NCBI RefSeq assembly: GCF_014356525.2
Contig: NC_052511.1
Location: 29,814,437-29,878,436 of the forward strand
Direction: 5' to 3'
Length of the DNA: 64,000 nucleotides
Source of the DNA: Nilaparvata lugens
Lineage: Eukaryota; Arthropoda; Insecta; Hemiptera; Delphacidae
Below, piece after piece: positions 1 through 64,000 of the stretch (its first letter is position 1; the number at the start of each line of letters is the position of its first letter). The notes under the pieces were generated by a model. The model saw nothing but the letters and a program-made list of their open reading frames with translations, had not been told where the DNA came from and ran no database searches. Made by a program: the position numbers and the translations under genes.

Positions 1-653
1 ATAACGCTGCTCAAAGTTGAGCAATTTAGTTTTGACTGCTAGTAGTTTTTGAAAATCATTTTCAGCATTGATTTTAAAATTGAAATACTCAGTATAAAGC
101 CAAGATAGATTTTTAATGATGCCACTTCTCACAGTGAGAAGGCTGTTTCGTTTGCCTTTAGGAGGCCAAAACAATAGGTAATGCGAATAATTGCAAAATC
201 AAGTAGTGAATAATTGTTATTTTTATTGTTGAATTAATTGTGATGTAAGTTTCAAAATACATAAGTTGAATGTGATGCCAATTGTAAAGACTTTCAAATT
301 GTAAAGAAACAAATTGTAAAGAAACAAGATTCAAAAAAATAAAATGATTTTGTATTCAAAATTTTGAATATTATTCAATGTCCTGAAATGACAAACTCTT
401 TGATTGCCTTTGTAGGCACAGCTCATAAGTAAGATAAATCTATATAAGTAAATGAACAATAACAGTATGAATGATAATGAATGAATGAAAATAGATAGAT
501 GAATGAAAAAGAATGGATGATATTACAAATTTATGATGAATATACAATTACTCAACCTGAGTATCTTGAGGATGTCGAAAGCTGTCAAAGATTGTAGGCA
601 TTTGTAAGAAATGCTCCGGCAATGGAAATCATCATCACCATACCGGCCAGAGA
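1..653. other. AT-rich stretch, no gene seen
   Basis: I see no supported gene here. There is a short hairpin near 127-144 (CTTCTCAC / GTGAGAAG) and GAATGA-like simple repeats near 465-520. The open frames across 523-1059 have no recognisable domain or composition. Confidence 0.5.
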
Positions 654-741
654 GTGGGAGGGTATACGTAACCCCAAAGTGGAATGCTAAATTGCACAGT
701 CGACCAAGTGAGTGGGAGGGTATATGGAACCCCAAAGTGGA
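654..741 (+). repeat. 30-bp direct repeat pair, spacing 58 bp
   Basis: Two copies of a segment starting GTGGGAGGGTATA and ending CCCCAAAGTGGA lie at 654-683 and 712-741. They differ at a few positions. No other copy is seen in the window and the function is unknown. Confidence 0.7.
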
Positions 742-1661
742 TGCAATTTCGACTGTCAATAGAGACTGCAGACCTTTATCGGTAGATTCGATTGTAGGTA
801 GAATTGTAGAACAGATTCGGTAGCAGATTGATTCGAGAGATGTAGAGAGATTGATTGAGTTTCCCAAAATCCAAACTGTGGACAGAGGAAAAGAAAATAC
901 CCTACGGTAAGAAAATATGTTGACTGTAGCAACAGCGCTCTGAACTACACAGAGTTCAGAGTACAAAGAGTTTGAAAACAAGAATATGAAATAAAGATTT
1001 GTAGAAACATCAAGCAATCTTGATGATCTTGGAATTTTGCAGAAATGCAATGGAATCAAAATGCTAAATTGACATTTTTTAAAAAAGATTGAAATAGATG
1101 AACAATGTAAAATTGGAAAGAGCTTTAAACTAAATTCTAAAAATTGAATTCAGAAAAGCGTGTTCAAATGGAAAGTGAGGTTACACCTACCAGAAGTTTG
1201 AGATTCAAACACAATCCGTGAAGACATACAAGTTGTTTGATTGAATTAGGCCAATATTTATCGCAAATATGCCAATGAAACATGAAAGTACTGAATATTC
1301 AGCTGGAATAAATTCAAATTCGAAAATTGAAAACAAGAGCTGGCCAATTCCCACATTCCGGAATCGAGTTGAAACAAAGAAGCAGCACACCAGCGCCACA
1401 CAAGCCGAGAGGAGCAAAACCTACCTACAACGATTTCCGCAAGTGAGAAATGCAAGAATAAAGATACAAAACACAAATATTATTCAAAAGCAAGTGAAAA
1501 AGGACAAATTTGAAATTAATCAAATAATACTAGACAACAAATTGAAATTATTACAAAGATACAAATATTGAAAACAATGCAGACTAAATCTGCCAAACGT
1601 TGGCTATACTGGCAAAGTGCTAAGTTCAAAAATCAAGGATGATGCAAATTGAGTTTTAACA
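742..1661. other. No feature recognised
   Basis: AT-rich sequence without a supported gene or clear repeat. The small frames on both strands around 1205-1571 show no domain signature. Confidence 0.4.
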
Positions 1662-2437
1662 AAGGCTACTCAATCCACCCCTTGTGTGAATTCCGCACAA
1701 TGCTTACTGGCTTGTTTACTCTGTGACTTCTGTCTCCTTTGTTTCTATCTTCCCTCATCATACTGTACTGTACAATTAATACTACCAGCTACACATATTT
1801 ACAGTTAGGTTTTTCAGTATAGTGCATCCTTCACACAATAAGGCTACTCAATCCACCCCTTGTGTGAATTCCGCACAATGCTTACTGGCTTGTTTACTCT
1901 GTGACTTCTGTCTCCTTTGTTTCTATCTTTCCTCATCATACTGTACTGTACAATTAATACTACCAGCTACCCATATTTACAGTTGGGTTTTTCAGTATAG
2001 TGCATCCTTCACACAATAAGGCTACTCAATCCACCCCTTGTGTGAATTCCGCACAATGCTTACTGGCTTGTTTACTCTGTGACTTCTGTCTCCTTTGTTT
2101 CTATCTTTCCTCATCATACTGTACTGTACAATTAATACTACCAGCTACACATATTTACAGTTAGGTTTTTCAGCATAGTGCATCCTTCACACAATAAGGC
2201 TACTCAATCCACCCCTGTGTGAATTCCGCACAATGCTTACTGGCTTGTTTACTCTGTGACTTCTGTCTCCTTTGTTTCTATCTTTCCTCATCATACTATA
2301 CTGTACAATTAATACTACCAGCTACACATATTTACAGTTAGGTTTTTCAGCATAGTGCATCCTTCACACAATAAGGCTACTCAATCCACCCCTTGTGTGA
2401 ATTCCGCACAATGCTTACTGGCTTGTTTACTCTGTGA
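1662..2437 (+). repeat. Tandem repeat, 178-bp unit, about 4.4 copies
   Basis: Unit starts (AAGGCTACTCAATCC) fall at 1662, 1840, 2018, 2196 and 2373, so the period is 178, 178, 178 and 177 bp. The copies are nearly identical and the last breaks off after about 65 bp. Each unit contains an imperfect palindrome around the GAATTC in TGTGTGAATTCCGCACA. The high identity points to recent amplification or ongoing homogenisation. It lies on the 3' side of a minus-strand gag relic, so it may be a variable-number region of that retroelement or an independent minisatellite. Confidence 0.93.
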
Positions 2438-2930
2438 ACAATACATTCTCCATCTCTCTCCTTCTCATGTTGCTCGCTCATCTCGCAAGTGTTACCACTT
2501 TCTCTTTCCACTCTAGCCCTTACACTTTCATTTTGTCCTTCTTGTGAGTCATTTGCTGTCCTTCTCCCTTCATTGTTTGTTGATTGTTCACAGGCTACTG
2601 TCCATTTTCTATTATTATGATTTCTTCAATATCATCTATTCACACTAATGCACTTATTATATAATATTATTTACATACTTTCTCAACTAGAAAATTGCTC
2701 CATTCAATAATTAGTTCTAGGGATTATCACGGCACCTCATTTCATATTTTCCATCTCATTGTTCACCTCTTCTCCAGTTATCATCTGAAAACGATCATTT
2801 TCCTTGGAAGTTATTTTGTCCTCCTCTATTCCAGTTAGTTCTCTGTTGACTGGTGTTTGCTCCATTATCAATGACATTACTTCCTTGCGAGTAGTGCTCA
2901 CAATTATTGATTGTTCCCCTAGATCTGAAA
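2438..2930 (-). other. Possible continuation of the gag relic, frame lost
   Basis: The minus strand next to the gag relic keeps an acidic, mostly open frame from about 2960 to 2740 (for example SIIVSTTRKEV) in a different frame from the last gag segment. This may be the decayed gag C-terminus. The rest of the stretch is featureless. Confidence 0.3.
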
Positions 2931-3830
2931 TTATCGTCTCCTCTTCAATTGTGGATCCCTCTCTTCAAACTGTTGACTCTGTTTTCCTTCATGAAGCTCC
3001 TTTATAGCATTTTCGTGTTTATGATACAGTTTTTCTCCTTTCTCTCCTGCTTGACTCTGCTGACTGCGTGGCTGATTCACGTCTCTCCTCCTCCAATTCA
3101 CATTTGGTGACGAATTGGTGTTCTGCCAATTAGCATTCTGGTCGCTATTCCATTTTCCATCTCGAATGAATCCTTCTCTTCCCTTATCGCCGTTGAAAGT
3201 CAGACTGTTGTTCTGACACTGCTGTCCTTTACCAATCTCCTGCTCTCTTCTTTTCATTTGCGGACTTTTTCTCTCTTCTCTTTGTACCCATACATTCTTC
3301 TCTTCTTGTTCTCGCTTCTCCCTTAGTTCATTCTTCTCAACATCGATATTTTGCAAGCTCCATTCTTCCAATAGTTTTTCCATCTCGGGCACTGTCTTAA
3401 CATTCCTATTGAATCTAGCTGTTTCTAGTCCAGTTCCATAATGTTTGACTAGTTTCATTATAATTTCTCAATCCGAGAGTGCCGGTGTCAAATTCCTTGC
3501 TATGAGCATCTGCTTTATGAAGTACTCACTTCCATTTAATTTCCTCCCTCTAATAAATTTTCCGGTTCTCAATCTCTCTCGCACTGAATCTTGAATGAGT
3601 TGGCTCCAGAATTTATTAGTGAAACGCTCCTCAAATTGTTCTAGAGAGTCAATGCTAGCCTGAATAATCATCCACCATGCTGAGTGTTAACTATCAAATG
3701 ACTTTTCAATGATGCTTGATTGCTCACTCCAGTTAACTTTCCCACTATGCTGCAAATACTCTTTCAACTTAATCAAAAATTGCATAGGATTCTCCAGATA
3801 TTTCTCAAATTTTGGCACTTCATATTGTAC
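2931..3830 (-). pseudogene. Gypsy-like gag relic
   Basis: This is a capsid-type Gag fragment of an LTR retrotransposon. It is clearly related to the better preserved gag at 56033-57610: shared blocks include a VPKF...ENP.QFLIK segment, AWWMI.Q, GKF.RGRKLN..EYFIKQ and ARFNRN.KTV. The order matches the intact relative for about 270 residues, followed by a basic N/Q/R-rich tail. Two in-frame stops interrupt it, one near 3690 before the AWWM block and one near 3468 after PALSD. The tail then runs in a frame ending at 2931. No protease, RT or LTR follows it on the 3' side; instead there is the 178-bp tandem repeat. I take it as a dead, truncated copy from the same lineage as the 53-58 kb element. 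Confidence 0.85.
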
Positions 3831-6460
3831 TATTCATTCGGCACTACTCATTGTATAACAGTTATAATAATTGTCAACATGTTTCAATCAAACATACCTA
3901 ATTCTATTTACACATTTGTCCTTAGCCTAAGAATCCAGATTAATCTAACTTATTCAGCTTATAATAATTATTAAATTATAATTCATTGTACAACATATGT
4001 TTTTTGAATAATTTATACAAAGCCTAACCCACTTCATGACCTAATTTATTTAGACATCTACAACTCAAATCATGTTTATCCAAATAATTGCTTCAATAAT
4101 ATTCAAATGCTAACATGTGGTAAAATATTTTAGCATATGCTAACCACGTGGTAATGTTGTAAACTACATAATATCTATATTTCACTTCTCTCCAAACTAT
4201 ATATCTATATTGCTATATGCAATCTACATTTACCTGCCATCAACTTATGCTATAGCTATATACAAGGGTTAACACAAAACACAGTGGGCCATGTGGTTTC
4301 TATTGTAAACGTGTCTGTGAATAACATTAAGAATATTGTTAGCAAGTTTCCATGGGAGAATTGATTTTGTTTCAAACTATTTTGAAAAGAATAATGACCC
4401 CTGTCGTCTGGCTAGGTAGGCTATTCAACTGTATTCTCAATAGTTTTGAGAAATGGTTCTTTTTATTATTCTAGCTCTCGAGCATCCATATTCTTACAAT
4501 ACAATATGTTCAGAGCACGCATTACAACAAATAACAGAAATCTACAATTTTTCAATTTTAGGAGAGCATGTGGTCACCATTTGTGCTCACCCGTTAGATG
4601 CTATAAATTTAGTGGAGAGACGCGCATAAGGATACCTCAAGGATCGAAAATTTCAAACACTCATAACTTTCAACACAATGATCAGATCTCATAGTACCAC
4701 AGCTCTTTCTTCTCAGCTCGTCAAGACGGGTTCAAAAAAATGCATAATGAGTATTCATGAGTCGAATTCGATTGAAAAATATGAAATTCATTCTTGAGTA
4801 TGGATTCACCAGTATTTCAATACACAAAGATATTACCAATAATTCAGAGCTTGGTAACCCATAATTATAAAAAAAAGACTTGATCTTGAATTTTAGAACT
4901 GAATTTGAATTTTTTCTCCTCTTTTAACTGTAAACGGAATAATATGATCATAATGTGTAAGATTCGATCATAAAAAATCAAGAAATTGGATATAATTTCC
5001 TCATATTAACGGTCTAGGAAGTGCTATGATGGGAAACAGTGATTCAAGATGAATTCTAGGCAACTGAGATCATAGAGGATGGAATTGTCTACAATTTGGA
5101 ATCAATCATGAGTTTCTATTATATATCAGACTCATTTTAAAGAATCACCATTTTTAAAATCGGCTGTAACTTTCTAATAATACTGGGATCGAGAATATTC
5201 TTCATTGTATTGGAAAGAGAAAATACTTTTCCACATCCTTACCAGATTTTGAAATTTTATTTGAAGTATATCATGGTCCGAAATCTGAATGTGATAACAA
5301 TGGAGTTGCTGATGATGATTAAAGCTAAAACTCAAGCGTTTTCCAAAACACATGGATCATTGATGTCAGGTTTACCTGGAAATTTATATGAGATGGAACC
5401 CTCTACCTGTAGAGCACAAAATTATGCTCAGAGGAATCTCGAATTATACATTTAAATTGTAACAATCGGAATATATTGGTTGTAGATCAAAAACTAAAAT
5501 TCATCAAAATTATTTTTTTCTTGAAATTTTACTTATTTTTGAAAAAAATGTAACTAAGTACTCATTGAAGATAGAGAATTCGAAATAATTTCATTTTATT
5601 AGGAATTTCACAATCTGAATAAAAGGAAGGAGCAAATTTTTCTCATCAATTACAGGATTTGGAGAAAATAACTTAAAACAGGATAATGAACCGAAATTAT
5701 GAGGTTTATGGGCCACTCTGTATGTAGCACAAGGAAATTTATGTATCCAAACAATATATTGAAGAATCAGAACTACAATAAAAAATGCAAACATAGAGAT
5801 TTTCCAAACACTTAAAAACCGCCGATTTATATAGTTACATCACAATATTTTATAAGATCATTATTCAAATTGCATTCAATCTTCATTCTCACTAATCATT
5901 ATTATACTTTGTAAAATTCGTTGAATAAATAGCAATACTGTCATTTATTGTGAATTAGTGTATAAGCCAGAATATATTGTAACATATTGAGACATACAAA
6001 CGGGCGGCTGTAGAAGCAAATTTCGTCCAAATTGTCTTGCTACCAATATTGCTACTGCTCTGTAGTGAGATTCACTTTAAACTGTCAGCATTAGTTGAAA
6101 GAGAACATTGATGCTATTTATAAGTATGCTGACACACAACGAAGCTGCTCTATGGTAGCATTCTTATTCAACTCTCAGTATTAAATGAACGGGAACAGTA
6201 TTGATATCATCGTCTGTAGTTGCCATGATGACTGTCAATTATGGAGACTCACAAACTGATGTTTTTGTTTTATAACATGTTACAAATTCAAACTATCAAA
6301 CTTTTGTTGTATAACAAAAGTTTTATAACTTTTTTATCTAACAAAAGTTACATATAACAAAGTTACACAGTGTAAACACAGCTTTAGAAACATGAGTTAT
6401 TAACTTTTTTCAAGAGAAATTTTTGACGATTCAGTCAAGTTAATAACTTTTTGTTAATTA
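3831..6460. other. No gene seen; old repeat fragments likely
   Basis: AT-rich DNA without a supported gene. The segment ending near 5716 (GGGCCACTCTGTAT) shares that 14-mer with about 25552-25565 and so probably belongs to a dispersed repeat. Near 6300-6370 there are several overlapping copies of AACAAAAGTT-like sequence. Confidence 0.45.
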
Positions 6461-7419
6461 GGCTAGCTTCACATGCTTTCGGTTCCATTCGGTTCGGTTC
6501 GTTTTTGGTTCGGTTCTGCTCGTTACCGAAAACGAATGAAGCTTTCATACATGTCAGGTTTTAATTCGTATGGTTCTAATTAGGTATTCTCTTCTCAAAC
6601 ACAGGTTTGTTTGGATTTTCACAGTTCATGCTTGTATATTCAAATATAACAGTTGGTGTCAAAATTGTGAGATGTTATTTCTTGAACAACAAAATTTTAA
6701 AGTTAATTAAAAATGTGAATTATTTATAAATAGTTTCTTTCTGATTATGTTAATTTTGGAAGTTCAGAGAGATTATTTTTTTAATTGAAAATTTGTTCCT
6801 TGTTTTGACACATGGTATAAAAAACTTTATCTCTTCTCTCCATTGATGAAATCATGTAATATTCATGGAAAAATAAAAATAAAAATAAAAATTCTCATCA
6901 AGTTTTAATTTATATCTTTCATATTTTTATAGCAAACTATTCATTGAAAAAAAAATGTTTCTGTGAACTAACAGAAATGAATTGACCATATGATTTTGAC
7001 TTGGAAAATTTTGAAACAGATAATCACAATATATCAGGTTAAAATAGAAACAAAAAAAGCAAGCGTGTGTAAAAGGCTTTGTTTTTTCCGGTTTCCCTAG
7101 CAACGAATTCGAATATAATGAAATCTATTCGTGTCGAGGGGGCGTTCGGTGCTATGCGGTTGCTATTCGGTACCGAATTCAAACCGAATCATCGTTTCAC
7201 ACTTATTGGAATTCGCTGAAAACGAAATGAACCGAACCGAACCGAAAGTGTGTGAAAGGAGCCTCTTGCTAGCAACGAATTGAAACCTGATGGAATTTAT
7301 TAGAGTCAAGTGGGCATGCTATGCGGTTTCTATTCGGTACCGAATTCAAACCGAATTACCGTTTCACACTTATTGGAATTTGCCGAAAATGAAACGAACC
7401 GAAAGAGTGTGAAACTAGC
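6461..7419. mobile_element. Inverted-repeat DNA element rich in CGGTTCGGTT
   Basis: The left end GGCTAGCTTCACA and the right end TGTGAAACTAGC (read inward) form terminal inverted repeats. They continue into CTTTCGGTTC-type repeats, so the arms are rich in CGGTT/AACCG. Both ends are flanked by TTA, consistent with the 3-bp TTA/TAA target duplication of PIF/Harbinger-type elements. The last about 330 bp is a tandem duplication with a period near 172 bp (about 7096 and 7268), which gives a second, more internal copy of the right end at about 7245-7263. There is no coding sequence, so it is non-autonomous. Confidence 0.7.
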
Positions 7420-7780
7420 ATTACTCATGTTATCAACTCCGGTGCAGACGCAGCTTTACACTCTAAAGTCACGTAGAAATCCAATGAATGGAAACGAGCT
7501 AACTCAAGACTCAACAGTTAGGGAATGGAAAATTCAGTTATAAAATCAATGATAAATGCTATATTATTATCCCACTGCCATGTAAGTGATTAATATAATT
7601 GATATATATATAAAAAATTGATACTGCTCTCAACACTTATTCAAATAAAATATATCCATCACAATAAATTATTGCAAAAATAAATTAAGCACTAGCTTAC
7701 TTGTGCTGCTACAGCTGTATAATAGAATCATATGAATGATAGGGGAAAAATATTATTAAAATTGTTTGCAAAAAAAAGAG

Positions 7781-7855
7781 GAAATGAGGGGAATCGAACC
7801 CATACTATCAGCGTTCTAAGCAGACTCTCCACCACCTTGACAAGGTGGTTTGTTA
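7781..7855 (-). other. tRNA-like segment, possible SINE head
   Basis: On the minus strand GGGTTCGATTCCCC (7788-7801) is a perfect T-arm/B-box. About 50 bp of tRNA-like spacing precedes it, and AGAGG plus A/T-rich sequence follows. I could not fold a complete cloverleaf, and the 5' side has no good A box. A tRNA-derived SINE or degraded tRNA is more likely than a working tRNA gene. Confidence 0.35.
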
Positions 7856-8192
7856 TATACAAGGGTCAAAACAGCAAAATCATGAACAACTCAAGTAGGA
7901 TGAATTTGTATGTTTTCGAGCTTTTTTTCACAACTTTTCCCGCCCTCCTCCCACCACCGCACCAATCCTGTGTACCCCACATCTCTCCCGCCCCTGCCCT
8001 ACCACACCCCGCTCCAACCCTGCCTCTTAGAAGGAGATGGAGAAGAAACTCTCTCACCCTCTTTCACTCTCTCTCTCTCTAACTCTCTCCCCAACTCCGC
8101 CCTCCTAGGTAAAAATAAAGGCAGCTATTCTATTCTATTCTCTCTGTCTATATATATATATATTGTGTAACGTATCAAAATCCGATGGATGA

Positions 8193-8201
8193 ATATATAT
8201 A

Positions 8202-8262
<61 letters not shown>
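8193..8262. repeat. (TA)n microsatellite
   Basis: An almost uninterrupted TA run of about 70 bp directly beside the left arm of the large palindrome. A shorter TA run lies at about 8150-8164. Confidence 0.95.
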
Positions 8263-8265
<3 letters not shown>

Positions 8266-8274
8266 AAATATAAT

Positions 8275-8499
8275 ATCCAAAGATGTCATTTGAGATAATG
8301 ATGAAACATCAGAAAGTAAGTGGAACTGCTTATTGGATGTACCCGGTTGATAATTTACCATCTATATAAATATAGATAAATTACAAAATTTAAATTTATC
8401 TCTATTTATATAGATGGTAAATTATCAACCGGGTACATCCAATAAGCAGTTTCACTTACTTTCTGACGTTTCGTCATTATCTCAAATGACATCTTTGGA
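8275..8499. repeat. Large near-perfect palindrome, about 108-bp arms
   Basis: The left arm (8275-8382) and right arm (8393-8499) are reverse complements with only a handful of mismatches, separated by about 10 bp. The RNA or single strand would fold into a long hairpin. The TA run next to the left arm resembles the design of the palindrome at 32184-32653, but the arm sequences differ. Frames drawn across it are hairpin artefacts. Confidence 0.92.
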
Positions 8500-8954
8500 G
8501 CGCAGGTAATCTTACACTGACTCCTGCCTGTGCCTCGAAACTCCTCCTCTTGGTCGGAGGGTGAACCTCCTCCCCTCTCCTTTCTCCACGTGCTCAGCCT
8601 GGTGCTGTTGGGTGGATGGTATTCCCGGAGAAGTGGGGAAGTTGGGGAAAAGTCATGAAAAAAAGCTCAAAAACATACAAATATCATCTTCCGTGCAGTG
8701 CACGGGTTACCTGTTATATATTCAACAATATTTTTATTGATGTTATTAAGCAATGATGATCTCCATAATATGCTTAAAAATTAAAATATAGTGAGCTTAT
8801 AAATGTTATAAATAAATTTTGGATTAATTATATTGCTTTAGACTTTGTTAATTCAAGACATTTCTATTCTGAATTGAAGATGTTTTTTTCTGAGCTGAAT
8901 AATATAATCCTGAATAATATATACTGTTATGTTAATTAGTTTGAATATGCATTT

Positions 8955-9961
8955 GAGAATTGGGAGAGATACTTTTGTTATAACAGCGTTATATAGATCT
9001 CCATCACACTTGTACATAACATAATTTTTCATTGATCTGAGGAAGATTTTGGATGATAATTGAAAGTATTTTCACATCGATCTGGGAGATTTGAACCTCA
9101 ACACAAAAGAACCAAATCAGCACAAGCAACCAGAAGACAATGATAATCTACTCAGTGAATATAGATTCCTACATTGTATAAAGCAGGCAACTCGTAGTGG
9201 AAATAATAGCGCTTCATGTATAGATCATATTCTGATAAAATTTAAAAAAGATATAATACCTACCAATAGTTTTCCCAAATTCTATCCCAGATCATTTTAT
9301 GAGTATTATGGGGATTCAATATGATCCAGTGAAACACAATCACAACAAAAGAAAACCCTACTATGAAAGTATTGATTATGATTAACTTTCATTAGCACTA
9401 ACAAATGAGACCTGGAATTCTGTGTACCTGCAGGAATGCGCTGAAAGTGCTTTGAAGAGAATGATAGAAATATTGAAGAAATACACAGAAGAATGTAAAG
9501 TTATAGAGTATCACACACAGAAAGAAAAAATAAGCCTTGGATCACAAATGGATTAACTATATCAATAAGGAAGGAAGTTAAATTACACAGACAAAGTAAG
9601 AATAATACAGCAAATCTACAGCTAAGAGAGTATTATAGAAGGTACAGAAATTTCCAGCAACTCTAAGCAAACATGGGAAGTAACAAGAGAAATAACTGAA
9701 GTGCAACGGTCAAGAACACAGATTCACCAAATCAACTTGGAAGGGAGAGAATTGAAATCGGGAAATGATAATAAGGATATGGCAAATTCTTTCAATTAAT
9801 TTTCTATTAATATTGGATTAAAACTGGCCCAGGACATCCTAAATAGTGATTGTTATGGCGCAGATGAGCATGCGGCAGCTGATCAAGGAGTCTGCCGGTT
9901 ATTATTCTTTGCACCTGTCAGTGAGGATGAAATGATAAAAATCATAAATAGTCTTAAGCTA
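8955..9961 (+). pseudogene. Non-LTR retrotransposon relic, endonuclease to RT N-terminus
   Basis: Reading the plus strand with a few frame changes gives, in order, ITALYRSPS, IDLGDLN (the GDFN-type endonuclease motif), a CIDHIL block, then KPWITNGL..S.RK...L and REYYRRYRNF, which match the linker between endonuclease and RT in Jockey/CR1-type elements. SEDEMIKIINSL, typical of the start of the RT domain, follows. Two stops lie before the GDLN motif and several frame breaks follow. The coding match stops where an LTR begins at 9962. It is a dead fragment. Confidence 0.75.
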
Positions 9962-10195
9962 ATGTCACCAACTGTTTTTGAAATTACTCAAATAAAGCTC
10001 CTTAACACTATAGGAAGCTATGCTGGTCATGAGGGCCAGTGAATTTCGGCAATCTTGGTTGAAAAAAAAGAATATAACCAAAGTCCAATTGAATCTCATT
10101 TATTTTTTATAATAAGAAATTAAAATATACTCAAATATTCATAACATCTTTCAAAATAATTCGGTTACATAATTTTGATATTTAAAATAATTAAG
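9962..10195 (-). mobile_element. Gypsy-like LTR fragment
   Basis: This segment is the reverse complement of about 40490-40714, with the same order of blocks (GCTATGCTGGTCATGAGG, GGCAATCTTGGTTG, TGAATATTTGAGTATA in LTR sense). At 40714 the match ends in TTACA right before a primer-binding-type sequence. Here the corresponding LTR end begins TGTCACC at 9962. No internal element sequence adjoins it, so it is a solo or truncated LTR placed at the end of the non-LTR relic. The far LTR end is not defined. Confidence 0.7.
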
Positions 10196-10790
10196 TTACA
10201 AAGTCTATATGAAAAACCCAGATATTGAAGATTCTGGTGAAGTGTAGAGAAACACAGATATACAAAGTTAATTCATTATAAAATTCGATGAACTTGGCTG
10301 GATTGCTAACAAAGTGTTAATAATGGAATGTTCTGCTTACCGCACTGATTGTAGATTGAAATATAACTTGGTACAATTAATAATTATATTCTTCTGCTTC
10401 ATGTCATGGTGTTTTTCCTGAGAAAATTCAACTGGGTTATTACAAGATTCAATCAGACATTAGATTATAATTATATATGCTTCCTTAGCATAGTTGAAGA
10501 AAATAAAAATATAAATAATAATGCTGAAACATTATTAAAAGAATGAAAAATCAGTATGCAAAAGTTTGAGGCGTTTCATCATGATTCAGAACAAGAAGTG
10601 CAAGTCAGAGCTTCCTACAGCTGACGAAGGCAAGAGTTTGATCAGACAGTCATACCACTCTAACAAAACATAATCAATAATTTGAGAAAAATAAAAAGCA
10701 AGATGAAAATCTCGAAAGAATCATCCAAAATGAGAAGAAAAAAAAGATAGAATGATCAATTATAACATTTTTTTGAAAAAAATATCAACA
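10196..10790. other. No gene seen; may include the rest of the LTR
   Basis: AT-rich DNA. An LTR start of the form TGTTTTGTTAG on the minus strand at about 10669 is possible but has no matching target duplication. Confidence 0.3.
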
Positions 10791-11300
10791 CCCAGTCAGC
10801 AGTAAGGCTTGATTCAAGGCTTGAATTAGAAGCAGCCTTCACTTGTCAATCAAGGCTGAAGTTGAATCCAGCTGAAAACGATCTTGCTTGACATTCAACT
10901 CGAAGTCCCCTTGAATTTCCATACTAGAATCGAAACCCTTGTTTTTCAAGGCTAACAAACTTGATTGGAATTGAAATTTAATATGGCATTCTATGTATTC
11001 GTTCGAATTTAGCTTTTATTGCATGAGTCAAACAAGTCTTGACTTTGTGCCTTGAACTCCCCTTGTCAGTGAAAGCTAACAGTCTTGTTTAGAATCGATC
11101 TTGAATATGGCTCAAAAGGTATTCATTCGAATTTAGCTTTTATTGCATGAGTCAAACAAGTCTTGACTCTGCCTTGAATACCCCTTGTCAGTTAAAGCCG
11201 ATTTGAATTATCTTGAATATAGCTTGCTACACATTCCCTTGAATTTTGTTTCTATTGTGAGTGTCGAACAATCCTGAAGTAGCCTATTCTACATTATCTT
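10791..11300 (+). mobile_element. DNA element end, family with CCCAGTCAGCA terminus
   Basis: It starts CCCAGTCAGCAGTAAGG and runs into many short self-complementary motifs of the CTTGAATC / TCAAGGCTTGA type. About 120 bp within it is duplicated with a 124-bp period (GTATTC..TTCGAATTTAGC at about 10995 and 11119). A related end in the opposite orientation, TGCTGATTGGG, closes at 33061. There is no coding sequence. The far end of this copy is not recognised; it fades near 11300. Confidence 0.55.
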
Positions 11301-11380
11301 CTTTATATTGTCTATTTCTCATTGTCACTTCCAAAATCTCCTCTAATACAGGGGAGAGGAGATCAACCTGTAGTGATCAT

Positions 11381-12650
11381 CCCACACAGCACAAAAAGTT
11401 TAAAAAACGTTTAATAAATATTTAAAATGTATAAATCCAATAAACGTTATGAAAACAATGTTTAATAAACGTTAGGGAATTTTACTAAAATAAACGTTTA
11501 CTCTATAAACGTTTAATAAACGTCTAGAATGTATATTGCTGATAAACGTTATGAAAACAATGTTTGATAAACGTTAGAAATGTTTACTAAAATAAACGTT
11601 AGAAAGGTTGGTACAGTATGGAATTTCTACAGTACCTACCCAGTCAACACACTAAGTGAAAATGTTATAAGTGAAAATCAAACATTTTTTTCAGAAGGTG
11701 TCTCCCCCCCCTCACCTGTGTAACTTAATCCCTAAAAATGTATCAATTTAGGCTTTCTGACCAATAATTCCTAAGTGGAATTGAATTCCAATCCCTTTCT
11801 ATCTTCTTCAAAAATCATCTCCAACTCACCGTTATCGAGATAAAGAAAATGTTTCACACAAATATTAAGACTGAAATTTTTTTGAGTTTTCCAAAAAGTC
11901 TCACTTTAAGCTTTTTGTTCAATCCGGGTGCAGAATTGCAATTCAAATACTTTTTGTCTTTTGCGAAAATTGTCTAAAGTGCACTGTTAACCATATAATT
12001 GACCTTTTGCGCTAAATCCAGAGGCACTTTGAATAAATTTGCCAGATGTTCAAGTTTCCCAAAAAGTCGAAAAATTGTATTTCTAATCAATAGTTCGGAT
12101 GCAGAATTGAATTTCAAACACTTTTTGTCTCTTGCAAAAATCGTCTACAACGCACTGTTGATGATATAATAGACCTTTTGCGCTAATTTTAATCCAGATA
12201 GGGACTTGGAAAAAATTTGACAGATTTCTAAGTTTCCCAAAAATGTTCAAAAAAGCAGTCTTTTATCACTTATTCGGCTACAGAAGTAGATTTCCTGCAC
12301 TTCTTCTTCATGCAAAAATTCTGTCAGACGGGCCGTTGACGGGCTACTAACGTTTAAAATTTTAAATAATTGGTAATTGATGATGGAAAATTTTGAAAAA
12401 AATAATTAACGATTCTGTTCATGTTATAAACATTGATGTCCTAGAATTTCAAATGTTTCCATCCAAAATTGAAAAAGTTATATCATTTTTTCAAATTAGA
12501 ATCCAGTTTGTGCTAAAAATCATGTCACACATTAAGGAAATAGGCTTGGTATGAAATAATTTTCAAGTTTTAAATTCAAATAATAATAAACTAGGTACTA
12601 TTTTATTGATTCCAACATTATTTCAGTGGAAGCACAAATGTCCAAATGTT
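11381..12650 (+). mobile_element. DNA element, CCCACACAGCAC end (copy a1, left arm)
   Basis: It starts CCCACACAGCAC. The first about 210 bp holds eight or nine copies of AAACGTT in self-complementary contexts such as AAACGTTTA. The next 1 kb matches the inverse of 21350-22605 block by block, including an odd triplicated block in which phrases like GACAAAAAGTGTTTGAA recur. The two arms are 9 kb apart in opposite orientation. They are two copies of one family rather than the two ends of a single element, because the second copy interrupts a non-LTR endonuclease frame (22606-23439). No transposase is visible. Confidence 0.8.
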
Positions 12651-12740
12651 TCAAATGATTAATGAAATCATTAATCCGTCCCAGAAATATGGACTGTTTC
12701 AATGTTAACAATAAAGATTGTCTATATCAATAACTTTGAA

Positions 12741-12928
12741 ATTCCCGGGGTGATACATGCTTGTGCGGCTACTGCGCTTGAGCGACAGCCATTAAAGATT
12801 TCCTGTCTCCTTCAGTTTTCAGTAGTTGAAGGGTTGAAGGTGAAGTTGGTTCGTTGTTTGTTTATCCTTTATTTTATCGTGTCATCAAGTTGATGATGAT
12901 TTTTGATTGCTGAAGGTCTTAAATCAAG
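12741..12928 (+). other. Candidate non-coding 5' exon with splice donor
   Basis: A locally GC-richer segment ends at AAATCAAG|GTAAGAT, a good donor. It lies 1548 bp from the CCCACACAGCAC end at 11381. In the inverted copy an analogous segment ends at GAAAG|GTAAGTT, 1519 bp from its end. The shared spacing suggests a 5' exon belonging to the element family. Transcription is not shown by sequence alone. Confidence 0.3.
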
Positions 12929-14051
12929 GTAAGATCATTCATTTATGTCTAGGATATTTATTGATAAGTTTAATAGCATACCGGTACAGAAGTTACCTAC
13001 TAAACAAAGCTGTTTAGCCTAGTGATGGCAAAGCGTTCCCCAGACAAATTTGTAAAGCACATGTTGTTTTTAAAAGCACTACCGGTATGGTAAATAATTA
13101 TGTTAGGCCCTATTAATAACCCTGATACAATATTAATTGCAATGTTTAGTGTGTATAAGTTAATTTTTTTCCATTTCTAAACCCAAACAGTTGATTTAAC
13201 CAACTGTTAACATTGTTGGTACCTTAAACTTGTAAAACAACTATCAAATGTGGTTTCAATTTTATGATTTGGGTAATAATCATAAATTACAGCTGTGATT
13301 CTAGTGGAGAAGATTGTTTTAATTTTCGGAACAAAATATTCCAAATTTATATTTATTTTACAGTTTCGAGTGCTAAGTAAAAAGAAATTTTGTTATCAAT
13401 TGAGATCTTAATCTTTCTAAATTCAAAATTAATAATAATTGTTTCAAGTGTTTGGTGAGAAAATTAGACAAAATTTTATTAAGTGAAGGAAACATAACCT
13501 TTTTTCTGGACTATTTTAATGAATCAAAATTCGGGGGAGGAACAGTTTTGGGCTGTGCCTGTTGATCCTCCCCAAATTATTTTAAATAATAATTTTGTAT
13601 CATTGAATCAATAAAATAATAATAATAAAATAATTTTTAAACTAGTGATTATATGATTCAGTAATATCATAATAGATTGATTTAATTATTATGAATGTTT
13701 AAGATATAAGAAGCTATTGTAAAATTTTACAATAATAAAGCTAATACCAGAATAGGCCTACCCACTAATAATATTAGTTATTTATAGGCATATTAGGGAC
13801 TATGGTTACATTTGACCTAATTAACTTTTTGAATACAGTATTTTGATTAGATAAAACATTATTTATTTCAATATGACTAGTATCAAATCAACCTCTTGAG
13901 AAATACTCTAAATAAACTGTAAATAGCAGCAATCATTCTTATTGATCGGCTACAATTTAATAATTAGTTCATAGTACCTCCCTTGTATTGGTTTATTGTT
14001 TTAATACTATCAATTTATTAAAACCATACTAAATTATTACTTTAAAATTTC

Positions 14052-14530
14052 GGTGTAAATGCACGTCCAGTGCCAACATACCTGTCATCAAATTTTTGGT
14101 TGGGATCGATTATTAAGTATGCTATTTTGAGCACAAAATCACAAAAATTAAACGGCGGTCACTATTGTTTTTGAAATAAACTAAGTTCAAAGTAGCACAA
14201 TTTTACATGCATTTAACCTATGAGTAGCAGCCATTTTGATTATTGAAATCATCAAATTATGATATTCCTAATCTGAGTTTTCCTAACCCAAAGCTTTTCC
14301 TAACCTAAGCTTTATTAACCTAAAGCTTTCCTAACCTTAGCTACTTATGGTTGCTACTTATAGCATAGGTTAAATGCATGTAAAGTTGTGCTACTTTGAA
14401 CTTAGTTTATTTTGAAAACAATAGTGACCGCCGTTTAATTTTTTGATTTTGTGCTCAAAATATCATACTAAATCGATCCCAACCAAAAATTTGATGACAG
14501 GTATGTTGGCACTGGACGTGCACTTTAGCC
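14052..14530. mobile_element. 479-bp foldback DNA element with 8-bp target duplication
   Basis: The arms (about 14052-14225 and 14350-14530) are reverse complements, sharing TGCACGTCCAGTGCC and TTTGATGACAGGTATG. AAAATTTC flanks it on both sides (14044-14051 and 14531-14538). The paralogous site near 24711-24720 reads AAAATTCC with nothing inserted. An 8-bp duplication fits hAT, P or Merlin-type elements; the GG...CC ends do not let me choose. The middle holds a few TTTCCTAACC repeats and no coding sequence. Confidence 0.88.
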
Positions 14531-15228
14531 AAAATTTCTTTCAATTGAATAATTGCTTTCATACATGTTCCATTTGATTTCAGACGAAGGTGGGAATAGA
14601 ACTGATTGATTGATTGATTGATTGAGTACTTTATTTATGTAGATTACAATATACACTGTCTTATACACTTATATACAATAGCTTACAATACAGCAAAATT
14701 ATAGATGAATTTACATGATATAGACTAAGAAAATAATTATTGAACTGTATATGATATGAAAAAGCAATTTGTAATATAATAACTATAGATAATAATTATA
14801 TTGTTATGCATCTACATAAATTGGCGGAGCTTTGGACATATCAATGTCCATTCTTCGGAAAGAATATTAAAAATATCCTCCCCACTAACTCTCTACCAAA
14901 ACGTTAATTTCATTATTTAAACTAAGGATTTATTTATTAATGGAAATATTGTGAAAGTTTTAATCAATATGAATATTTAAGAGAAAAAAAACAGAAAATT
15001 GATAAAGTAAAATAATTATATAGGTAGATAAGATCAAATAATTGATTAATAAAATGAAGTAGGCTGAAAGTAGATCAGGGTAATCAACTTTCAGTAATAT
15101 ACAGCAGTATGCAGTGGATAATTGAAATAACATGAGTTTATATAATATATATATACAATTCGTTCTATAACAGGTTTAAAGGTTTGTATTTGTGGGATGG
15201 GTGGGGGATGGTTGTGCAAGTGATCGTT

Positions 15229-17055
15229 CTAGGGCCGGACAGTTTCAGTCATTTGTTCCAAAAGATGTTTTTTTAAAGTCAGGATGAAGCTCGCTCGGCT
15301 CTTGATGGACCTGATAGAAACAGGAAGTGCATTCCATGCACAACAGGCACTGACTAAGAAGGATTTTGTGAAAATAGTAGTTCGATGATTGGGTATCCTT
15401 AAAGTACTTTCTCCAGTTCTAGTATGTGAAGCATCTATCCTCCTACCTTCAGAGACAAATTTGAAATCATCTTTAAAATAGTTCCGATTACCGTATTTCA
15501 AGATATCTCTAACAAGCTTGACTATTCGAAAAAGCCTTTGATTGGGAAGCTTCAATGTTGAACTAGCAATGTGGGCTGGGGTGATATGATCATGGCGTTG
15601 GAGAGAGTAGACGAAACGTAGACAATAATTTTGGCAACGCTGTAGTTTATCATTCAGAGTGACTTGCATATCGTTAAGAACAGAATTACAATACATTAAA
15701 TGTGGGAAGATGAGAGATTGAACCAATAATAATTTAATGTTTCTAGGGAGAATATCGTGCATTTTCTTCAATGCATGCATGGCTGAGAATACCTTTTTAC
15801 AAGTTTTTTTCACTTGTTCTGACCAGTCAAGAGTATTATTCATAATAATGCCTAAATTTTCAACTGAGCTACAGTAAGGAATCTCATTACCATCTACACT
15901 AATTTTGTGAATCGATTCAAGGTCAATATTGTTTATAAGACGAGAATATCCAATTATAATGGGTTGTGTTTTGATGGGATTAAGCTTAAGGCCATTTTTC
16001 CTTGTCCATTCCACTATCGAATTGATATCCTGATTCATTATTCCAACTGTTTCATTAATTTTTGTTATGGGACAGCTTTAATAGATTTGAAGGTCGTCTG
16101 CATAAGTATGGAAACTGGAGAATTTGATAATGGAAGAAAGGTCATTAGCATACAAAGTGAAGAGGAGAGGGCCTAAAATTGAACCTTGTGGTACTCCATG
16201 CATAACGTTTTTCCAAGTAGACTTATTGTCACCGACAGATACACATTGTTTCCTACCTAATAGATAGGATTTAAACCAAACTAACGAGTTGTGACTGAAA
16301 CCAAGAATAGCCAACTTATTCAGAAGGACTGTATGATCAACAGTATCAAATGCTTTAGAAAAATCAAATAGGGTGAGGATGGTGCATTTTCTTTGGTCCA
16401 TAGCTAACCTTATATCATCAGTGACACAGAGCAGAGCTGTTTCAGTTGAATGGAATTTTCTAAAGCCCGATTGAAAGTTATGAAGCTTACTATTGTTGTC
16501 TAGAAATTTTACAACTTGAGCATGGATGAGTCTTTCTAGCACTTTGGACAATGCAGGTAAAATACTGATTGGTCTAAAATCCTCAACTTTATTGGGTGAT
16601 GGAACTTTATTTAGAGGGCGAACCAGAGCAAACTTCCAGTTTTCAGGGAAAATGCCTTCTTCAAGTGACTTGTTGTATGTAATGGTTGGTAAAACAGCAA
16701 ATAACATCTTCTTGATAAATTTAATAGGAATTTTGTCTACACCCGTAGCATTACTATGAATACGTTGAATTGCTCTGAAAGTGTCTTCTTCTGAGATTGG
16801 ATGGGAATGAAATTGATCAGTAATTGGCAAATCTAAGTTTGTAACCTGCTCTTCAAGATCATCTATATGATTAGCAATGACAACTTCGTCGCGTTGGTTA
16901 GAGTGTGAAACGAAATGGTCATTTATATTGTTCAATGGTAAGTCTATTTGTGGATTCGGTTTCTGTTTGCCAAGCCCGAATTCTTTTATTCCCTGCCAAA
17001 GTGAATTAGAGTCTTGTATGTTGTTGGCCATAACGTTTTCTAAACGTTTATTCAA
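15229..17055 (-). pseudogene. Non-LTR reverse transcriptase, one nonsense codon
   Basis: The frame covers the RT domain and C-terminal region. Visible blocks are FRPISILPALSKVLE (finger/palm), DFSKAFDTVDH, GVPQGSILGPLLF and the catalytic YADD, then GLKLNPIKTQ, VENLGIIM.NTLDW, and a C-terminal LRIPNHRTT..KSF block typical of Jockey/CR1-like elements. A TAA at 16078-16080, eight codons after the start of YADD, separates 325- and 269-codon parts. The reading frame continues on both sides, so a single point mutation explains the break. All other RT blocks are intact, which implies fairly recent death. The N-terminal part before the NKRLENV block is missing because of the adjoining insert. Confidence 0.92.
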
Positions 17056-17089
17056 CCTTTAGTTTGGTACTGACCTTTACGTTTAATAA

Positions 17090-17300
17090 ACATTTATTTA
17101 AACGTTGTATTCAACATTTCGATAAACGTTATATCAACGTTTTGATAAACATTATAGTCAACTTTCAATAAACGTTATATCAACGTTTTGATAAACATTA
17201 TATCAACGTTTTGATAAACATTATATCAACGTTTTGATAAACATTACAGTCAACATTTCAATAAACGTTTTGATGAACATTATAATCAACCATTAGTTAA
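17090..17300 (+). repeat. 23-bp tandem array of AACGTT motifs
   Basis: About eight degenerate units of the form GATAAACATTATATCAACGTT, with AACGTT or AACATT at the core of each. It sits on the far side of the a2 block from the terminus at 22605 and looks like a subterminal array. Confidence 0.75.
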
Positions 17301-17314
17301 GCATTCGATTCTTT

Positions 17315-17850
17315 CCCAGGTAGCACAGAAACGTTGAAATAAAGTTAGAAACACGTAATACCTTAACGTTGAAAACACGAAAAAATGTCCGTCGTTTCCA
17401 CATTATTTTCAACGTTGAATAATAGTTGAAAAAACATCGTGGTAACCATTATCTTCAACTATCAACAGACGTTGAATTAGCCATACTTTTTAACCGGTAC
17501 CTTATTAATTACATGATAATATTTCTAAAATCATTGGAAAGAGATGAAAATACGAAATCATATTTCCATTTATTTACATATGATTTCATGTAACAGAAAT
17601 ATTACCGTGCAATGCGGTACATTGGTAAGGTGAAATAAAAACACAATAAAAACCATATTACTTCAATTTTGATCCACAAAAGTTATTATGATGAAAGTTG
17701 TTTAAAAAACTGAGATGGTTACAACCACATTACCATGGTAATTTAATATACTCTGCCATTGTATAGCTAAAATCTCAAAAATATTCTATGTCTGTAAGAA
17801 ACAGAACATAAAACTATTATATATTATATTGAATGATGAAATACGAAATA
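17315..17850 (+). mobile_element. DNA element end, CCCAGGTAGCACA family (copy b2)
   Basis: It starts CCCAGGTAGCACAGAAACGTT and matches the inverse of about 35165-35880, including TTCAACGTTGAA-type palindromes and the block ACCGTGCAATGCGGTACATTG. It lacks a 3' partner end in the vicinity, so it is a partial copy. Compared with 35291-35402 it lacks a hairpin insertion and so shows the older state. Confidence 0.8.
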
Positions 17851-18035
17851 AATATTTTTTCATTACCATGTTACAGTAAAACACTTTTATAAACTGCTTA
17901 TCACACTACATCCAACCACTTTTTAATTTTAAAAACTGAATATACAAAAGTTATGTATACATTCAAACAAAAATGTTGACTGTAATTGGAATACCAATAA
18001 AAATTGCAATAGATACAGTATTGACATTTCAAAAA

Positions 18036-18842
18036 ATCTGGTGTGGCGCACTCACACAACTTTCCTTGCCGTTATGAAAAATGATAGCCAGACGGTAGTG
18101 TTCACGCGCATCTCAAGTCTACTATTCAAAGATCTGAGCCAGCTGGTGACAGGCCAATAACGCTGGAGACACAAGAGGTCTGCTATCTCTCCATAGTGAA
18201 TGATTTAATAGAATCAACAGTTGTCAACAGTTTGCAATTGAAATAATCACATTTTCTCGAATTTGGAACTTATTTTCAATTTTAGGTGAAAATGTTACTG
18301 AACATTAATTGTATAGATTTTCATGCTCAATCTTTTCCACTTGAATTTTTTTGTTAAAATAGTATTTGAAGCCTGATAATTGAGAATCTGAAATCAAACT
18401 TTGCATAGATGAGGCGGAACTCCTGAAATTTTCAAAGATATGGGACTTGTGGCTGTTGATAGAGCTTAACAATGTCTATTTTAGGTATAAGTTTAATCAG
18501 AATCGTTAGAGACGTTCACGAGAAAATCGCGAAAACCCTGTTTTTGACAACATTTTTGCCATTTTAGTCGTCATCTTGAATTAAATTTGATAGAAATAGT
18601 TTGTGTCGGATCCTTATATTGTAAAGACCTTAAGTTCCAAATTTCAAGTCATTCCGTTAATTGGGAGATGAGATATCGTGTACACAGACACTCATACACA
18701 CATACCAATACCCAAAACCACTTTTTTGGACTCAGGGAACCTTGAAACGTATAGAGAAATTCATAAATTGGGGTACCTTAATTTTTTTTGGATAGCAATA
18801 CTTCCCTTACCTATGGTAATAGGGCAAGGAAAGTAAAAATTG
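18036..18842 (+). mobile_element. R1 repeat (full-length copy)
   Basis: About 807 bp starting TCTGGTGTGGCGCACTCACA and ending in a hairpin CTTCCCTTACCTAT..ATAGGGCAAGGAAAG followed by TAAAAATT. A short CA-rich microsatellite lies about 180 bp before the end. The same unit recurs at 61006-61821 (+), 36609-37215 (-, 3' part missing) and 42666-42836 (+, 5' part only). Different ends, a 3' hairpin and an internal microsatellite recall non-autonomous Helentron/HINE elements. That class assignment is my inference. Confidence 0.8.
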
Positions 18843-19488
18843 GTTTTGTTTTAGTAGAAGCACTAGCTGTATAGAACATGAACTAAATGTGACAGAGAGG
18901 CTTATTTAGTATAGAATAAAGAGACTATAATCACAATTTGGCCATTTGTTTGAGAAGGCTAAATTATGGTAAAAGTTTGGTGGATTTGAAAAAGCTAGCC
19001 AGCAATCAAAATGCTGAGAGAACAAATGGCCACAGTGTTATTATACAGTCTCTCTGTAGTGTGAAATAAAGAAAGTGAATATTAAATGCATGAAAAGTTT
19101 GTATATTGTAAAATTATTACAAAAAGATTATGGATGTTTGAGATTCTCTAAAAATTACTTATTGGCACTTGGCCTAGTTACATGTGATTGGTTGCTGGAT
19201 CATTTCTCCGTTTTTCTCGACCTCCATCATGGTCTTTGGAGAATCAAAACCAATTTTGGATTATTATATGGATTTCTTCATTTGGGGCACTGGAAGTAGA
19301 CTTGATGTTCCACACTGCACCTGAAAACAAAAATTTATAACCCACTGTGAAAAACAATAATATTTAAATTGAAAACTGCCATGTAATTTATATATATTTT
19401 TCCAGAAGAAAAATTTAGTGGGATTGAAGTTAGTAGAGATGTGATTAAGATGAGTTTGAGATGGGATATTATATATGAATATATATAT

Positions 19489-20115
19489 ACAGTTTGAGTC
19501 ATATGTATTGGGAACCATTCAATAACTTTGAGACTATTGTGGATATTACTGTAACTTTCAGGATACTCTATACTCAATTAGTATCATTTAGTAGTACTCA
19601 TTTAGTAGTTATACTCTATACTCTATTCATTTTGTATGAAAGTATCATAGAGCATTTTTATTGATGTCATCTTTCTTGTTTTAAAGAGGTCTTTAAAATG
19701 ATGTATCACACAATTGGTGTTTACATTTAAAATATTCGAGATACAATCCCTAAGTCATCCCCTTACGAGGGGTTGGGATTCAGTTATAAATATGTCAAAA
19801 GGTAGAATAACATTGCAAATCCTGAAATTTACAAAAAAAGGTGTTCACTGGGAACCGCATGGTTTTAAAAAGCCACAAATTTTCAAATTTTGAACAAAAA
19901 CTTTATTTTTTCACACAATGTGTTCTACAAACATGAAACTTGTAATTTTCTCAAAGTTTGTAGAACACATTGTGTAAAAAATAAAGTTTTTGATCAAAAT
20001 TTAAAATTTGTGGCTTTTTTAAAACCATGCGGTTCCAGTAAACACCCTTTTTATATCTAAAACTACAACATTCTCCAACTTATTGAAGGGCTCCCATACA
20101 TATGACTCACTCTGT
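19489..20115. mobile_element. R2 inverted-repeat element (copy 2)
   Basis: The left end ACAGTTTGAGTCATATGTAT and the right end ATATGACTCACTCTGT are inverted repeats, continuing for about 60 bp (CCATTCAATAA.TTTGAGAC). The interior shares GGTGTTTACATTTAAAATATT and the phrase GTCAAAAGGTAGA with the copy at 30705-31490. It has no coding sequence and contains an additional palindrome. Confidence 0.78.
19837..20050. repeat. Palindrome inside R2, about 96-bp arms
   Basis: Arms 19837-19932 and 19956-20050 are near-perfect reverse complements with a 23-bp loop (core phrases GGTTTTAAAAAGCCACAAA and TTCTACAAAC). The R2 copy at 30705 lacks it, so it is a separate insertion or local inverted duplication. 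Confidence 0.9.
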
Positions 20116-20709
20116 ATTTAATAAATATACCTACTCATGCTAAGAACTTGATCTGTGTAGAAAAGTTGGGGAAGATTGTGGGAACAAGTCAACTCATTGA
20201 AGATTCTAGTGAAGAAAAATAAATCAATTTCAAATAACATAGAATAACACTGATATAGCCTATTACGAAGGCCCGTTTACACAGTATAAGTTTAAACTAA
20301 AGTTCAAACCTTTTTTTTAGTTTAAAATAAATTTCTGTTTTTAGAGTATCATTTTGAACTGCCTACCTAACCTAGTCTATAAATCAAGAATTCACAGATC
20401 TTTGAATTAGGTACGGGTACTAAACTCATTGATGTGAGTAACTCAAGATTGATTTTAGTTATTCTTTTCTAATTAGCAATAAAAGTGTGTACTGCATTAT
20501 AATTTTAGAATTTTCTTGTCAGAAATTGAATAAGAATACAGTAACATATGTGCCCACTTTGAAAACAACCAACAACCAACTAGGCAGGTTCTTGGTACGG
20601 TAACTTAGCCCAAGTTAGGCTGGTTTAGTAAAGTTTAGCTTGAAAGTTTGTAGATGATGACTACTAATTAAAGCATAGTCTATTTTTGAGAATGAAATAT
20701 AGGCCTATT

Positions 20710-20815
20710 AAATTTATTTATTTATTCATAGATGGCTTTCATTGGCAGAGAGATCCTTTTGGATGTTCTGCCTTGCCGTATTGGTATTACCCATTGTGAT
20801 TTCCTATCAACACTC
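20710..20815 (-). mobile_element. 3' tail of a non-LTR element or SINE
   Basis: On the minus strand the segment TGCCAATGAAAGCCATCTATG is followed by a (AATA)n tail (20710-20726 on the plus strand). A unique short segment running into a simple-repeat tail is the usual 3' end of a 5'-truncated retroposon. The family is not recognised. Confidence 0.45.
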
Positions 20816-21086
20816 AAGTTTATAGGTTATAATATTAGGTTCTTCATGTTTTTAATATATTAAATAAGATGATATATTATGAAAGATGGTAATATAATAC
20901 GACTTATTTTTTCAACTTTTTAAATAAATAATAGAGACTATACCACAAGGTAACGTTTTCAGCATAGGTTAATTTTATGCTTGCCTAACACAATCACAGA
21001 AAACTATAAAGGGTAACAATGTGAATTTAATGTATCATACACATGAATACATAATATAATAAATAATTTGTAAATGTTTAACTTAC

Positions 21087-21260
21087 CTTTCAATCATTCA
21101 ACGGATACAGAAAACAAAAATAGACGATCACATCACATCCACAATTCCACTCACAGCTTTAAAAATGCGAGGTTAGGGTTACCTTACCGTTGGTCGTTGG
21201 TAACTTGGTATTTTCTTTGAGTTGAGCAGTTTCATTGCGCATGCTTGAATACAATTTTGC
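21087..21260 (-). other. Candidate 5' exon with splice donor in copy a2
   Basis: The minus strand ends at GATTGAAAG|GTAAGTT (donor at 21085-21086), 1519 bp from the element terminus at 22605. It mirrors the candidate exon at 12741-12928. The exon sequences are only weakly alike; spacing and donor are the shared features. Confidence 0.3.
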
Positions 21261-21349
21261 GCGATATTTGAATATTGGAGAATTCATAGATTCCGTGTTT
21301 TTAGGATAATTGACATAATATTAAGCATAATTAAGTGAAGCCACATAAG

Positions 21350-22605
21350 TGGCTTGTGATTGACACTTGAAATATTGTTGGAATCAATATAATAAAAGTG
21401 GTTATCATATTTCGAATTGAAAACTTGAAAATGATTTCAAAGTCTTGGTGTGTTATTTTATAAATGGCATTCTTTCAAGCATAAACTGGAATCCAATATG
21501 AAAAAATGATATAACTTATTCAATTTTGGTTAGAATTATTTGAGATTCTAGGACAATGTTGATAATATAAACAGAAATGTTTTTTGATTTTTTCAAAATT
21601 TTTTATCAATAATTACAAATTATTTAAAATTTTAAACGTCAGTAGCCCGTCAACGGCACGTTTGACGGGATTTTTGCATACCAAAAAAGTGCTGGAAATT
21701 CACTTCTACAGCCGAATTAGTCATAAAAGACTGCTTTTTCGAACATTTTTGGGAAACTTGAAAATCAGTCAAATTTATTCTAAGTCCCTATCTGTATTAA
21801 AATTAGCGCAAAAGGTCTATTATATAATCAACAGTGCGTTGTAGACGATTTTCGCAAGAGACAAAAAGTGTTTGAAATTCAATTCTGCATCCGAATTATT
21901 GATCAGAAATACATTTTTTTACTTTTTTGGGAAACTTAAACATTTGGAAAATTTATTCTAAGTCCTTCTGGATTTAGCGCAAAAGATCAATTATATCGTA
22001 AACAGTGCATTGTAGACGATTTTCGAAAAAGACAAAAAATGTTTGAATTGCAATTCTGAACCCGAATTGATCAACAAAAAGCCCGAAGTGAACTTTTTTG
22101 GAAAACTTACAAAAATTTCAGACTTAATAATTGGTGCAAAACATTATTTTTATCTCGATAACGGTGTGTTGGAGACGATTTTTGAAGAAGATAGAAAGGG
22201 GTTGAAATTCAATTCCACTTGAGAATTGTTGGTTAGAAAGCCTAAATTGAGACATTTTTAGGGATTAAGTTACAAAGGTTAGGGGGGGAGGAGACACCTT
22301 CTGAAAAAAATGTTTGATTTTCACTTAGTGTGTTGACTGGGTAGGTAGGCCTACTGTAAAAATTCCATACTGTACCAACCTTTCTAATGTTTCTTTTAGT
22401 AAACATTTCTAACGTTTATCAAACGTTGTTTTCATAACGTTTATCAGTATTATACATTCCAGACGTTTATTAAACGTTTATAGAGTAAACGTTTATTTTA
22501 GTAAACTTTTCTAACGTTTATTAAACGTTGTTTTCATAACGTTTATCGGATTTATACATTTTAAACATTTATTAAACGTTTTTTAAACTTTTTGTGCTGT
22601 GTGGG
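21350..22605 (-). mobile_element. Terminal arm of copy a2 (matches 11381-12650 inverted)
   Basis: On the minus strand it starts CCCACACAGCACAAAAAGTT at 22605 and runs through an AAACGTT array into the same 1-kb block sequence as 11381-12650. The junction at 22605/22606 falls inside an endonuclease reading frame, which fixes this as a true insertion boundary. Confidence 0.88.
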
Positions 22606-23439
22606 AATTTTCTGTTCTGGCTTAGGTATCTTATGGGAAAGTACACAGTAGATCAAATCATGTCCAGAAATAGCTGGGACTGGGATTTGGCCTGCTTGAA
22701 CAACCTTGTTAGGATCACTAACAATGAGAAGGTCAATGAGTGTGTCAGATACATTAGTATGATGAGTTGGATCGAGAGGTAAAATAGTCATGTTTAGGCA
22801 TTGGAAAATAGTAGTCAGTTGAAAGTAATCAAAGTTACGATTTGTCATGTTCAAGTCGGTGTTCATATCCCCCATAACTAGTATATGGCTATAACAAGGC
22901 ATAAGAGAAAGCAAGGCACTTTCGAAATCTGTAAAATGACCTATTTTTGGTGGGTGATAACAGATACCAACGAGTAATTTATCAGTACTAGATGAGGATA
23001 ATTCAAGTAGCATAAACTCTGGTCTGGAACAATACTCTTGTTTCGATGTGATTAAAACTTTTGTTTTGATACCATCTTTCACATAAATTGCTACACCCCC
23101 ACAAGCTTTATTTAATCTATCATTCCGGAAAAGATTATATCCAGGTAATGCAACAAAATTTGATGAAATACTAGGCTTCAAAAATGATTCGGGAATTCCA
23201 ATTATATTGAAGTCCTGAAAACGGAAGATTGCTCTGAGTTCATCAATGTGGCAGCTGAGGGATTGGATGTTAAGGTGAGCAGCCTTGAAAAGTATTTTGG
23301 AAGAGTGGAGCTTATTTGCTAGAAACATACCTGCGTCATTATTACTATTATTGAAATAATCATACCTACTTGAGGGCGAGTGAGCTGATGTGTCAGTGAG
23401 AGGCATCATGGAAGCAGCAGACCATGGAACCGACCTCAT
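22606..23439 (-). pseudogene. Non-LTR AP-endonuclease domain, cut off by insertion
   Basis: This is the endonuclease half of the non-LTR element whose RT is at 15229-17055. Motifs in order: HLNIQSL (N-terminal block), IIGIPESFL (normally ..E..L with the catalytic Glu), GGVAIYVKDGI, GICYHPP, VMGDMNTDL (GDxN catalytic block), DLLIVSD and SGHDLIYC (the SDH-type block, here SGHD). The frame opens at an ATG at 23439, and about 30 codons pass before the first conserved block. The genuine sequence ends at PKPEQKI; the last codons down to 22561 come from the inserted DNA element. Confidence 0.9.
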
Positions 23440-24053
23440 AACGACACATGACGAGGAAAATGGGGATGAAACTGATAAAACTTAACCTTAAATGAAAAAG
23501 TCTCTTGATTCGAGTGCATCCTGTATGCCTTGACAGTTCGGCTCCCTTCACTATTTAAAAACACTAGTTCAAAAAATTCACTAAACACATCAATAAGATG
23601 TAGATGTTGTGATCTGTGGAGTTACGGTGATGAATAATTCACCTAATGGTGAATACGATGAAGATTGAGGAAGAGCTGGTAGTGGGAGATCTAGTCCAGG
23701 TTGAGATAGAGTGAGATAGAACTGCAGATACATATTATACTAAAATCCACCATGACAGATGAATATGATGCAAAGGATTAGATTTGAAAAAAGTTCTTCT
23801 CCTCTCTACATTTGATGAAAGCCATTTTCAGTAAGTTGCACTCTATCTCCTTCAATAATCAAATTTTTCAACATACATAAACAAACTTACTTGTAACCTT
23901 AACAAACAAACTTAGGCTACCTACAATAGCCTATATTCCAGAATTACTGGAGCAGTTTTAAGATTTTATGTCAGGCCCTATTAATAACCCTAATATAACA
24001 GTAATTGCAATTTTTAGTGTATAAGTTGAATGTTTATCATTTTCAAACACTAA

Positions 24054-24205
24054 GGCCCGGTTGCACAAAAGCCGGTTAAATTTTAACCGTGATTAATTCC
24101 ACGAGAGCCAATCAGAGAAGCCATTTTATCAAAAACGCATTCTCTGATTGGTTCTCGTGAAGTTAATCACGGTTAAAATTTAACTGGCTTTTGTGCAAGC
24201 GGGTC
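24054..24205. mobile_element. 152-bp palindromic MITE with TAA target duplication
   Basis: Ends GGCCCGGTTGCACAAAAGCC and, inverted, GACCCGCTTGCACAAAAGCC; the arms cover most of the element. TAA flanks both sides (24051-24053 and 24206-24208). The paralogous site at about 13180-13190 has no insertion. A 3-bp TAA duplication with GG..-type ends fits PIF/Harbinger-type MITEs. Confidence 0.9.
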
Positions 24206-25020
24206 TAACAGTTGATTAAACTGTTACCATTGTTGGTTAACTTCAAACTTGTAAAAAAACTATTAAGTTAGTGGTTTTAATTTCATGATTTAATACATTT
24301 TAAGCTAGTGATTATATGATTCAGTAATATTATAATAGATTGATTTAATATCATGGATGGTTATGATAATATCATAATATTATAAAAGAAGCTATTGTAA
24401 AATGTTACAATAATAGAACTATTCATAACACCATAATAGGTCTACCCACTAATTATTAGTTATATTTATTAGGGACTATAGTTACATTTTGAACTAATTT
24501 TTTTTTTAATATTTTGATTAGATTAAACCATATTTATTCCAATATGACCAGTATAAAATCACCCCCTTGAGAAATACTTTAAATAAAAGTGTAAATAGAA
24601 GCAATCATTCTCATTGATAGGCTACAATTTGATAATTAGTTCAGTACTATGTAAGGTCCTTGAATACTCTCTTGTATTGGTTTATTGTTATATCATTTAC
24701 TATCACTTATAAAATTCCTTTCAATTAGAAAATCGCTTTCATACATTTAATGTATCATTTGATTTCAGGCAAAGGTGGGAATAGAACTGCAGATGCATAT
24801 ACCAAAATCCACCATGACAGACGAATATGCTGCCAACTATAGTTTTAGATTTAAAACTCTTTTCTACATCTGATGGAAACCATTTTCAGTGAGTTGCACT
24901 ATACTATTTCCTTCAAGAATCAATTCTTTCACCATTCATAAACAACTTACTTTACAACCTCATAAACAACCTTTACAACCAAACTTCCCTAAAATATATT
25001 CAAAAATCACTAAAGCAGTT

Positions 25021-27786
25021 CTAAAATTTTAAAATGATAACTTAATAATTGAATAGGCTCAGATTTTTAATTTCATATGAAGCAAAAATTTATTGTAAAA
25101 CAAGCTGCAAATTAGTATAGTAATTTCCAAAGAACCATATTGGAGACTTAAGTCACAATAAATCTCAATAATGTTGGATATGTTACAAGAAGTTTGACGA
25201 ATGAGTGAACTGGCAGAAGTGTGAACCGCGGATGAGTCGGTTTAAGGTTGTGCAAAGGCTAAAAATAAAATTTATACTGGTGATATTTTTCAGTTTGGTT
25301 TTTCGGTTTGTATATCATCAACCTGACAAAATGACAAAATGAAAAGGTATTCTCAGGAAAACATTTTTTCCGATCATTACTTTTTGAGATATGAGAGCCT
25401 AAAGTTTAAATTTTTGGGACAGAACATTTAAAATTCGGTAAAATATAAATCCTCGAGATTTAGAGGATAGATTCTTCATAGTAATGTTGAACTATTAAAA
25501 AAATATTTTCTGAAAATATCCATTTTATCGAAAATACAAGGTTTTTGGGCCACTCTGTATCTATATAGAACAAGACAATTATTTATCATGAAAATATTGG
25601 TTGGTTCTGAATTTATTTATCCTTTTGTGGATACAATCACAAATCATATAAATATAATTTGGAAAGAATAGCAGGATTTGCCCAAAACTATTTTATTCCC
25701 AAATTTTGATTATTTAGTTATTCAGTTATTTATTTACATTGTGTACAAATACTTAACATGAGGAAAGGCACAACAGGCTCATGCCCAAAACTGTCCCATT
25801 TCCAATTTATACTATACTGTCCAAATCAAAATGTTGGTTATGTCACTTTCACTTTTCAAAATACAATTTACACTCTTCAATACTCAGATAAACGAGCAAA
25901 TTTTGAATCTAATAGATACTATTAGAATCTGAAATTAAAAATCCAGAACAGTAAATAAATAATTATTCAAAAAGTCTAAATTTTGAATGAAACTAGAAAT
26001 TTTTGAGCTAAAAACTTCTCACTTTATAGAAAACTAGTCTTATAATGAATAATATGTCCCTTAATGTTTTTATAATTTTACTGCTGAAAGTTCAAGTTTA
26101 ATTTTCATTGATGTTTAAAAAAATATAGGTATAAAAATCAGAAATAAAATATAAATTACTTGCAGGCCCTCTTTTTCATGCCTATATTGACTGGACTACT
26201 ATGGTTGCAACTTTGAGTGAGTTAGTGTGAATGCATTACTGGGATAAAACATACCTATAGTCTTTTTTCTTTAGGGCTACTTTTGAATAATACTTGAGAA
26301 TAGAAATCAAAGAAAAATAAAAATAATATTATTCTAATATTTTTATTTCTTAAAAGAAATATGCCAATTTTAAAATGGGTACTTGAATTTCTGTTTTTAT
26401 TTACATACCTACAGGTATGGTTTGAAAAACAAATACAGCTATCTACTACAGTGCAGTGTAAATATTGCCTAAAACGCTAACCTTGCTAACATATAAAAAT
26501 TAACATACAAAAAAAATAAGTAACATCCATATTTACATAACCAAAAATGTCATATATTCGACTATTAAGGAATAGCACATTCGCTCCTGGGTGGAACATA
26601 TATGTGCCACATGACTAATCAACTCCTTCCAATAAAAAATTAGGTTCACTTCATATATACCAGTCAATTAATACAGGATACTCCACACATTCCAAATCAT
26701 ATCACCTGTTGAAATGAATATTTCCTTAACAGTAATTTGAATTACTCTGGAAGATCGTTAAATTCTTCAAGTTTCTCAAATTTCAGGGTTTTTTCACTCG
26801 TGACACATGTATGTGCCACTCGGTCTTTATATAGAATGGTGAGTGTAAACCAAGGATAGTGTATAGCAGGTTGCCTCAATCGCGTTTACATACGCGGATG
26901 AGATGGCATGAGCCTACGTGGCAAACGCCGGCTTCCCATAAGAATTACATACAAAACACCGCGTCAAATATCACTTCCTCACATAAAAACCGCTGTATTT
27001 ATAAAAAATATGAATATGCTATTCAATTTAGAAAGAAACAAGCTCCACATCAATGTGTATTTTGAAAACATTAATTCATTTCGAAAAGTGTAGAAAGTCC
27101 TTGAATCTAATACTATATTCAATCGGTAAAACCTATTCATATTTGTGAAAAGGCTGGTAACTTATTTGTTTTGGACTTATTTTAAACAATAATATGACAA
27201 AATGAAGCGAACTTATTTAATTTTATGCTGGTCGTCCAATAATATTTAAAAATGATTGTTTCTTATTTGACAATTGCTTGTGAAAATTGATAGTTGTATC
27301 GTCGCCCGGAATGCTAGTTGCAAGCATTTGTATTAATGATATTTGTTTAAGACTTTATCAATTGACATATACCTAGAACCAATTTAGCGAAATCATGGAA
27401 CTGTTCACCATGGTTACAAGTTATTTTTAGAACGTTGAACTGTCTGGTTACTAATAATTATTTCAGTTGTCTACTGGAAAGCGTAGTGCCAACACGTTGC
27501 TCTTGTATTGTGTTTTTGTTTCTGCTCAGTGCAGTATTATTATTATTATTGACGATTATTAGTATATTTTATTGATTATTTTCATGGGACACAAATTTAC
27601 AAATGAAATACCATATATTATTCACGGTAGTATGATATTTTTTATTTCAATGTGTCCATGGGATACTTATGAATGCAAAAACACTTGTGTAAAGCAAGAA
27701 TAGATCTTAATTATAATTTAAATAGTTCAACAAACTATAACTTCAAATAATATAACATTAATTATTCATGAAATTATTCAATTACC
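25021..27786. other. No gene seen
   Basis: AT-rich DNA. GGGCCACTCTGTAT near 25552 marks a repeat fragment shared with about 5703-5716. A segment near 26855-26900 (ATAGCAGGTTGCCT) is a weak inverse match to about 30150-30185. The small frames around 26859-27093 have no domain signature. Confidence 0.4.
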
Positions 27787-27975
27787 TTAAGGACTCGCCA
27801 CACCAAGCTCGCCAGTACCGCCGAGGTAGTACCGCGGGTGGTAGTTTTCTCGGTTGAGCACGCCACACCGAAAAACGTCCGCTAGCGGTAGTCTCCGAGT
27901 AGTGAGTCTAGTAGTGGTGGGAGGGCGTGACTACAGCACTCAGCACTGCGCTACCTCTTCGAATCGCCTGCCATG

Positions 27976-28118
27976 TATTCAGGTTGAGCGCGCCACACTG
28001 AGCTCGCTTTGTCCGCCGTACTAACTTTTGTTGAATCGCCTAGCAGGCGGTCGTAGGTGGTAGTGCGCATTACTACCACCGCGGTAGCGAACTCGGTGTG
28101 GTGCGCTCAACCTGAATA
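27976..28118. mobile_element. 143-bp inner palindromic MITE
   Basis: Ends TATTCAGGTTGAGCGCGCCA and inverted TATTCAGGTTGAGCGCACCA. CATG flanks both sides (27972-27975 and 28119-28122). The GCGCCACAC.GAGCTCGC block resembles the arms of the outer element, so the two families are related. Confidence 0.75.
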
Positions 28119-28122
28119 CATG

Positions 28123-29442
28123 TAACAAAATTGTTACAAATGTTCTCAATAGCTTTGAAAAGAAAGGGTTTGCAGGTGTGACCATGTGTGACCTCAGTAA
28201 AGCGTTCGATATTGTTGACCACAGTATATTGTTGTCGAAACTTTCTTACTATGGTGTTGGGGGTTCAGTTAATCGGCTTTTGATGTCTTATTTGACGGAT
28301 CGCAAGCAGACAGTTAGTGTGGATGGTTGTTTTTCTCATGCGCGTGATATAGAGTATGGGGTTCCACAGGGCTCGGTACTCGGCCCATTATTGTTTATCA
28401 TAATGGTGAATGATATTTCTTTATACATGGAAAACCAGATTGTAAGCTACGCTGATGACACATCATTGTTCTCCAGTAATGTTGATTTGGAATTGCTGAG
28501 GACCCAGATGAGCAATGCCTATGAGAATGTATCGGCTTGGTTCCAGGCTAATTACCTTTCTTTGAATGAAGCGAAAACGCAGACAATGATTTTTAATCTG
28601 AGAAACGTGACGAATGAAATTGAAACCGTTAAACTCCTTGGTATAATGTTGGATTCCAAGCTAACTTGGACAAGTCACATTGATTGGGTGTGTGGACGAC
28701 TCAGCAGGGTGGTGTTTCTGTTAAGACGACTGAAAAATCTTGTTCCTCATCAGTATTTGAAGATTTCATACTTTGGGTTTTTCCAGAGTGTAATGATGTA
28801 CGGGCTTATTCTCTGGGGAGGGGCAGCTAATGTGGGAAGAATTCTATTACTCCAAAAAAAAGTACTAAGAATAATGACTGGTTCAGACTACTATGCGCAT
28901 TGTCGTCCTCTTTTTAAATCACAACATATTATGACAGTGTTCAGTTTGTATGTTATGCTTCTTCTGATAAAAGTAAAAAATGAGTTGCATACTTTGAAGT
29001 GTAGATCAGAAATGCATAGGCACGACACTAGACAGAGTAATTATTTGGATGTTCCCTATGTAAGATTGAGAAAGTTGCAGTGTCAATCTGACGTTTTATC
29101 AATAAGAGCTTTCAATAGATTACCGCTGTGTTCCAGGAATCTGAGTATATCTGTTTTCAAAACAAAAGTGAAAAGGATGCTTTTAGAGAACCCACTGTAC
29201 AGTGTTGGAGAGTTCTTTGATCTCCCTTGTGATGTTATAAATTATTTCTTCCAAGCTGACTGATATATTTATATAATTACGAGAATTGTTGTGTTATAAT
29301 TATTGATTGATGTTTATAGGTATGTTGTAACCTGTATTTTTTTTTTTTTTATATTGAGATGTTTATATGTGACATGGCCCACTGTACTATTTTAAGTATT
29401 TATCGGCTAATAAATATATTTCTATTTCTATTTCTATTTCTA
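28123..29442 (+). mobile_element. 5'-truncated Jockey-like non-LTR retrotransposon
   Basis: The element starts inside its RT frame directly after the inner MITE and ends in a (TTCTA)n tail at about 29408-29442. TACATG occurs at 28117-28122 and again at 29441-29446, a likely target duplication of 4-6 bp. The AATAA signals and T-rich 3' UTR before the tail fit a normal retroposon 3' end. Confidence 0.88.
28178..29263 (+). CDS. Reverse transcriptase C-terminal two-thirds, frame intact
   Basis: The frame is open from the truncation point (about 28123) and includes MCDLSKAFDIVDH, GVPQGSVLGPLLF and the catalytic YADD, then SLNEAKTQTMIF, VKLLGIMLD.KLTW.SHI, and a C-terminal LPLCSRN..ISVFKTK block. 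These are standard for Jockey/CR1-type RTs. No stop or frameshift occurs over 361 codons, unlike the other retroelements here, so this is a recent insertion. It lacks the endonuclease, the RT fingers and an upstream start, so it cannot work alone. The ATG at 28178 is internal. Confidence 0.9.
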   Translation: MTMCDLSKAFDIVDHSILLSKLSYYGVGGSVNRLLMSYLTDRKQTVSVDGCFSHARDIEYGVPQGSVLGPLLFIIMVNDISLYMENQIVSYADDTSLFSSNVDLELLRTQMSNAYENVSAWFQANYLSLNEAKTQTMIFNLRNVTNEIETVKLLGIMLDSKLTWTSHIDWVCGRLSRVVFLLRRLKNLVPHQYLKISYFGFFQSVMMYGLILWGGAANVGRILLLQKKVLRIMTGSDYYAHCRPLFKSQHIMTVFSLYVMLLLIKVKNELHTLKCRSEMHRHDTRQSNYLDVPYVRLRKLQCQSDVLSIRAFNRLPLCSRNLSISVFKTKVKRMLLENPLYSVGEFFDLPCDVINYFFQAD

Positions 29443-29508
29443 CATGGCTAGCGATTTTTAAAACTTCGCTACCGCCGCGGTAGCGAGCTTGGTGTGGCGT
29501 GCCCTTTA

Positions 29509-30704
29509 CAGTACAGTAGTGTAATGCGCTTTATTTTTTGATGAAATGACAGCATTAAAGTCATTAAAAGTCATGATTATCTATTTTTATCAGAATTAGG
29601 ATAAAATAAAAATCTTTATAATGTTTAAATGATGTTCATATATTCTGAGGGCTTATCTAGACTGTTTATTTTTGTGATAAGCTAGGCCACCGTTGATGGG
29701 TTCGCATTGCTATGTTTCAGGAGTTGTTGATAAAATAACGTTAATATCCTGAAATTCCTAAAGAAGCTGTTAGTTCTTTCCACAGACTTCATAAGGATAA
29801 AATTTCTAAATGAGAATAGAATCTGTTTAAGAGAAAAAACTAAAACGATGCAGAAAAAACTAATAGAAAACGTATTTGAAATGGTATTATCAAATCAAAT
29901 TGTGTGTTCAAACGATTTGTTTTAGACTCGCCGGTAACATTTATAGGATTTTTACTGAAAATTAGTTTGATATTGTTTCAAAGGGGATAAAATGCTGAAC
30001 ATTTTGATGTCAATCACTTCTACGTAAAGTTGATGGTTGATTTGCTATGAGGGCTCAAAGTTTGGCATTTTTACATTTGAATGCATGTTAAGCCAGGGCG
30101 AGAGGTCGCAGCATGACGTGACACCATAGCAGGCTGCGTTCTCCACGCATCTTATGTGATCAAGGCAACCTACTATTATACTATTCTTGAGTGTAAACCA
30201 CCTGAACCAACCCATTTTTTTTCAATTATAAGGAAATAGCAGTATCATCAAAGGCCAATGACATACATAAATACATACACAAAATTCATCATTAGTAAAT
30301 TATTATTATTGATCATGTTTTCAAAGTATAAAAATGAAAATCCAAGAAAATATTTGACTTACAGATAGAAAATTGTCCAATATGTTGTGAAATGAAAATA
30401 GACCATTCAATAAACTTATTTGTGAATAAAACAATCATGTCAAAAAGGATTTCTTCTATGAAAGTATGGAATAATAAATTATTAGTCCCAATACATGTGG
30501 AGAAATTGCAAATCAGTTACTTGAATCAAAGAAGAACTCATCGTTTCGTACACTTCACCGCTTGCTCCCAATACTCTTTTCAAATTTCTTCTACATGTTT
30601 GCCTTTTTACAACCAATGTCCAATCACTGCTACCCAAAGACGGAACCTCCTTCAAACACAGTTTTTCAACAACCTTTGAAATTCAACGATACAAATGCAC
30701 ATAT
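29509..30704. other. No gene seen
   Basis: AT-rich DNA. A GC-richer patch at about 30090-30180 weakly matches the inverse of 26855-26920. The frames at 30392-30771 have no domain signature. Confidence 0.4.
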
Positions 30705-31490
30705 ACAGAGTGAGTCATATGTATGGGAACCCTTCAATAATTTGGAGACTGTTGTAGATATAATACTGTAACTTTCAGGATAAGTTATTGATAGAATACT
30801 CTACCTTTTAATGTACAACTGAGTTCCAACCCCACATAAGGGGTTTACTTGGGGGTTGTAACTGGGATATTTAAAATGTAAACACCCATTGTGTGGTTAA
30901 TCATTTTAAAGGTCTTTTTAAAACAAGAAAGATGACATCAATAATAATGATGTATGATACTTGTATCCAAAATGGCGGCTGATTGAAGTTTTAGTTTTTG
31001 AAGAAATGAGGGGTTGTAACTCAAATATTTAAAATGTAAACACCCATTGTGTGGTACATAATTTTAAAGGCCTTTTTAAAACAAGAATGATGACATTAAT
31101 AAAAATGTTCTATGATACTTTTATCAAAAATGGCGGCTGATTGAAGTTTTAGTTTTTATAGAAATGATTGATAAAAGTAATAAAACTTAAAACAACACTT
31201 TTTTGATGAATAACGGAACACATTGAAAAACTGATTATTTATTTAGTAATCTGTTTGGTACTTTTTACATTTCATTTCAAAAGATGCTCCCGAAATGCTC
31301 CCCTTATTCTCTCGTTTGACAGTGTGCCAAACTGTCATAAATAATGTAAATGAGATGTCCTTATGAAGGTCTAAGTCAACCACTTATGAGGGGTTGAAAT
31401 TCATTTATGTGTGTCAAAAGGTAGAGTATTTGACCAATAACTTATCCTGAAAGTTACAGTATGTATATCAGTCTCCAACTTATAAAAGTT
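30705..31490. mobile_element. R2 inverted-repeat element (copy 1)
   Basis: The left end ACAGAGTGAGTCATATGTAT runs into TTTGGAGACTG and CTGTAACTTTCAGG. The right side has the inverse, CCTGAAAGTTACAG and CAGTCTCCAACTT. Inside, a segment of about 158 bp starting GGGGTTGTAACT is tandemly duplicated (30853 and 31011), each copy containing CAAAATGGCGGCTGATTG-like sequence. It has no coding sequence. Confidence 0.8.
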
Positions 31491-32183
31491 TTTAAGCTAC
31501 ATAATCAGCATTCTGAGAATTGATTACCGAGAAATTTTATATTTTACTCATAATAACCTATTAAGTTATCCCACTAAACTGTACATTTCATATTTTACAG
31601 GACCAAGAGCAGAGAAACTACCCCTCATGAAGCTCAAATCGAGGACGATAGCAGTTCAAAGTAAAAATATATAATTAGTTATAAATTGAAAGTTCAATTT
31701 TTGTAATATTTAATAAAAATCATTGCATTTTATTGAAAATAATGTTTTCTTATTTACATTTTTCGCTCATATAGATATACTCTGAAATTAAGCTTTAAAG
31801 AAAATAAACTAATATAGATATTAATATATAATATTTAATATTTTAATAGATATTCAAAGTAATAATATTGTGTTACTCAGATGTATATGAACTGTAATCC
31901 ATTTGAGGTGTTGCAAGCATAGAGGGCTGTTTGAACTAGAGCAGATTTGATTTAATTAATTCATGGAATGGCGAGTGACTCATGCACTGCTCCCTCTCAG
32001 GACAGTCTGCAAGCTGTTATTGGTTGGCAGAGGTCGATCTCGACTCAATCAATACAGCTACAGAGACAGTTTATAGACTGCCCTGACAGGAGAGAATGAA
32101 TAAGTAATTTGCCATTCACAGGAGAATTTTAAGGAATATTACAATTTGAATAATATTAAAAATATAAAATATATATTAATAAT
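31491..32183. other. No gene seen
   Basis: AT-rich; no domain signature and no clear repeat match in the window. Confidence 0.4.
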
Positions 32184-32403
32184 CTGATTCAAGGCTAGTG
32201 CAATCCAATATCAATGCTTAATCATAATTCAAATTTCATCCAGAATTTGAAATAAATCTGTAATTCTTATTATTCATGATTTAATTATTCTTCCAAACTA
32301 ATGCTCCAATCTTACTATTGCCTTAATACTCTATTTCTATACTCAGTGGACATCCATACATTCTATATATAGATGAAATCTATATGGTATATATATATTA
32401 TAG

Positions 32404-32463
<60 letters not shown>

Positions 32464-32653
32464 AATTCATCTATATATATCTATATATATCTGAGTATAG
32501 AAATAGAGTATTAAGGTAATAGTAAGATTGGAGCATTAGTTTGGAAGAATAATTGAATCATGAATAATAAGAATTACAGATTTATTTCAAATTCTGGATG
32601 AAATTTGAATTATGATTAAGCATTGATATTGGATTGCACTGGCCTTGAATCAG
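32184..32653. repeat. Large palindrome with (AT)n core, about 163-bp arms
   Basis: The left arm 32184-32346 and right arm 32491-32653 are near-identical reverse complements. The middle holds an (AT)n run at about 32408-32458 and ATCTATATAT repeats. The right arm ends in CCTTGAATCAG and leads directly into a CTTGAATC-rich DNA-element arm, so the palindrome may sit inside that element. Confidence 0.92.
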
Positions 32654-33061
32654 GATTGATTCACTCTAAACATCCAGCTTGAATCAGACTCTGATTGATC
32701 TAGAATCACAATAGAATCGAGCTTGCATTTCGTGAAAGGTGTGCCAGGTGGCCTTGAATGGGGGGATTGCATCCAGCATGCGTTTCAAGCCTGAGTCAAG
32801 ACTGCGCATCTCAATCCTGATTCGACCGTGCATCTCGGGCCTGAATCAGGCTCGCAACGCGACCTTGATTTTAGCTCGCAGCACCAGCCTGATTAGAGCC
32901 TGCATTTCGAGCTCGAAACTGGCTTGAACGATGTATTAACGGACTCTTGAATTTAACTCATTTCGAGCAAAACGCATGCGAATGAAATCTTGAATCAAGC
33001 CCTCACGTTTGACAAAATGAGCTTGTTTTGATTTCGATTCAAGTTGATTTTGCTGATTGGG
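32654..33061 (-). mobile_element. DNA element end, CCCARTCAGCA family (second copy)
   Basis: On the minus strand the terminus is CCCAATCAGCAAAATCAAC at 33061, followed inward by many CTTGAATC, TCAGGCT and related short motifs. It is the counterpart of the end at 10791. The small plus-strand frame at 32739-32927 is an artefact of the repeated motifs. Confidence 0.55.
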
Positions 33062-34427
33062 CTTTTTTAAAAATGCACTAAAAAGAAGAAAATAGCTTTT
33101 TTATTACTCTTGTTTAAAAAAAATTCACTTCATATCCCTGAGAAAAAATTCTAATTACAACCCAGGTAGCACACCTGCGTGTTTCCAACATTGAAATTTT
33201 GAGGTTGAATAACCGTTAGTGGTTGAATTTTTCAACGTTTTAAATGCAACATTGTTTTAAACGGTTGCTCTCTCATTGAAAACACGTTGAAAACGAGCTT
33301 CCAATTCCACCACTCACAGCGCTACAGTAGTCCTTATACAAAAACGGATCTAGCAACTCTCATCAAATACACCATTTCATGTTTGAATTCTCATCACGTT
33401 GATGAATCTGTGAACTCTTTTAGAAGTGTCTACCCATTCCACTTTGACTTGGTAGGTTGATTCAATTTATTATTTTTATTTAAAAAATGAGATTGTTCGG
33501 TGATTTATGGTCTAAACTTGAAAGCAAATATTGTGTGTTATTCACACATGTTTACATTTGAGGTTAGGGTTAGGTTTTATTGTTAAATTAGAGGGCTCTA
33601 ATTTAATATATTAAAAATTAATATAATACAATGAGCTTGGTTTTAAGTATTGTACATGTAGTCTACTACTTAACTTCCAAATAAATTACAATTACTATGA
33701 TTTCTGCACAAATATTTGCATTATGTTATATCTATGTATTGTTTTTGTCACAGGACTGCTTGTGTTGAGAAATTCAATCAAACTTAATATAATAAAAAAT
33801 ATAAATTTTTGCCAAACATAACCCAATTTAACCTGCAAACAATGAAAGTCTGTTGCTATGGCACTCATAAATTAATAGTCTATGTAGGCTAACATCAAAG
33901 TGATTGCTTTTAACAAGTTCAGTAATTAACTCGGTGATCCAAGAAATTGAAAACGGGTGTCCGGAGTTAAGCTCATATATATTATTACATTTTCCAAATA
34001 TCGTCATTCCATGGTGACGAAATTTAGCTTGAACTTGTTCATTTAAAAATTAAACTCTCAATTAATTTATGCATGTTTACAACCCATATGTCAAGGATAT
34101 TTTTGATTAATTCCATTGCGATTTTAAACTTTTGGTGTAGGTTTACAAAATTTAGTAGGCCAATAAAAAATGGTTGAAATATCTGCATACAACTATTTTT
34201 ATCTAAAAAAACAGTCATCACCTCGCCTTGTGATTCAAAATATCAATGTGTATAAAAAAATATTAGATGTGCACTTGAGAAAAATTGCTGTACTTGTTGT
34301 TAAAAGCAATTCCCTTTCAACCATGCAACATCTGTATCAAATAATAACCCCTATGTGGTGGCAAAATTTCATCTGCCTTCATATTTATAGAATTTCTCAT
34401 GAAAATTTATATTACCTTATGTTTCAG

Positions 34428-34570
34428 ATTTTATCAAAAAATCTTGTGGGTCGACTGTGGACATTGAGACCCAAATTGAAGACGCTATTGAGGATTGGTT
34501 AAAATATGCGACAGTCAGAGTATTTTCAGTGGAGAAAAAGAACAATCTAATTTTGTCAGTACCTAATTAA
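34428..34570 (+). pseudogene. Candidate terminal coding exon of the b1 element
   Basis: A pyrimidine-rich acceptor (CCTTATGTTTCAG) ends at 34427. From phase 2 the sequence then reads 46 codons to a TAA at 34568-34570. The peptide has an acidic-amphipathic core (TQIEDAIEDWLKYATVRV) and a polar end. The core resembles the C-terminal helix of arthropod proteins of the DUF4806 type, an impression I cannot test here. No upstream exons were recognised, so this is either a remnant of the element's own gene or chance. Confidence 0.35.
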
Positions 34571-35290
34571 AAAGTATTATGAAATGAAAGTGGAAAGTTA
34601 TTTTGAAAGTTCCTTTCTATTGAAACACTGTAATAAAATATTTGTTTGTCTATTGCATAAATCACAAACTATCATCATACCTGAAAACTAGAATATAGGC
34701 GGGTTTATACGATGCCAATTGGCAAGACAATAATATTGTCTTCTGAAATGTACAGCTGGTGTAAAGTATCAATTGAATCTTTCAATTCTAAAACCATCAT
34801 CTAGGAATGGCTAAATAAAATCTGATTGACAACATAAGCTGACGGTTTAAGAAGACAATTATTGTTTTGCCAATTGGCATAGTTTAAAACTGCCATAAAT
34901 GTCAAGTAAAAATTTAGATGATCTATATTATTTGCTAGAAAGAATTGAGCTATTTTTGCTCATCACAGATGAAATTATCATACTAAAAATTCAAGATTTT
35001 TAAACAACTGCTGAATTATATATACATATATATAGCGAGTTTTTGCAACTTCAGTTGTGTCACTTCTCGCACGCCATCTTTCCTTATTTATCCAGTCTCC
35101 TTCAAAGAGACCTCTACTCTTGAACTGCTGAATTCTTGAAATAATAGTTTTAAGTTATGTTTCTTAGAGACATAAAATGTTTTTGACTTGGCAGAGTAGG
35201 TATATTAAATTACCATGGTAATTTGGTTGTAACCATCTCAGTTTTTAAAACAAACTTTCATCATACTAATTTTTGTGGATCAAAATTGAA

Positions 35291-35402
35291 TATGGAAATA
35301 GAAAGAAAAATAAAAATCTCAGTACCCTTTTTGAATCATTTAAATAATGATTAAATAATTCAAAAAGGGTACTGAGATTTTTATTTTTCTTCCTATTTCC
35401 AT
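35291..35402. repeat. Hairpin insertion within b1
   Basis: About 50-bp arms (TATGGAAATAGAAAG..., TCTCAGTACCCTTTTTGAA) fold back on each other. The b2 copy near 17665-17690 goes straight from ATATTACTTC to AATTTTGATCC without it. TATGG follows GAA on both sides in b1, a possible duplication. Confidence 0.75.
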
Positions 35403-35880
35403 AAAAAGTAGTCCTATACAGAAAAGAGATGAATATGGTTTTTATTGTGTGTTTTTAATGTCACCTTACCAATGTACCGCATTGCACGGTAATATTTCTG
35501 TTACATGAAATCATATGTAAATAAATGGAAATATGATTTCGTATTTTCATCTCTTTTCAAATGATTTTAGAAATATTACCATGTAATTGATAAGGTAACG
35601 GTTCAAAAGTATGGCTAATTCAACGTCTATTTATAGTTGAAAATGATGGTTGTCACGACATGCTTTCAACGTCTATTTATAGTTGAAAATAATGGTTGTC
35701 ACGACGTGCTTTTTGAAAATAATGGTTGTTACAATGTTTTTTCAACTATTATTCAACGTTGAAAATAATGTGGAAACGGCGGACATTTTTTTGTGTTTTC
35801 AACGTTGAATTTCAACGTCTTTTCAACGTTAAGGTATAACGTGTTTCTAACGTTATTTCAACGTTTCTGTGCTACCTGGG

Positions 35881-35980
35881 AAGTCAAACAATAAAAATTG
35901 TGGCTTAAACTTGATTAAGCTTCAATATCGGGGTACCAAGCTTCGCTAAGTTTGAGCCATATATTTTATCGTTTGACTTG
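35881..35980. repeat. 100-bp imperfect palindrome
   Basis: AAGTCAAACAATAAAAATTG on the left is mirrored by ATATTTTATCGTTTGACTT on the right, directly beside the b1 right end. It is probably a small MITE. Confidence 0.6.
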
Positions 35981-36116
35981 TAATTAGAAATTTTTTCCAG
36001 GGATATAAAGTAAAATTTTTTTCACCAAGTGTGATCAAAAGAGCTATTTTCTACTTTTTAGTGCATTTTCAAAAGTGTTGATATTTTTATCTTTTTAGTT
36101 TTCACTTGAAATTATT

Positions 36117-36145
36117 CAGTGAATTTTGGCAATCTTGGTTAGTAG
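36117..36145 (-). mobile_element. LTR fragment of the 36.3-37.5 kb Gypsy copy
   Basis: GTGAATTTTGGCAATCTTGG is the same LTR block found at 10037 and, inverted, at about 40625. Its orientation agrees with the minus-strand Gypsy relic just to the right. Confidence 0.5.
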
Positions 36146-36314
36146 ATATAAAATGAGGAGTCTGGCGCACAAAAAAACCTAACCTAACAAAGGTCCAAGG
36201 TCAAGGTCAAGGTCAAGGTCGAATTCTCAAAAACTCCAAAAGAACTGATCATTCTATAGAATATACAAGGAGCTTGGATATCCAAACAGATGAGATATCC
36301 TTAGGTTTCTAAAT

Positions 36315-36608
36315 CTAAGGTCATCAAATATTCTCTCCATAGGACTGGAAAGTAGCTGAGCCCCAGAAGATTGGAATTCTCTTGTATTGATAAAGTGCAA
36401 AAGGAGTTATGAAAGCAGTGAATTTCTTAGAATGTTCAGTAAGAAAAATCTGTCCATAAGCATTATTCAAGTTAAGGGTGGGAAAATAATTAGCTTTAGA
36501 AAAATGGTGGAAGGAAGTATCTAAATGTCCAATAGGTCCGGAGATCAACTCTATGTTCTGATTCAGACACCTGTAGTCTACAACAAGCCTGTAATCTTTC
36601 TCCTTATA
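36315..36608 (-). pseudogene. Gypsy-type reverse transcriptase fragment
   Basis: On the minus strand the frame reads DYRLVVDYRCLNQN, GPIGHLD, then YFPTLNLNNAYGQI, KKFTAFITPFALYQYKRIP and SATFQ. These correspond to the RT block normally reading VVDYR.LN and D....Y.QI; the catalytic Asp of that block is replaced by Asn (LNLNNAY). The fragment ends before the YxDD box. It belongs to the same minus-strand Gypsy copy as the protease at 37216-37457, from which an R1 repeat separates it. Confidence 0.8.
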
Positions 36609-37215
36609 ATTTGGAATTTAAGGTCCTTACACTATAAAGATCCGACACAAACAATTTCGATCAAATGCAATTCAAGATGGCAGCTAAAATAGCAAAGATT
36701 TTGTCAAAAACAGGGTTTTTTGCGATTTTCTCATAAACGGCTCCAATGATTTTGATCAAATTTATACCTAGAATAGTCATTGATTAGCTATATCAACTGC
36801 CACAAGACCCATATCTGTAAAAATTTCAGGAGCTCCACCCCATCTATGCAAAGTTTGATTTTAGATTTCCAATTATCAGGTCTCAGTTATAATTTAAACG
36901 AAAAATTTTGAGTGGAAAAGATTGAGCATGATAATCTCTCCAATTAATGTCCAGTAACATTTTCTAAAATTGAAAATGAGCTTGAAATTGAAGAAAATGT
37001 GATTATTCAATTACAAACTGTTGGCAACTACTGTTGATTCTATTAAATCATTCACTATGAAGAGATAGCAGATCTTGTGTGTATCCATCATTATTGTCCT
37101 GTCACCAGCTGGCTAAGATCCTTGAATAGTAGACTTGAGATGCGCAGGAACACGAGTGTTAGGTGATCAATTTTCATAATGACAAGAAAAGTTGTGTGAG
37201 TGCACCACACCAGAT
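36609..37215 (-). mobile_element. R1 repeat, 3' part missing, inside a Gypsy copy
   Basis: A reverse-complement copy of R1. Its TCTGG start lies at about 37214 directly against the protease frame, and it breaks off near the phrase AAGGACCTTAAGTTCC (inverted), before the microsatellite and terminal hairpin. It sits between the protease and RT fragments of one Gypsy element. Confidence 0.85.
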
Positions 37216-37457
37216 TTTTATAATCATATTGGAAGAGTTGGCAGTAGAACAACAGATGTTCTTGTGAAATATATTGAAATTCACCTCATAACTCTTGGCT
37301 AATTCATGAAACAAGTTGAGAGAGGAATATGAGGAACCAGAATCAACTAATGCAGGTATAGGTTTTTTGTTATTCCCAAAACTCACTGAGATAAAAGGCA
37401 GATTGATATTAGAATTAATGACTCCACATAGTCTATTTTTTATCTTCCCTAACTTAC
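37216..37457 (-). pseudogene. Gypsy-type aspartic protease fragment
   Basis: The minus frame reads INLPFISVSFGNNKKPIPAL followed by VDSGSSYSSLNLF, the aspartic protease active-site block (DSG in place of the commoner DTG). It is nearly identical to 42420-42660 on the plus strand. It stops at R1 on one side and is cut at 37458 by a BEL/Pao LTR on the other. Confidence 0.85.
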
Positions 37458-37680
37458 TGGTGGATTCACGGAGGATCGGCAGCCTTGATTGCAGGTTGAT
37501 TAGTTTGTGCTTTCCTCCCCTTCCCCCTCTCCCAAAGAGGCAAAATAACCTCTCTCCCTCACCCCTCCTTCATCCTCCCCATTTATCTTTCAACCCAGCA
37601 CTTCAAGAAGCGTGCTCGAGAAGTCAACAACATTTCGTTCCGTTTCTCCTGTTCTGTGGCATTTGAGTTGAATGCAATTA
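37458..37680 (+). mobile_element. BEL/Pao LTR, first copy, truncated
   Basis: TGGTGGATTCACGGAGGATC starts a 223-bp segment repeated at 38012 with about 95% identity. It ends abruptly at GAATGCAATTA, where BEL pol sequence begins. Confidence 0.8.
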
Positions 37681-37845
37681 GTATGGATTAGAGAGGACAA
37701 TTCATCACCCTTATCATACCCGTTAGGTAGAGTCACCCAAATCTTGAGTGATGCTAAGGGTGTTGTGCGCTCAGCTCACGTGAAAACAAACTCTGGTGAG
37801 TATGTTAGGCCAGTTAGGAAACTTGCCCCCATACTTCCCTATTAG
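37681..37845 (+). pseudogene. BEL/Pao pol C-terminus
   Basis: The frame reads REDNSSPLSYPLGRV, then VVRSAHVKTNSGEYVRPVRK and LAPILP before a TAG at 37843-37845. REDN..PL.WPLGRV and the VR...VKT..G...RPV.KL pattern are the hallmark of the domain that ends BEL/Pao pol proteins (DUF5641 in Pfam). Only this tail survives between two LTR segments, so most of the element was lost. Confidence 0.88.
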
Positions 37846-38011
37846 TTTAACCCACACACCAAGTTTTCCGTTTTCCTTTCCTATTTCTTTTTCCCTTTGT
37901 TTTTCCTTTTCTACCATTCAGTGCATGTTGTTTTGTTTTTCTTTCACTTTTAAATTTTAGTTTTTTTTAGTTTATGTTCTTGGAAATGGGGCATTCCAAG
38001 GCGGGCAGAGA

Positions 38012-38345
38012 TGGTGGATTCACAGAGGATTGGCAGCCTTGATTGCAGGTTGATTAGTTTGTGCTTTCCTCCCCTTCCCCTCTCACAAAGAGGCAAGATA
38101 ACCTCTCTCCCTCACCCCTCCTTCATCCTCCCCGTTTATCTTTCAACCCAGCACTTCAAGAAGCATGCTCGAGAAGTCAACAACGTTTTGTTCCGTTTCT
38201 CCTGTTTCATGGCGTTCGAGTTGAATGCAATTACCTCGTTCCATTTCATGATATATGTACAATATCATATAGGCCTACACATGAAGACAGGTTATCACCA
38301 GTATCTTCTACACTCGAGATATACAGTCCACTTCCTCGCCAGTTC
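38012..38345 (+). mobile_element. BEL/Pao LTR, second (3') copy
   Basis: It begins TGGTGGATTCACAGAGG right after a G-rich AAGGCGGGCAGAGA, a fitting polypurine tract. The first 223 bp matches 37458-37680. The 3' limit is not certain, since an RTE element follows closely. Confidence 0.72.
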
Positions 38346-38544
38346 CAAGGTTAGCGCAGATTAATAGACAACAGCTTCGGGTGGTCGAGCTAATAGAGAG
38401 GGCACCCCTTTGTCCTGGAGTTTGGAAACAGGCTCCAAAGGCAGATGAACTGCAAAATGCGGTCAACGGCATAGAGATGAGGAAGAAAGGAAAGGACGAG
38501 CACCTCATTAAAGATCCACACAGGATAAGTCCTAGTAGAATCTA

Positions 38545-40394
38545 ATGGCTAAGCTTGCAGCGAAATTTAATTCCGGAGTAAGCTCCTCAATCGGATCTCC
38601 GGGAGGAGCAGTTTCAAGTGTAACTGAAAGATTGAAGTGCCAGAATGGAATCAGGATTGGCACATGGAACGTAAAAACCATGAGTCAGGGTGGTAAAGTT
38701 CACAATGCAATACAGGAGATGACACACATGGAATTGAGTATCATGGGAGTGAGTGAGATGCGATGGCCAGGCTCAGGTTCACTCAACATCCAGGATCACC
38801 AGGTCTACTACTCCGGAACAGACGATGGAAGACATGAACTTGGAGTTGGATTCATAATGACAAAAGAAGTTGCAAAATGTGTTGACAATGTTGTCCCGGT
38901 CTCATCAAGAGTGATACTGGTGCAACTCAAGGCAAAACCAGTCAACATAAATATCATCCAGGTCTATGCACCAACAACTGATGGAACAGATGAGGAAGTC
39001 AAAGAGTTCTCCAACAGCATTAACCAAATAATTGAGAAACTCAAGAGACATGATTTGACAATTGTCATGGGGGACTTCAATGCTAAACTGGGAGAGGGCA
39101 GAACATCGAGTCTGTGGGGCCTTTTGGACTGGGTAACCAAAACACTTGTGGAGATGAATTAGAAACTTTCGCTGAATCAAATCAGTTGGTTGTGATGAAT
39201 ACATGGTTCAAACTTCACCCAAGAAGACTGTACACATGGAAATCACCAATGGATAGACCAGGAAGAATTGTAAGAAATCAGATAGATTTTTTGCTGGTCA
39301 ATAGAAGATTTTGGAACAGTTGTATATCTGTCAAAACATATCCTGGGGCAGATATCCAATCTGATCACACACCTTTGGTTGGCAGGTTTAAGGTGAGATT
39401 GGAGAGAGTTACAGTCCGGAAGGTGAAGAGTTATGATCTCAGAAGACTGAAGGATCCTGTTGTACAGCAGATGGTGAGGAATGACTTGAATGAGAGATTG
39501 AGAGTGGGTGGAGATCTGGAGAGTGTGGAGGGGGGACTTGCAATTGTAAAGGAAACAGTGAAAGGTATAAAAGATCAATACCTAAGAAGGGACCCAAGGA
39601 AATGTAGGTCATGGATGACTGATGAGATACTGGAACTTATGGAACTGAGGAAGAGTCACAAAGACAATCTTGTTGAGTATAGAAGGATCCATACTATCAT
39701 TAGAAGAAAGATCAGGGAGGCCAAGGAGAGAGAAAAGGTTGAACAGTGTCAGGGGATAGAGCTATATCAAAGTCACTATGATAGCTTCAATGTCCATCGT
39801 AAAGTAAAGGAAGTGGCTGGGGAGTTCTTTTTTAACAAAAGTGGTCGGTTAGCGGATGTACACGGCAATTTGGTGATTGATAAGGATGAGAGGAAGAAGG
39901 TGTGGGAGCAATATTTAAAGGATTTATTCCATGACCTCAGAGCACAGCAGCCTGTCTTTGAAGATGACACTGGACCGAAAATTCTATTGGAAGAGGTGAA
40001 GGCGGCCATGAAGCAGATGGAGGATGGAAAGGCAACGGGATCGGATGAAATATCCATTGAATTGTTGAAGTTAATGGATGAAGAAAATATGAAGACAATA
40101 ACCAACATTGTCAACCACATATACTCAACAGGAAAAATCCCAAATCAATGGTTGGAGTCAGAGTTCATTGCAATTCCAAAGAAGTCAAGTGCAAAAGCCT
40201 GTGGAGACTTCCAAACATTAAGTTTGATGAGTAACATGCTTGAAGTGTTTTTAAAAGTCATTCACAAAAGAATTTATAACATATGTGAAGAGCAAATTTC
40301 ACCCAATCAATTTGGTTTTGTAAAGGCTGTGGGAACAAGGGAAGCTCTGTTTGGTGTGCAGGTTCTGTTTCAAAGATGCAGAGATGTGGGTTGA
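38545..40394 (+). pseudogene. RTE-like non-LTR retrotransposon, 3'-truncated, one frameshift
   Basis: An ATG at 38545 opens a frame with the endonuclease blocks GTWNVKTM, MGVSEMRWPG (catalytic Glu), QVYAPT and VMGDFNAKLGEG. A frameshift near 39105-39120 moves the reading to the overlapping frame, which continues with GPFGLG, TWKSPM, QIDFLLVNRRF and SDHTPLVGRF (the SDH block). Next come the linker and RT blocks: GKATGSDEISIELLK, WLESEFIAIPKKSSAKACGDF, and ISPNQFGFVKAVGTREA. It stops at 40394 before the YxDD box. About 200 bp upstream (38346-38544) looks like its 5' UTR. RTE copies are usually 5'-truncated; this one is the reverse, cut where a Gypsy LTR lies. Confidence 0.9.
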
Positions 40395-40479
40395 TGAAAC
40401 TCATCGAATTTCCATCTCGCTGTTAACCCTGTTGTCAATGTCTGCAGTAGCAGAAGTCTTTGGGGTGATTTGCAGCATT

Positions 40480-40714
40480 TATTTAGGATTTTCGTTAGTT
40501 AATAATTATAACCTAACTATTTTAAAAGCTGTTATGAATATTTGAGTATATTTTAATTTCTTATTTATAAAAAATATATAAGATTCAATTGGTCTTAGGT
40601 TATATTCTTTTCTTTCAACCAAGATTGCCAAAATTCACTGGCCCTCATGACCAGCATAGCTCTCTATAGTGTTAAGCAGCTTCATTTGAGTAATCTCAAA
40701 TGAGGTTGGTTACA
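40480..40714 (+). mobile_element. 5' LTR (3' part) of a Gypsy-like element
   Basis: It matches the inverse of 9962-10195. It ends GGTTGGTTACA at 40714, just before a primer-binding-type sequence. The LTR start is somewhere after the RTE break (about 40395). Confidence 0.72.
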
Positions 40715-40716
40715 AT

Positions 40717-40732
40717 TTGGTAGCAGAGTGAG
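40717..40732 (+). other. Candidate primer-binding site
   Basis: TTGGTAGCAGAGTGAGG follows the LTR end after a few bases. TTGGTAGCAGAGC-like sites downstream of LTRs are common in insect LTR elements. The complementary tRNA was not checked. Confidence 0.55.
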
Positions 40733-40889
40733 GTTTATTTATGTGGAAATCTTGGTTGGAATAAAATAATATATAATTTGGTATTATCACTGAGGGAAAG
40801 CTGAGAGTTGTTAAGCAATTATTTTTATGACTTGTATTTTTATTCAAGTATTTTTATTTTGAACTCTACTACAATCATTGATTGTTATC

Positions 40890-42383
40890 ATGGAAAAACT
40901 TACCCAGATTATTTCCAATGATCTTCATTTGAATTAATTTCTCACTCAGAGAATTATTTCTGATTATCTTGTGAAACCTAACCTTATCTATGAACTCATG
41001 ACCATGGGAGAAGACTTGTCAAGCCTTGAATCATGTAATGTTAGGATCAAGCTATCGTTCATTAGCAGGTAATAGCACCAATCAAATTATTGATAGTATT
41101 TTAAGTTACAATGAGTCAGTTGATTGTGTTGAAGAAAAACTTCCAAAAGTAATGTAACTTATTGATACTATTCATTCTGGTGTACAGTCAAGTGATATGA
41201 GATCTGGTATCAAAGCTTATGTAGTAAAAATTGAGTCAATCTTTATGCATTATTTGAATAGAATGAAACAAATTATTTCATTTTCACAAAATAAGAGTGA
41301 AGAACCTCTTACTCTTACAGAAAACTTTGATAAGCTCTTGAATTTTTCAAAAACTTTTACTGAGTGTTATCATAGAATTCTTGAATTACAAACCATGATT
41401 GCTCCATCTAGGCCACCATCACCGAACATTGGTGCCTTTACTTGTCTCAACATTAACCAACCTCTACCTAAACTTGTTATAAATGAGAATTCAGGAACTA
41501 GTTCTAAGGAAACTTGTGCTGTTGCATTTCTTGGGAATAATAAACCTAGTGTAATCTATGAAACTGAAAATGAATTTGGTTTTGAAAATAATGTTCCAAC
41601 AAAAGTGAATCATGGTTATCAAGTAAATAATCTGATTACAAAACCAGCTTTGGAAATATTGATTCTAGTTTTCACAATAAATTACAAAATCCTGTTAAAT
41701 ATTGAAATATCAAATACAGTATTGATGGTTTATTGAAATTCTTAGAGACTGCTATAAAAATTCATGATTTATCAGTTATGTCTGACACAAGTTTATTGCA
41801 AATTCTTGTTCCTTATGCTACTGGACCTTTAAGTGATAAGATATTGTATCCTTTGAATAATGATGCTGGCTTTAGGCAATTTCATCTAGACCTGTTGAAA
41901 TATTTTATCCCTCAGCATCTTCTTTCAACAATTAAGAGAGATAAATTTGATAGGCTGCAAGGTCCTTATGAGGCACTATCATCTTATTATGTAACAATTA
42001 TTGAAGAAGCAGCAAAATTATTATCATTAGATGAGAGTGAAGCTGAAATTGTAAGTACTATTATATCTGGTCTCAATCCTCTAGGGAGAAGTAGGTTGGT
42101 ACTCATGAAAAAACCAGAATCATTCAATGATCTCAATATGCTTTCAATACATTGTCAAAACATTATTGCCTTCACTGATAATGAAAGGATGCAATTGTAC
42201 AATAGTATGCCTGTTCAAAATGATGCATTTGGCAATTCTAATCATAGAGACCCTAATAAGAATAATTTCATCCGTAGAAAGGATACTGTTTGCTTCACAT
42301 GCAATGAAACTGGTCGTCTTTCAAGGAACTGTTTTTTAAAAAATGAGGAGCGCCCTTTCCAAACGGCAATACCTGATTTCTAA
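40890..42383 (+). pseudogene. Gypsy-like gag
   Basis: It starts MEKLTQIISNDLHL at 40890. The first about 100 codons carry stops and shifts. The middle (41197-41736) is a low-homology linker, and a frameshift near 41700 leads into the capsid part. Visible there: KFLETAIKIHDLS, LLQILVPYATGPLSDKI, FIPQHLLSTIKRDKFDR and FNDLNMLSIHCQNI. A zinc knuckle closes the protein as CFTCNETGRLSRNC: spacing CX2CX4.X4C, but the His is Arg, which should abolish zinc binding. The copy at 36.3-37.5 kb is from the same family. It is dead. Confidence 0.85.
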
Positions 42384-42665
42384 TGCAAGTAAAATGATAA
42401 AGAAGAATAATACTCCCAAATGTAAGTTAGGAAAGATAAAAAATAGACTTTGTGGAGTCATTAATTCTAATATCAATCTACCTTTCATCTCAGTGAGTTT
42501 TGGGAATAACAAAAAACCTATACCTGCATTAGTTGATTCTGGTTCCTCATATTCCTCTCTCAACTTGTTTCATGAATTAGCTAAGAGTTATGAGGTGAAT
42601 TTCACTGTATTTGACAAGAACGTGTGTTTTTCTACTGCCAATTCTTCCAATACGATTATAAAAAA
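42384..42665 (+). pseudogene. Gypsy-type aspartic protease fragment
   Basis: The frame contains GVINSNINLPFISVSFG and the active site VDSGSSYSSLNLF, almost identical to the minus-strand copy at 37216-37457. It overlaps the end of gag in another frame, so a frameshift for pol expression is possible. It is interrupted at NTIIKN by an R1 repeat at the same position as in the other copy; downstream pol is absent. Confidence 0.85.
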
Positions 42666-42836
42666 TCTGGTGTGGTGCACTCACACAACTTTCCTTGCCG
42701 TTATGAAAATTGATCACCTGACACTAGTGTTCCCGCGCATCTCAAGTCTACTATTCAAGGATCTGAGCCAGCTGGTGACAGGACAATAACGCTGGATACA
42801 CACAAGATCTGCTATCTCTTCATAGTGAATGATTTT
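42666..42836 (+). mobile_element. R1 repeat, first 171 bp
   Basis: It starts TCTGGTGTGGTGCACTCAC and ends at GTGAATGATTTT, where unrelated sequence begins. It is inserted in the protease frame. Confidence 0.88.
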
Positions 42837-43187
42837 GGGGAACAAGGTGAAGAGCTCTCGCAAGGCCGCCTCCACCATGGTGTCCTCTGATGGGGTCTGC
42901 TGTTGCAGTAACCAGAGCAATTGATGGCCAATCAGTCTCTCACATTGCCAATGCATAAACCCTTCTCGGACATGCCAGTAATACCTTGCTTCTCCCGCCT
43001 GGACGTAATGCAGCCTCTTCACCTTGCAATATTTCAGAGTCACTGCGTGGACGGCATCTATATTCTCGGGAGCAGTCTGGTGCCCTGGGTCGAGGATGGT
43101 CATTGTTTTCTCTTTCCGGTTGACTACTGCTAGAGCAATACCTCCTCGTCTCACCAGGGGTATGCCTAAGAGGGTATCCCTCTTCAT
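42837..43187 (-). CDS. Unrecognised minus-strand frame, probably retroelement
   Basis: A minus-strand frame starts at an ATG at 43187 and runs through 42837; its nominal end at 42714 is antisense R1 sequence and should be ignored. It shows TMTILDPGHQTAPENID, VTLKYCKVKRLHYVQ and HWQCERLIGHQLLWLLQQ, with no domain I know. Composition is less AT-rich than the flanks, like the Gypsy relic at 44987-46740 on the same strand, to which it may belong. Overlapping frames in 42940-43236 are shadows. Confidence 0.35.
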
Positions 43188-44856
43188 GTTCTTCAGGACG
43201 TCGCGGAGCTCCTCCAGGGTTCATCCCGCATGTTGAGTCTGAAGAACTTGAAAGGGTAGGAACCTCCCCTTGTTACTGAGGGAGAGGCGTTCCATCTGTC
43301 AAAGGACCTCATCCATCAATGATGTTATGTAGGATGGAATATTTCCGGAATAGTGGTGAGTCACTGGGTAAGAGAAGCAACGAAGAGGTAGAAAGCACAG
43401 GAAAATACGGGGGGGGGGTAACGTCTCCAGTGAAGTATCACAATCCAAAAAAAAACAAACATCACTACAATATGAAGGGACAGTAAAGAGAGAAGAAAAA
43501 AAGAATAAAAAGTTGATTTGACAAAGAGTAAATCACAAAAGGGAGAAGCCGAGCTAAAGAACTAGTGGTACAAGTAGCCAGGGATCCTGATCAGAGTGAA
43601 TCGAAGTAGCCTGATGTTGACTAGCTGAGAACTAACAACAGACTGACTGAAGTGGGCTAGAAAGGTTTCAATAACTTGGAGGAAACAGTAATAATCTGGA
43701 ATTTATCAACCTGAATATAATGAAATTGCATGATCCCACGAGAATAATCTGATGGATAGACAAAACAAGTTTATTGTTTTATCTTATCATAAACGACAAC
43801 CACTTAATAGCCACGTAGAACTGAGATTCAGATTAAACTGGCAGTGACACAACATAGGATTTGTTCTATTTCTCACTGTTTGTTTCAATATAAAACTGAT
43901 GACAATTCTCACTTATTGAATTTTCTTAATAGAATTGTGACATTAGAGAGAAAATATAGCCACAGAAAATAATCACTCATAATGGTAGGCTGAGTGAGAA
44001 TTGGAATCATCCTCAAGACGTGACTAAATTACAATAAGAACAATAGCACAATAGAACTTCGACTGCTTCAATAACAGCACAGCACAAGAAATTTTTCGAA
44101 CCAACATAGAATTGTTTGAATTGGAATAATGAAGATTTTATTCCAATTTATAACTGGCCCTCGGGTTTTATTTTCAAAAGAATATTAGAGAAATCAAAAC
44201 ATAGCTGAAGCTAATAAAACACGACTTACAATCAAACGCAATTTATTCATTTACTATGAATAATCCATTGCAACGTAATTGACTTTCATCCTACAGTTTA
44301 TAACATCTGTTAATTACTGCATCGTCATTTTCCCAATTACCAGGGATCCAACTACCACCAGCTTCATTTTCTGACTTCAATAATTATTAAAACCATTACC
44401 TCATGGATGAATATTATTCAGAATAGACTGACTTATAATCTTCTCCCAATATTCACAAATCATTATATAGTATAGAGACTATGTCTGATGATTAGAAAAC
44501 AAATTGATTCAAATTCTATATGTTAGCCCATGCTTGGCAACGAAAAAATTGTTAGGAGTTTCAAACTGGAAATGTGAAGATTTCACTGGGAATGGAAGAA
44601 GTGATAGCAATAAAATTTTCCGATTCAACAGATAAAGACTTAAAACTGATTATTTGGATGATTAAGCTTAAATTGTTGAGTTGCCACTCAGCTTAACTAT
44701 AACTCTCTTTGATGAGAAAAATTACACGGAATGTGCTATTACCTTCTCTACCTTTATATAGGCCTATTATTGATGAATTTCTTTTGACAAGAGATAATTA
44801 TTTTCATCTCCTAATATTTCCATTAATTTCGACTCGTGCCAATGCAATCAATTTCC
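43188..44856. other. No gene seen
   Basis: A G10 run at about 43410-43420 and otherwise AT-rich DNA. This may be non-coding or LTR sequence of the minus-strand Gypsy relic to the right, but no LTR pair was found. Confidence 0.35.
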
Positions 44857-44966
44857 TCAAACCTCATAAATAAATGTAAGCTATTAATTCCAAATAAATT
44901 CTCTACAACTTCGAAACCCCACAAATAAATCTGAGCTACTAATTCCAAATAAATTCTCTTCATACC
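44857..44966 (+). repeat. 55-bp tandem duplication
   Basis: Two units of the form AAACCYCAYAAATAAAT...AGCTAYTAATTCC...TAAATTCTC, about 90% identical. Confidence 0.75.
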
Positions 44967-44986
44967 CCTTCTAACCTCTCACCTTA

Positions 44987-45492
44987 TTAGTTATGGTAGA
45001 CTCTCTTCCCTGGCCTGGCTACTCCAAATTTGGTGGAAACTAGCTCCCTCAAGGCTCGTGCAACTGCGTTACTGTCAGCTTGAGCTAGCGGCCGAGCTTC
45101 CGTCCACTTCGTGAACTGGTCTTGAAACACCACCAGGTATTTATTTCCTTTCTTCCAGTGAGGCAATGGGCACATTATGGTCTGCCAGGGTCGAACTACC
45201 TTCCTCTGGCTATTCATCTGTCCATATGAGGCCGCTGCTCCACTTTGTGCTTCATGCACGTCTCGCACTGCCTCACATACTTCGCCATGTCTGCATAGAG
45301 GCCTGGCCAGTAATAGCGGCATGCTATCCGGTGATAGGTCCAAAACACCCCTTGATGGCCAGCTGTTGGTGCATCATGACTGCTGAAGTATCTCACCCTG
45401 TGCACCTCTCGGAATACACAGCTTCCAGCCATCACTCTCGGGTGCATCAGGAGGCTGCTGCCGGGCCCATATATGACGATATAGGGCCTCAC
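44987..45492 (-). pseudogene. Gypsy integrase fragment (zinc domain and start of core)
   Basis: The 5' part (45492-45214) has the integrase zinc-binding layout: AGHQGVFWTYHRIACRYYW, then CETCMKHK (the CX2C pair). After a frameshift the core starts with PLPHWKKGNKYLVVFQDQFT and KWTEARPLAQADS, then ALRELVSTKFGV. The second Asp and the Glu of the catalytic triad are missing because the frame ends at 44987. It is the 3' end of the degenerate minus-strand pol that continues in 45557-46740. Confidence 0.85.
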
Positions 45493-45556
45493 CCCTCACC
45501 ATATAATCTGGATATTCACCTTGATTACGGTGCAGATTGCTTTTCATCTTCCTTAT

Positions 45557-46056
45557 TCATCTTTCATCCTCCGTGACAATGGCTGCCACCTCTCCTGTAG
45601 CTTCCTTTTGGCCTCCATTGTTGTCGGCTGGTGCGTCGCCTCCTGGCAATGCTCGGGAGAGTGCATCTGGGACCACGTTCAGCTTTCCACGTCGATATTT
45701 GATAACCAGATTATATTGTTGCATTTCTAAAGCCCATCTCGTGAGCCTTCCTGTCAGGTTCGGGATTGCTCTGAGCCACTTTAGAGCCTGGTGATCTGTG
45801 ATAACTGTAGTCTCGTACCCCTCTATATACGGCTTAAATTTTCTCAGTGCAAAAATCGCAGCCAAGCATTCCTTTTCTGTTGTGTAATACCAAAGTTCGG
45901 CCCCCTGAGCCCTCTGCTCACATAGGCAATGACCTTCTCCTCTTCGTCGACCTCCTGGGTGAGTACAGATCTCAATCCGTTTCTGGATCGGTTTGGAGTC
46001 CCTGCTCCATTACAATATGGCCCAAATACCGCAACTCTCTCTTCAAGAACTGGCAC
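45557..46056 (-). pseudogene. Gypsy RNase H domain, frameshifted
   Basis: Blocks in order: EKVIAYVSRGLRGPNFGITQQ, then after a frame change AAIFALRKFKPYIEGYETTV, ITDHQALKWL, and KYRRGKLNVVPDALSRA, which are the usual end of RNase H before integrase. The frame change falls near 45850-45870. Confidence 0.88.
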
Positions 46057-46136
46057 TTCTCTTGGTTAATTATCAAGCCAGCTTCTCTTAGTCTCCTGAA
46101 CACTCTAGCTTAGTTTAGCATATGAGCTTCCAGTGT

Positions 46137-46740
46137 CTATCCTAGGACAATGACGTCATCCAGGTATGCAGAAGCGCATGGCTCCAATTCCGGCCCAATC
46201 ACCCAGTCTAGAAGATGTTGAAATGTCGCTCCAGCTGAGTGTGGACCAAACGGCATCATCCTGAACTGGAATAGCCCCCTTCCGGGAACTGTAAACGCTG
46301 TAAGCTGTTTACTCTGCTCCTCCAATGGCACTTGCCAATATCCACTCTTCAAGTCGATTGAAGAAAAATATTTGGCATTCCTCAATCGATCCAAGATACC
46401 TGTCATATTCGGCAATGGGTATGCATCTCGTTCAGTGAGTGCATTAATCTAACGGAAATCGATGCAAAACCGCATTCTTCCATTAGCCTTTTTCACCAAG
46501 ACAATTGTTGAGCTCTAAGGGCTGCTACGCGGCTCAATCACCCGCTGGCTGAGCATACTGTTGACTTCCTTGTTGAACACCATCTGCATAAGTGGATTAC
46601 GAGGATACGGGCATTGACGGAACGGTTCAGCTCCTTCCTTTAGCCTGATTTTATGCACTAGGAGGTGGGTCGCACCTGGTATATCTTGGAATTTTTTCAG
46701 CTCCATCTCCAGGAATTTTTCGAACTCCTCCTTTTCAGAG
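46137..46740 (-). pseudogene. Gypsy reverse transcriptase, several stops
   Basis: On the minus strand: HKIRLKEGAEPFRQ.PYPRNP, LSQRVIEPRSSP, a stop, TIVLVKKANGRMRFCIDFR, a stop, INALTERDAYPLP, then FSSIDLKSGYWQVPL (first catalytic block), LFQFRMMPFG, SAGATFQHLLD and AYLDDVIVLG (YLDD). Catalytic motifs are preserved while stops break the frame. This lineage differs from the elements at 36-42 kb and 53-58 kb. Confidence 0.9.
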
Positions 46741-46754
46741 GAATTATCTACTTC

Positions 46755-47465
46755 TCTACAGCACAGTCTCTCATGCTGTATGGAATTGTAGAATGGGGAG
46801 GTTAAAAAATAGCATCGAACTGCACCTTAGGGTACAGGGGCTGATCATGAGGGTTATCAACCATAAGCCTCAATGCTAATCATCAGACCAGCTATTCAAT
46901 GAGTTTGACGTGATGGATCCAAGACAGCTTTACTCCAAGGAGATACTATGCAGATTACACAAGAACCCAACAACATTTCAAACCAGAAACCACAACCACA
47001 ACACCAGATACAGGAATCTTCTCATCACTAATGTTGCAAGGAATGCACTATACCAGAGACATTTCAATCATTTAGCACCAAAATTATAATATCATACACT
47101 TCCTACAAAATTTAAACATATCAATCATTCTAGAAAGTTCAATAGTACACAATCGGTTGATGAGCAAAGAAAGACAGACCATAAAAAACATTATTTCAAA
47201 CAACAACTAACCACCTAATGACTTACTAAACACTAACTAATTGATAATCCGCACAGAAAAAAACAAAACAAACAAAACCTACTCTAGAACATGGTATGCC
47301 ATAGCGGAGTAGGTCAGTTTCCACACAGAAAACACTAAACATGTAGAGGACACATTATAAGAAATTCTATTATAACTTACAATTGTATGTAATATTGTAA
47401 TTTATTTAATATTTTATGTAATTGATGTAGTTTTGGTTTTTTTTGGAAATAAACATTTATTTAGT
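46755..47465 (+). pseudogene. 5'-truncated non-LTR element, end of RT and 3' UTR
   Basis: The start LMLYGIVEWGG matches the Y.....WG block of Jockey-like RTs. After shifts the frame reads YSKEILCRLHKNPTTFQ, NTRYRNLL.TNVARNALYQRH, a typical C-terminal block, and stops near 47210. A 3' UTR with GGAAATAAACATTTATTT follows to about 47465. It abuts the minus-strand Gypsy relic. Confidence 0.68.
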
Positions 47466-47874
47466 TCTATAAGTTATATGTTGAAATTTGTTTAATTTAC
47501 ACTCAGTGTCAATGGAAGGTTTTGACTACATGGATTCTGTGAGCTTTTGCGTGAATGATGAGGTGTATGAGTTGTACATGAGATGTATAATGATTATGAT
47601 GAGTTGGAATGATATGAATTCCAAACAAAAAACAATCAATTCAAATTTCAACGATAAATAAAGCCGGGTAGACATGAACATCCAAGATACTATTCGTTGC
47701 CAACGTTGCCAATTGAGGAAGAAGGACGAGCTCCACCCACACAGGCAAAATATCTGCCAAAAACGGGAAAGCAGTGGAAGCAAATTAACATCTGACTGAG
47801 GCGCTCGACATGCTTATCTCCGACATCGGTGTGTCTGCTATGTGTATAATTGCAATTGTATCAGTGTGAATGTG
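47466..47874. other. No gene seen
   Basis: AT-rich; the minus-strand frame at 47526-47783 has hydrophobic low-complexity composition and no domain signature. Confidence 0.4.
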
Positions 47875-48420
47875 TGTTGAATAAATGAAATGAATTCAGT
47901 GGGAGAAACGAGTGTAGGAGAAGGAAAAGGGATGAAGAACGAAGAGGAGAATGGTGGAGGAGATAGTGAAAAAATAAGGAAAGGCTGAGAAGGAGAAAGA
48001 GGTGAAAGGTGATGAGTGTGAGTAGTGGGCCAAAACTGAAAGGAGGGGAAGTTGATGAGTAGAATATTAAGAAAAATCAAGTTGACAATAGGAGAATGAG
48101 GAGGAGAAGATCAAGGAGAAAGAAGAGTAAGAAAAGGAAGGGATGTTGGAAGAGAGCACAGAAAGGATTAGATTGGATCAGTAGAAGGAGAAGTAGAAGG
48201 AAAAGGGAAATCACTGGTAGGAGATAATGTATACTGGAAAGAAAGAAAGGGAAAAAGAGAAATTATTTATAGTGGATGGAAGAAAAGGTTGAGTAAATGA
48301 ACGGGAATGGAGATTTACAGGGAATAATTATTAGAGACGGGAGAAAAGATTTGGTTGAAAGGGAGAGGATATGCAGAGGGAGAGTGATTCGGTTGAATGA
48401 GAATCGTCACAATTGGAGAG
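47875..48420 (+). repeat. Purine-rich (GA/AGG) low-complexity tract
   Basis: The plus strand is dominated by GAGGAG, GAAGAA and GGAGAA steps with few C or T. Open frames here are composition artefacts. Confidence 0.85.
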
Positions 48421-48869
48421 AGTCGACTCTGTCGACTCAGTGCTTTCACACAGGAAACTTCGTATGTGGAGCATGAGCACTAGAGCACTCACTAGAAATT
48501 AGACAACGCTGGCTGGTTCAGTAAATGCTGCTGCGCATGTCCCTAAGTCAAAGTAATTTTGTATGGACTGAAGGTTAATTATTATAATAACTACCGTACT
48601 CATAAAGCCACGTATTTAGTTAAATTCACAAAATATTTAAAATTTGGGCACCCAAATATAAAAATAATATTATATTATTTATATAATATAATATTATATA
48701 TAAATAAATATATTTAATATTTTTTTGGCACCCGCTGAAAAACCTTTGGGTTTGGCAGGACTCTCAACTGTTTTTATTGTGAATAAAAAATTTGATTTGA
48801 TTTGATTCAACCTAAGAACTCCTCACCTAAAGTAAGATTTATTGCATTACGATAGTGTTGTATTTACAT
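48421..48869. other. No gene seen; separates two purine tracts
   Basis: It contains a short AT-rich palindromic patch around 48665-48720 (ATATAATATTATAT-like) and a T-rich/TTTGATTTGATT end near 48790. Confidence 0.4.
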
Positions 48870-49205
48870 GAATCGGTAGGGAAGAGAGGAAAGAGGTGGG
48901 AAGATAATAAAAATGCAAGAGGGAAAAATAGTAGGTGATGGATGAGTATGAGGAGGAGGAGAAGGATTCAGGAAGGTTAGAATCAGGAAAGTAGAGAAAA
49001 TAAAAAGTGGTAGGGAGAGTAGAAGAAGTAGGAGAATGGTGAGGAGGAGGAGGAGAAGTAGGAGAATTAGGAAGGTGAAGGTAAAGGAAATAAAAAAGAA
49101 AAAGTATGGGGAGAGGAGAAGAAGGATGAGGAGCAGAAGAAGGAGGAAAATGAGGAGTTGGAGAAGGGTGAGAAGGATAAGAAGAAGAGGAAGTAGAGAA
49201 AATTT
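48870..49205 (+). repeat. Second purine-rich low-complexity tract
   Basis: AGGAGGAGGAGAAGG-type sequence. The plus frame is Arg/Lys only and the minus frame is Leu-rich; both are low-complexity artefacts. Confidence 0.88.
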
Positions 49206-49994
49206 GGCTAGTGTTGTGATTGCAGAGGCAGCTCTGGCACTACACAAGCCGGGCGCGACTCTTTGGCAAATGAACGGTGGTTAGTTGAAATGAAGTAAAT
49301 GAGCAACAAGGCTGATAGAATTAGGGGAAAGTCACCACATCGCCGAGAATCTGTACGATGTAAATGTTTTTGTGGCGGAGAATAACGAGTGATAGCGCGG
49401 TGAGGTGATGGTGCTGATGGTGGGGAGGGGCAGGGGTGTCCTGGCATTGGCTCAGATCCATTTGGCAATTCGCAACCGCGCGTTGCTCTAATTAATTGCC
49501 GTAATAGATTCAGAAACGAGTGAAGGTGGGCAGCAAGATTAGCCAACTCCTACAAGTGGAGTCCCTCCTCAACAAATTGGTCGCCAATGTATCATTTCTA
49601 TCTATCACAGCTCTATTCAGCCACTTATCTCGAACTTCTCTACCTTGGTTTCTGCGGACCAACTTAACCAGGATTTTTCTTTGGATCGAATTAACCAGGA
49701 CAGTGAATCGAACTGATTTGGGTTATTGGTGCAAAACTATCCTTTTCCTGGTAGTTTCTACTTCATATTCAGCTTATATGAGAAATATATCTATCTGATC
49801 TTTATGCTCATGTTGTACAGATGTAGGACCATTATGTTATTTTAATGCATCAATAAGTACACCTCATGGTGCGTAGAGACTTATAAGCACCACGAACACG
49901 CGAATTTCATTTTTCAATTTTCATCAACTGATGTCATCTTCTTCTCTTCTCTATCTCTATATCTATAAAAGGCTGAGCTCCGACAGACTGAAAT
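49206..49994. other. More balanced composition, no gene recognised
   Basis: 49206-49560 is less AT-rich than its surroundings, with CGCG-containing patches and no repeat match in the window. The minus frame 49208-49546 has no domain signature. 49560-49994 is unremarkable. It could be single-copy non-coding sequence. Confidence 0.35.
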
Positions 49995-50420
49995 CACACC
50001 ACAGCCCAAACTACTGAGCCTGAAAACTTGAAATTTTGCACATTTGCTTATGGTAGCCTCAAAACATCCACTAAGAAAGGATTTTCTGAAATTTGCCCCC
50101 CTGAGGGAGCTGGGACCCCCTTGGGGGAGCTGGGGCCCCCAAAAATTTTTGTACTTTTTAACCGCTCATTGCACAGCAAAGTCATGAGGAACTTTTTTGT
50201 TCAGCTACGAAAAAAATTAGATCTATGCAGAAAAATTCCGACCAGGAGCAGAAAGAGGTCCAGGAGAGGGCATTTTTCGAAAATTTTCATGTAAAATCAC
50301 ACTACAGCTCAAACCAATTGGCCTACAGACTTAAAACTCTGCACAAATATTCTTCAAACATGCTAGACGCGCACTAAGAACGGATTTTAATATATTTTGC
50401 CTCTAAGGGTTTCAAAGGAT
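49995..50420 (+). repeat. Divergent tandem repeat, about 299-bp period
   Basis: AAATCACACCACAGCCCAAAC at 50000 recurs as AAATCACACTACAGCTCAAA near 50295, each followed by a CT.A.TGRGCCT.CAGACTTGAAATTTTGCACA-type phrase. Only the start of the second unit is well kept. Probably a dispersed repeat family. Confidence 0.6.
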
Positions 50421-50879
50421 GAAAAAGGATCCTATTTAGGAGGGTTATGAACATGATAAGGTGAATGCCATATGAATCGGTGATTGTAAAAAGCCCACTA
50501 GTAACGTTTTTGAAACTTTTGGAAAACAAAAAAAAAACATTTTTTTCGGAAAATGCTGGTTATTTTTTGAAAATCTGATTTATCCATCTTATTAAAGATC
50601 AAATAGTGACTCCAATTCCAATTTTTCATCAATATTCATTTATTACCAGGAAAATAAAAAATGTAAGCCTGAACATGTGGTGTTTTTACATGAACCTTTT
50701 TTCATTAGTTAGAATGATTTGGGAGGAATAGAGAATGTTAATTCAGATTGATAACGCACTTTTATTGAATTGGAATTGAAGTTTATTCTGCTCTTTTGGA
50801 ATACAAAAATGATTTTACTTAACATTTTTGATAAAAAACAATATATTTCTACAAATTTCACTCGTCAAAAATTTAATTT
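50421..50879. other. No gene seen
   Basis: AT-rich; nothing recognised. Confidence 0.4.
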
Positions 50880-51650
50880 TCAATAAAAATCCTCTCCATT
50901 GACGGGCCATTCATAGAGTTCATTGTAGTAATGCTTCACATGTTCTGGAATATGATGTTCCATTTTCTTTAGATCAATCATTTTCTTAAAATTGGTAGGA
51001 AGCTTGTTCGTGTAGGAAGGTTCTTGAGGAAATTGGAGAGGAAACGCACGTTTTGAGATATTTTTTATGCTAAAGATGAGAGTTTGCAGACCATCAGTGA
51101 AATGTCTACATTGAACTTCCCCCACAAAATCAGCACTATGTTTAAATTCAGAATAACTAGCAATTTGGAATCTGATTTTTTGTTCCTTTTGTACATTTCT
51201 TCCATAGGAACAATCAGAAAGGAATGATCTTTGGCCACCAGTTTTTGGAATTTGGGATGTCAGACTTTGAAACTTCTTTTACTGTGAATTTATTCGATGC
51301 ACTGCATATTATTCCAGTAAATTCTCTAACGGTATAGATGCGGTCAATCTTTGACAACTTCTGTTTTATTGTTCCAAAAGCCCTATCACAAGGTAGAAAC
51401 AAATGTTCACGGATGGGGAAATACTGCACTACCTCTTTGAACCGCTCAGTCTCTACTAATGCATTACAAAAACGTAGTCTACCATAGTATTGTTTTTGCA
51501 TTTACCGAAACAGTTGTCACTGAATAACAATAGTGTCTCAACATCATGCTTGACATGATTCTACAATCATAAACAATGAGATTGGCAAATCCAAGCAATG
51601 ATCCAAATCAGACTAAACCAAACAGAACTAAAAATTTAGGTTATGTTTTC
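50880..51650 (-). pseudogene. DNC..G..KNN-motif repeat protein (DUF7869-like), frameshifted
   Basis: On the minus strand, from upstream: VETLLLFSDNCFGKCKNNTM, VDYVFVM, a frameshift near 51460, VETERFKEVVQYFPI, REHLFLPCDRAFGTIKQKL, YTVREFTGII, WWPKIIP, a frameshift near 51215, then GRNVQKEQKIRFQIASYSEF and FVGEVQCRHF down to a stop at 50880. The SDNC..G..KNN, YFPIR.H.FLPCDR.FG and WWP blocks match a protein family abundant and repetitive in arthropod genomes. I believe this is the Pfam family DUF7869, though I cannot check. In the family the first block is usually DNC.GQNKN, so this copy has Lys-Cys for Gln-Asn. Start and upstream domains are missing. Confidence 0.62.
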
Positions 51651-53176
51651 CAGATCATCTGCGATCATTGATTGTAGAAACACCATATGTTCAGTGACTT
51701 GTGGTATTTTTACAACCAATGTGTTCTTCAAAACCATATATCTCGGCAAGGAAACATGGAACATAGGTGGTTTTTACACTCAAATGTGTAGTTTGACTTG
51801 TAGAATGTTAAATGGCAAAAAAGTAAATTTATGGAAAAATTTAACTTGTGGTGTTTTTACAATCACCCATTCATATGGAACTGAGATAATATTGACACAT
51901 GATATTCCAACATATGTTTTAATCATTGGAAAGCTCAAAATAATTTTATCAATCAGCTGATCGAATTAAATTCTCCATGGATCGAAAGCGCGAGCTTGCC
52001 ATGTGTTTGTTCCATTGTTGTATGCTTGGCCAGCTCGGTTTGCGTCTTCTATCAGCTGTATATGGAGTCTCATACTCTCCGATTAGAACAGAGCACAGAG
52101 ATTTTCTTTGGTTAGGAGTTTGTTGATAATTCTTTTTTCAAATTCAAATTTTATTGCAAACAAAAATCACATTGAAAAATCTCTTAATAGAAAACAAGAT
52201 GTCAAACATAAACCTACATTTTTATCTGTAGCACAGCCAGAAAAAGACAAAATTGAGTACTAGGCGTGAGTTCATTCAATATAACTTATATTTCTGTGTT
52301 AATATTTTGTGAACCAAAAGTACGAGTTGATGAGAGATGTGAGTGATTTCTTATATTTGATCTAAATAATGGTTATCCATATTGTTGTAGTCAGGGTCAC
52401 TTCGATCAAAGTTTTTTATTTTGTAGCTAATAAATTTCAAATTTCAAATATTTGTAAATTATTCTGTCTTTAATAAATGCAATATGAACAACTCTCTTCC
52501 ATGAGGTGAATGATTTTTTTCCAACATTTTCCGGTTACTCAATGATAGGGGAGTGATAATTATTTGTATAGGTCTTCTAAGGAACCATTATCTACAGCTG
52601 GTACCAATCAACTACACTTCAACTTCAAACTACCGTTGTAATACCAGTAGCCTACACAAACACAATAATTAAGAAACAAGTAATATTGAATAAGGAAAGT
52701 TACGAGGCAGTTTTCTACAAAGCAGATGGGAGGAACAACGGACCATCCAGTCTATGTGAATGAAAGTCTAGCACCTACGCGAAGAAGGATTTTCACCATG
52801 GCGAGAGAGATCTTCAAAAGAGGCGACATCAAATAGATTATAGTTCATAAAATAATATTCATACACTCGTTACAAATATGCAGTTATTAAGAAATAATGC
52901 TGTGGACACACTGCCAATTATATGCAATTCATGGAATTAATTAATCATCAATAATAGCCTGTAATCAAACAAAGTATATTAAATGTCATCACAATGTATG
53001 TACATAATTCTAGCTTATACTAATGTGTAAAACTCTTAATGACTAATTTTCTAGAATCTAGATCAACCCTCATTTAAGACATAACTAAAACTTTCTTGAA
53101 AAAAAACTATCATGCAAAAGGAACAAAAATCTAACCCTCTACAATATACACAAAAGAAAATGATATTGACCTCACA
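51651..53176. other. No gene seen; should hold the 3' LTR of the next element
   Basis: If the polypurine tract at 53181-53195 is right, the 3' LTR of the minus-strand Gypsy element lies just below 53180. No convincing second copy of this sequence was found beyond 57960, so the LTR could not be delimited. The rest is unremarkable AT-rich DNA. Confidence 0.35.
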
Positions 53177-53180
53177 CAAC

Positions 53181-53195
53181 TACTTCCCCTTTCAT
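53181..53195 (-). other. Candidate polypurine tract
   Basis: The minus strand reads ATGAAAGGGGAAGTA and is followed by TTGTGTGAGG, so an LTR start (TGTGTGAGG) is plausible. It lies about 245 bp past the integrase stop. Confidence 0.55.
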
Positions 53196-53439
53196 CAACA
53201 AGATGTATGTCGTGCGTTGCCGATTGTCGTCATCGATGATGGCATGTATAGACTGTAGCTCTCACTATTATTCATGATTAATTTTATTCACAAAGCTATA
53301 TATTATATACAACTACAATATATTGAGGAATGATATATACATGATACTCCGTTTGTACTGAGTTTCCATCATACAATTACCTACTCAGTCCAGCAATCAT
53401 ATGATTTCCACACAATACATAGGTACTAATTAATCATAT

Positions 53440-54858
53440 TCATATTCCTATTCCATCCTTCAACTTATGCTCTATCTGCACGCTGTTTGTATGTTTGTAT
53501 GGCTTCAAGCGTTCCACATTATAAGAGCCCACTAAATTGCCATCAATTGTGTTTATCGTGTAACAATTTTCTGATTTCTTTTGCAAAACACAAAATGGTC
53601 CTTCATATTTCGAACAAAGTTTTGAGATAATCTTGTCTTCTTTGTTTGACAAGTTTGTCTTTTTCAGTAAGACCAAATCTCCTGCTTTGTACTCGACTGG
53701 CTTTGTGATAGTTTTGTCGTGTCTTCTTTTACGTTTTTGCGCCATCTCTTCAAGTCGACTTCGTAGCAAAACTGTTCGTTGAGATTCTGTCATCATCGTT
53801 GATTGTTTGTCATCTGGAAATTTAAGCCATTCCTCCAGTGGTCTGTCCGGTTTTTTACCAAACATAGCTTGCATTGGTGTCATACCTATACTTTCATGAT
53901 AAATGCTATTCATTATCTCTTCTACTCTATTCAAATTATCATACCACTTACTATGTTTTTCATGACACATTATTCTGAGTAGGGTGCCCATTTCCTTCAA
54001 TTGCCTCTCTGAAACATTACTTTTTGGGTGCCATACCGACGTTAAACGATTTTTTATGTTTAAACGTTTCATTTCTTCAACCCATACTCGTCCCACAAAA
54101 TATGTGCCATGATCCGTAATAAGATATTCTGGGATCCCAATTTCATCTATGAACTGCCGTACCTTGACAAGTAATTGCTTTGCTGTAGATAGTTTCACTG
54201 CATACAATTTTGTATATTTAGTGAAAGCATCATGCATAATGAATATAAATTCATTTCCAAATCTCGCCTTTGGTAATGGTCCACAAACATCGGCAAATAC
54301 TTGATGTAACTTTTTATCTGGTAATATGCATTTCATGAGTCCAGCTTGCTTTCTATTGGTTGACTTGGCTTTTTGGCATAGGTCACACGTTGTTACTAAT
54401 GCATAGATTTTCTTATACATCTTCTTGAAGAAACAAGATTCTCTCAAAGCATGATAAATTTTGTTAACTCCTGTATGTCCTAGCATTTCGTGATACTCGA
54501 TTATCAACTGCTCTTCTAATACCTTGGGAACGTGGAGTTTCCAGTTCTCTTGCTTCCGGTCCACTCGGCTGAATAGAACTCCGTCGCTGATACGATGATG
54601 CTTTTCTACGTCCTCATTTCCTTGCTGTAGTAATTGAATAATCTCTTTACTACTTTCATCATCTTGTTGATAGGACTTTATGTTCTTCATTTTCCGTCTC
54701 AAGTCAGTACTCTCAATTTTGAGCCGATAAACTTCATACGTCTTGTCTTCTGCTAATTGTTGTGCGATTTCAGCATTACCTCTTGATAGACAGTCAGCGG
54801 CCTTATTCAAAGAACCTTTTAAAAATTCCCATTTGATGTTGTAAGCGGCTAGGACTAG
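53440..54858 (-). pseudogene. Gypsy integrase, long open frame
   Basis: This is the end of RNase H and the whole integrase of the minus-strand element. Order: NKAADCLSRGNAE, then a zinc domain (YHEMLGHTGVNKIYHALRES with the HH pair and CDLCQKAK with the CC pair). The catalytic core has DVCGPLPKARFGNEF, ITDHGTYFVG and HPKSNVSERQLKEM, giving the D, D, E triad with 34 residues between the second Asp and the Glu by my count. A YEGPFCVL..K.....Y module (GPY/F type) follows, then VERLKPY. There is no chromodomain. The frame is unbroken for 456 codons from the first ATG at 54810. Upstream it joins the RNase H frame through a frameshift near 54858, so it would not be expressed as part of pol. Confidence 0.93.
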
Positions 54859-55888
54859 TCAATCTTCCCGCTGGCAAACGAAATGATTTCAGAAACGTAA
54901 TTGCTCGGTGGTCTGTTATGACGGTTAGATCGTTTCCAAGTATATACTCTCGGAATTTTATACAACAAAAAACTACACTTCACAGTTCTTTCTCCGTTGT
55001 GCTGTAATTGATTTCTTGTTTATTAAGAGTCTTACTCGCAAAGCTTATCACTTGCTCTTCTCCTTCATCATTAATTTGTGATAGATAACCGCCTAGCGAA
55101 AATCCACTAGCATCACACGTGATAATGAACGGTTTATTAAAGTCTGGATGTTTTAGCATGACACTTTCCAAGAATTTATCTTTTATGTCCTGGAATGCTT
55201 GTTCCTCCTGTGGTCCCCATCTCCAGGTATTCTTGCTACTCAAAACGTGTTTAAACGGTACCGTAGCCTCTGCATATTTATCTTCAAATCGACGATAAAA
55301 ATTGCACATACCAAGAAAACTTTGTAGTCCCTTCTTGTTCTTTGGACTGGGAAAATTTTTTATCGCTTCTACACGAGCCTCATTCATTCTTATTCCCTCC
55401 TGTGAAACAATATGCCCTAAAAATAGCACTTCTTTTCTCAGTATCTTTGATTTTTCAATGTTTACCGTCATTCCATTTATTTTCAACTCTTCTAACACCT
55501 TAGCTAATATTTCCAAATGTTCTTCATAACTCTCTCTGTACAATTTCAGCGTGTCCGTTCCAATTATCATTTCTATATTCAAATTATCTACAACTAAGAA
55601 AGTCGTTGGCATGCGTTTATTATTTACAAAAATATCTATCAAAACTTGCTTTGTTATCTTCTTAGCTCTAATTCCTGTAATACCAATAATAGAAATTCCA
55701 GTCGCAGGAAGATGTCTCAATTCTCCTGTCTCTTTCTCTATTTCCTCCAATTTACTTTTCGTTAATATTGAAACAGCTGATCCTGTATCAATTAATACTT
55801 TCATGTTCTTACTTCCTATTTTTACATTCAACATTAGTGCTCTAGCTAGTTTATCATCTATCAATTTATGTACAGAGATTATCTGCAT
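54859..55888 (-). pseudogene. Protease fused to RT end/RNase H; RT core deleted
   Basis: The protein starts with an aspartic protease: VLIDTGSAVSILTKSKLEEI (Asp34) and LNIEMIIGTDTLKLY (about residues 105-117). The next residues, SYEEHLEILAKVLEEL, are the RT segment that normally follows the YxDD box by a few residues. Then come KILRKEVLFLGHIVSQEGI, FLGMCNFYRRF and RNase H: ITCDASGFSLGGYLSQ, VISFASKTLNKQE, YSTTEKEL. So the RT fingers and catalytic palm are absent and the join, at about 55531-55540, keeps the frame. A TGA at 54980-54982 follows TTEKEL; past it the frame goes on through ITDHRAITFLKSF until a frameshift near 54858. The element cannot make RT. Confidence 0.93.
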
Positions 55889-56032
55889 CTAATAGTTCTT
55901 CTTCTATGTCCGTCGTTGTTCTTATTCCTATACTATTTACTGTATAATTTCTTAATGGGGTAGACGTAAAGTTTTCTTGTCGCCCTTCTCCACTTTCTTG
56001 ACACTGCAATCGGGCTCTCACAGGTACATTAA

Positions 56033-57610
56033 TCAGTTTTTTGTCTTGTTGCTCTCAGCTACTTTCGCGGTTCCCGTTTTATCATCCTTATTTACACCCT
56101 CATTGCTTCTATTATGATTCCTTTCACCATCATTTCTCCGACTCTGCTGGTAATCATTATTTCGCCGATCCCCGTGATAGTTCGAGTTCCATCTTCCACC
56201 TCCATTGAAATGATTATTATGGTTGTAATTCTGATTACCATAATTCCTTCTATCCTGTCGATTATCATTCTGCCTTTGTTCCTGTTGATTGTCGTAATTC
56301 CTTCTCTCAAACTTCGGGCTTTGGTTGCTTCGTTCCATCGAATTCTGATTGGCGATCTTGTTCTCCTTTTTCCCAGCCTCTTTCGAACCTTTCTGATCAG
56401 CATCAATGTTCTGTTCAGTCCATTCTTCTAGTAACCGCTCCATGTTCTCAACCGTTTTAATATTTCTATTAAATCTGGCACTCTCCAAGCCTACTCCGTA
56501 GTGTTTAGCAAGTTTTACAATAATTTCTTCTTCTGACATTGCTGGTTCCAAATTTTGTGCAATGAGTACTTGTTTGATGAAATACTCATTAGCATTCAAC
56601 TTTCTCCCTCTCACAAATTTTCCATTTTTCATCCTATCTCTCACAGTATCCTGTATTTTCTCATTCCAGAATTTTGCTTTAAACTTCTCCTCAAATATTT
56701 CAAACGTTGTGATAGTCGTTTGCACAATCATCCACCACGCTGCCTCTTGATTGTCGAATGATTTCTCTATCACACCGGCCTGTTCTGCCCAAGATTCACG
56801 ACTGTTTCGTTGGAGATATTCCTTAATTTTTATGAGAAATTGTATAGGATTCTCGCGGAATTTGTCGAACTTAGGAACGTCATCGGATCCACGGCAATTC
56901 GTATTTACAACAATAGGTCTGTTCCTGACTATTTCTAGAGTATCACAAATCCTATTTTTCTCTTGCTGGAACTCGTCTAATCTTTGTTCTACTCTTTTTA
57001 ACGCCTCATTGTCAATCTCCACGGTTTTTCCAGACAATTCTTTTCTAACTGAAGCAATCTCTGTTGTTATTCTCGCGTCAACTTTTTCAACGGTGTTTTC
57101 AATTACTGAGATTTTCTTAGAAATTTCATTACGAATTTCTTCCGTTTTTTCTACAATCTTATTCTCAATCTTCTTCTCTAGAAAACCTACATCTTTTTGT
57201 ATCTTCTCAACAATTGTTTTGAGAGATTGTAAATTTTTTACCCCTTTGAAAACTTCTTGAATCTCTTTCCTGTTTTCGTCAAATTTCACTGCTATTTCTC
57301 TTCTATTTTGTTGAAATAAGGAACCTTACTCTTCTTTTAAACCTGCCATGATTATTTTCAATGAGTCCTCTTTTCCCTCGCTGGTTGAGTCATGGGTTTG
57401 AGTCGTGTGAGGATCATTAACTGCTCCCATCCCTACTTGGACATTAGAGGCTTCAGAAGTATCTTCTAAATTATCTGAATCTACCGGGCTGCTGTCACCT
57501 GAATATCCCTCGCTAGTTTCAGTATACTGGTCATTAAGATTTCCCTCGCTATCAGCCATTTCGGTTTCAGAATTAATAATACGCCTATTTCTCAAATTAT
57601 AAACTAACAT
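56033..57610 (-). pseudogene. Gypsy-like gag with one nonsense codon
   Basis: The frame opens at an ATG at 57610 with an acidic N-terminal segment (94 codons: MLVYNLRNRRIIN..., many Ser/Glu/Asp) and meets a TAA at 57326-57328. It continues in the same frame through an ATG at 57289. Next is a strongly coiled-coil-like stretch (KIQKDVGFLEKKIENKIVEK, IENTVEKVDARI), then capsid blocks VPKFDKFRENPIQFLIKIK, AAWWMIVQTTIT, GKFVRGRKLNANEYFIKQ and ARFNRNIKTVENMERLLEEW. The end is an Asn/Arg/Gln-rich basic tail (RRNYGNQNYNHNN) likely to bind RNA in place of a zinc knuckle. The stop at 56033 lies on a slippery heptamer. The relic at 2931-3830 is the closest relative in the window. Confidence 0.92.
56036..56042 (-). 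promoter_or_regulatory. Candidate -1 ribosomal frameshift site
   Basis: On the minus strand the last gag codons read A AAA AAC directly before the TGA stop (56033-56035). This is a canonical X XXY YYZ slippery heptamer in the right phase. A -1 slip enters an open frame (VPVRARLQCQESGEG...) of about 55 codons leading to the protease. That frame is then off by one near 55870, probably a later indel. A downstream pseudoknot was not assessed. Confidence 0.7.
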
Positions 57611-57937
57611 ACCCTAAAATACATGTCCTATATCACTAGGTACTAAAGAGCCCACTGATGAAGATGAACTTTCACTATAACTTAACCAATTATAATTCCC
57701 AGCACTGACTTAAGAATATTCTACCCCACTACACAAGTTTAACACAAGAATATACATAGCCTACACAAGAACACAAGAACATGTCATAATATACGCATAA
57801 TTAGCGTAATTAATCCAATAATAAACAATCTGAAAGAGATATTGATTAGAAACTAAAAATAAATGCTAAGGGGAATTCAAAAACAAAAAACTTTTGCTTT
57901 AATCAACAAATCCGATTGATTAACATAAGAATCAATG

Positions 57938-57956
57938 CCTCACGTTGGCGGCGACA
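57938..57956 (-). other. Candidate primer-binding site
   Basis: The minus strand reads TGTCGCCGCCAACGTGAGG, 328 bp upstream of the gag ATG, resembling TGGCGCCCAACGTGGGG-type sites. An LTR end (TTCA) a few bases before is possible. This is a moderate match only. Confidence 0.45.
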
Positions 57957-57959
57957 ATT

Positions 57960-58322
57960 TGAACTCTTTGTCAACTTGCTCTTTAAGTAAAGTAACTCGA
58001 AATTTGAAAAATAATCAAATAAGGATTAATTAATTAAATTCAATAAATAATCTGCCAATATATATGGCTTCTTTTGGGCGACACCCAGTCTTTTCGACTG
58101 GGAAATGATAGTTCCCGGATAAACACCAGGAAAATGGTAAAATATAAATAAAATTAACCTGAAACTCTTACTCTGGGTCTTGAATTCGGGATTTGTTGAA
58201 TAAAACAAAAGATCAATAAGTTATTACTGAATTATATTGAGAATTCGAATTAAACTGAATGGAATAAAAATGAAATAGTGCTGAGAAGCCTTACAAATGG
58301 AATATCGAAAGAGCTTCAAAAA
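57960..58322 (-). mobile_element. Possible 5' LTR of the minus-strand Gypsy element
   Basis: Sequence upstream of the candidate primer-binding site, with a TATATAT patch near 58055 on the minus strand that could serve as a core promoter. No matching 3' copy was found by eye, so the LTR identity is unproven. Confidence 0.3.
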
Positions 58323-58649
58323 CTAAACTGAATCAAAAATATAATCCCACCCAGTTCCTGGGTCCATAAATGGAGTGTGAGGTGCTGCAGCTCTGATCGG
58401 CGATTTCGGTGCGTGTTGGGGCCTGTACTGGTGAGCCGGCGACACCTCTGCTCTCACTAATGCAGGTCTCACATGATACAGTGGACCAGTATCTGCATTA
58501 GCCGGTATTGATCTCGGCAGTGCTGGTTGCATCACAGCCTCTTCACTTGGAGGCAGTGGTAGCATTGTGAGGATTCGCTGCCGCTGCTCTGCTAATGCTC
58601 TCCTCAACTCGGAACAGGTGCTGTCAGTGGGCACCAAGTCCAAGAGCAA
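58323..58649 (-). CDS. Unrecognised frame, possibly Gypsy gag
   Basis: A 108-codon frame with TCSELRRALAEQRQRILTML, PPSEEAVMQPALPRS and a Pro/Ala-rich end (HAPKSPIRAAAPHTP). The frame may extend upstream through a stop near 58660 (ELLLDLVPTDS). It is much richer in G and C than its flanks. No domain is recognised. It ends directly where the possible LTR starts. Confidence 0.3.
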   Translation of the reverse strand: MLLDLVPTDSTCSELRRALAEQRQRILTMLPLPPSEEAVMQPALPRSIPANADTGPLYHVRPALVRAEVSPAHQYRPQHAPKSPIRAAAPHTPFMDPGTGWDYIFDSV

Positions 58650-58764
58650 TTCGACGGCGTCTCAAGCGATACACCCATGAATGACATGACTCGCCATCTG
58701 AAGCTGGTGACACCTCCTCAGGTAGTTCATCGAGTCTGGAAGACTCCTGGTGATCCTCCTCTAA

Positions 58765-59330
58765 TGGGAGTTAATCGAAGGCACTGGAAGCTCTGAGAGT
58801 GAAACAATGCATAATACAATTGCCGGAGAATATATCCAGGTAAAAATTGTTCAAATTTATAAAATGTCCTAACCAGATGAAGTAATCTACTTTTTAAGTT
58901 CATTATATGATTTTTCCAGATTAATTTGTCATCCACAATCATTCCTAAATATTTTGTAGAATTTGTTTGATCAATACAATTACAATTACATGACTCCATT
59001 TGACTATCAATCTCATGATATTTTACAGGGACTGGAAATAAAAGACTTTTGATATTGAAAAATTTATAAAGTTAGTTTTAGAAGCATTTAATACTATTCT
59101 GTTTTCATCAAACCAGAGCCTCAAATTGTTCAAATCCGACTGCATCATTACATGTAGTTGATAAATACTATCAGCAGAATAGGTCAGCGCAGTATCATCA
59201 GCAAATGATGTGACAATACCATGGAATTTCAATGAAAATAAATAATTTATATACACTAAAAATAAGAGAGGCCCCAGTACTGAGCCCTGGGGGACCCCAC
59301 AATTATTATTTGTGACCAATTCACTACGGA
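58765..59330 (-). pseudogene. Non-LTR reverse transcriptase relic
   Basis: On the minus strand: NCGVPQGSVLGPLLFLVYIN, VTSFADDTALTYS (FADD catalytic box), LRLWFDENRIVLNASKTNF, a frame change near 59010, then STKYLGMIVDDKLIWKNHI, LLHLVRTFYKF and LRQLYYALFHS. These are standard Jockey/CR1 RT blocks. It is truncated at both ends: upstream at about 59330 and downstream at about 58770, where unrelated sequence begins. Confidence 0.88.
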
Positions 59331-59535
59331 TACCATTATATTATGTGGTTGAAGATATTTCTACTATATATACTGTATATTTTAGGAAATAATTTCAAAC
59401 CATACTTGATAATTATTGTCTTTGTCACAGTTCCTGAAGGGAACCTCAAAGAGTTTGATAATGATTTTTTAAAGTAAAAACATTTTGTAGCAAGCCCATT
59501 GAGTCAAGAATGGACAGCCAGGGTCGGCTGTCACA

Positions 59536-59551
59536 GTTGAGGAGGGGGAGA
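59536..59551 (+). other. Candidate polypurine tract and LTR start
   Basis: GTTGAGGAGGGGGAGA is followed immediately by TGTCATGAACC, the usual layout at the 3' end of a plus-strand Gypsy element. Only a short stretch upstream (SRMDSQGRLSQ) could be the end of pol. The LTR end was not found; the sequence to about 59830 is less AT-rich. Confidence 0.55.
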
Positions 59552-59831
59552 TGTCATGAACCACAAGGTTTGACATACCCCCAAACATCAGTTCATTCTG
59601 AAGAGAAATAATTTATTCCAACTTTAAAAACTAAAAGCTGATCAGACAGTTTTGGCTGACAGACTAAAAACGCTGAGGAGAGGTAGAAGTGGGGCTAGCA
59701 TTCTAGTCTCCCCTCCAGCCAGCTAGTGGAAAACGCTTTCCACTTTTTTTCTGTATAATTTCTCACACTTTTTCATCGCCTACCTCCTGGGACAGACCGA
59801 GCTGACCCGTAGCTGGACATCCCCATGGCAA

Positions 59832-60540
59832 CTTAGGATGGACATCAACTGTATAACGGTATCGTTCCACATTCATTTTATTTTTTCCATATTGTTTCGA
59901 TTTTAGAAATTCCAAATTGATTATAAATGAATAATGCTTTTTAAACTGTCATATAACTTGTTTAAATAAAAAACACAATAATCTGTCCAACACATTCTGT
60001 CTAACGTTTTGTGAAATCATTGGCAACAAGTTTATTTTAATTTTTTTAAATTGATTAAATGCTCAAAATTCAATAACCTTCCTCAATTGTTTTGTATTTA
60101 AATAGATGTAGGATAACTAATTTTATAAAACCAAAATAGGTTAAAATTCACATTTAAATCTCACGAAAATTTCTTCTTTTAAATAAAATAAATCTGACTC
60201 CTAAAAAAAATGTTCTTTCAAATTCCAAAAAACATCTAGTTGATAATTTAAAAAAAACCAACTGCTTTTGCTCTACCATCAAATGCTACGCAAGATCCCG
60301 TCTGGGAAGTGGTGGATCGCCCCCTTTTATTACTCTTACCAAACAGGTCACCAATCATTTATTACAAATGATGGATGCCACTGTTCAATCAATTTAATGT
60401 TACAGTATCAAGTTCAACTCATTTTGTTATTGAAGGTCCTTTGAGAAAAATATTAGAAGATTTCAGTAACCAAGTTGCCAGAGACTCAATTTCATTATAG
60501 AATATTACTAGAACAAAGTCATAGAAAAGTCAGTTCCTTT
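59832..60540. other. No gene seen
   Basis: AT-rich; nothing recognised. Confidence 0.4.
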
Positions 60541-60543
60541 AAT

Positions 60544-62060
60544 AAGTTAGAATTATCAAGTTCAAGTTATCAAAAAAATGTGAATTGTATTGTGATGTCT
60601 TAAATAGAAAGTTCAGTTTCATATCTTAGTAAACAAAAATAGGTTAGGTTAAAGTTATTATCAGATACCATCTGTATCTCATTGAAAAGCTTGAATAAAT
60701 CTTTGTTTATAGTCTATAAGGAAAAACAATTTTTTTTCATACTCTAAGAAAAACATAAGTACTGTATATAAGATCAGAAACTAACAAGTTACCAAATTCC
60801 ATATCACCATAAATTACTATGAAAAAATAGAGCATTCTTTAATGAACAAGTTAGAATTATCAAGTTCAAGTTATTCAAAAAGAGTTGAATTGTATTGTGA
60901 ACTTGTAAACTCTCAAATAGAAAGTTCAATATCATATCTTAGAAAACAAAAATAGGTTAGGTTGGAAGTTATTATCAAGTACCATCTCTATCTCATTGAA
61001 AAAAAATCTGGTGTGGCGCACTCACACAACTTTCCGTGCCGTTATGAAAATTGATCACCTGACGCTAGTGTTCCCGCGCATCACAAGTCTACTATTCAAA
61101 GATTTGAGCCAGCTGGTGACAGGGCAATAACGCTGGAGACACACATGAGGTCTGCTATCTCTTCATAGTGAATGATTTAATAGAATCAACAATAATTTGC
61201 AATTGAATAATCACATTTTCTCGAATTTAAAGCTTATTTTCAATTTTAGGTGAAAATGTTACTGAACATTAATTGTAGAGATTTTCATGCTCAATCTACT
61301 CCACTTGATTTTTTTTGTTTCAATTGTATCTGAAGCCTGATAATTGGGAATCTATCTGCATTTCTGGGGCGGAGCTCCTGAAATTTTCACAGATATGGGA
61401 CTTGTGGCAATTGATAGAGCTTATCGATGGCTATTTTAGGAATGAATTTGATCAAAATCGTTGGAGCCGTTTCCGAGAAAATCACGAAAAACCCTGTTTT
61501 CGACAACATTTTCGCCATTTTAGCCGCCATCTTGAATTGCATTTGATCGAAATTGTTCGTGTCGGATCCTTATAGTGAAAGGACCTTAAGTTCCAAATTT
61601 CAAGTCATTCCGTTAATTGGGAGATGAGATATCGTGTACACAGACGCACATACACTCATACACACACACATACACACATACAGACCAATACCCAAAAACC
61701 AGTTTTTTGGACTCAGGGGACTTTGAAACGTATAGAAATTTAGAAATTGGGGTACCTTAATTTTTTTCGGAAAGCAATACTTTCCTTACCTATGGTAATA
61801 GGGCAAGGAAAGTAAAAATTGTTTATAGTCCTATAAAGAAGAACAATTTTGTTTCATATTCTGAGAAAAACATAAGTACTGTATACAAGATCAAAAGCTA
61901 GCAAATTACCAAATTCGATTTTACTATAAATTCATTCTGTCAGTTTATGGAAAGAAAAACATTTTTCTCATATTCTGAGAAAAAAAATAAGTACTGTATA
62001 TAAGGTCAGAAGCCAGCAGATTACCAAATTTCATATTACTATAAATTTATTCTGTTAGTT
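60544..62060 (+). repeat. 304-bp tandem repeat, second unit split by R1
   Basis: Unit 1 is about 60544-60847. Unit 2 is 60848-61005 plus 61822-61945. A third, partial unit is about 61946-62060. Anchors: AAGTTAGAATTATCAAG (60544, 60848), AAAATAGGTTAGGTT, and CATAAGTACTGTATA-type sequence. Unit 1 reads through TCTCATTGAAAAGCTTG where unit 2 has the R1 insertion. Confidence 0.85.
61006..61821 (+). mobile_element. R1 repeat (full-length copy)
   Basis: Starts ATCTGGTGTGGCGCACTCAC. A CA-rich microsatellite (61645-61683) and a 3' hairpin at 61780-61812 (CTTTCCTTACCTAT / ATAGGGCAAGGAAAG) precede the end TAAAAATT. The frame at 61315-61575 is internal to this non-coding repeat and is not a gene. Confidence 0.85.
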
Positions 62061-64000
62061 CAAATTATTCCAACCATCAACAAGTGTAACATTGTTTTTC
62101 AAACAACTTTAAATCAACAAAAATTGTAAATGATCTTTCCACCATTCTAGAACACCTAGCCTTACCTTGACTTTGAACTCAACACCAGGGAGAGCTAGTC
62201 TCTCTAGCTACTCACTCCTCTACCTAATGTTAACCTTATACAGTGTAATTCATTCTATAATATATTAATTGACTAAAAAACAAATTTCCATTGAACCCTA
62301 AGTCTAATAGCTCTAATAAGTGACACATAGTCAAGAATCATACAATAATATTTTTAAGTATTCCCTATTAATCCAAGAGAATTGTCTAGTAATCCTAAAA
62401 CTCTAACCTTTCTTCAAGTTTCCCTAATAGGTCTATCTACTCAATTCCCCTATGAAATCATTTCATCCATTTACCCTTATTAAAACTGTAACATAAAGTC
62501 ACTTATTTTTAATAGATGACATTCTATGCAACAATCGACATTTTCAGTAATAAAAGATAATTAATTATTAAATATTCAGAGTAGAACTTCCTAAAATATA
62601 TAACATTGATACCAATTGAGTAAACTTATTATACATTTCCCATAACCTATGTAGTAATAGTTCTTGTAATAACAATTGACTACATGATAAAGGAAATCTA
62701 TTTCCCATTTTCAATAGGTGAAAAGGTCTTATTTATTTTAATTGGAAATTATTCATCTTGGTAGTCCAAAAGATTACATCTAATCTTAGCTTATTTACGA
62801 TAATAAAATTGAAAATGATTCTATACTAATAAATTCCATTAGAATTCATGATTAATGCAGTGTGTTGATAATATAATAATAAGTTTTGTTAATTATTAAA
62901 ATTCAATAATAATACTTTTTTTTAATTATAATATAGTGTAATATTACATTTTTTTCTCGATTAAAATCGAATCTTCAATTCGAGATCTATAAAACTTGAT
63001 AGTAAATATCAGAGTAATCGATATGCAGACAACTTTTTAACTGAGAATTTATCGTAAATAATTGTGTTGCACATTCCATGGTATCACCGAAACTGAGTTA
63101 ACAGAATTAGCAGATAATAGATCATTATAAATATAGAGGATATATAAATTTAAAATAACAGTTTCGAAATAAAGTTTTATTGAGAACAAATGTAAAATGT
63201 AAATTCTAAACTTGTAATTTATAATTTTTTGGAATTTAATATCGGTGACGTGTTCATAACGTCAACACTGGTTTTGAGGTGGGGCTTTGCTCTGTACTTG
63301 TTAGGTCTTCTCTCTAAAAAATGGTGGCTGGCTATGTGTTCTAATTTTGTGCTCTCTGAATATTTTTCTGTTTAAGTAAAATTTTTAATGTTTTAAATTG
63401 AGTTTTGAACAGTTTTATGGTGTTCTAATTTTGTTTAATTTGTTTTGTGTGTCTACAAGCCTATAGCCATTGTTTTTCAACTATATAAATGGATAAGTAT
63501 TTAGCCTGTAATCATGCTAGATGTTTAAGTGTGTAAGGTATTGTTTTATGGATTTGTGTTGTATATTGCCAAAATTCTTCTGAAGATTATAAGTTGGTTT
63601 GCTCTGAAAACTGGATTTCTCATTCATAAGCAATAGATCCATTCATAGTTTATCAAGAATCTACCATTTTGGAGCCGATAACTTCCTTTAGGTTAATAGG
63701 TGTGAAATGCTATCCAACCTATTTAGGAGAAATTGTTAGCACGCCAATAGTGATCAATAATATCGATTGATAATAATTCAACTATATTAATAATGGAAAT
63801 TCAATCATATTTTACACGAAATATTTATCCCTAATTACAATCTTCCTATCAGATAATTATTGAGTAAACACATTTTATGATAAAAAATTAAAAATATGTG
63901 TCAGTGAATGATATTTGATCAATTATGTATAGAATAATATTCGATAATACAACTTTAAATTAAACTTCATTACATATATAATAAAAGTTCCTAAAAAATA
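62061..64000. other. No gene seen
   Basis: Very AT-rich; the only notable site is a short inverted pair GACGT..ACGTC near 63246-63262. A slightly GC-richer patch at 63240-63360 has no open frame of interest. Confidence 0.45.

Follow-up and report, generated by a model that had tools for sequence, protein, structure and literature searches.

CCC-ended DNA transposon families of Nilaparvata lugens very likely belong to the TRC branch of CACTA/EnSpm

In our study, three families of DNA transposons, called A, B and C, were found in a stretch of 64,000 nucleotides from Nilaparvata lugens (the window), and it is highly likely that they are members of the TRC branch of CACTA/EnSpm. The assignment is very probable for A and probable for B and C. 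Animal TRC elements have CCC ends, a 2-bp target duplication and a Transposase_21-type transposase, as given in the excerpted text of PMC1636069. Ends starting with CCC were found in all three families, exact 2-bp duplications were found in 9 of 14 insertions, and a TRC-like open frame was found between the ends of an A element. No transposase was found between the ends of the B and C copies searched, so their TRC membership rests on the ends and the duplications. The first-pass annotation of this DNA had stated that the superfamily could not be named; the CCC ends, the 2-bp duplications and the frame linked to A now supply the name.

The shared terminus CCCANNNAGCA was present at exactly seven sites in the window when both strands were searched, and there was no further exact site; 1.07 sites per window, on both strands, are expected by chance from a first-order Markov estimate. 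Each of the seven ends listed in the first-pass annotation was found at its position and strand, and all of them match CCCANNNAGCA. In the 1.085-Gb assembly the terminus occurred 15,622 times, compared with 8,306 times for the reversed control. Among the genome copies with distinct flanks, 27 right ends of B, 26 right ends of C and 10 left ends of C (the window's own counted) begin exactly at CCC. These copies were identical over all 16 tabulated terminal bases and the agreement stopped outside, which places the true ends of these three types where they had been claimed. The loci were chosen by end similarity, so that lost or changed ends are under-represented in the tally, and locus L036, among the 30 for the B right end, was left out of the count as it lacked the terminal bases. 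At least 41 matches to the B right end were found among the matches listed (230 candidates, 40 scored). The best 40 of 159 matches were used for the C right end, the best 40 of 190 for the full C left end, the best 40 of 171 for the A right end and the best 40 of 85 for the near-full A left end; the copy numbers of A, B and C are therefore lower bounds. Scanning of viral_contigs and genome_contigs with the end sequences gave no match. In open-licence PubMed Central text the end sequences occurred in 45 papers, of which the 20 listed were unrelated by title, one planthopper paper having the letters in a primer.

An empty site was provided by a hairpin repeat, one arm of which had received both C and B. 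The joined flanks were aligned to the intact arm, and the C and B insertions were each found to start and stop at their own CCC ends, with 2 bp extra per junction. The flanks of the window C element are CA and CT, so the 2-bp case there rests on length; slippage in the T run at this junction is possible. Exact 2-bp duplications were distributed over five of ten C insertions, three of three B insertions and the single A insertion, and the expectation that the families would not differ in their target duplication was borne out. The ten C copies with both ends had identical flanking dinucleotides in five cases (AC, TC, AA, CA and TT); four of the remaining pairs, including that of the window copy, differ by one base and one pair differs by both. 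A chance match of dinucleotides was estimated by hand at about one per ten to sixteen pairs. In the fluke TRC element, the exact duplication was reported in 7 of 14 insertions (PMC1636069, excerpt).

The features of the window are given in Table 1.

Table 1. Coordinates of the transposable elements, their ends and the associated repeats in the window
Feature	Position	Strand	Details and evidence
Hairpin repeat that took C and B	10777..36090 (limits approximate)		arm pieces 10777-10790, 33062-33160 and 35881-35922 vs 35938-36090
C element with later insertions	10791..33061	+	22,271 bp; empty site, end-paired copies, collinear copy L071
C left end CCCAGTCAGCA with CTTGA/TCAAG array	10791..11250	+	10/10 distinct copies begin there
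A right-type end and arm, A-derived relic carried inside C	11381..12625	+	positions relative to C-left ends in copies
LINE split by A element	14605..23715	-	3' part 14605-17013, 5' part 22606-23715; 9-bp duplication ATAGAACTG; absent from L071
A element inside LINE	17014..22605	+	left end short by ~75 bp; right end CCCACACAGCAC at 22605; intact left end in L027, array similarity
B right-type end nested in A element	17315..17820	+	same arrangement in L027
Stretch with second LINE fragment, inserted in C	27626..29503	+	RVT_1; absent from L071
C right end CCCAATCAGCA with CTTGA/TCAAG array	32650..33061	-	26 distinct flanks
B element	33161..35880	+	left CCCAGGTAGCACACCTG, right CCCAGGTAGCACAGAAACG, duplication AA; empty site, copies

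The ends at 11381 and 22605 had been taken as the two ends of one element, and this pairing was not sustained, as they lie on different insertions. The 3' part of the minus-strand LINE contains the reverse transcriptase and the 5' part the endonuclease, and the two are flanked by ATAGAACTG. The C copy at L071 contains neither the LINE nor the stretch 27626-29503; the rest is collinear apart from smaller gaps, and about 1.1 kb near its left end is absent from the window C copy. From the LINE duplication and the LINE-free copy it follows that the A element ending at 22605 lies within the LINE and that 11381 is not its other end, and a single A element of 11.2 kb (11381-22605) was ruled out. The left tip of the LINE-borne A element was thus lost along with part of the LINE linker. 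A hybrid element from 17315 to 22605 was rejected because it is flanked by TT on one side and AA on the other. When the lists were compared by hand, 15 of the best 40 A-right places were found 0.6 or 1.7 kb inside C left ends; the 11381 end is part of C, where it is an A-derived relic. No second A end was seen in the first 9.8 kb of the L071 copy. Four B-right places, among the matches listed, sit 386-454 bp inside A left ends, and no second end was found for the B copy beginning at 17315. The end-paired C copies, among the matches listed, measured 11.3-15.3 kb in eight of ten cases and about 22 kb in two, the window's included.

Further repeats were found in the window. A tandem repeat of about 1.06 kb is present inside C at 13098-14604 and 23716-25031, where it is split by the LINE. 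One portion of this repeat is similar to the sequence next to the TRC gene in the A element on C4, which is described below. Coding sequence was looked for in the R repeat of C and none was seen. Hairpin repeats were located at 8276-8499, 14045-14537, 19834-20052, 24053-24206, 32184-32653 and 35291-35403, and the length of the one at 32184-32653, in the right part of C, varies among C copies. A dispersed repeat of about 0.8 kb has several window copies (18031-18845, 36608-37219, 42660-42835 and 61001-61824), and 1662-2437 is filled by tandem units of about 178 bp in an almost perfect array. The window also carries LINE and Ty3-type proteins; the named relatives of its reverse transcriptase come from a hemipteran insect, butterflies, a fly, a fish and a coral.

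The subterminal arrays were examined over 400 bp inside each end, with 300 dinucleotide shuffles per end. The two A ends contained 8 and 9 copies of AACGTT, which were reached by none of the 300 shuffles in either case. The B ends contained three copies at 17315 and five at 35880 (0/300 shuffles each) and only one at 33161 (69/300 shuffles reach one), where GTTGAA/TTCAAC was found in four copies (0/300 shuffles). The two C ends contained 13 and 10 copies of CTTGA/TCAAG (0/300 shuffles). The first-pass annotation had described family-specific palindrome arrays with diverging subterminal sites. The dense arrays and the distinct motif of C were upheld; the separation of A from B was not, as the core AACGTT is common to both and only its neighbours differ, so that only C is clearly different in its array. 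Three of the motifs proposed there had been overstated: TTCAACGTTGAA, given as a many-copy motif, had one copy at 17315, two at 35880 and none at 33161; TCAAGGCTTGA, likewise given, was found among the ends only at the left C end, with another copy at 41029; and CTTGAATC is not self-complementary.

The left and right ends of B and C are identical over 11-13 bp only, with the dense motif arrays further in. Beyond 13 bp, the comparison of left with right end scored 28-29 in B (best of 60 shuffles, 29) and 30 in C (best shuffle, 28), whereas ends of the same type scored 319 and 589. The array left of 17315 scored 75 and 80 against the A arrays (best shuffles, 34 and 32) and is related to them. 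A 23-bp tandem repeat with AACGTTTTGA at 17076-17296 forms much of the A left array.

The whole A left end, CCCACACAGCACACTGATG, was found at locus L027, which shows the array left of 17315 intact. Eight A pairs were present among the matches listed, of which seven ranged from 4,977 to 5,688 bp and one measured 11,177 bp. At C4:8326840-8339103, an A element of 12,264 bp was found that is bounded by an A end on each side, with TT duplicated at the insertion, and contains between the ends a TRC-like open frame. Its right end is CCCACACAGCAC, where a 290-bp stretch has 94% identity with the A-right arm of the window. The frame is 424 amino acids long and shows, by translated match alone, a 32% match (E 6.5e-9) to the PF02992 protein of the same genome. 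From its sequence, the C4 element is a candidate autonomous element. Two of the best 40 A left ends (C4 and C15) point towards a TRC-like match 7.4-8.5 kb away, with one and the same relative orientation, where about 0.02 such pairings are expected by chance (estimated by hand); the frame linked at C15 has only 196 amino acids. A second A end was searched for at L084 and L085, about 7 kb each, and none was seen; the TRC loci L089-L094, six stretches of about 3.5 kb, showed no such ends either. It is improbable that the C4 gene is part of an independent element inserted into an A copy and so does not represent the A transposase; the seven A pairs of 5.0-5.7 kb, far below 12.3 kb, would agree with such nesting, but the A left end on C15 also has a TRC match, about as far away and oriented alike, and the C4 sequence past the A right arm is also common to C.

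The sequence CCCAGTCAACAC was found 258 bp inside the A right-type end, at 11639 (+) and 22341 (-) in the window and at 8327101 in the C4 element. Its first 10 letters are those of a published mosquito TRC end, and it possibly represents an older end now enclosed by A.

A six-frame domain search of 10790-33100, the window C element, gave no transposase domain, the only matches being to reverse transcriptase, endonuclease and, weakly, DUF5960 and deaminase. Neither the window B element, searched in six frames, nor 9.8 of the 11.3 kb of one C copy yielded a transposase domain. The PF02992 profile search of the genome yielded one gene above the cut-off (L086, E 3.9e-13), with no exact CCCANNNAGCA end within 16 kb. 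A translated search with this gene gave 28 TRC-like matches in the genome, half of which (14) lie in frames of 300 amino acids or more without a stop. Six TRC-like frames were scanned; four reach PF02992 or DUF1258, all under the curated cut-offs, and two reach nothing. The search of long copies for a shared transposase, as had been suggested, gave a TRC-like frame between A ends and none between B or C ends. The related proposal of one transposition system is supported as one type of system by the real common end and the like 2-bp duplications; it is not supported as one and the same transposase, none having been found for B or C. That A alone is TRC, with B or C drawn from another superfamily having a convergently similar end, is somewhat less probable still than a nested C4 gene. 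The missing transposase of B and C and the different array motif of C would suit it, but the eight fixed terminal positions, the duplication length and the design of a short end plus array are identical across the families.

The TRC assignment was also compared with ISL2EU and Spy of the PHIS superfamily, which have a 2-bp AT duplication or none and which are a very unlikely source of A, B and C. Both fetched B copies contained AT on both sides and 11 of the 27 B-right flanks end in AT, as in ISL2EU. However, ISL2EU ends usually start with GG and the duplication is AT, whereas here the ends are CCC and the C duplications vary, including AC, TC and CA. Spy inserts between AAA and TTT of AAATTT without duplication, whereas here the flanks vary and duplications are present. 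The A element, moreover, carries a TRC-like frame. Plant-type CACTA, with CACTA termini and a 3-bp duplication, was rejected on the CCC termini and the 2-bp duplication. The hAT elements, maize Ac/Ds included, have a target duplication of 8 bp and were rejected on the 2 bp found here. That the shared end is a chance pattern without biological meaning is hardly credible: about one match per window is expected and eight fetched genome-wide matches do not belong to A, B or C, but the exact boundaries in dozens of copies, the empty sites and the duplications refute it.

The published TRC ends are CCCTAGTAGCACC in beetle and CCCAGTCAAC in mosquito, each with a 2-bp duplication (PMC1636069, excerpt); the beetle end is similar to the B end CCCAGGTAGCACA. 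SmTRC1 and the Tribolium and Aedes TRC elements are like A, B and C in their CCC ends and 2-bp duplication; SmTRC1 is 4.5 kb long with end repeats of 54 bp and the beetle element has 27 bp, whereas 11-13 bp plus family arrays, in elements up to 11-22 kb, were found here (same excerpt). In Hydra, Spongebob (EnSpm-4N1_HM), which is assigned to TRC, has the end CCCAGCCAACATTGAC and a 2-bp duplication, as here; its consensus of 5.8 kb is unlike the present elements, and the excerpted description contains no arrays (PMC4298943). The soybean Tgmt*, a plant CACTA element of 20.5 kb, resembles them in its 13-bp ends and in asymmetric, family-specific subterminal repeats that can form palindromes, and differs in its CACTA ends and 3-bp duplication (PMC2613891, excerpt). 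Maize Ac/Ds comprises heterogeneous elements with a common 11-bp end and subterminal repeats, as found here (PMC3260210, excerpt).

In the proposed mechanism, the conserved CCC terminus would be where the transposase cuts, and docking of the transposase or of a second element protein may take place on the inner arrays, by analogy with plant CACTA (PMC2613891, excerpt). The mobilization of B and C would depend on TRC transposases encoded at other places in the genome and acting in trans. A rather doubtful possibility is that a single TRC transposase recognizes nothing but the common CCCANNNAGCA terminus and mobilizes families whose subterminal codes are of two unrelated kinds, AACGTT for A and B and CTTGA for C; 11-kb elements with no detected transposase would be among those moved. 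If this were true, the recognition of the terminus and of the arrays would be separable, with differing evolutionary speeds within one animal genome.

The kind of element is already known, whereas the families appear to be new; no earlier report of A, B or C was found in open-licence PubMed Central, and Repbase may already hold entries for some of them. With our study, the superfamily can be named, the ends and duplications of several animal TRC families are known exactly, and a candidate for an autonomous element is at hand. In plant CACTA, the subterminal repeats and their binding proteins have been suggested to diversify together (PMC2613891, excerpt). The two array types and the 28 TRC-like matches in one animal genome make this idea of co-diversification between array and protein testable.
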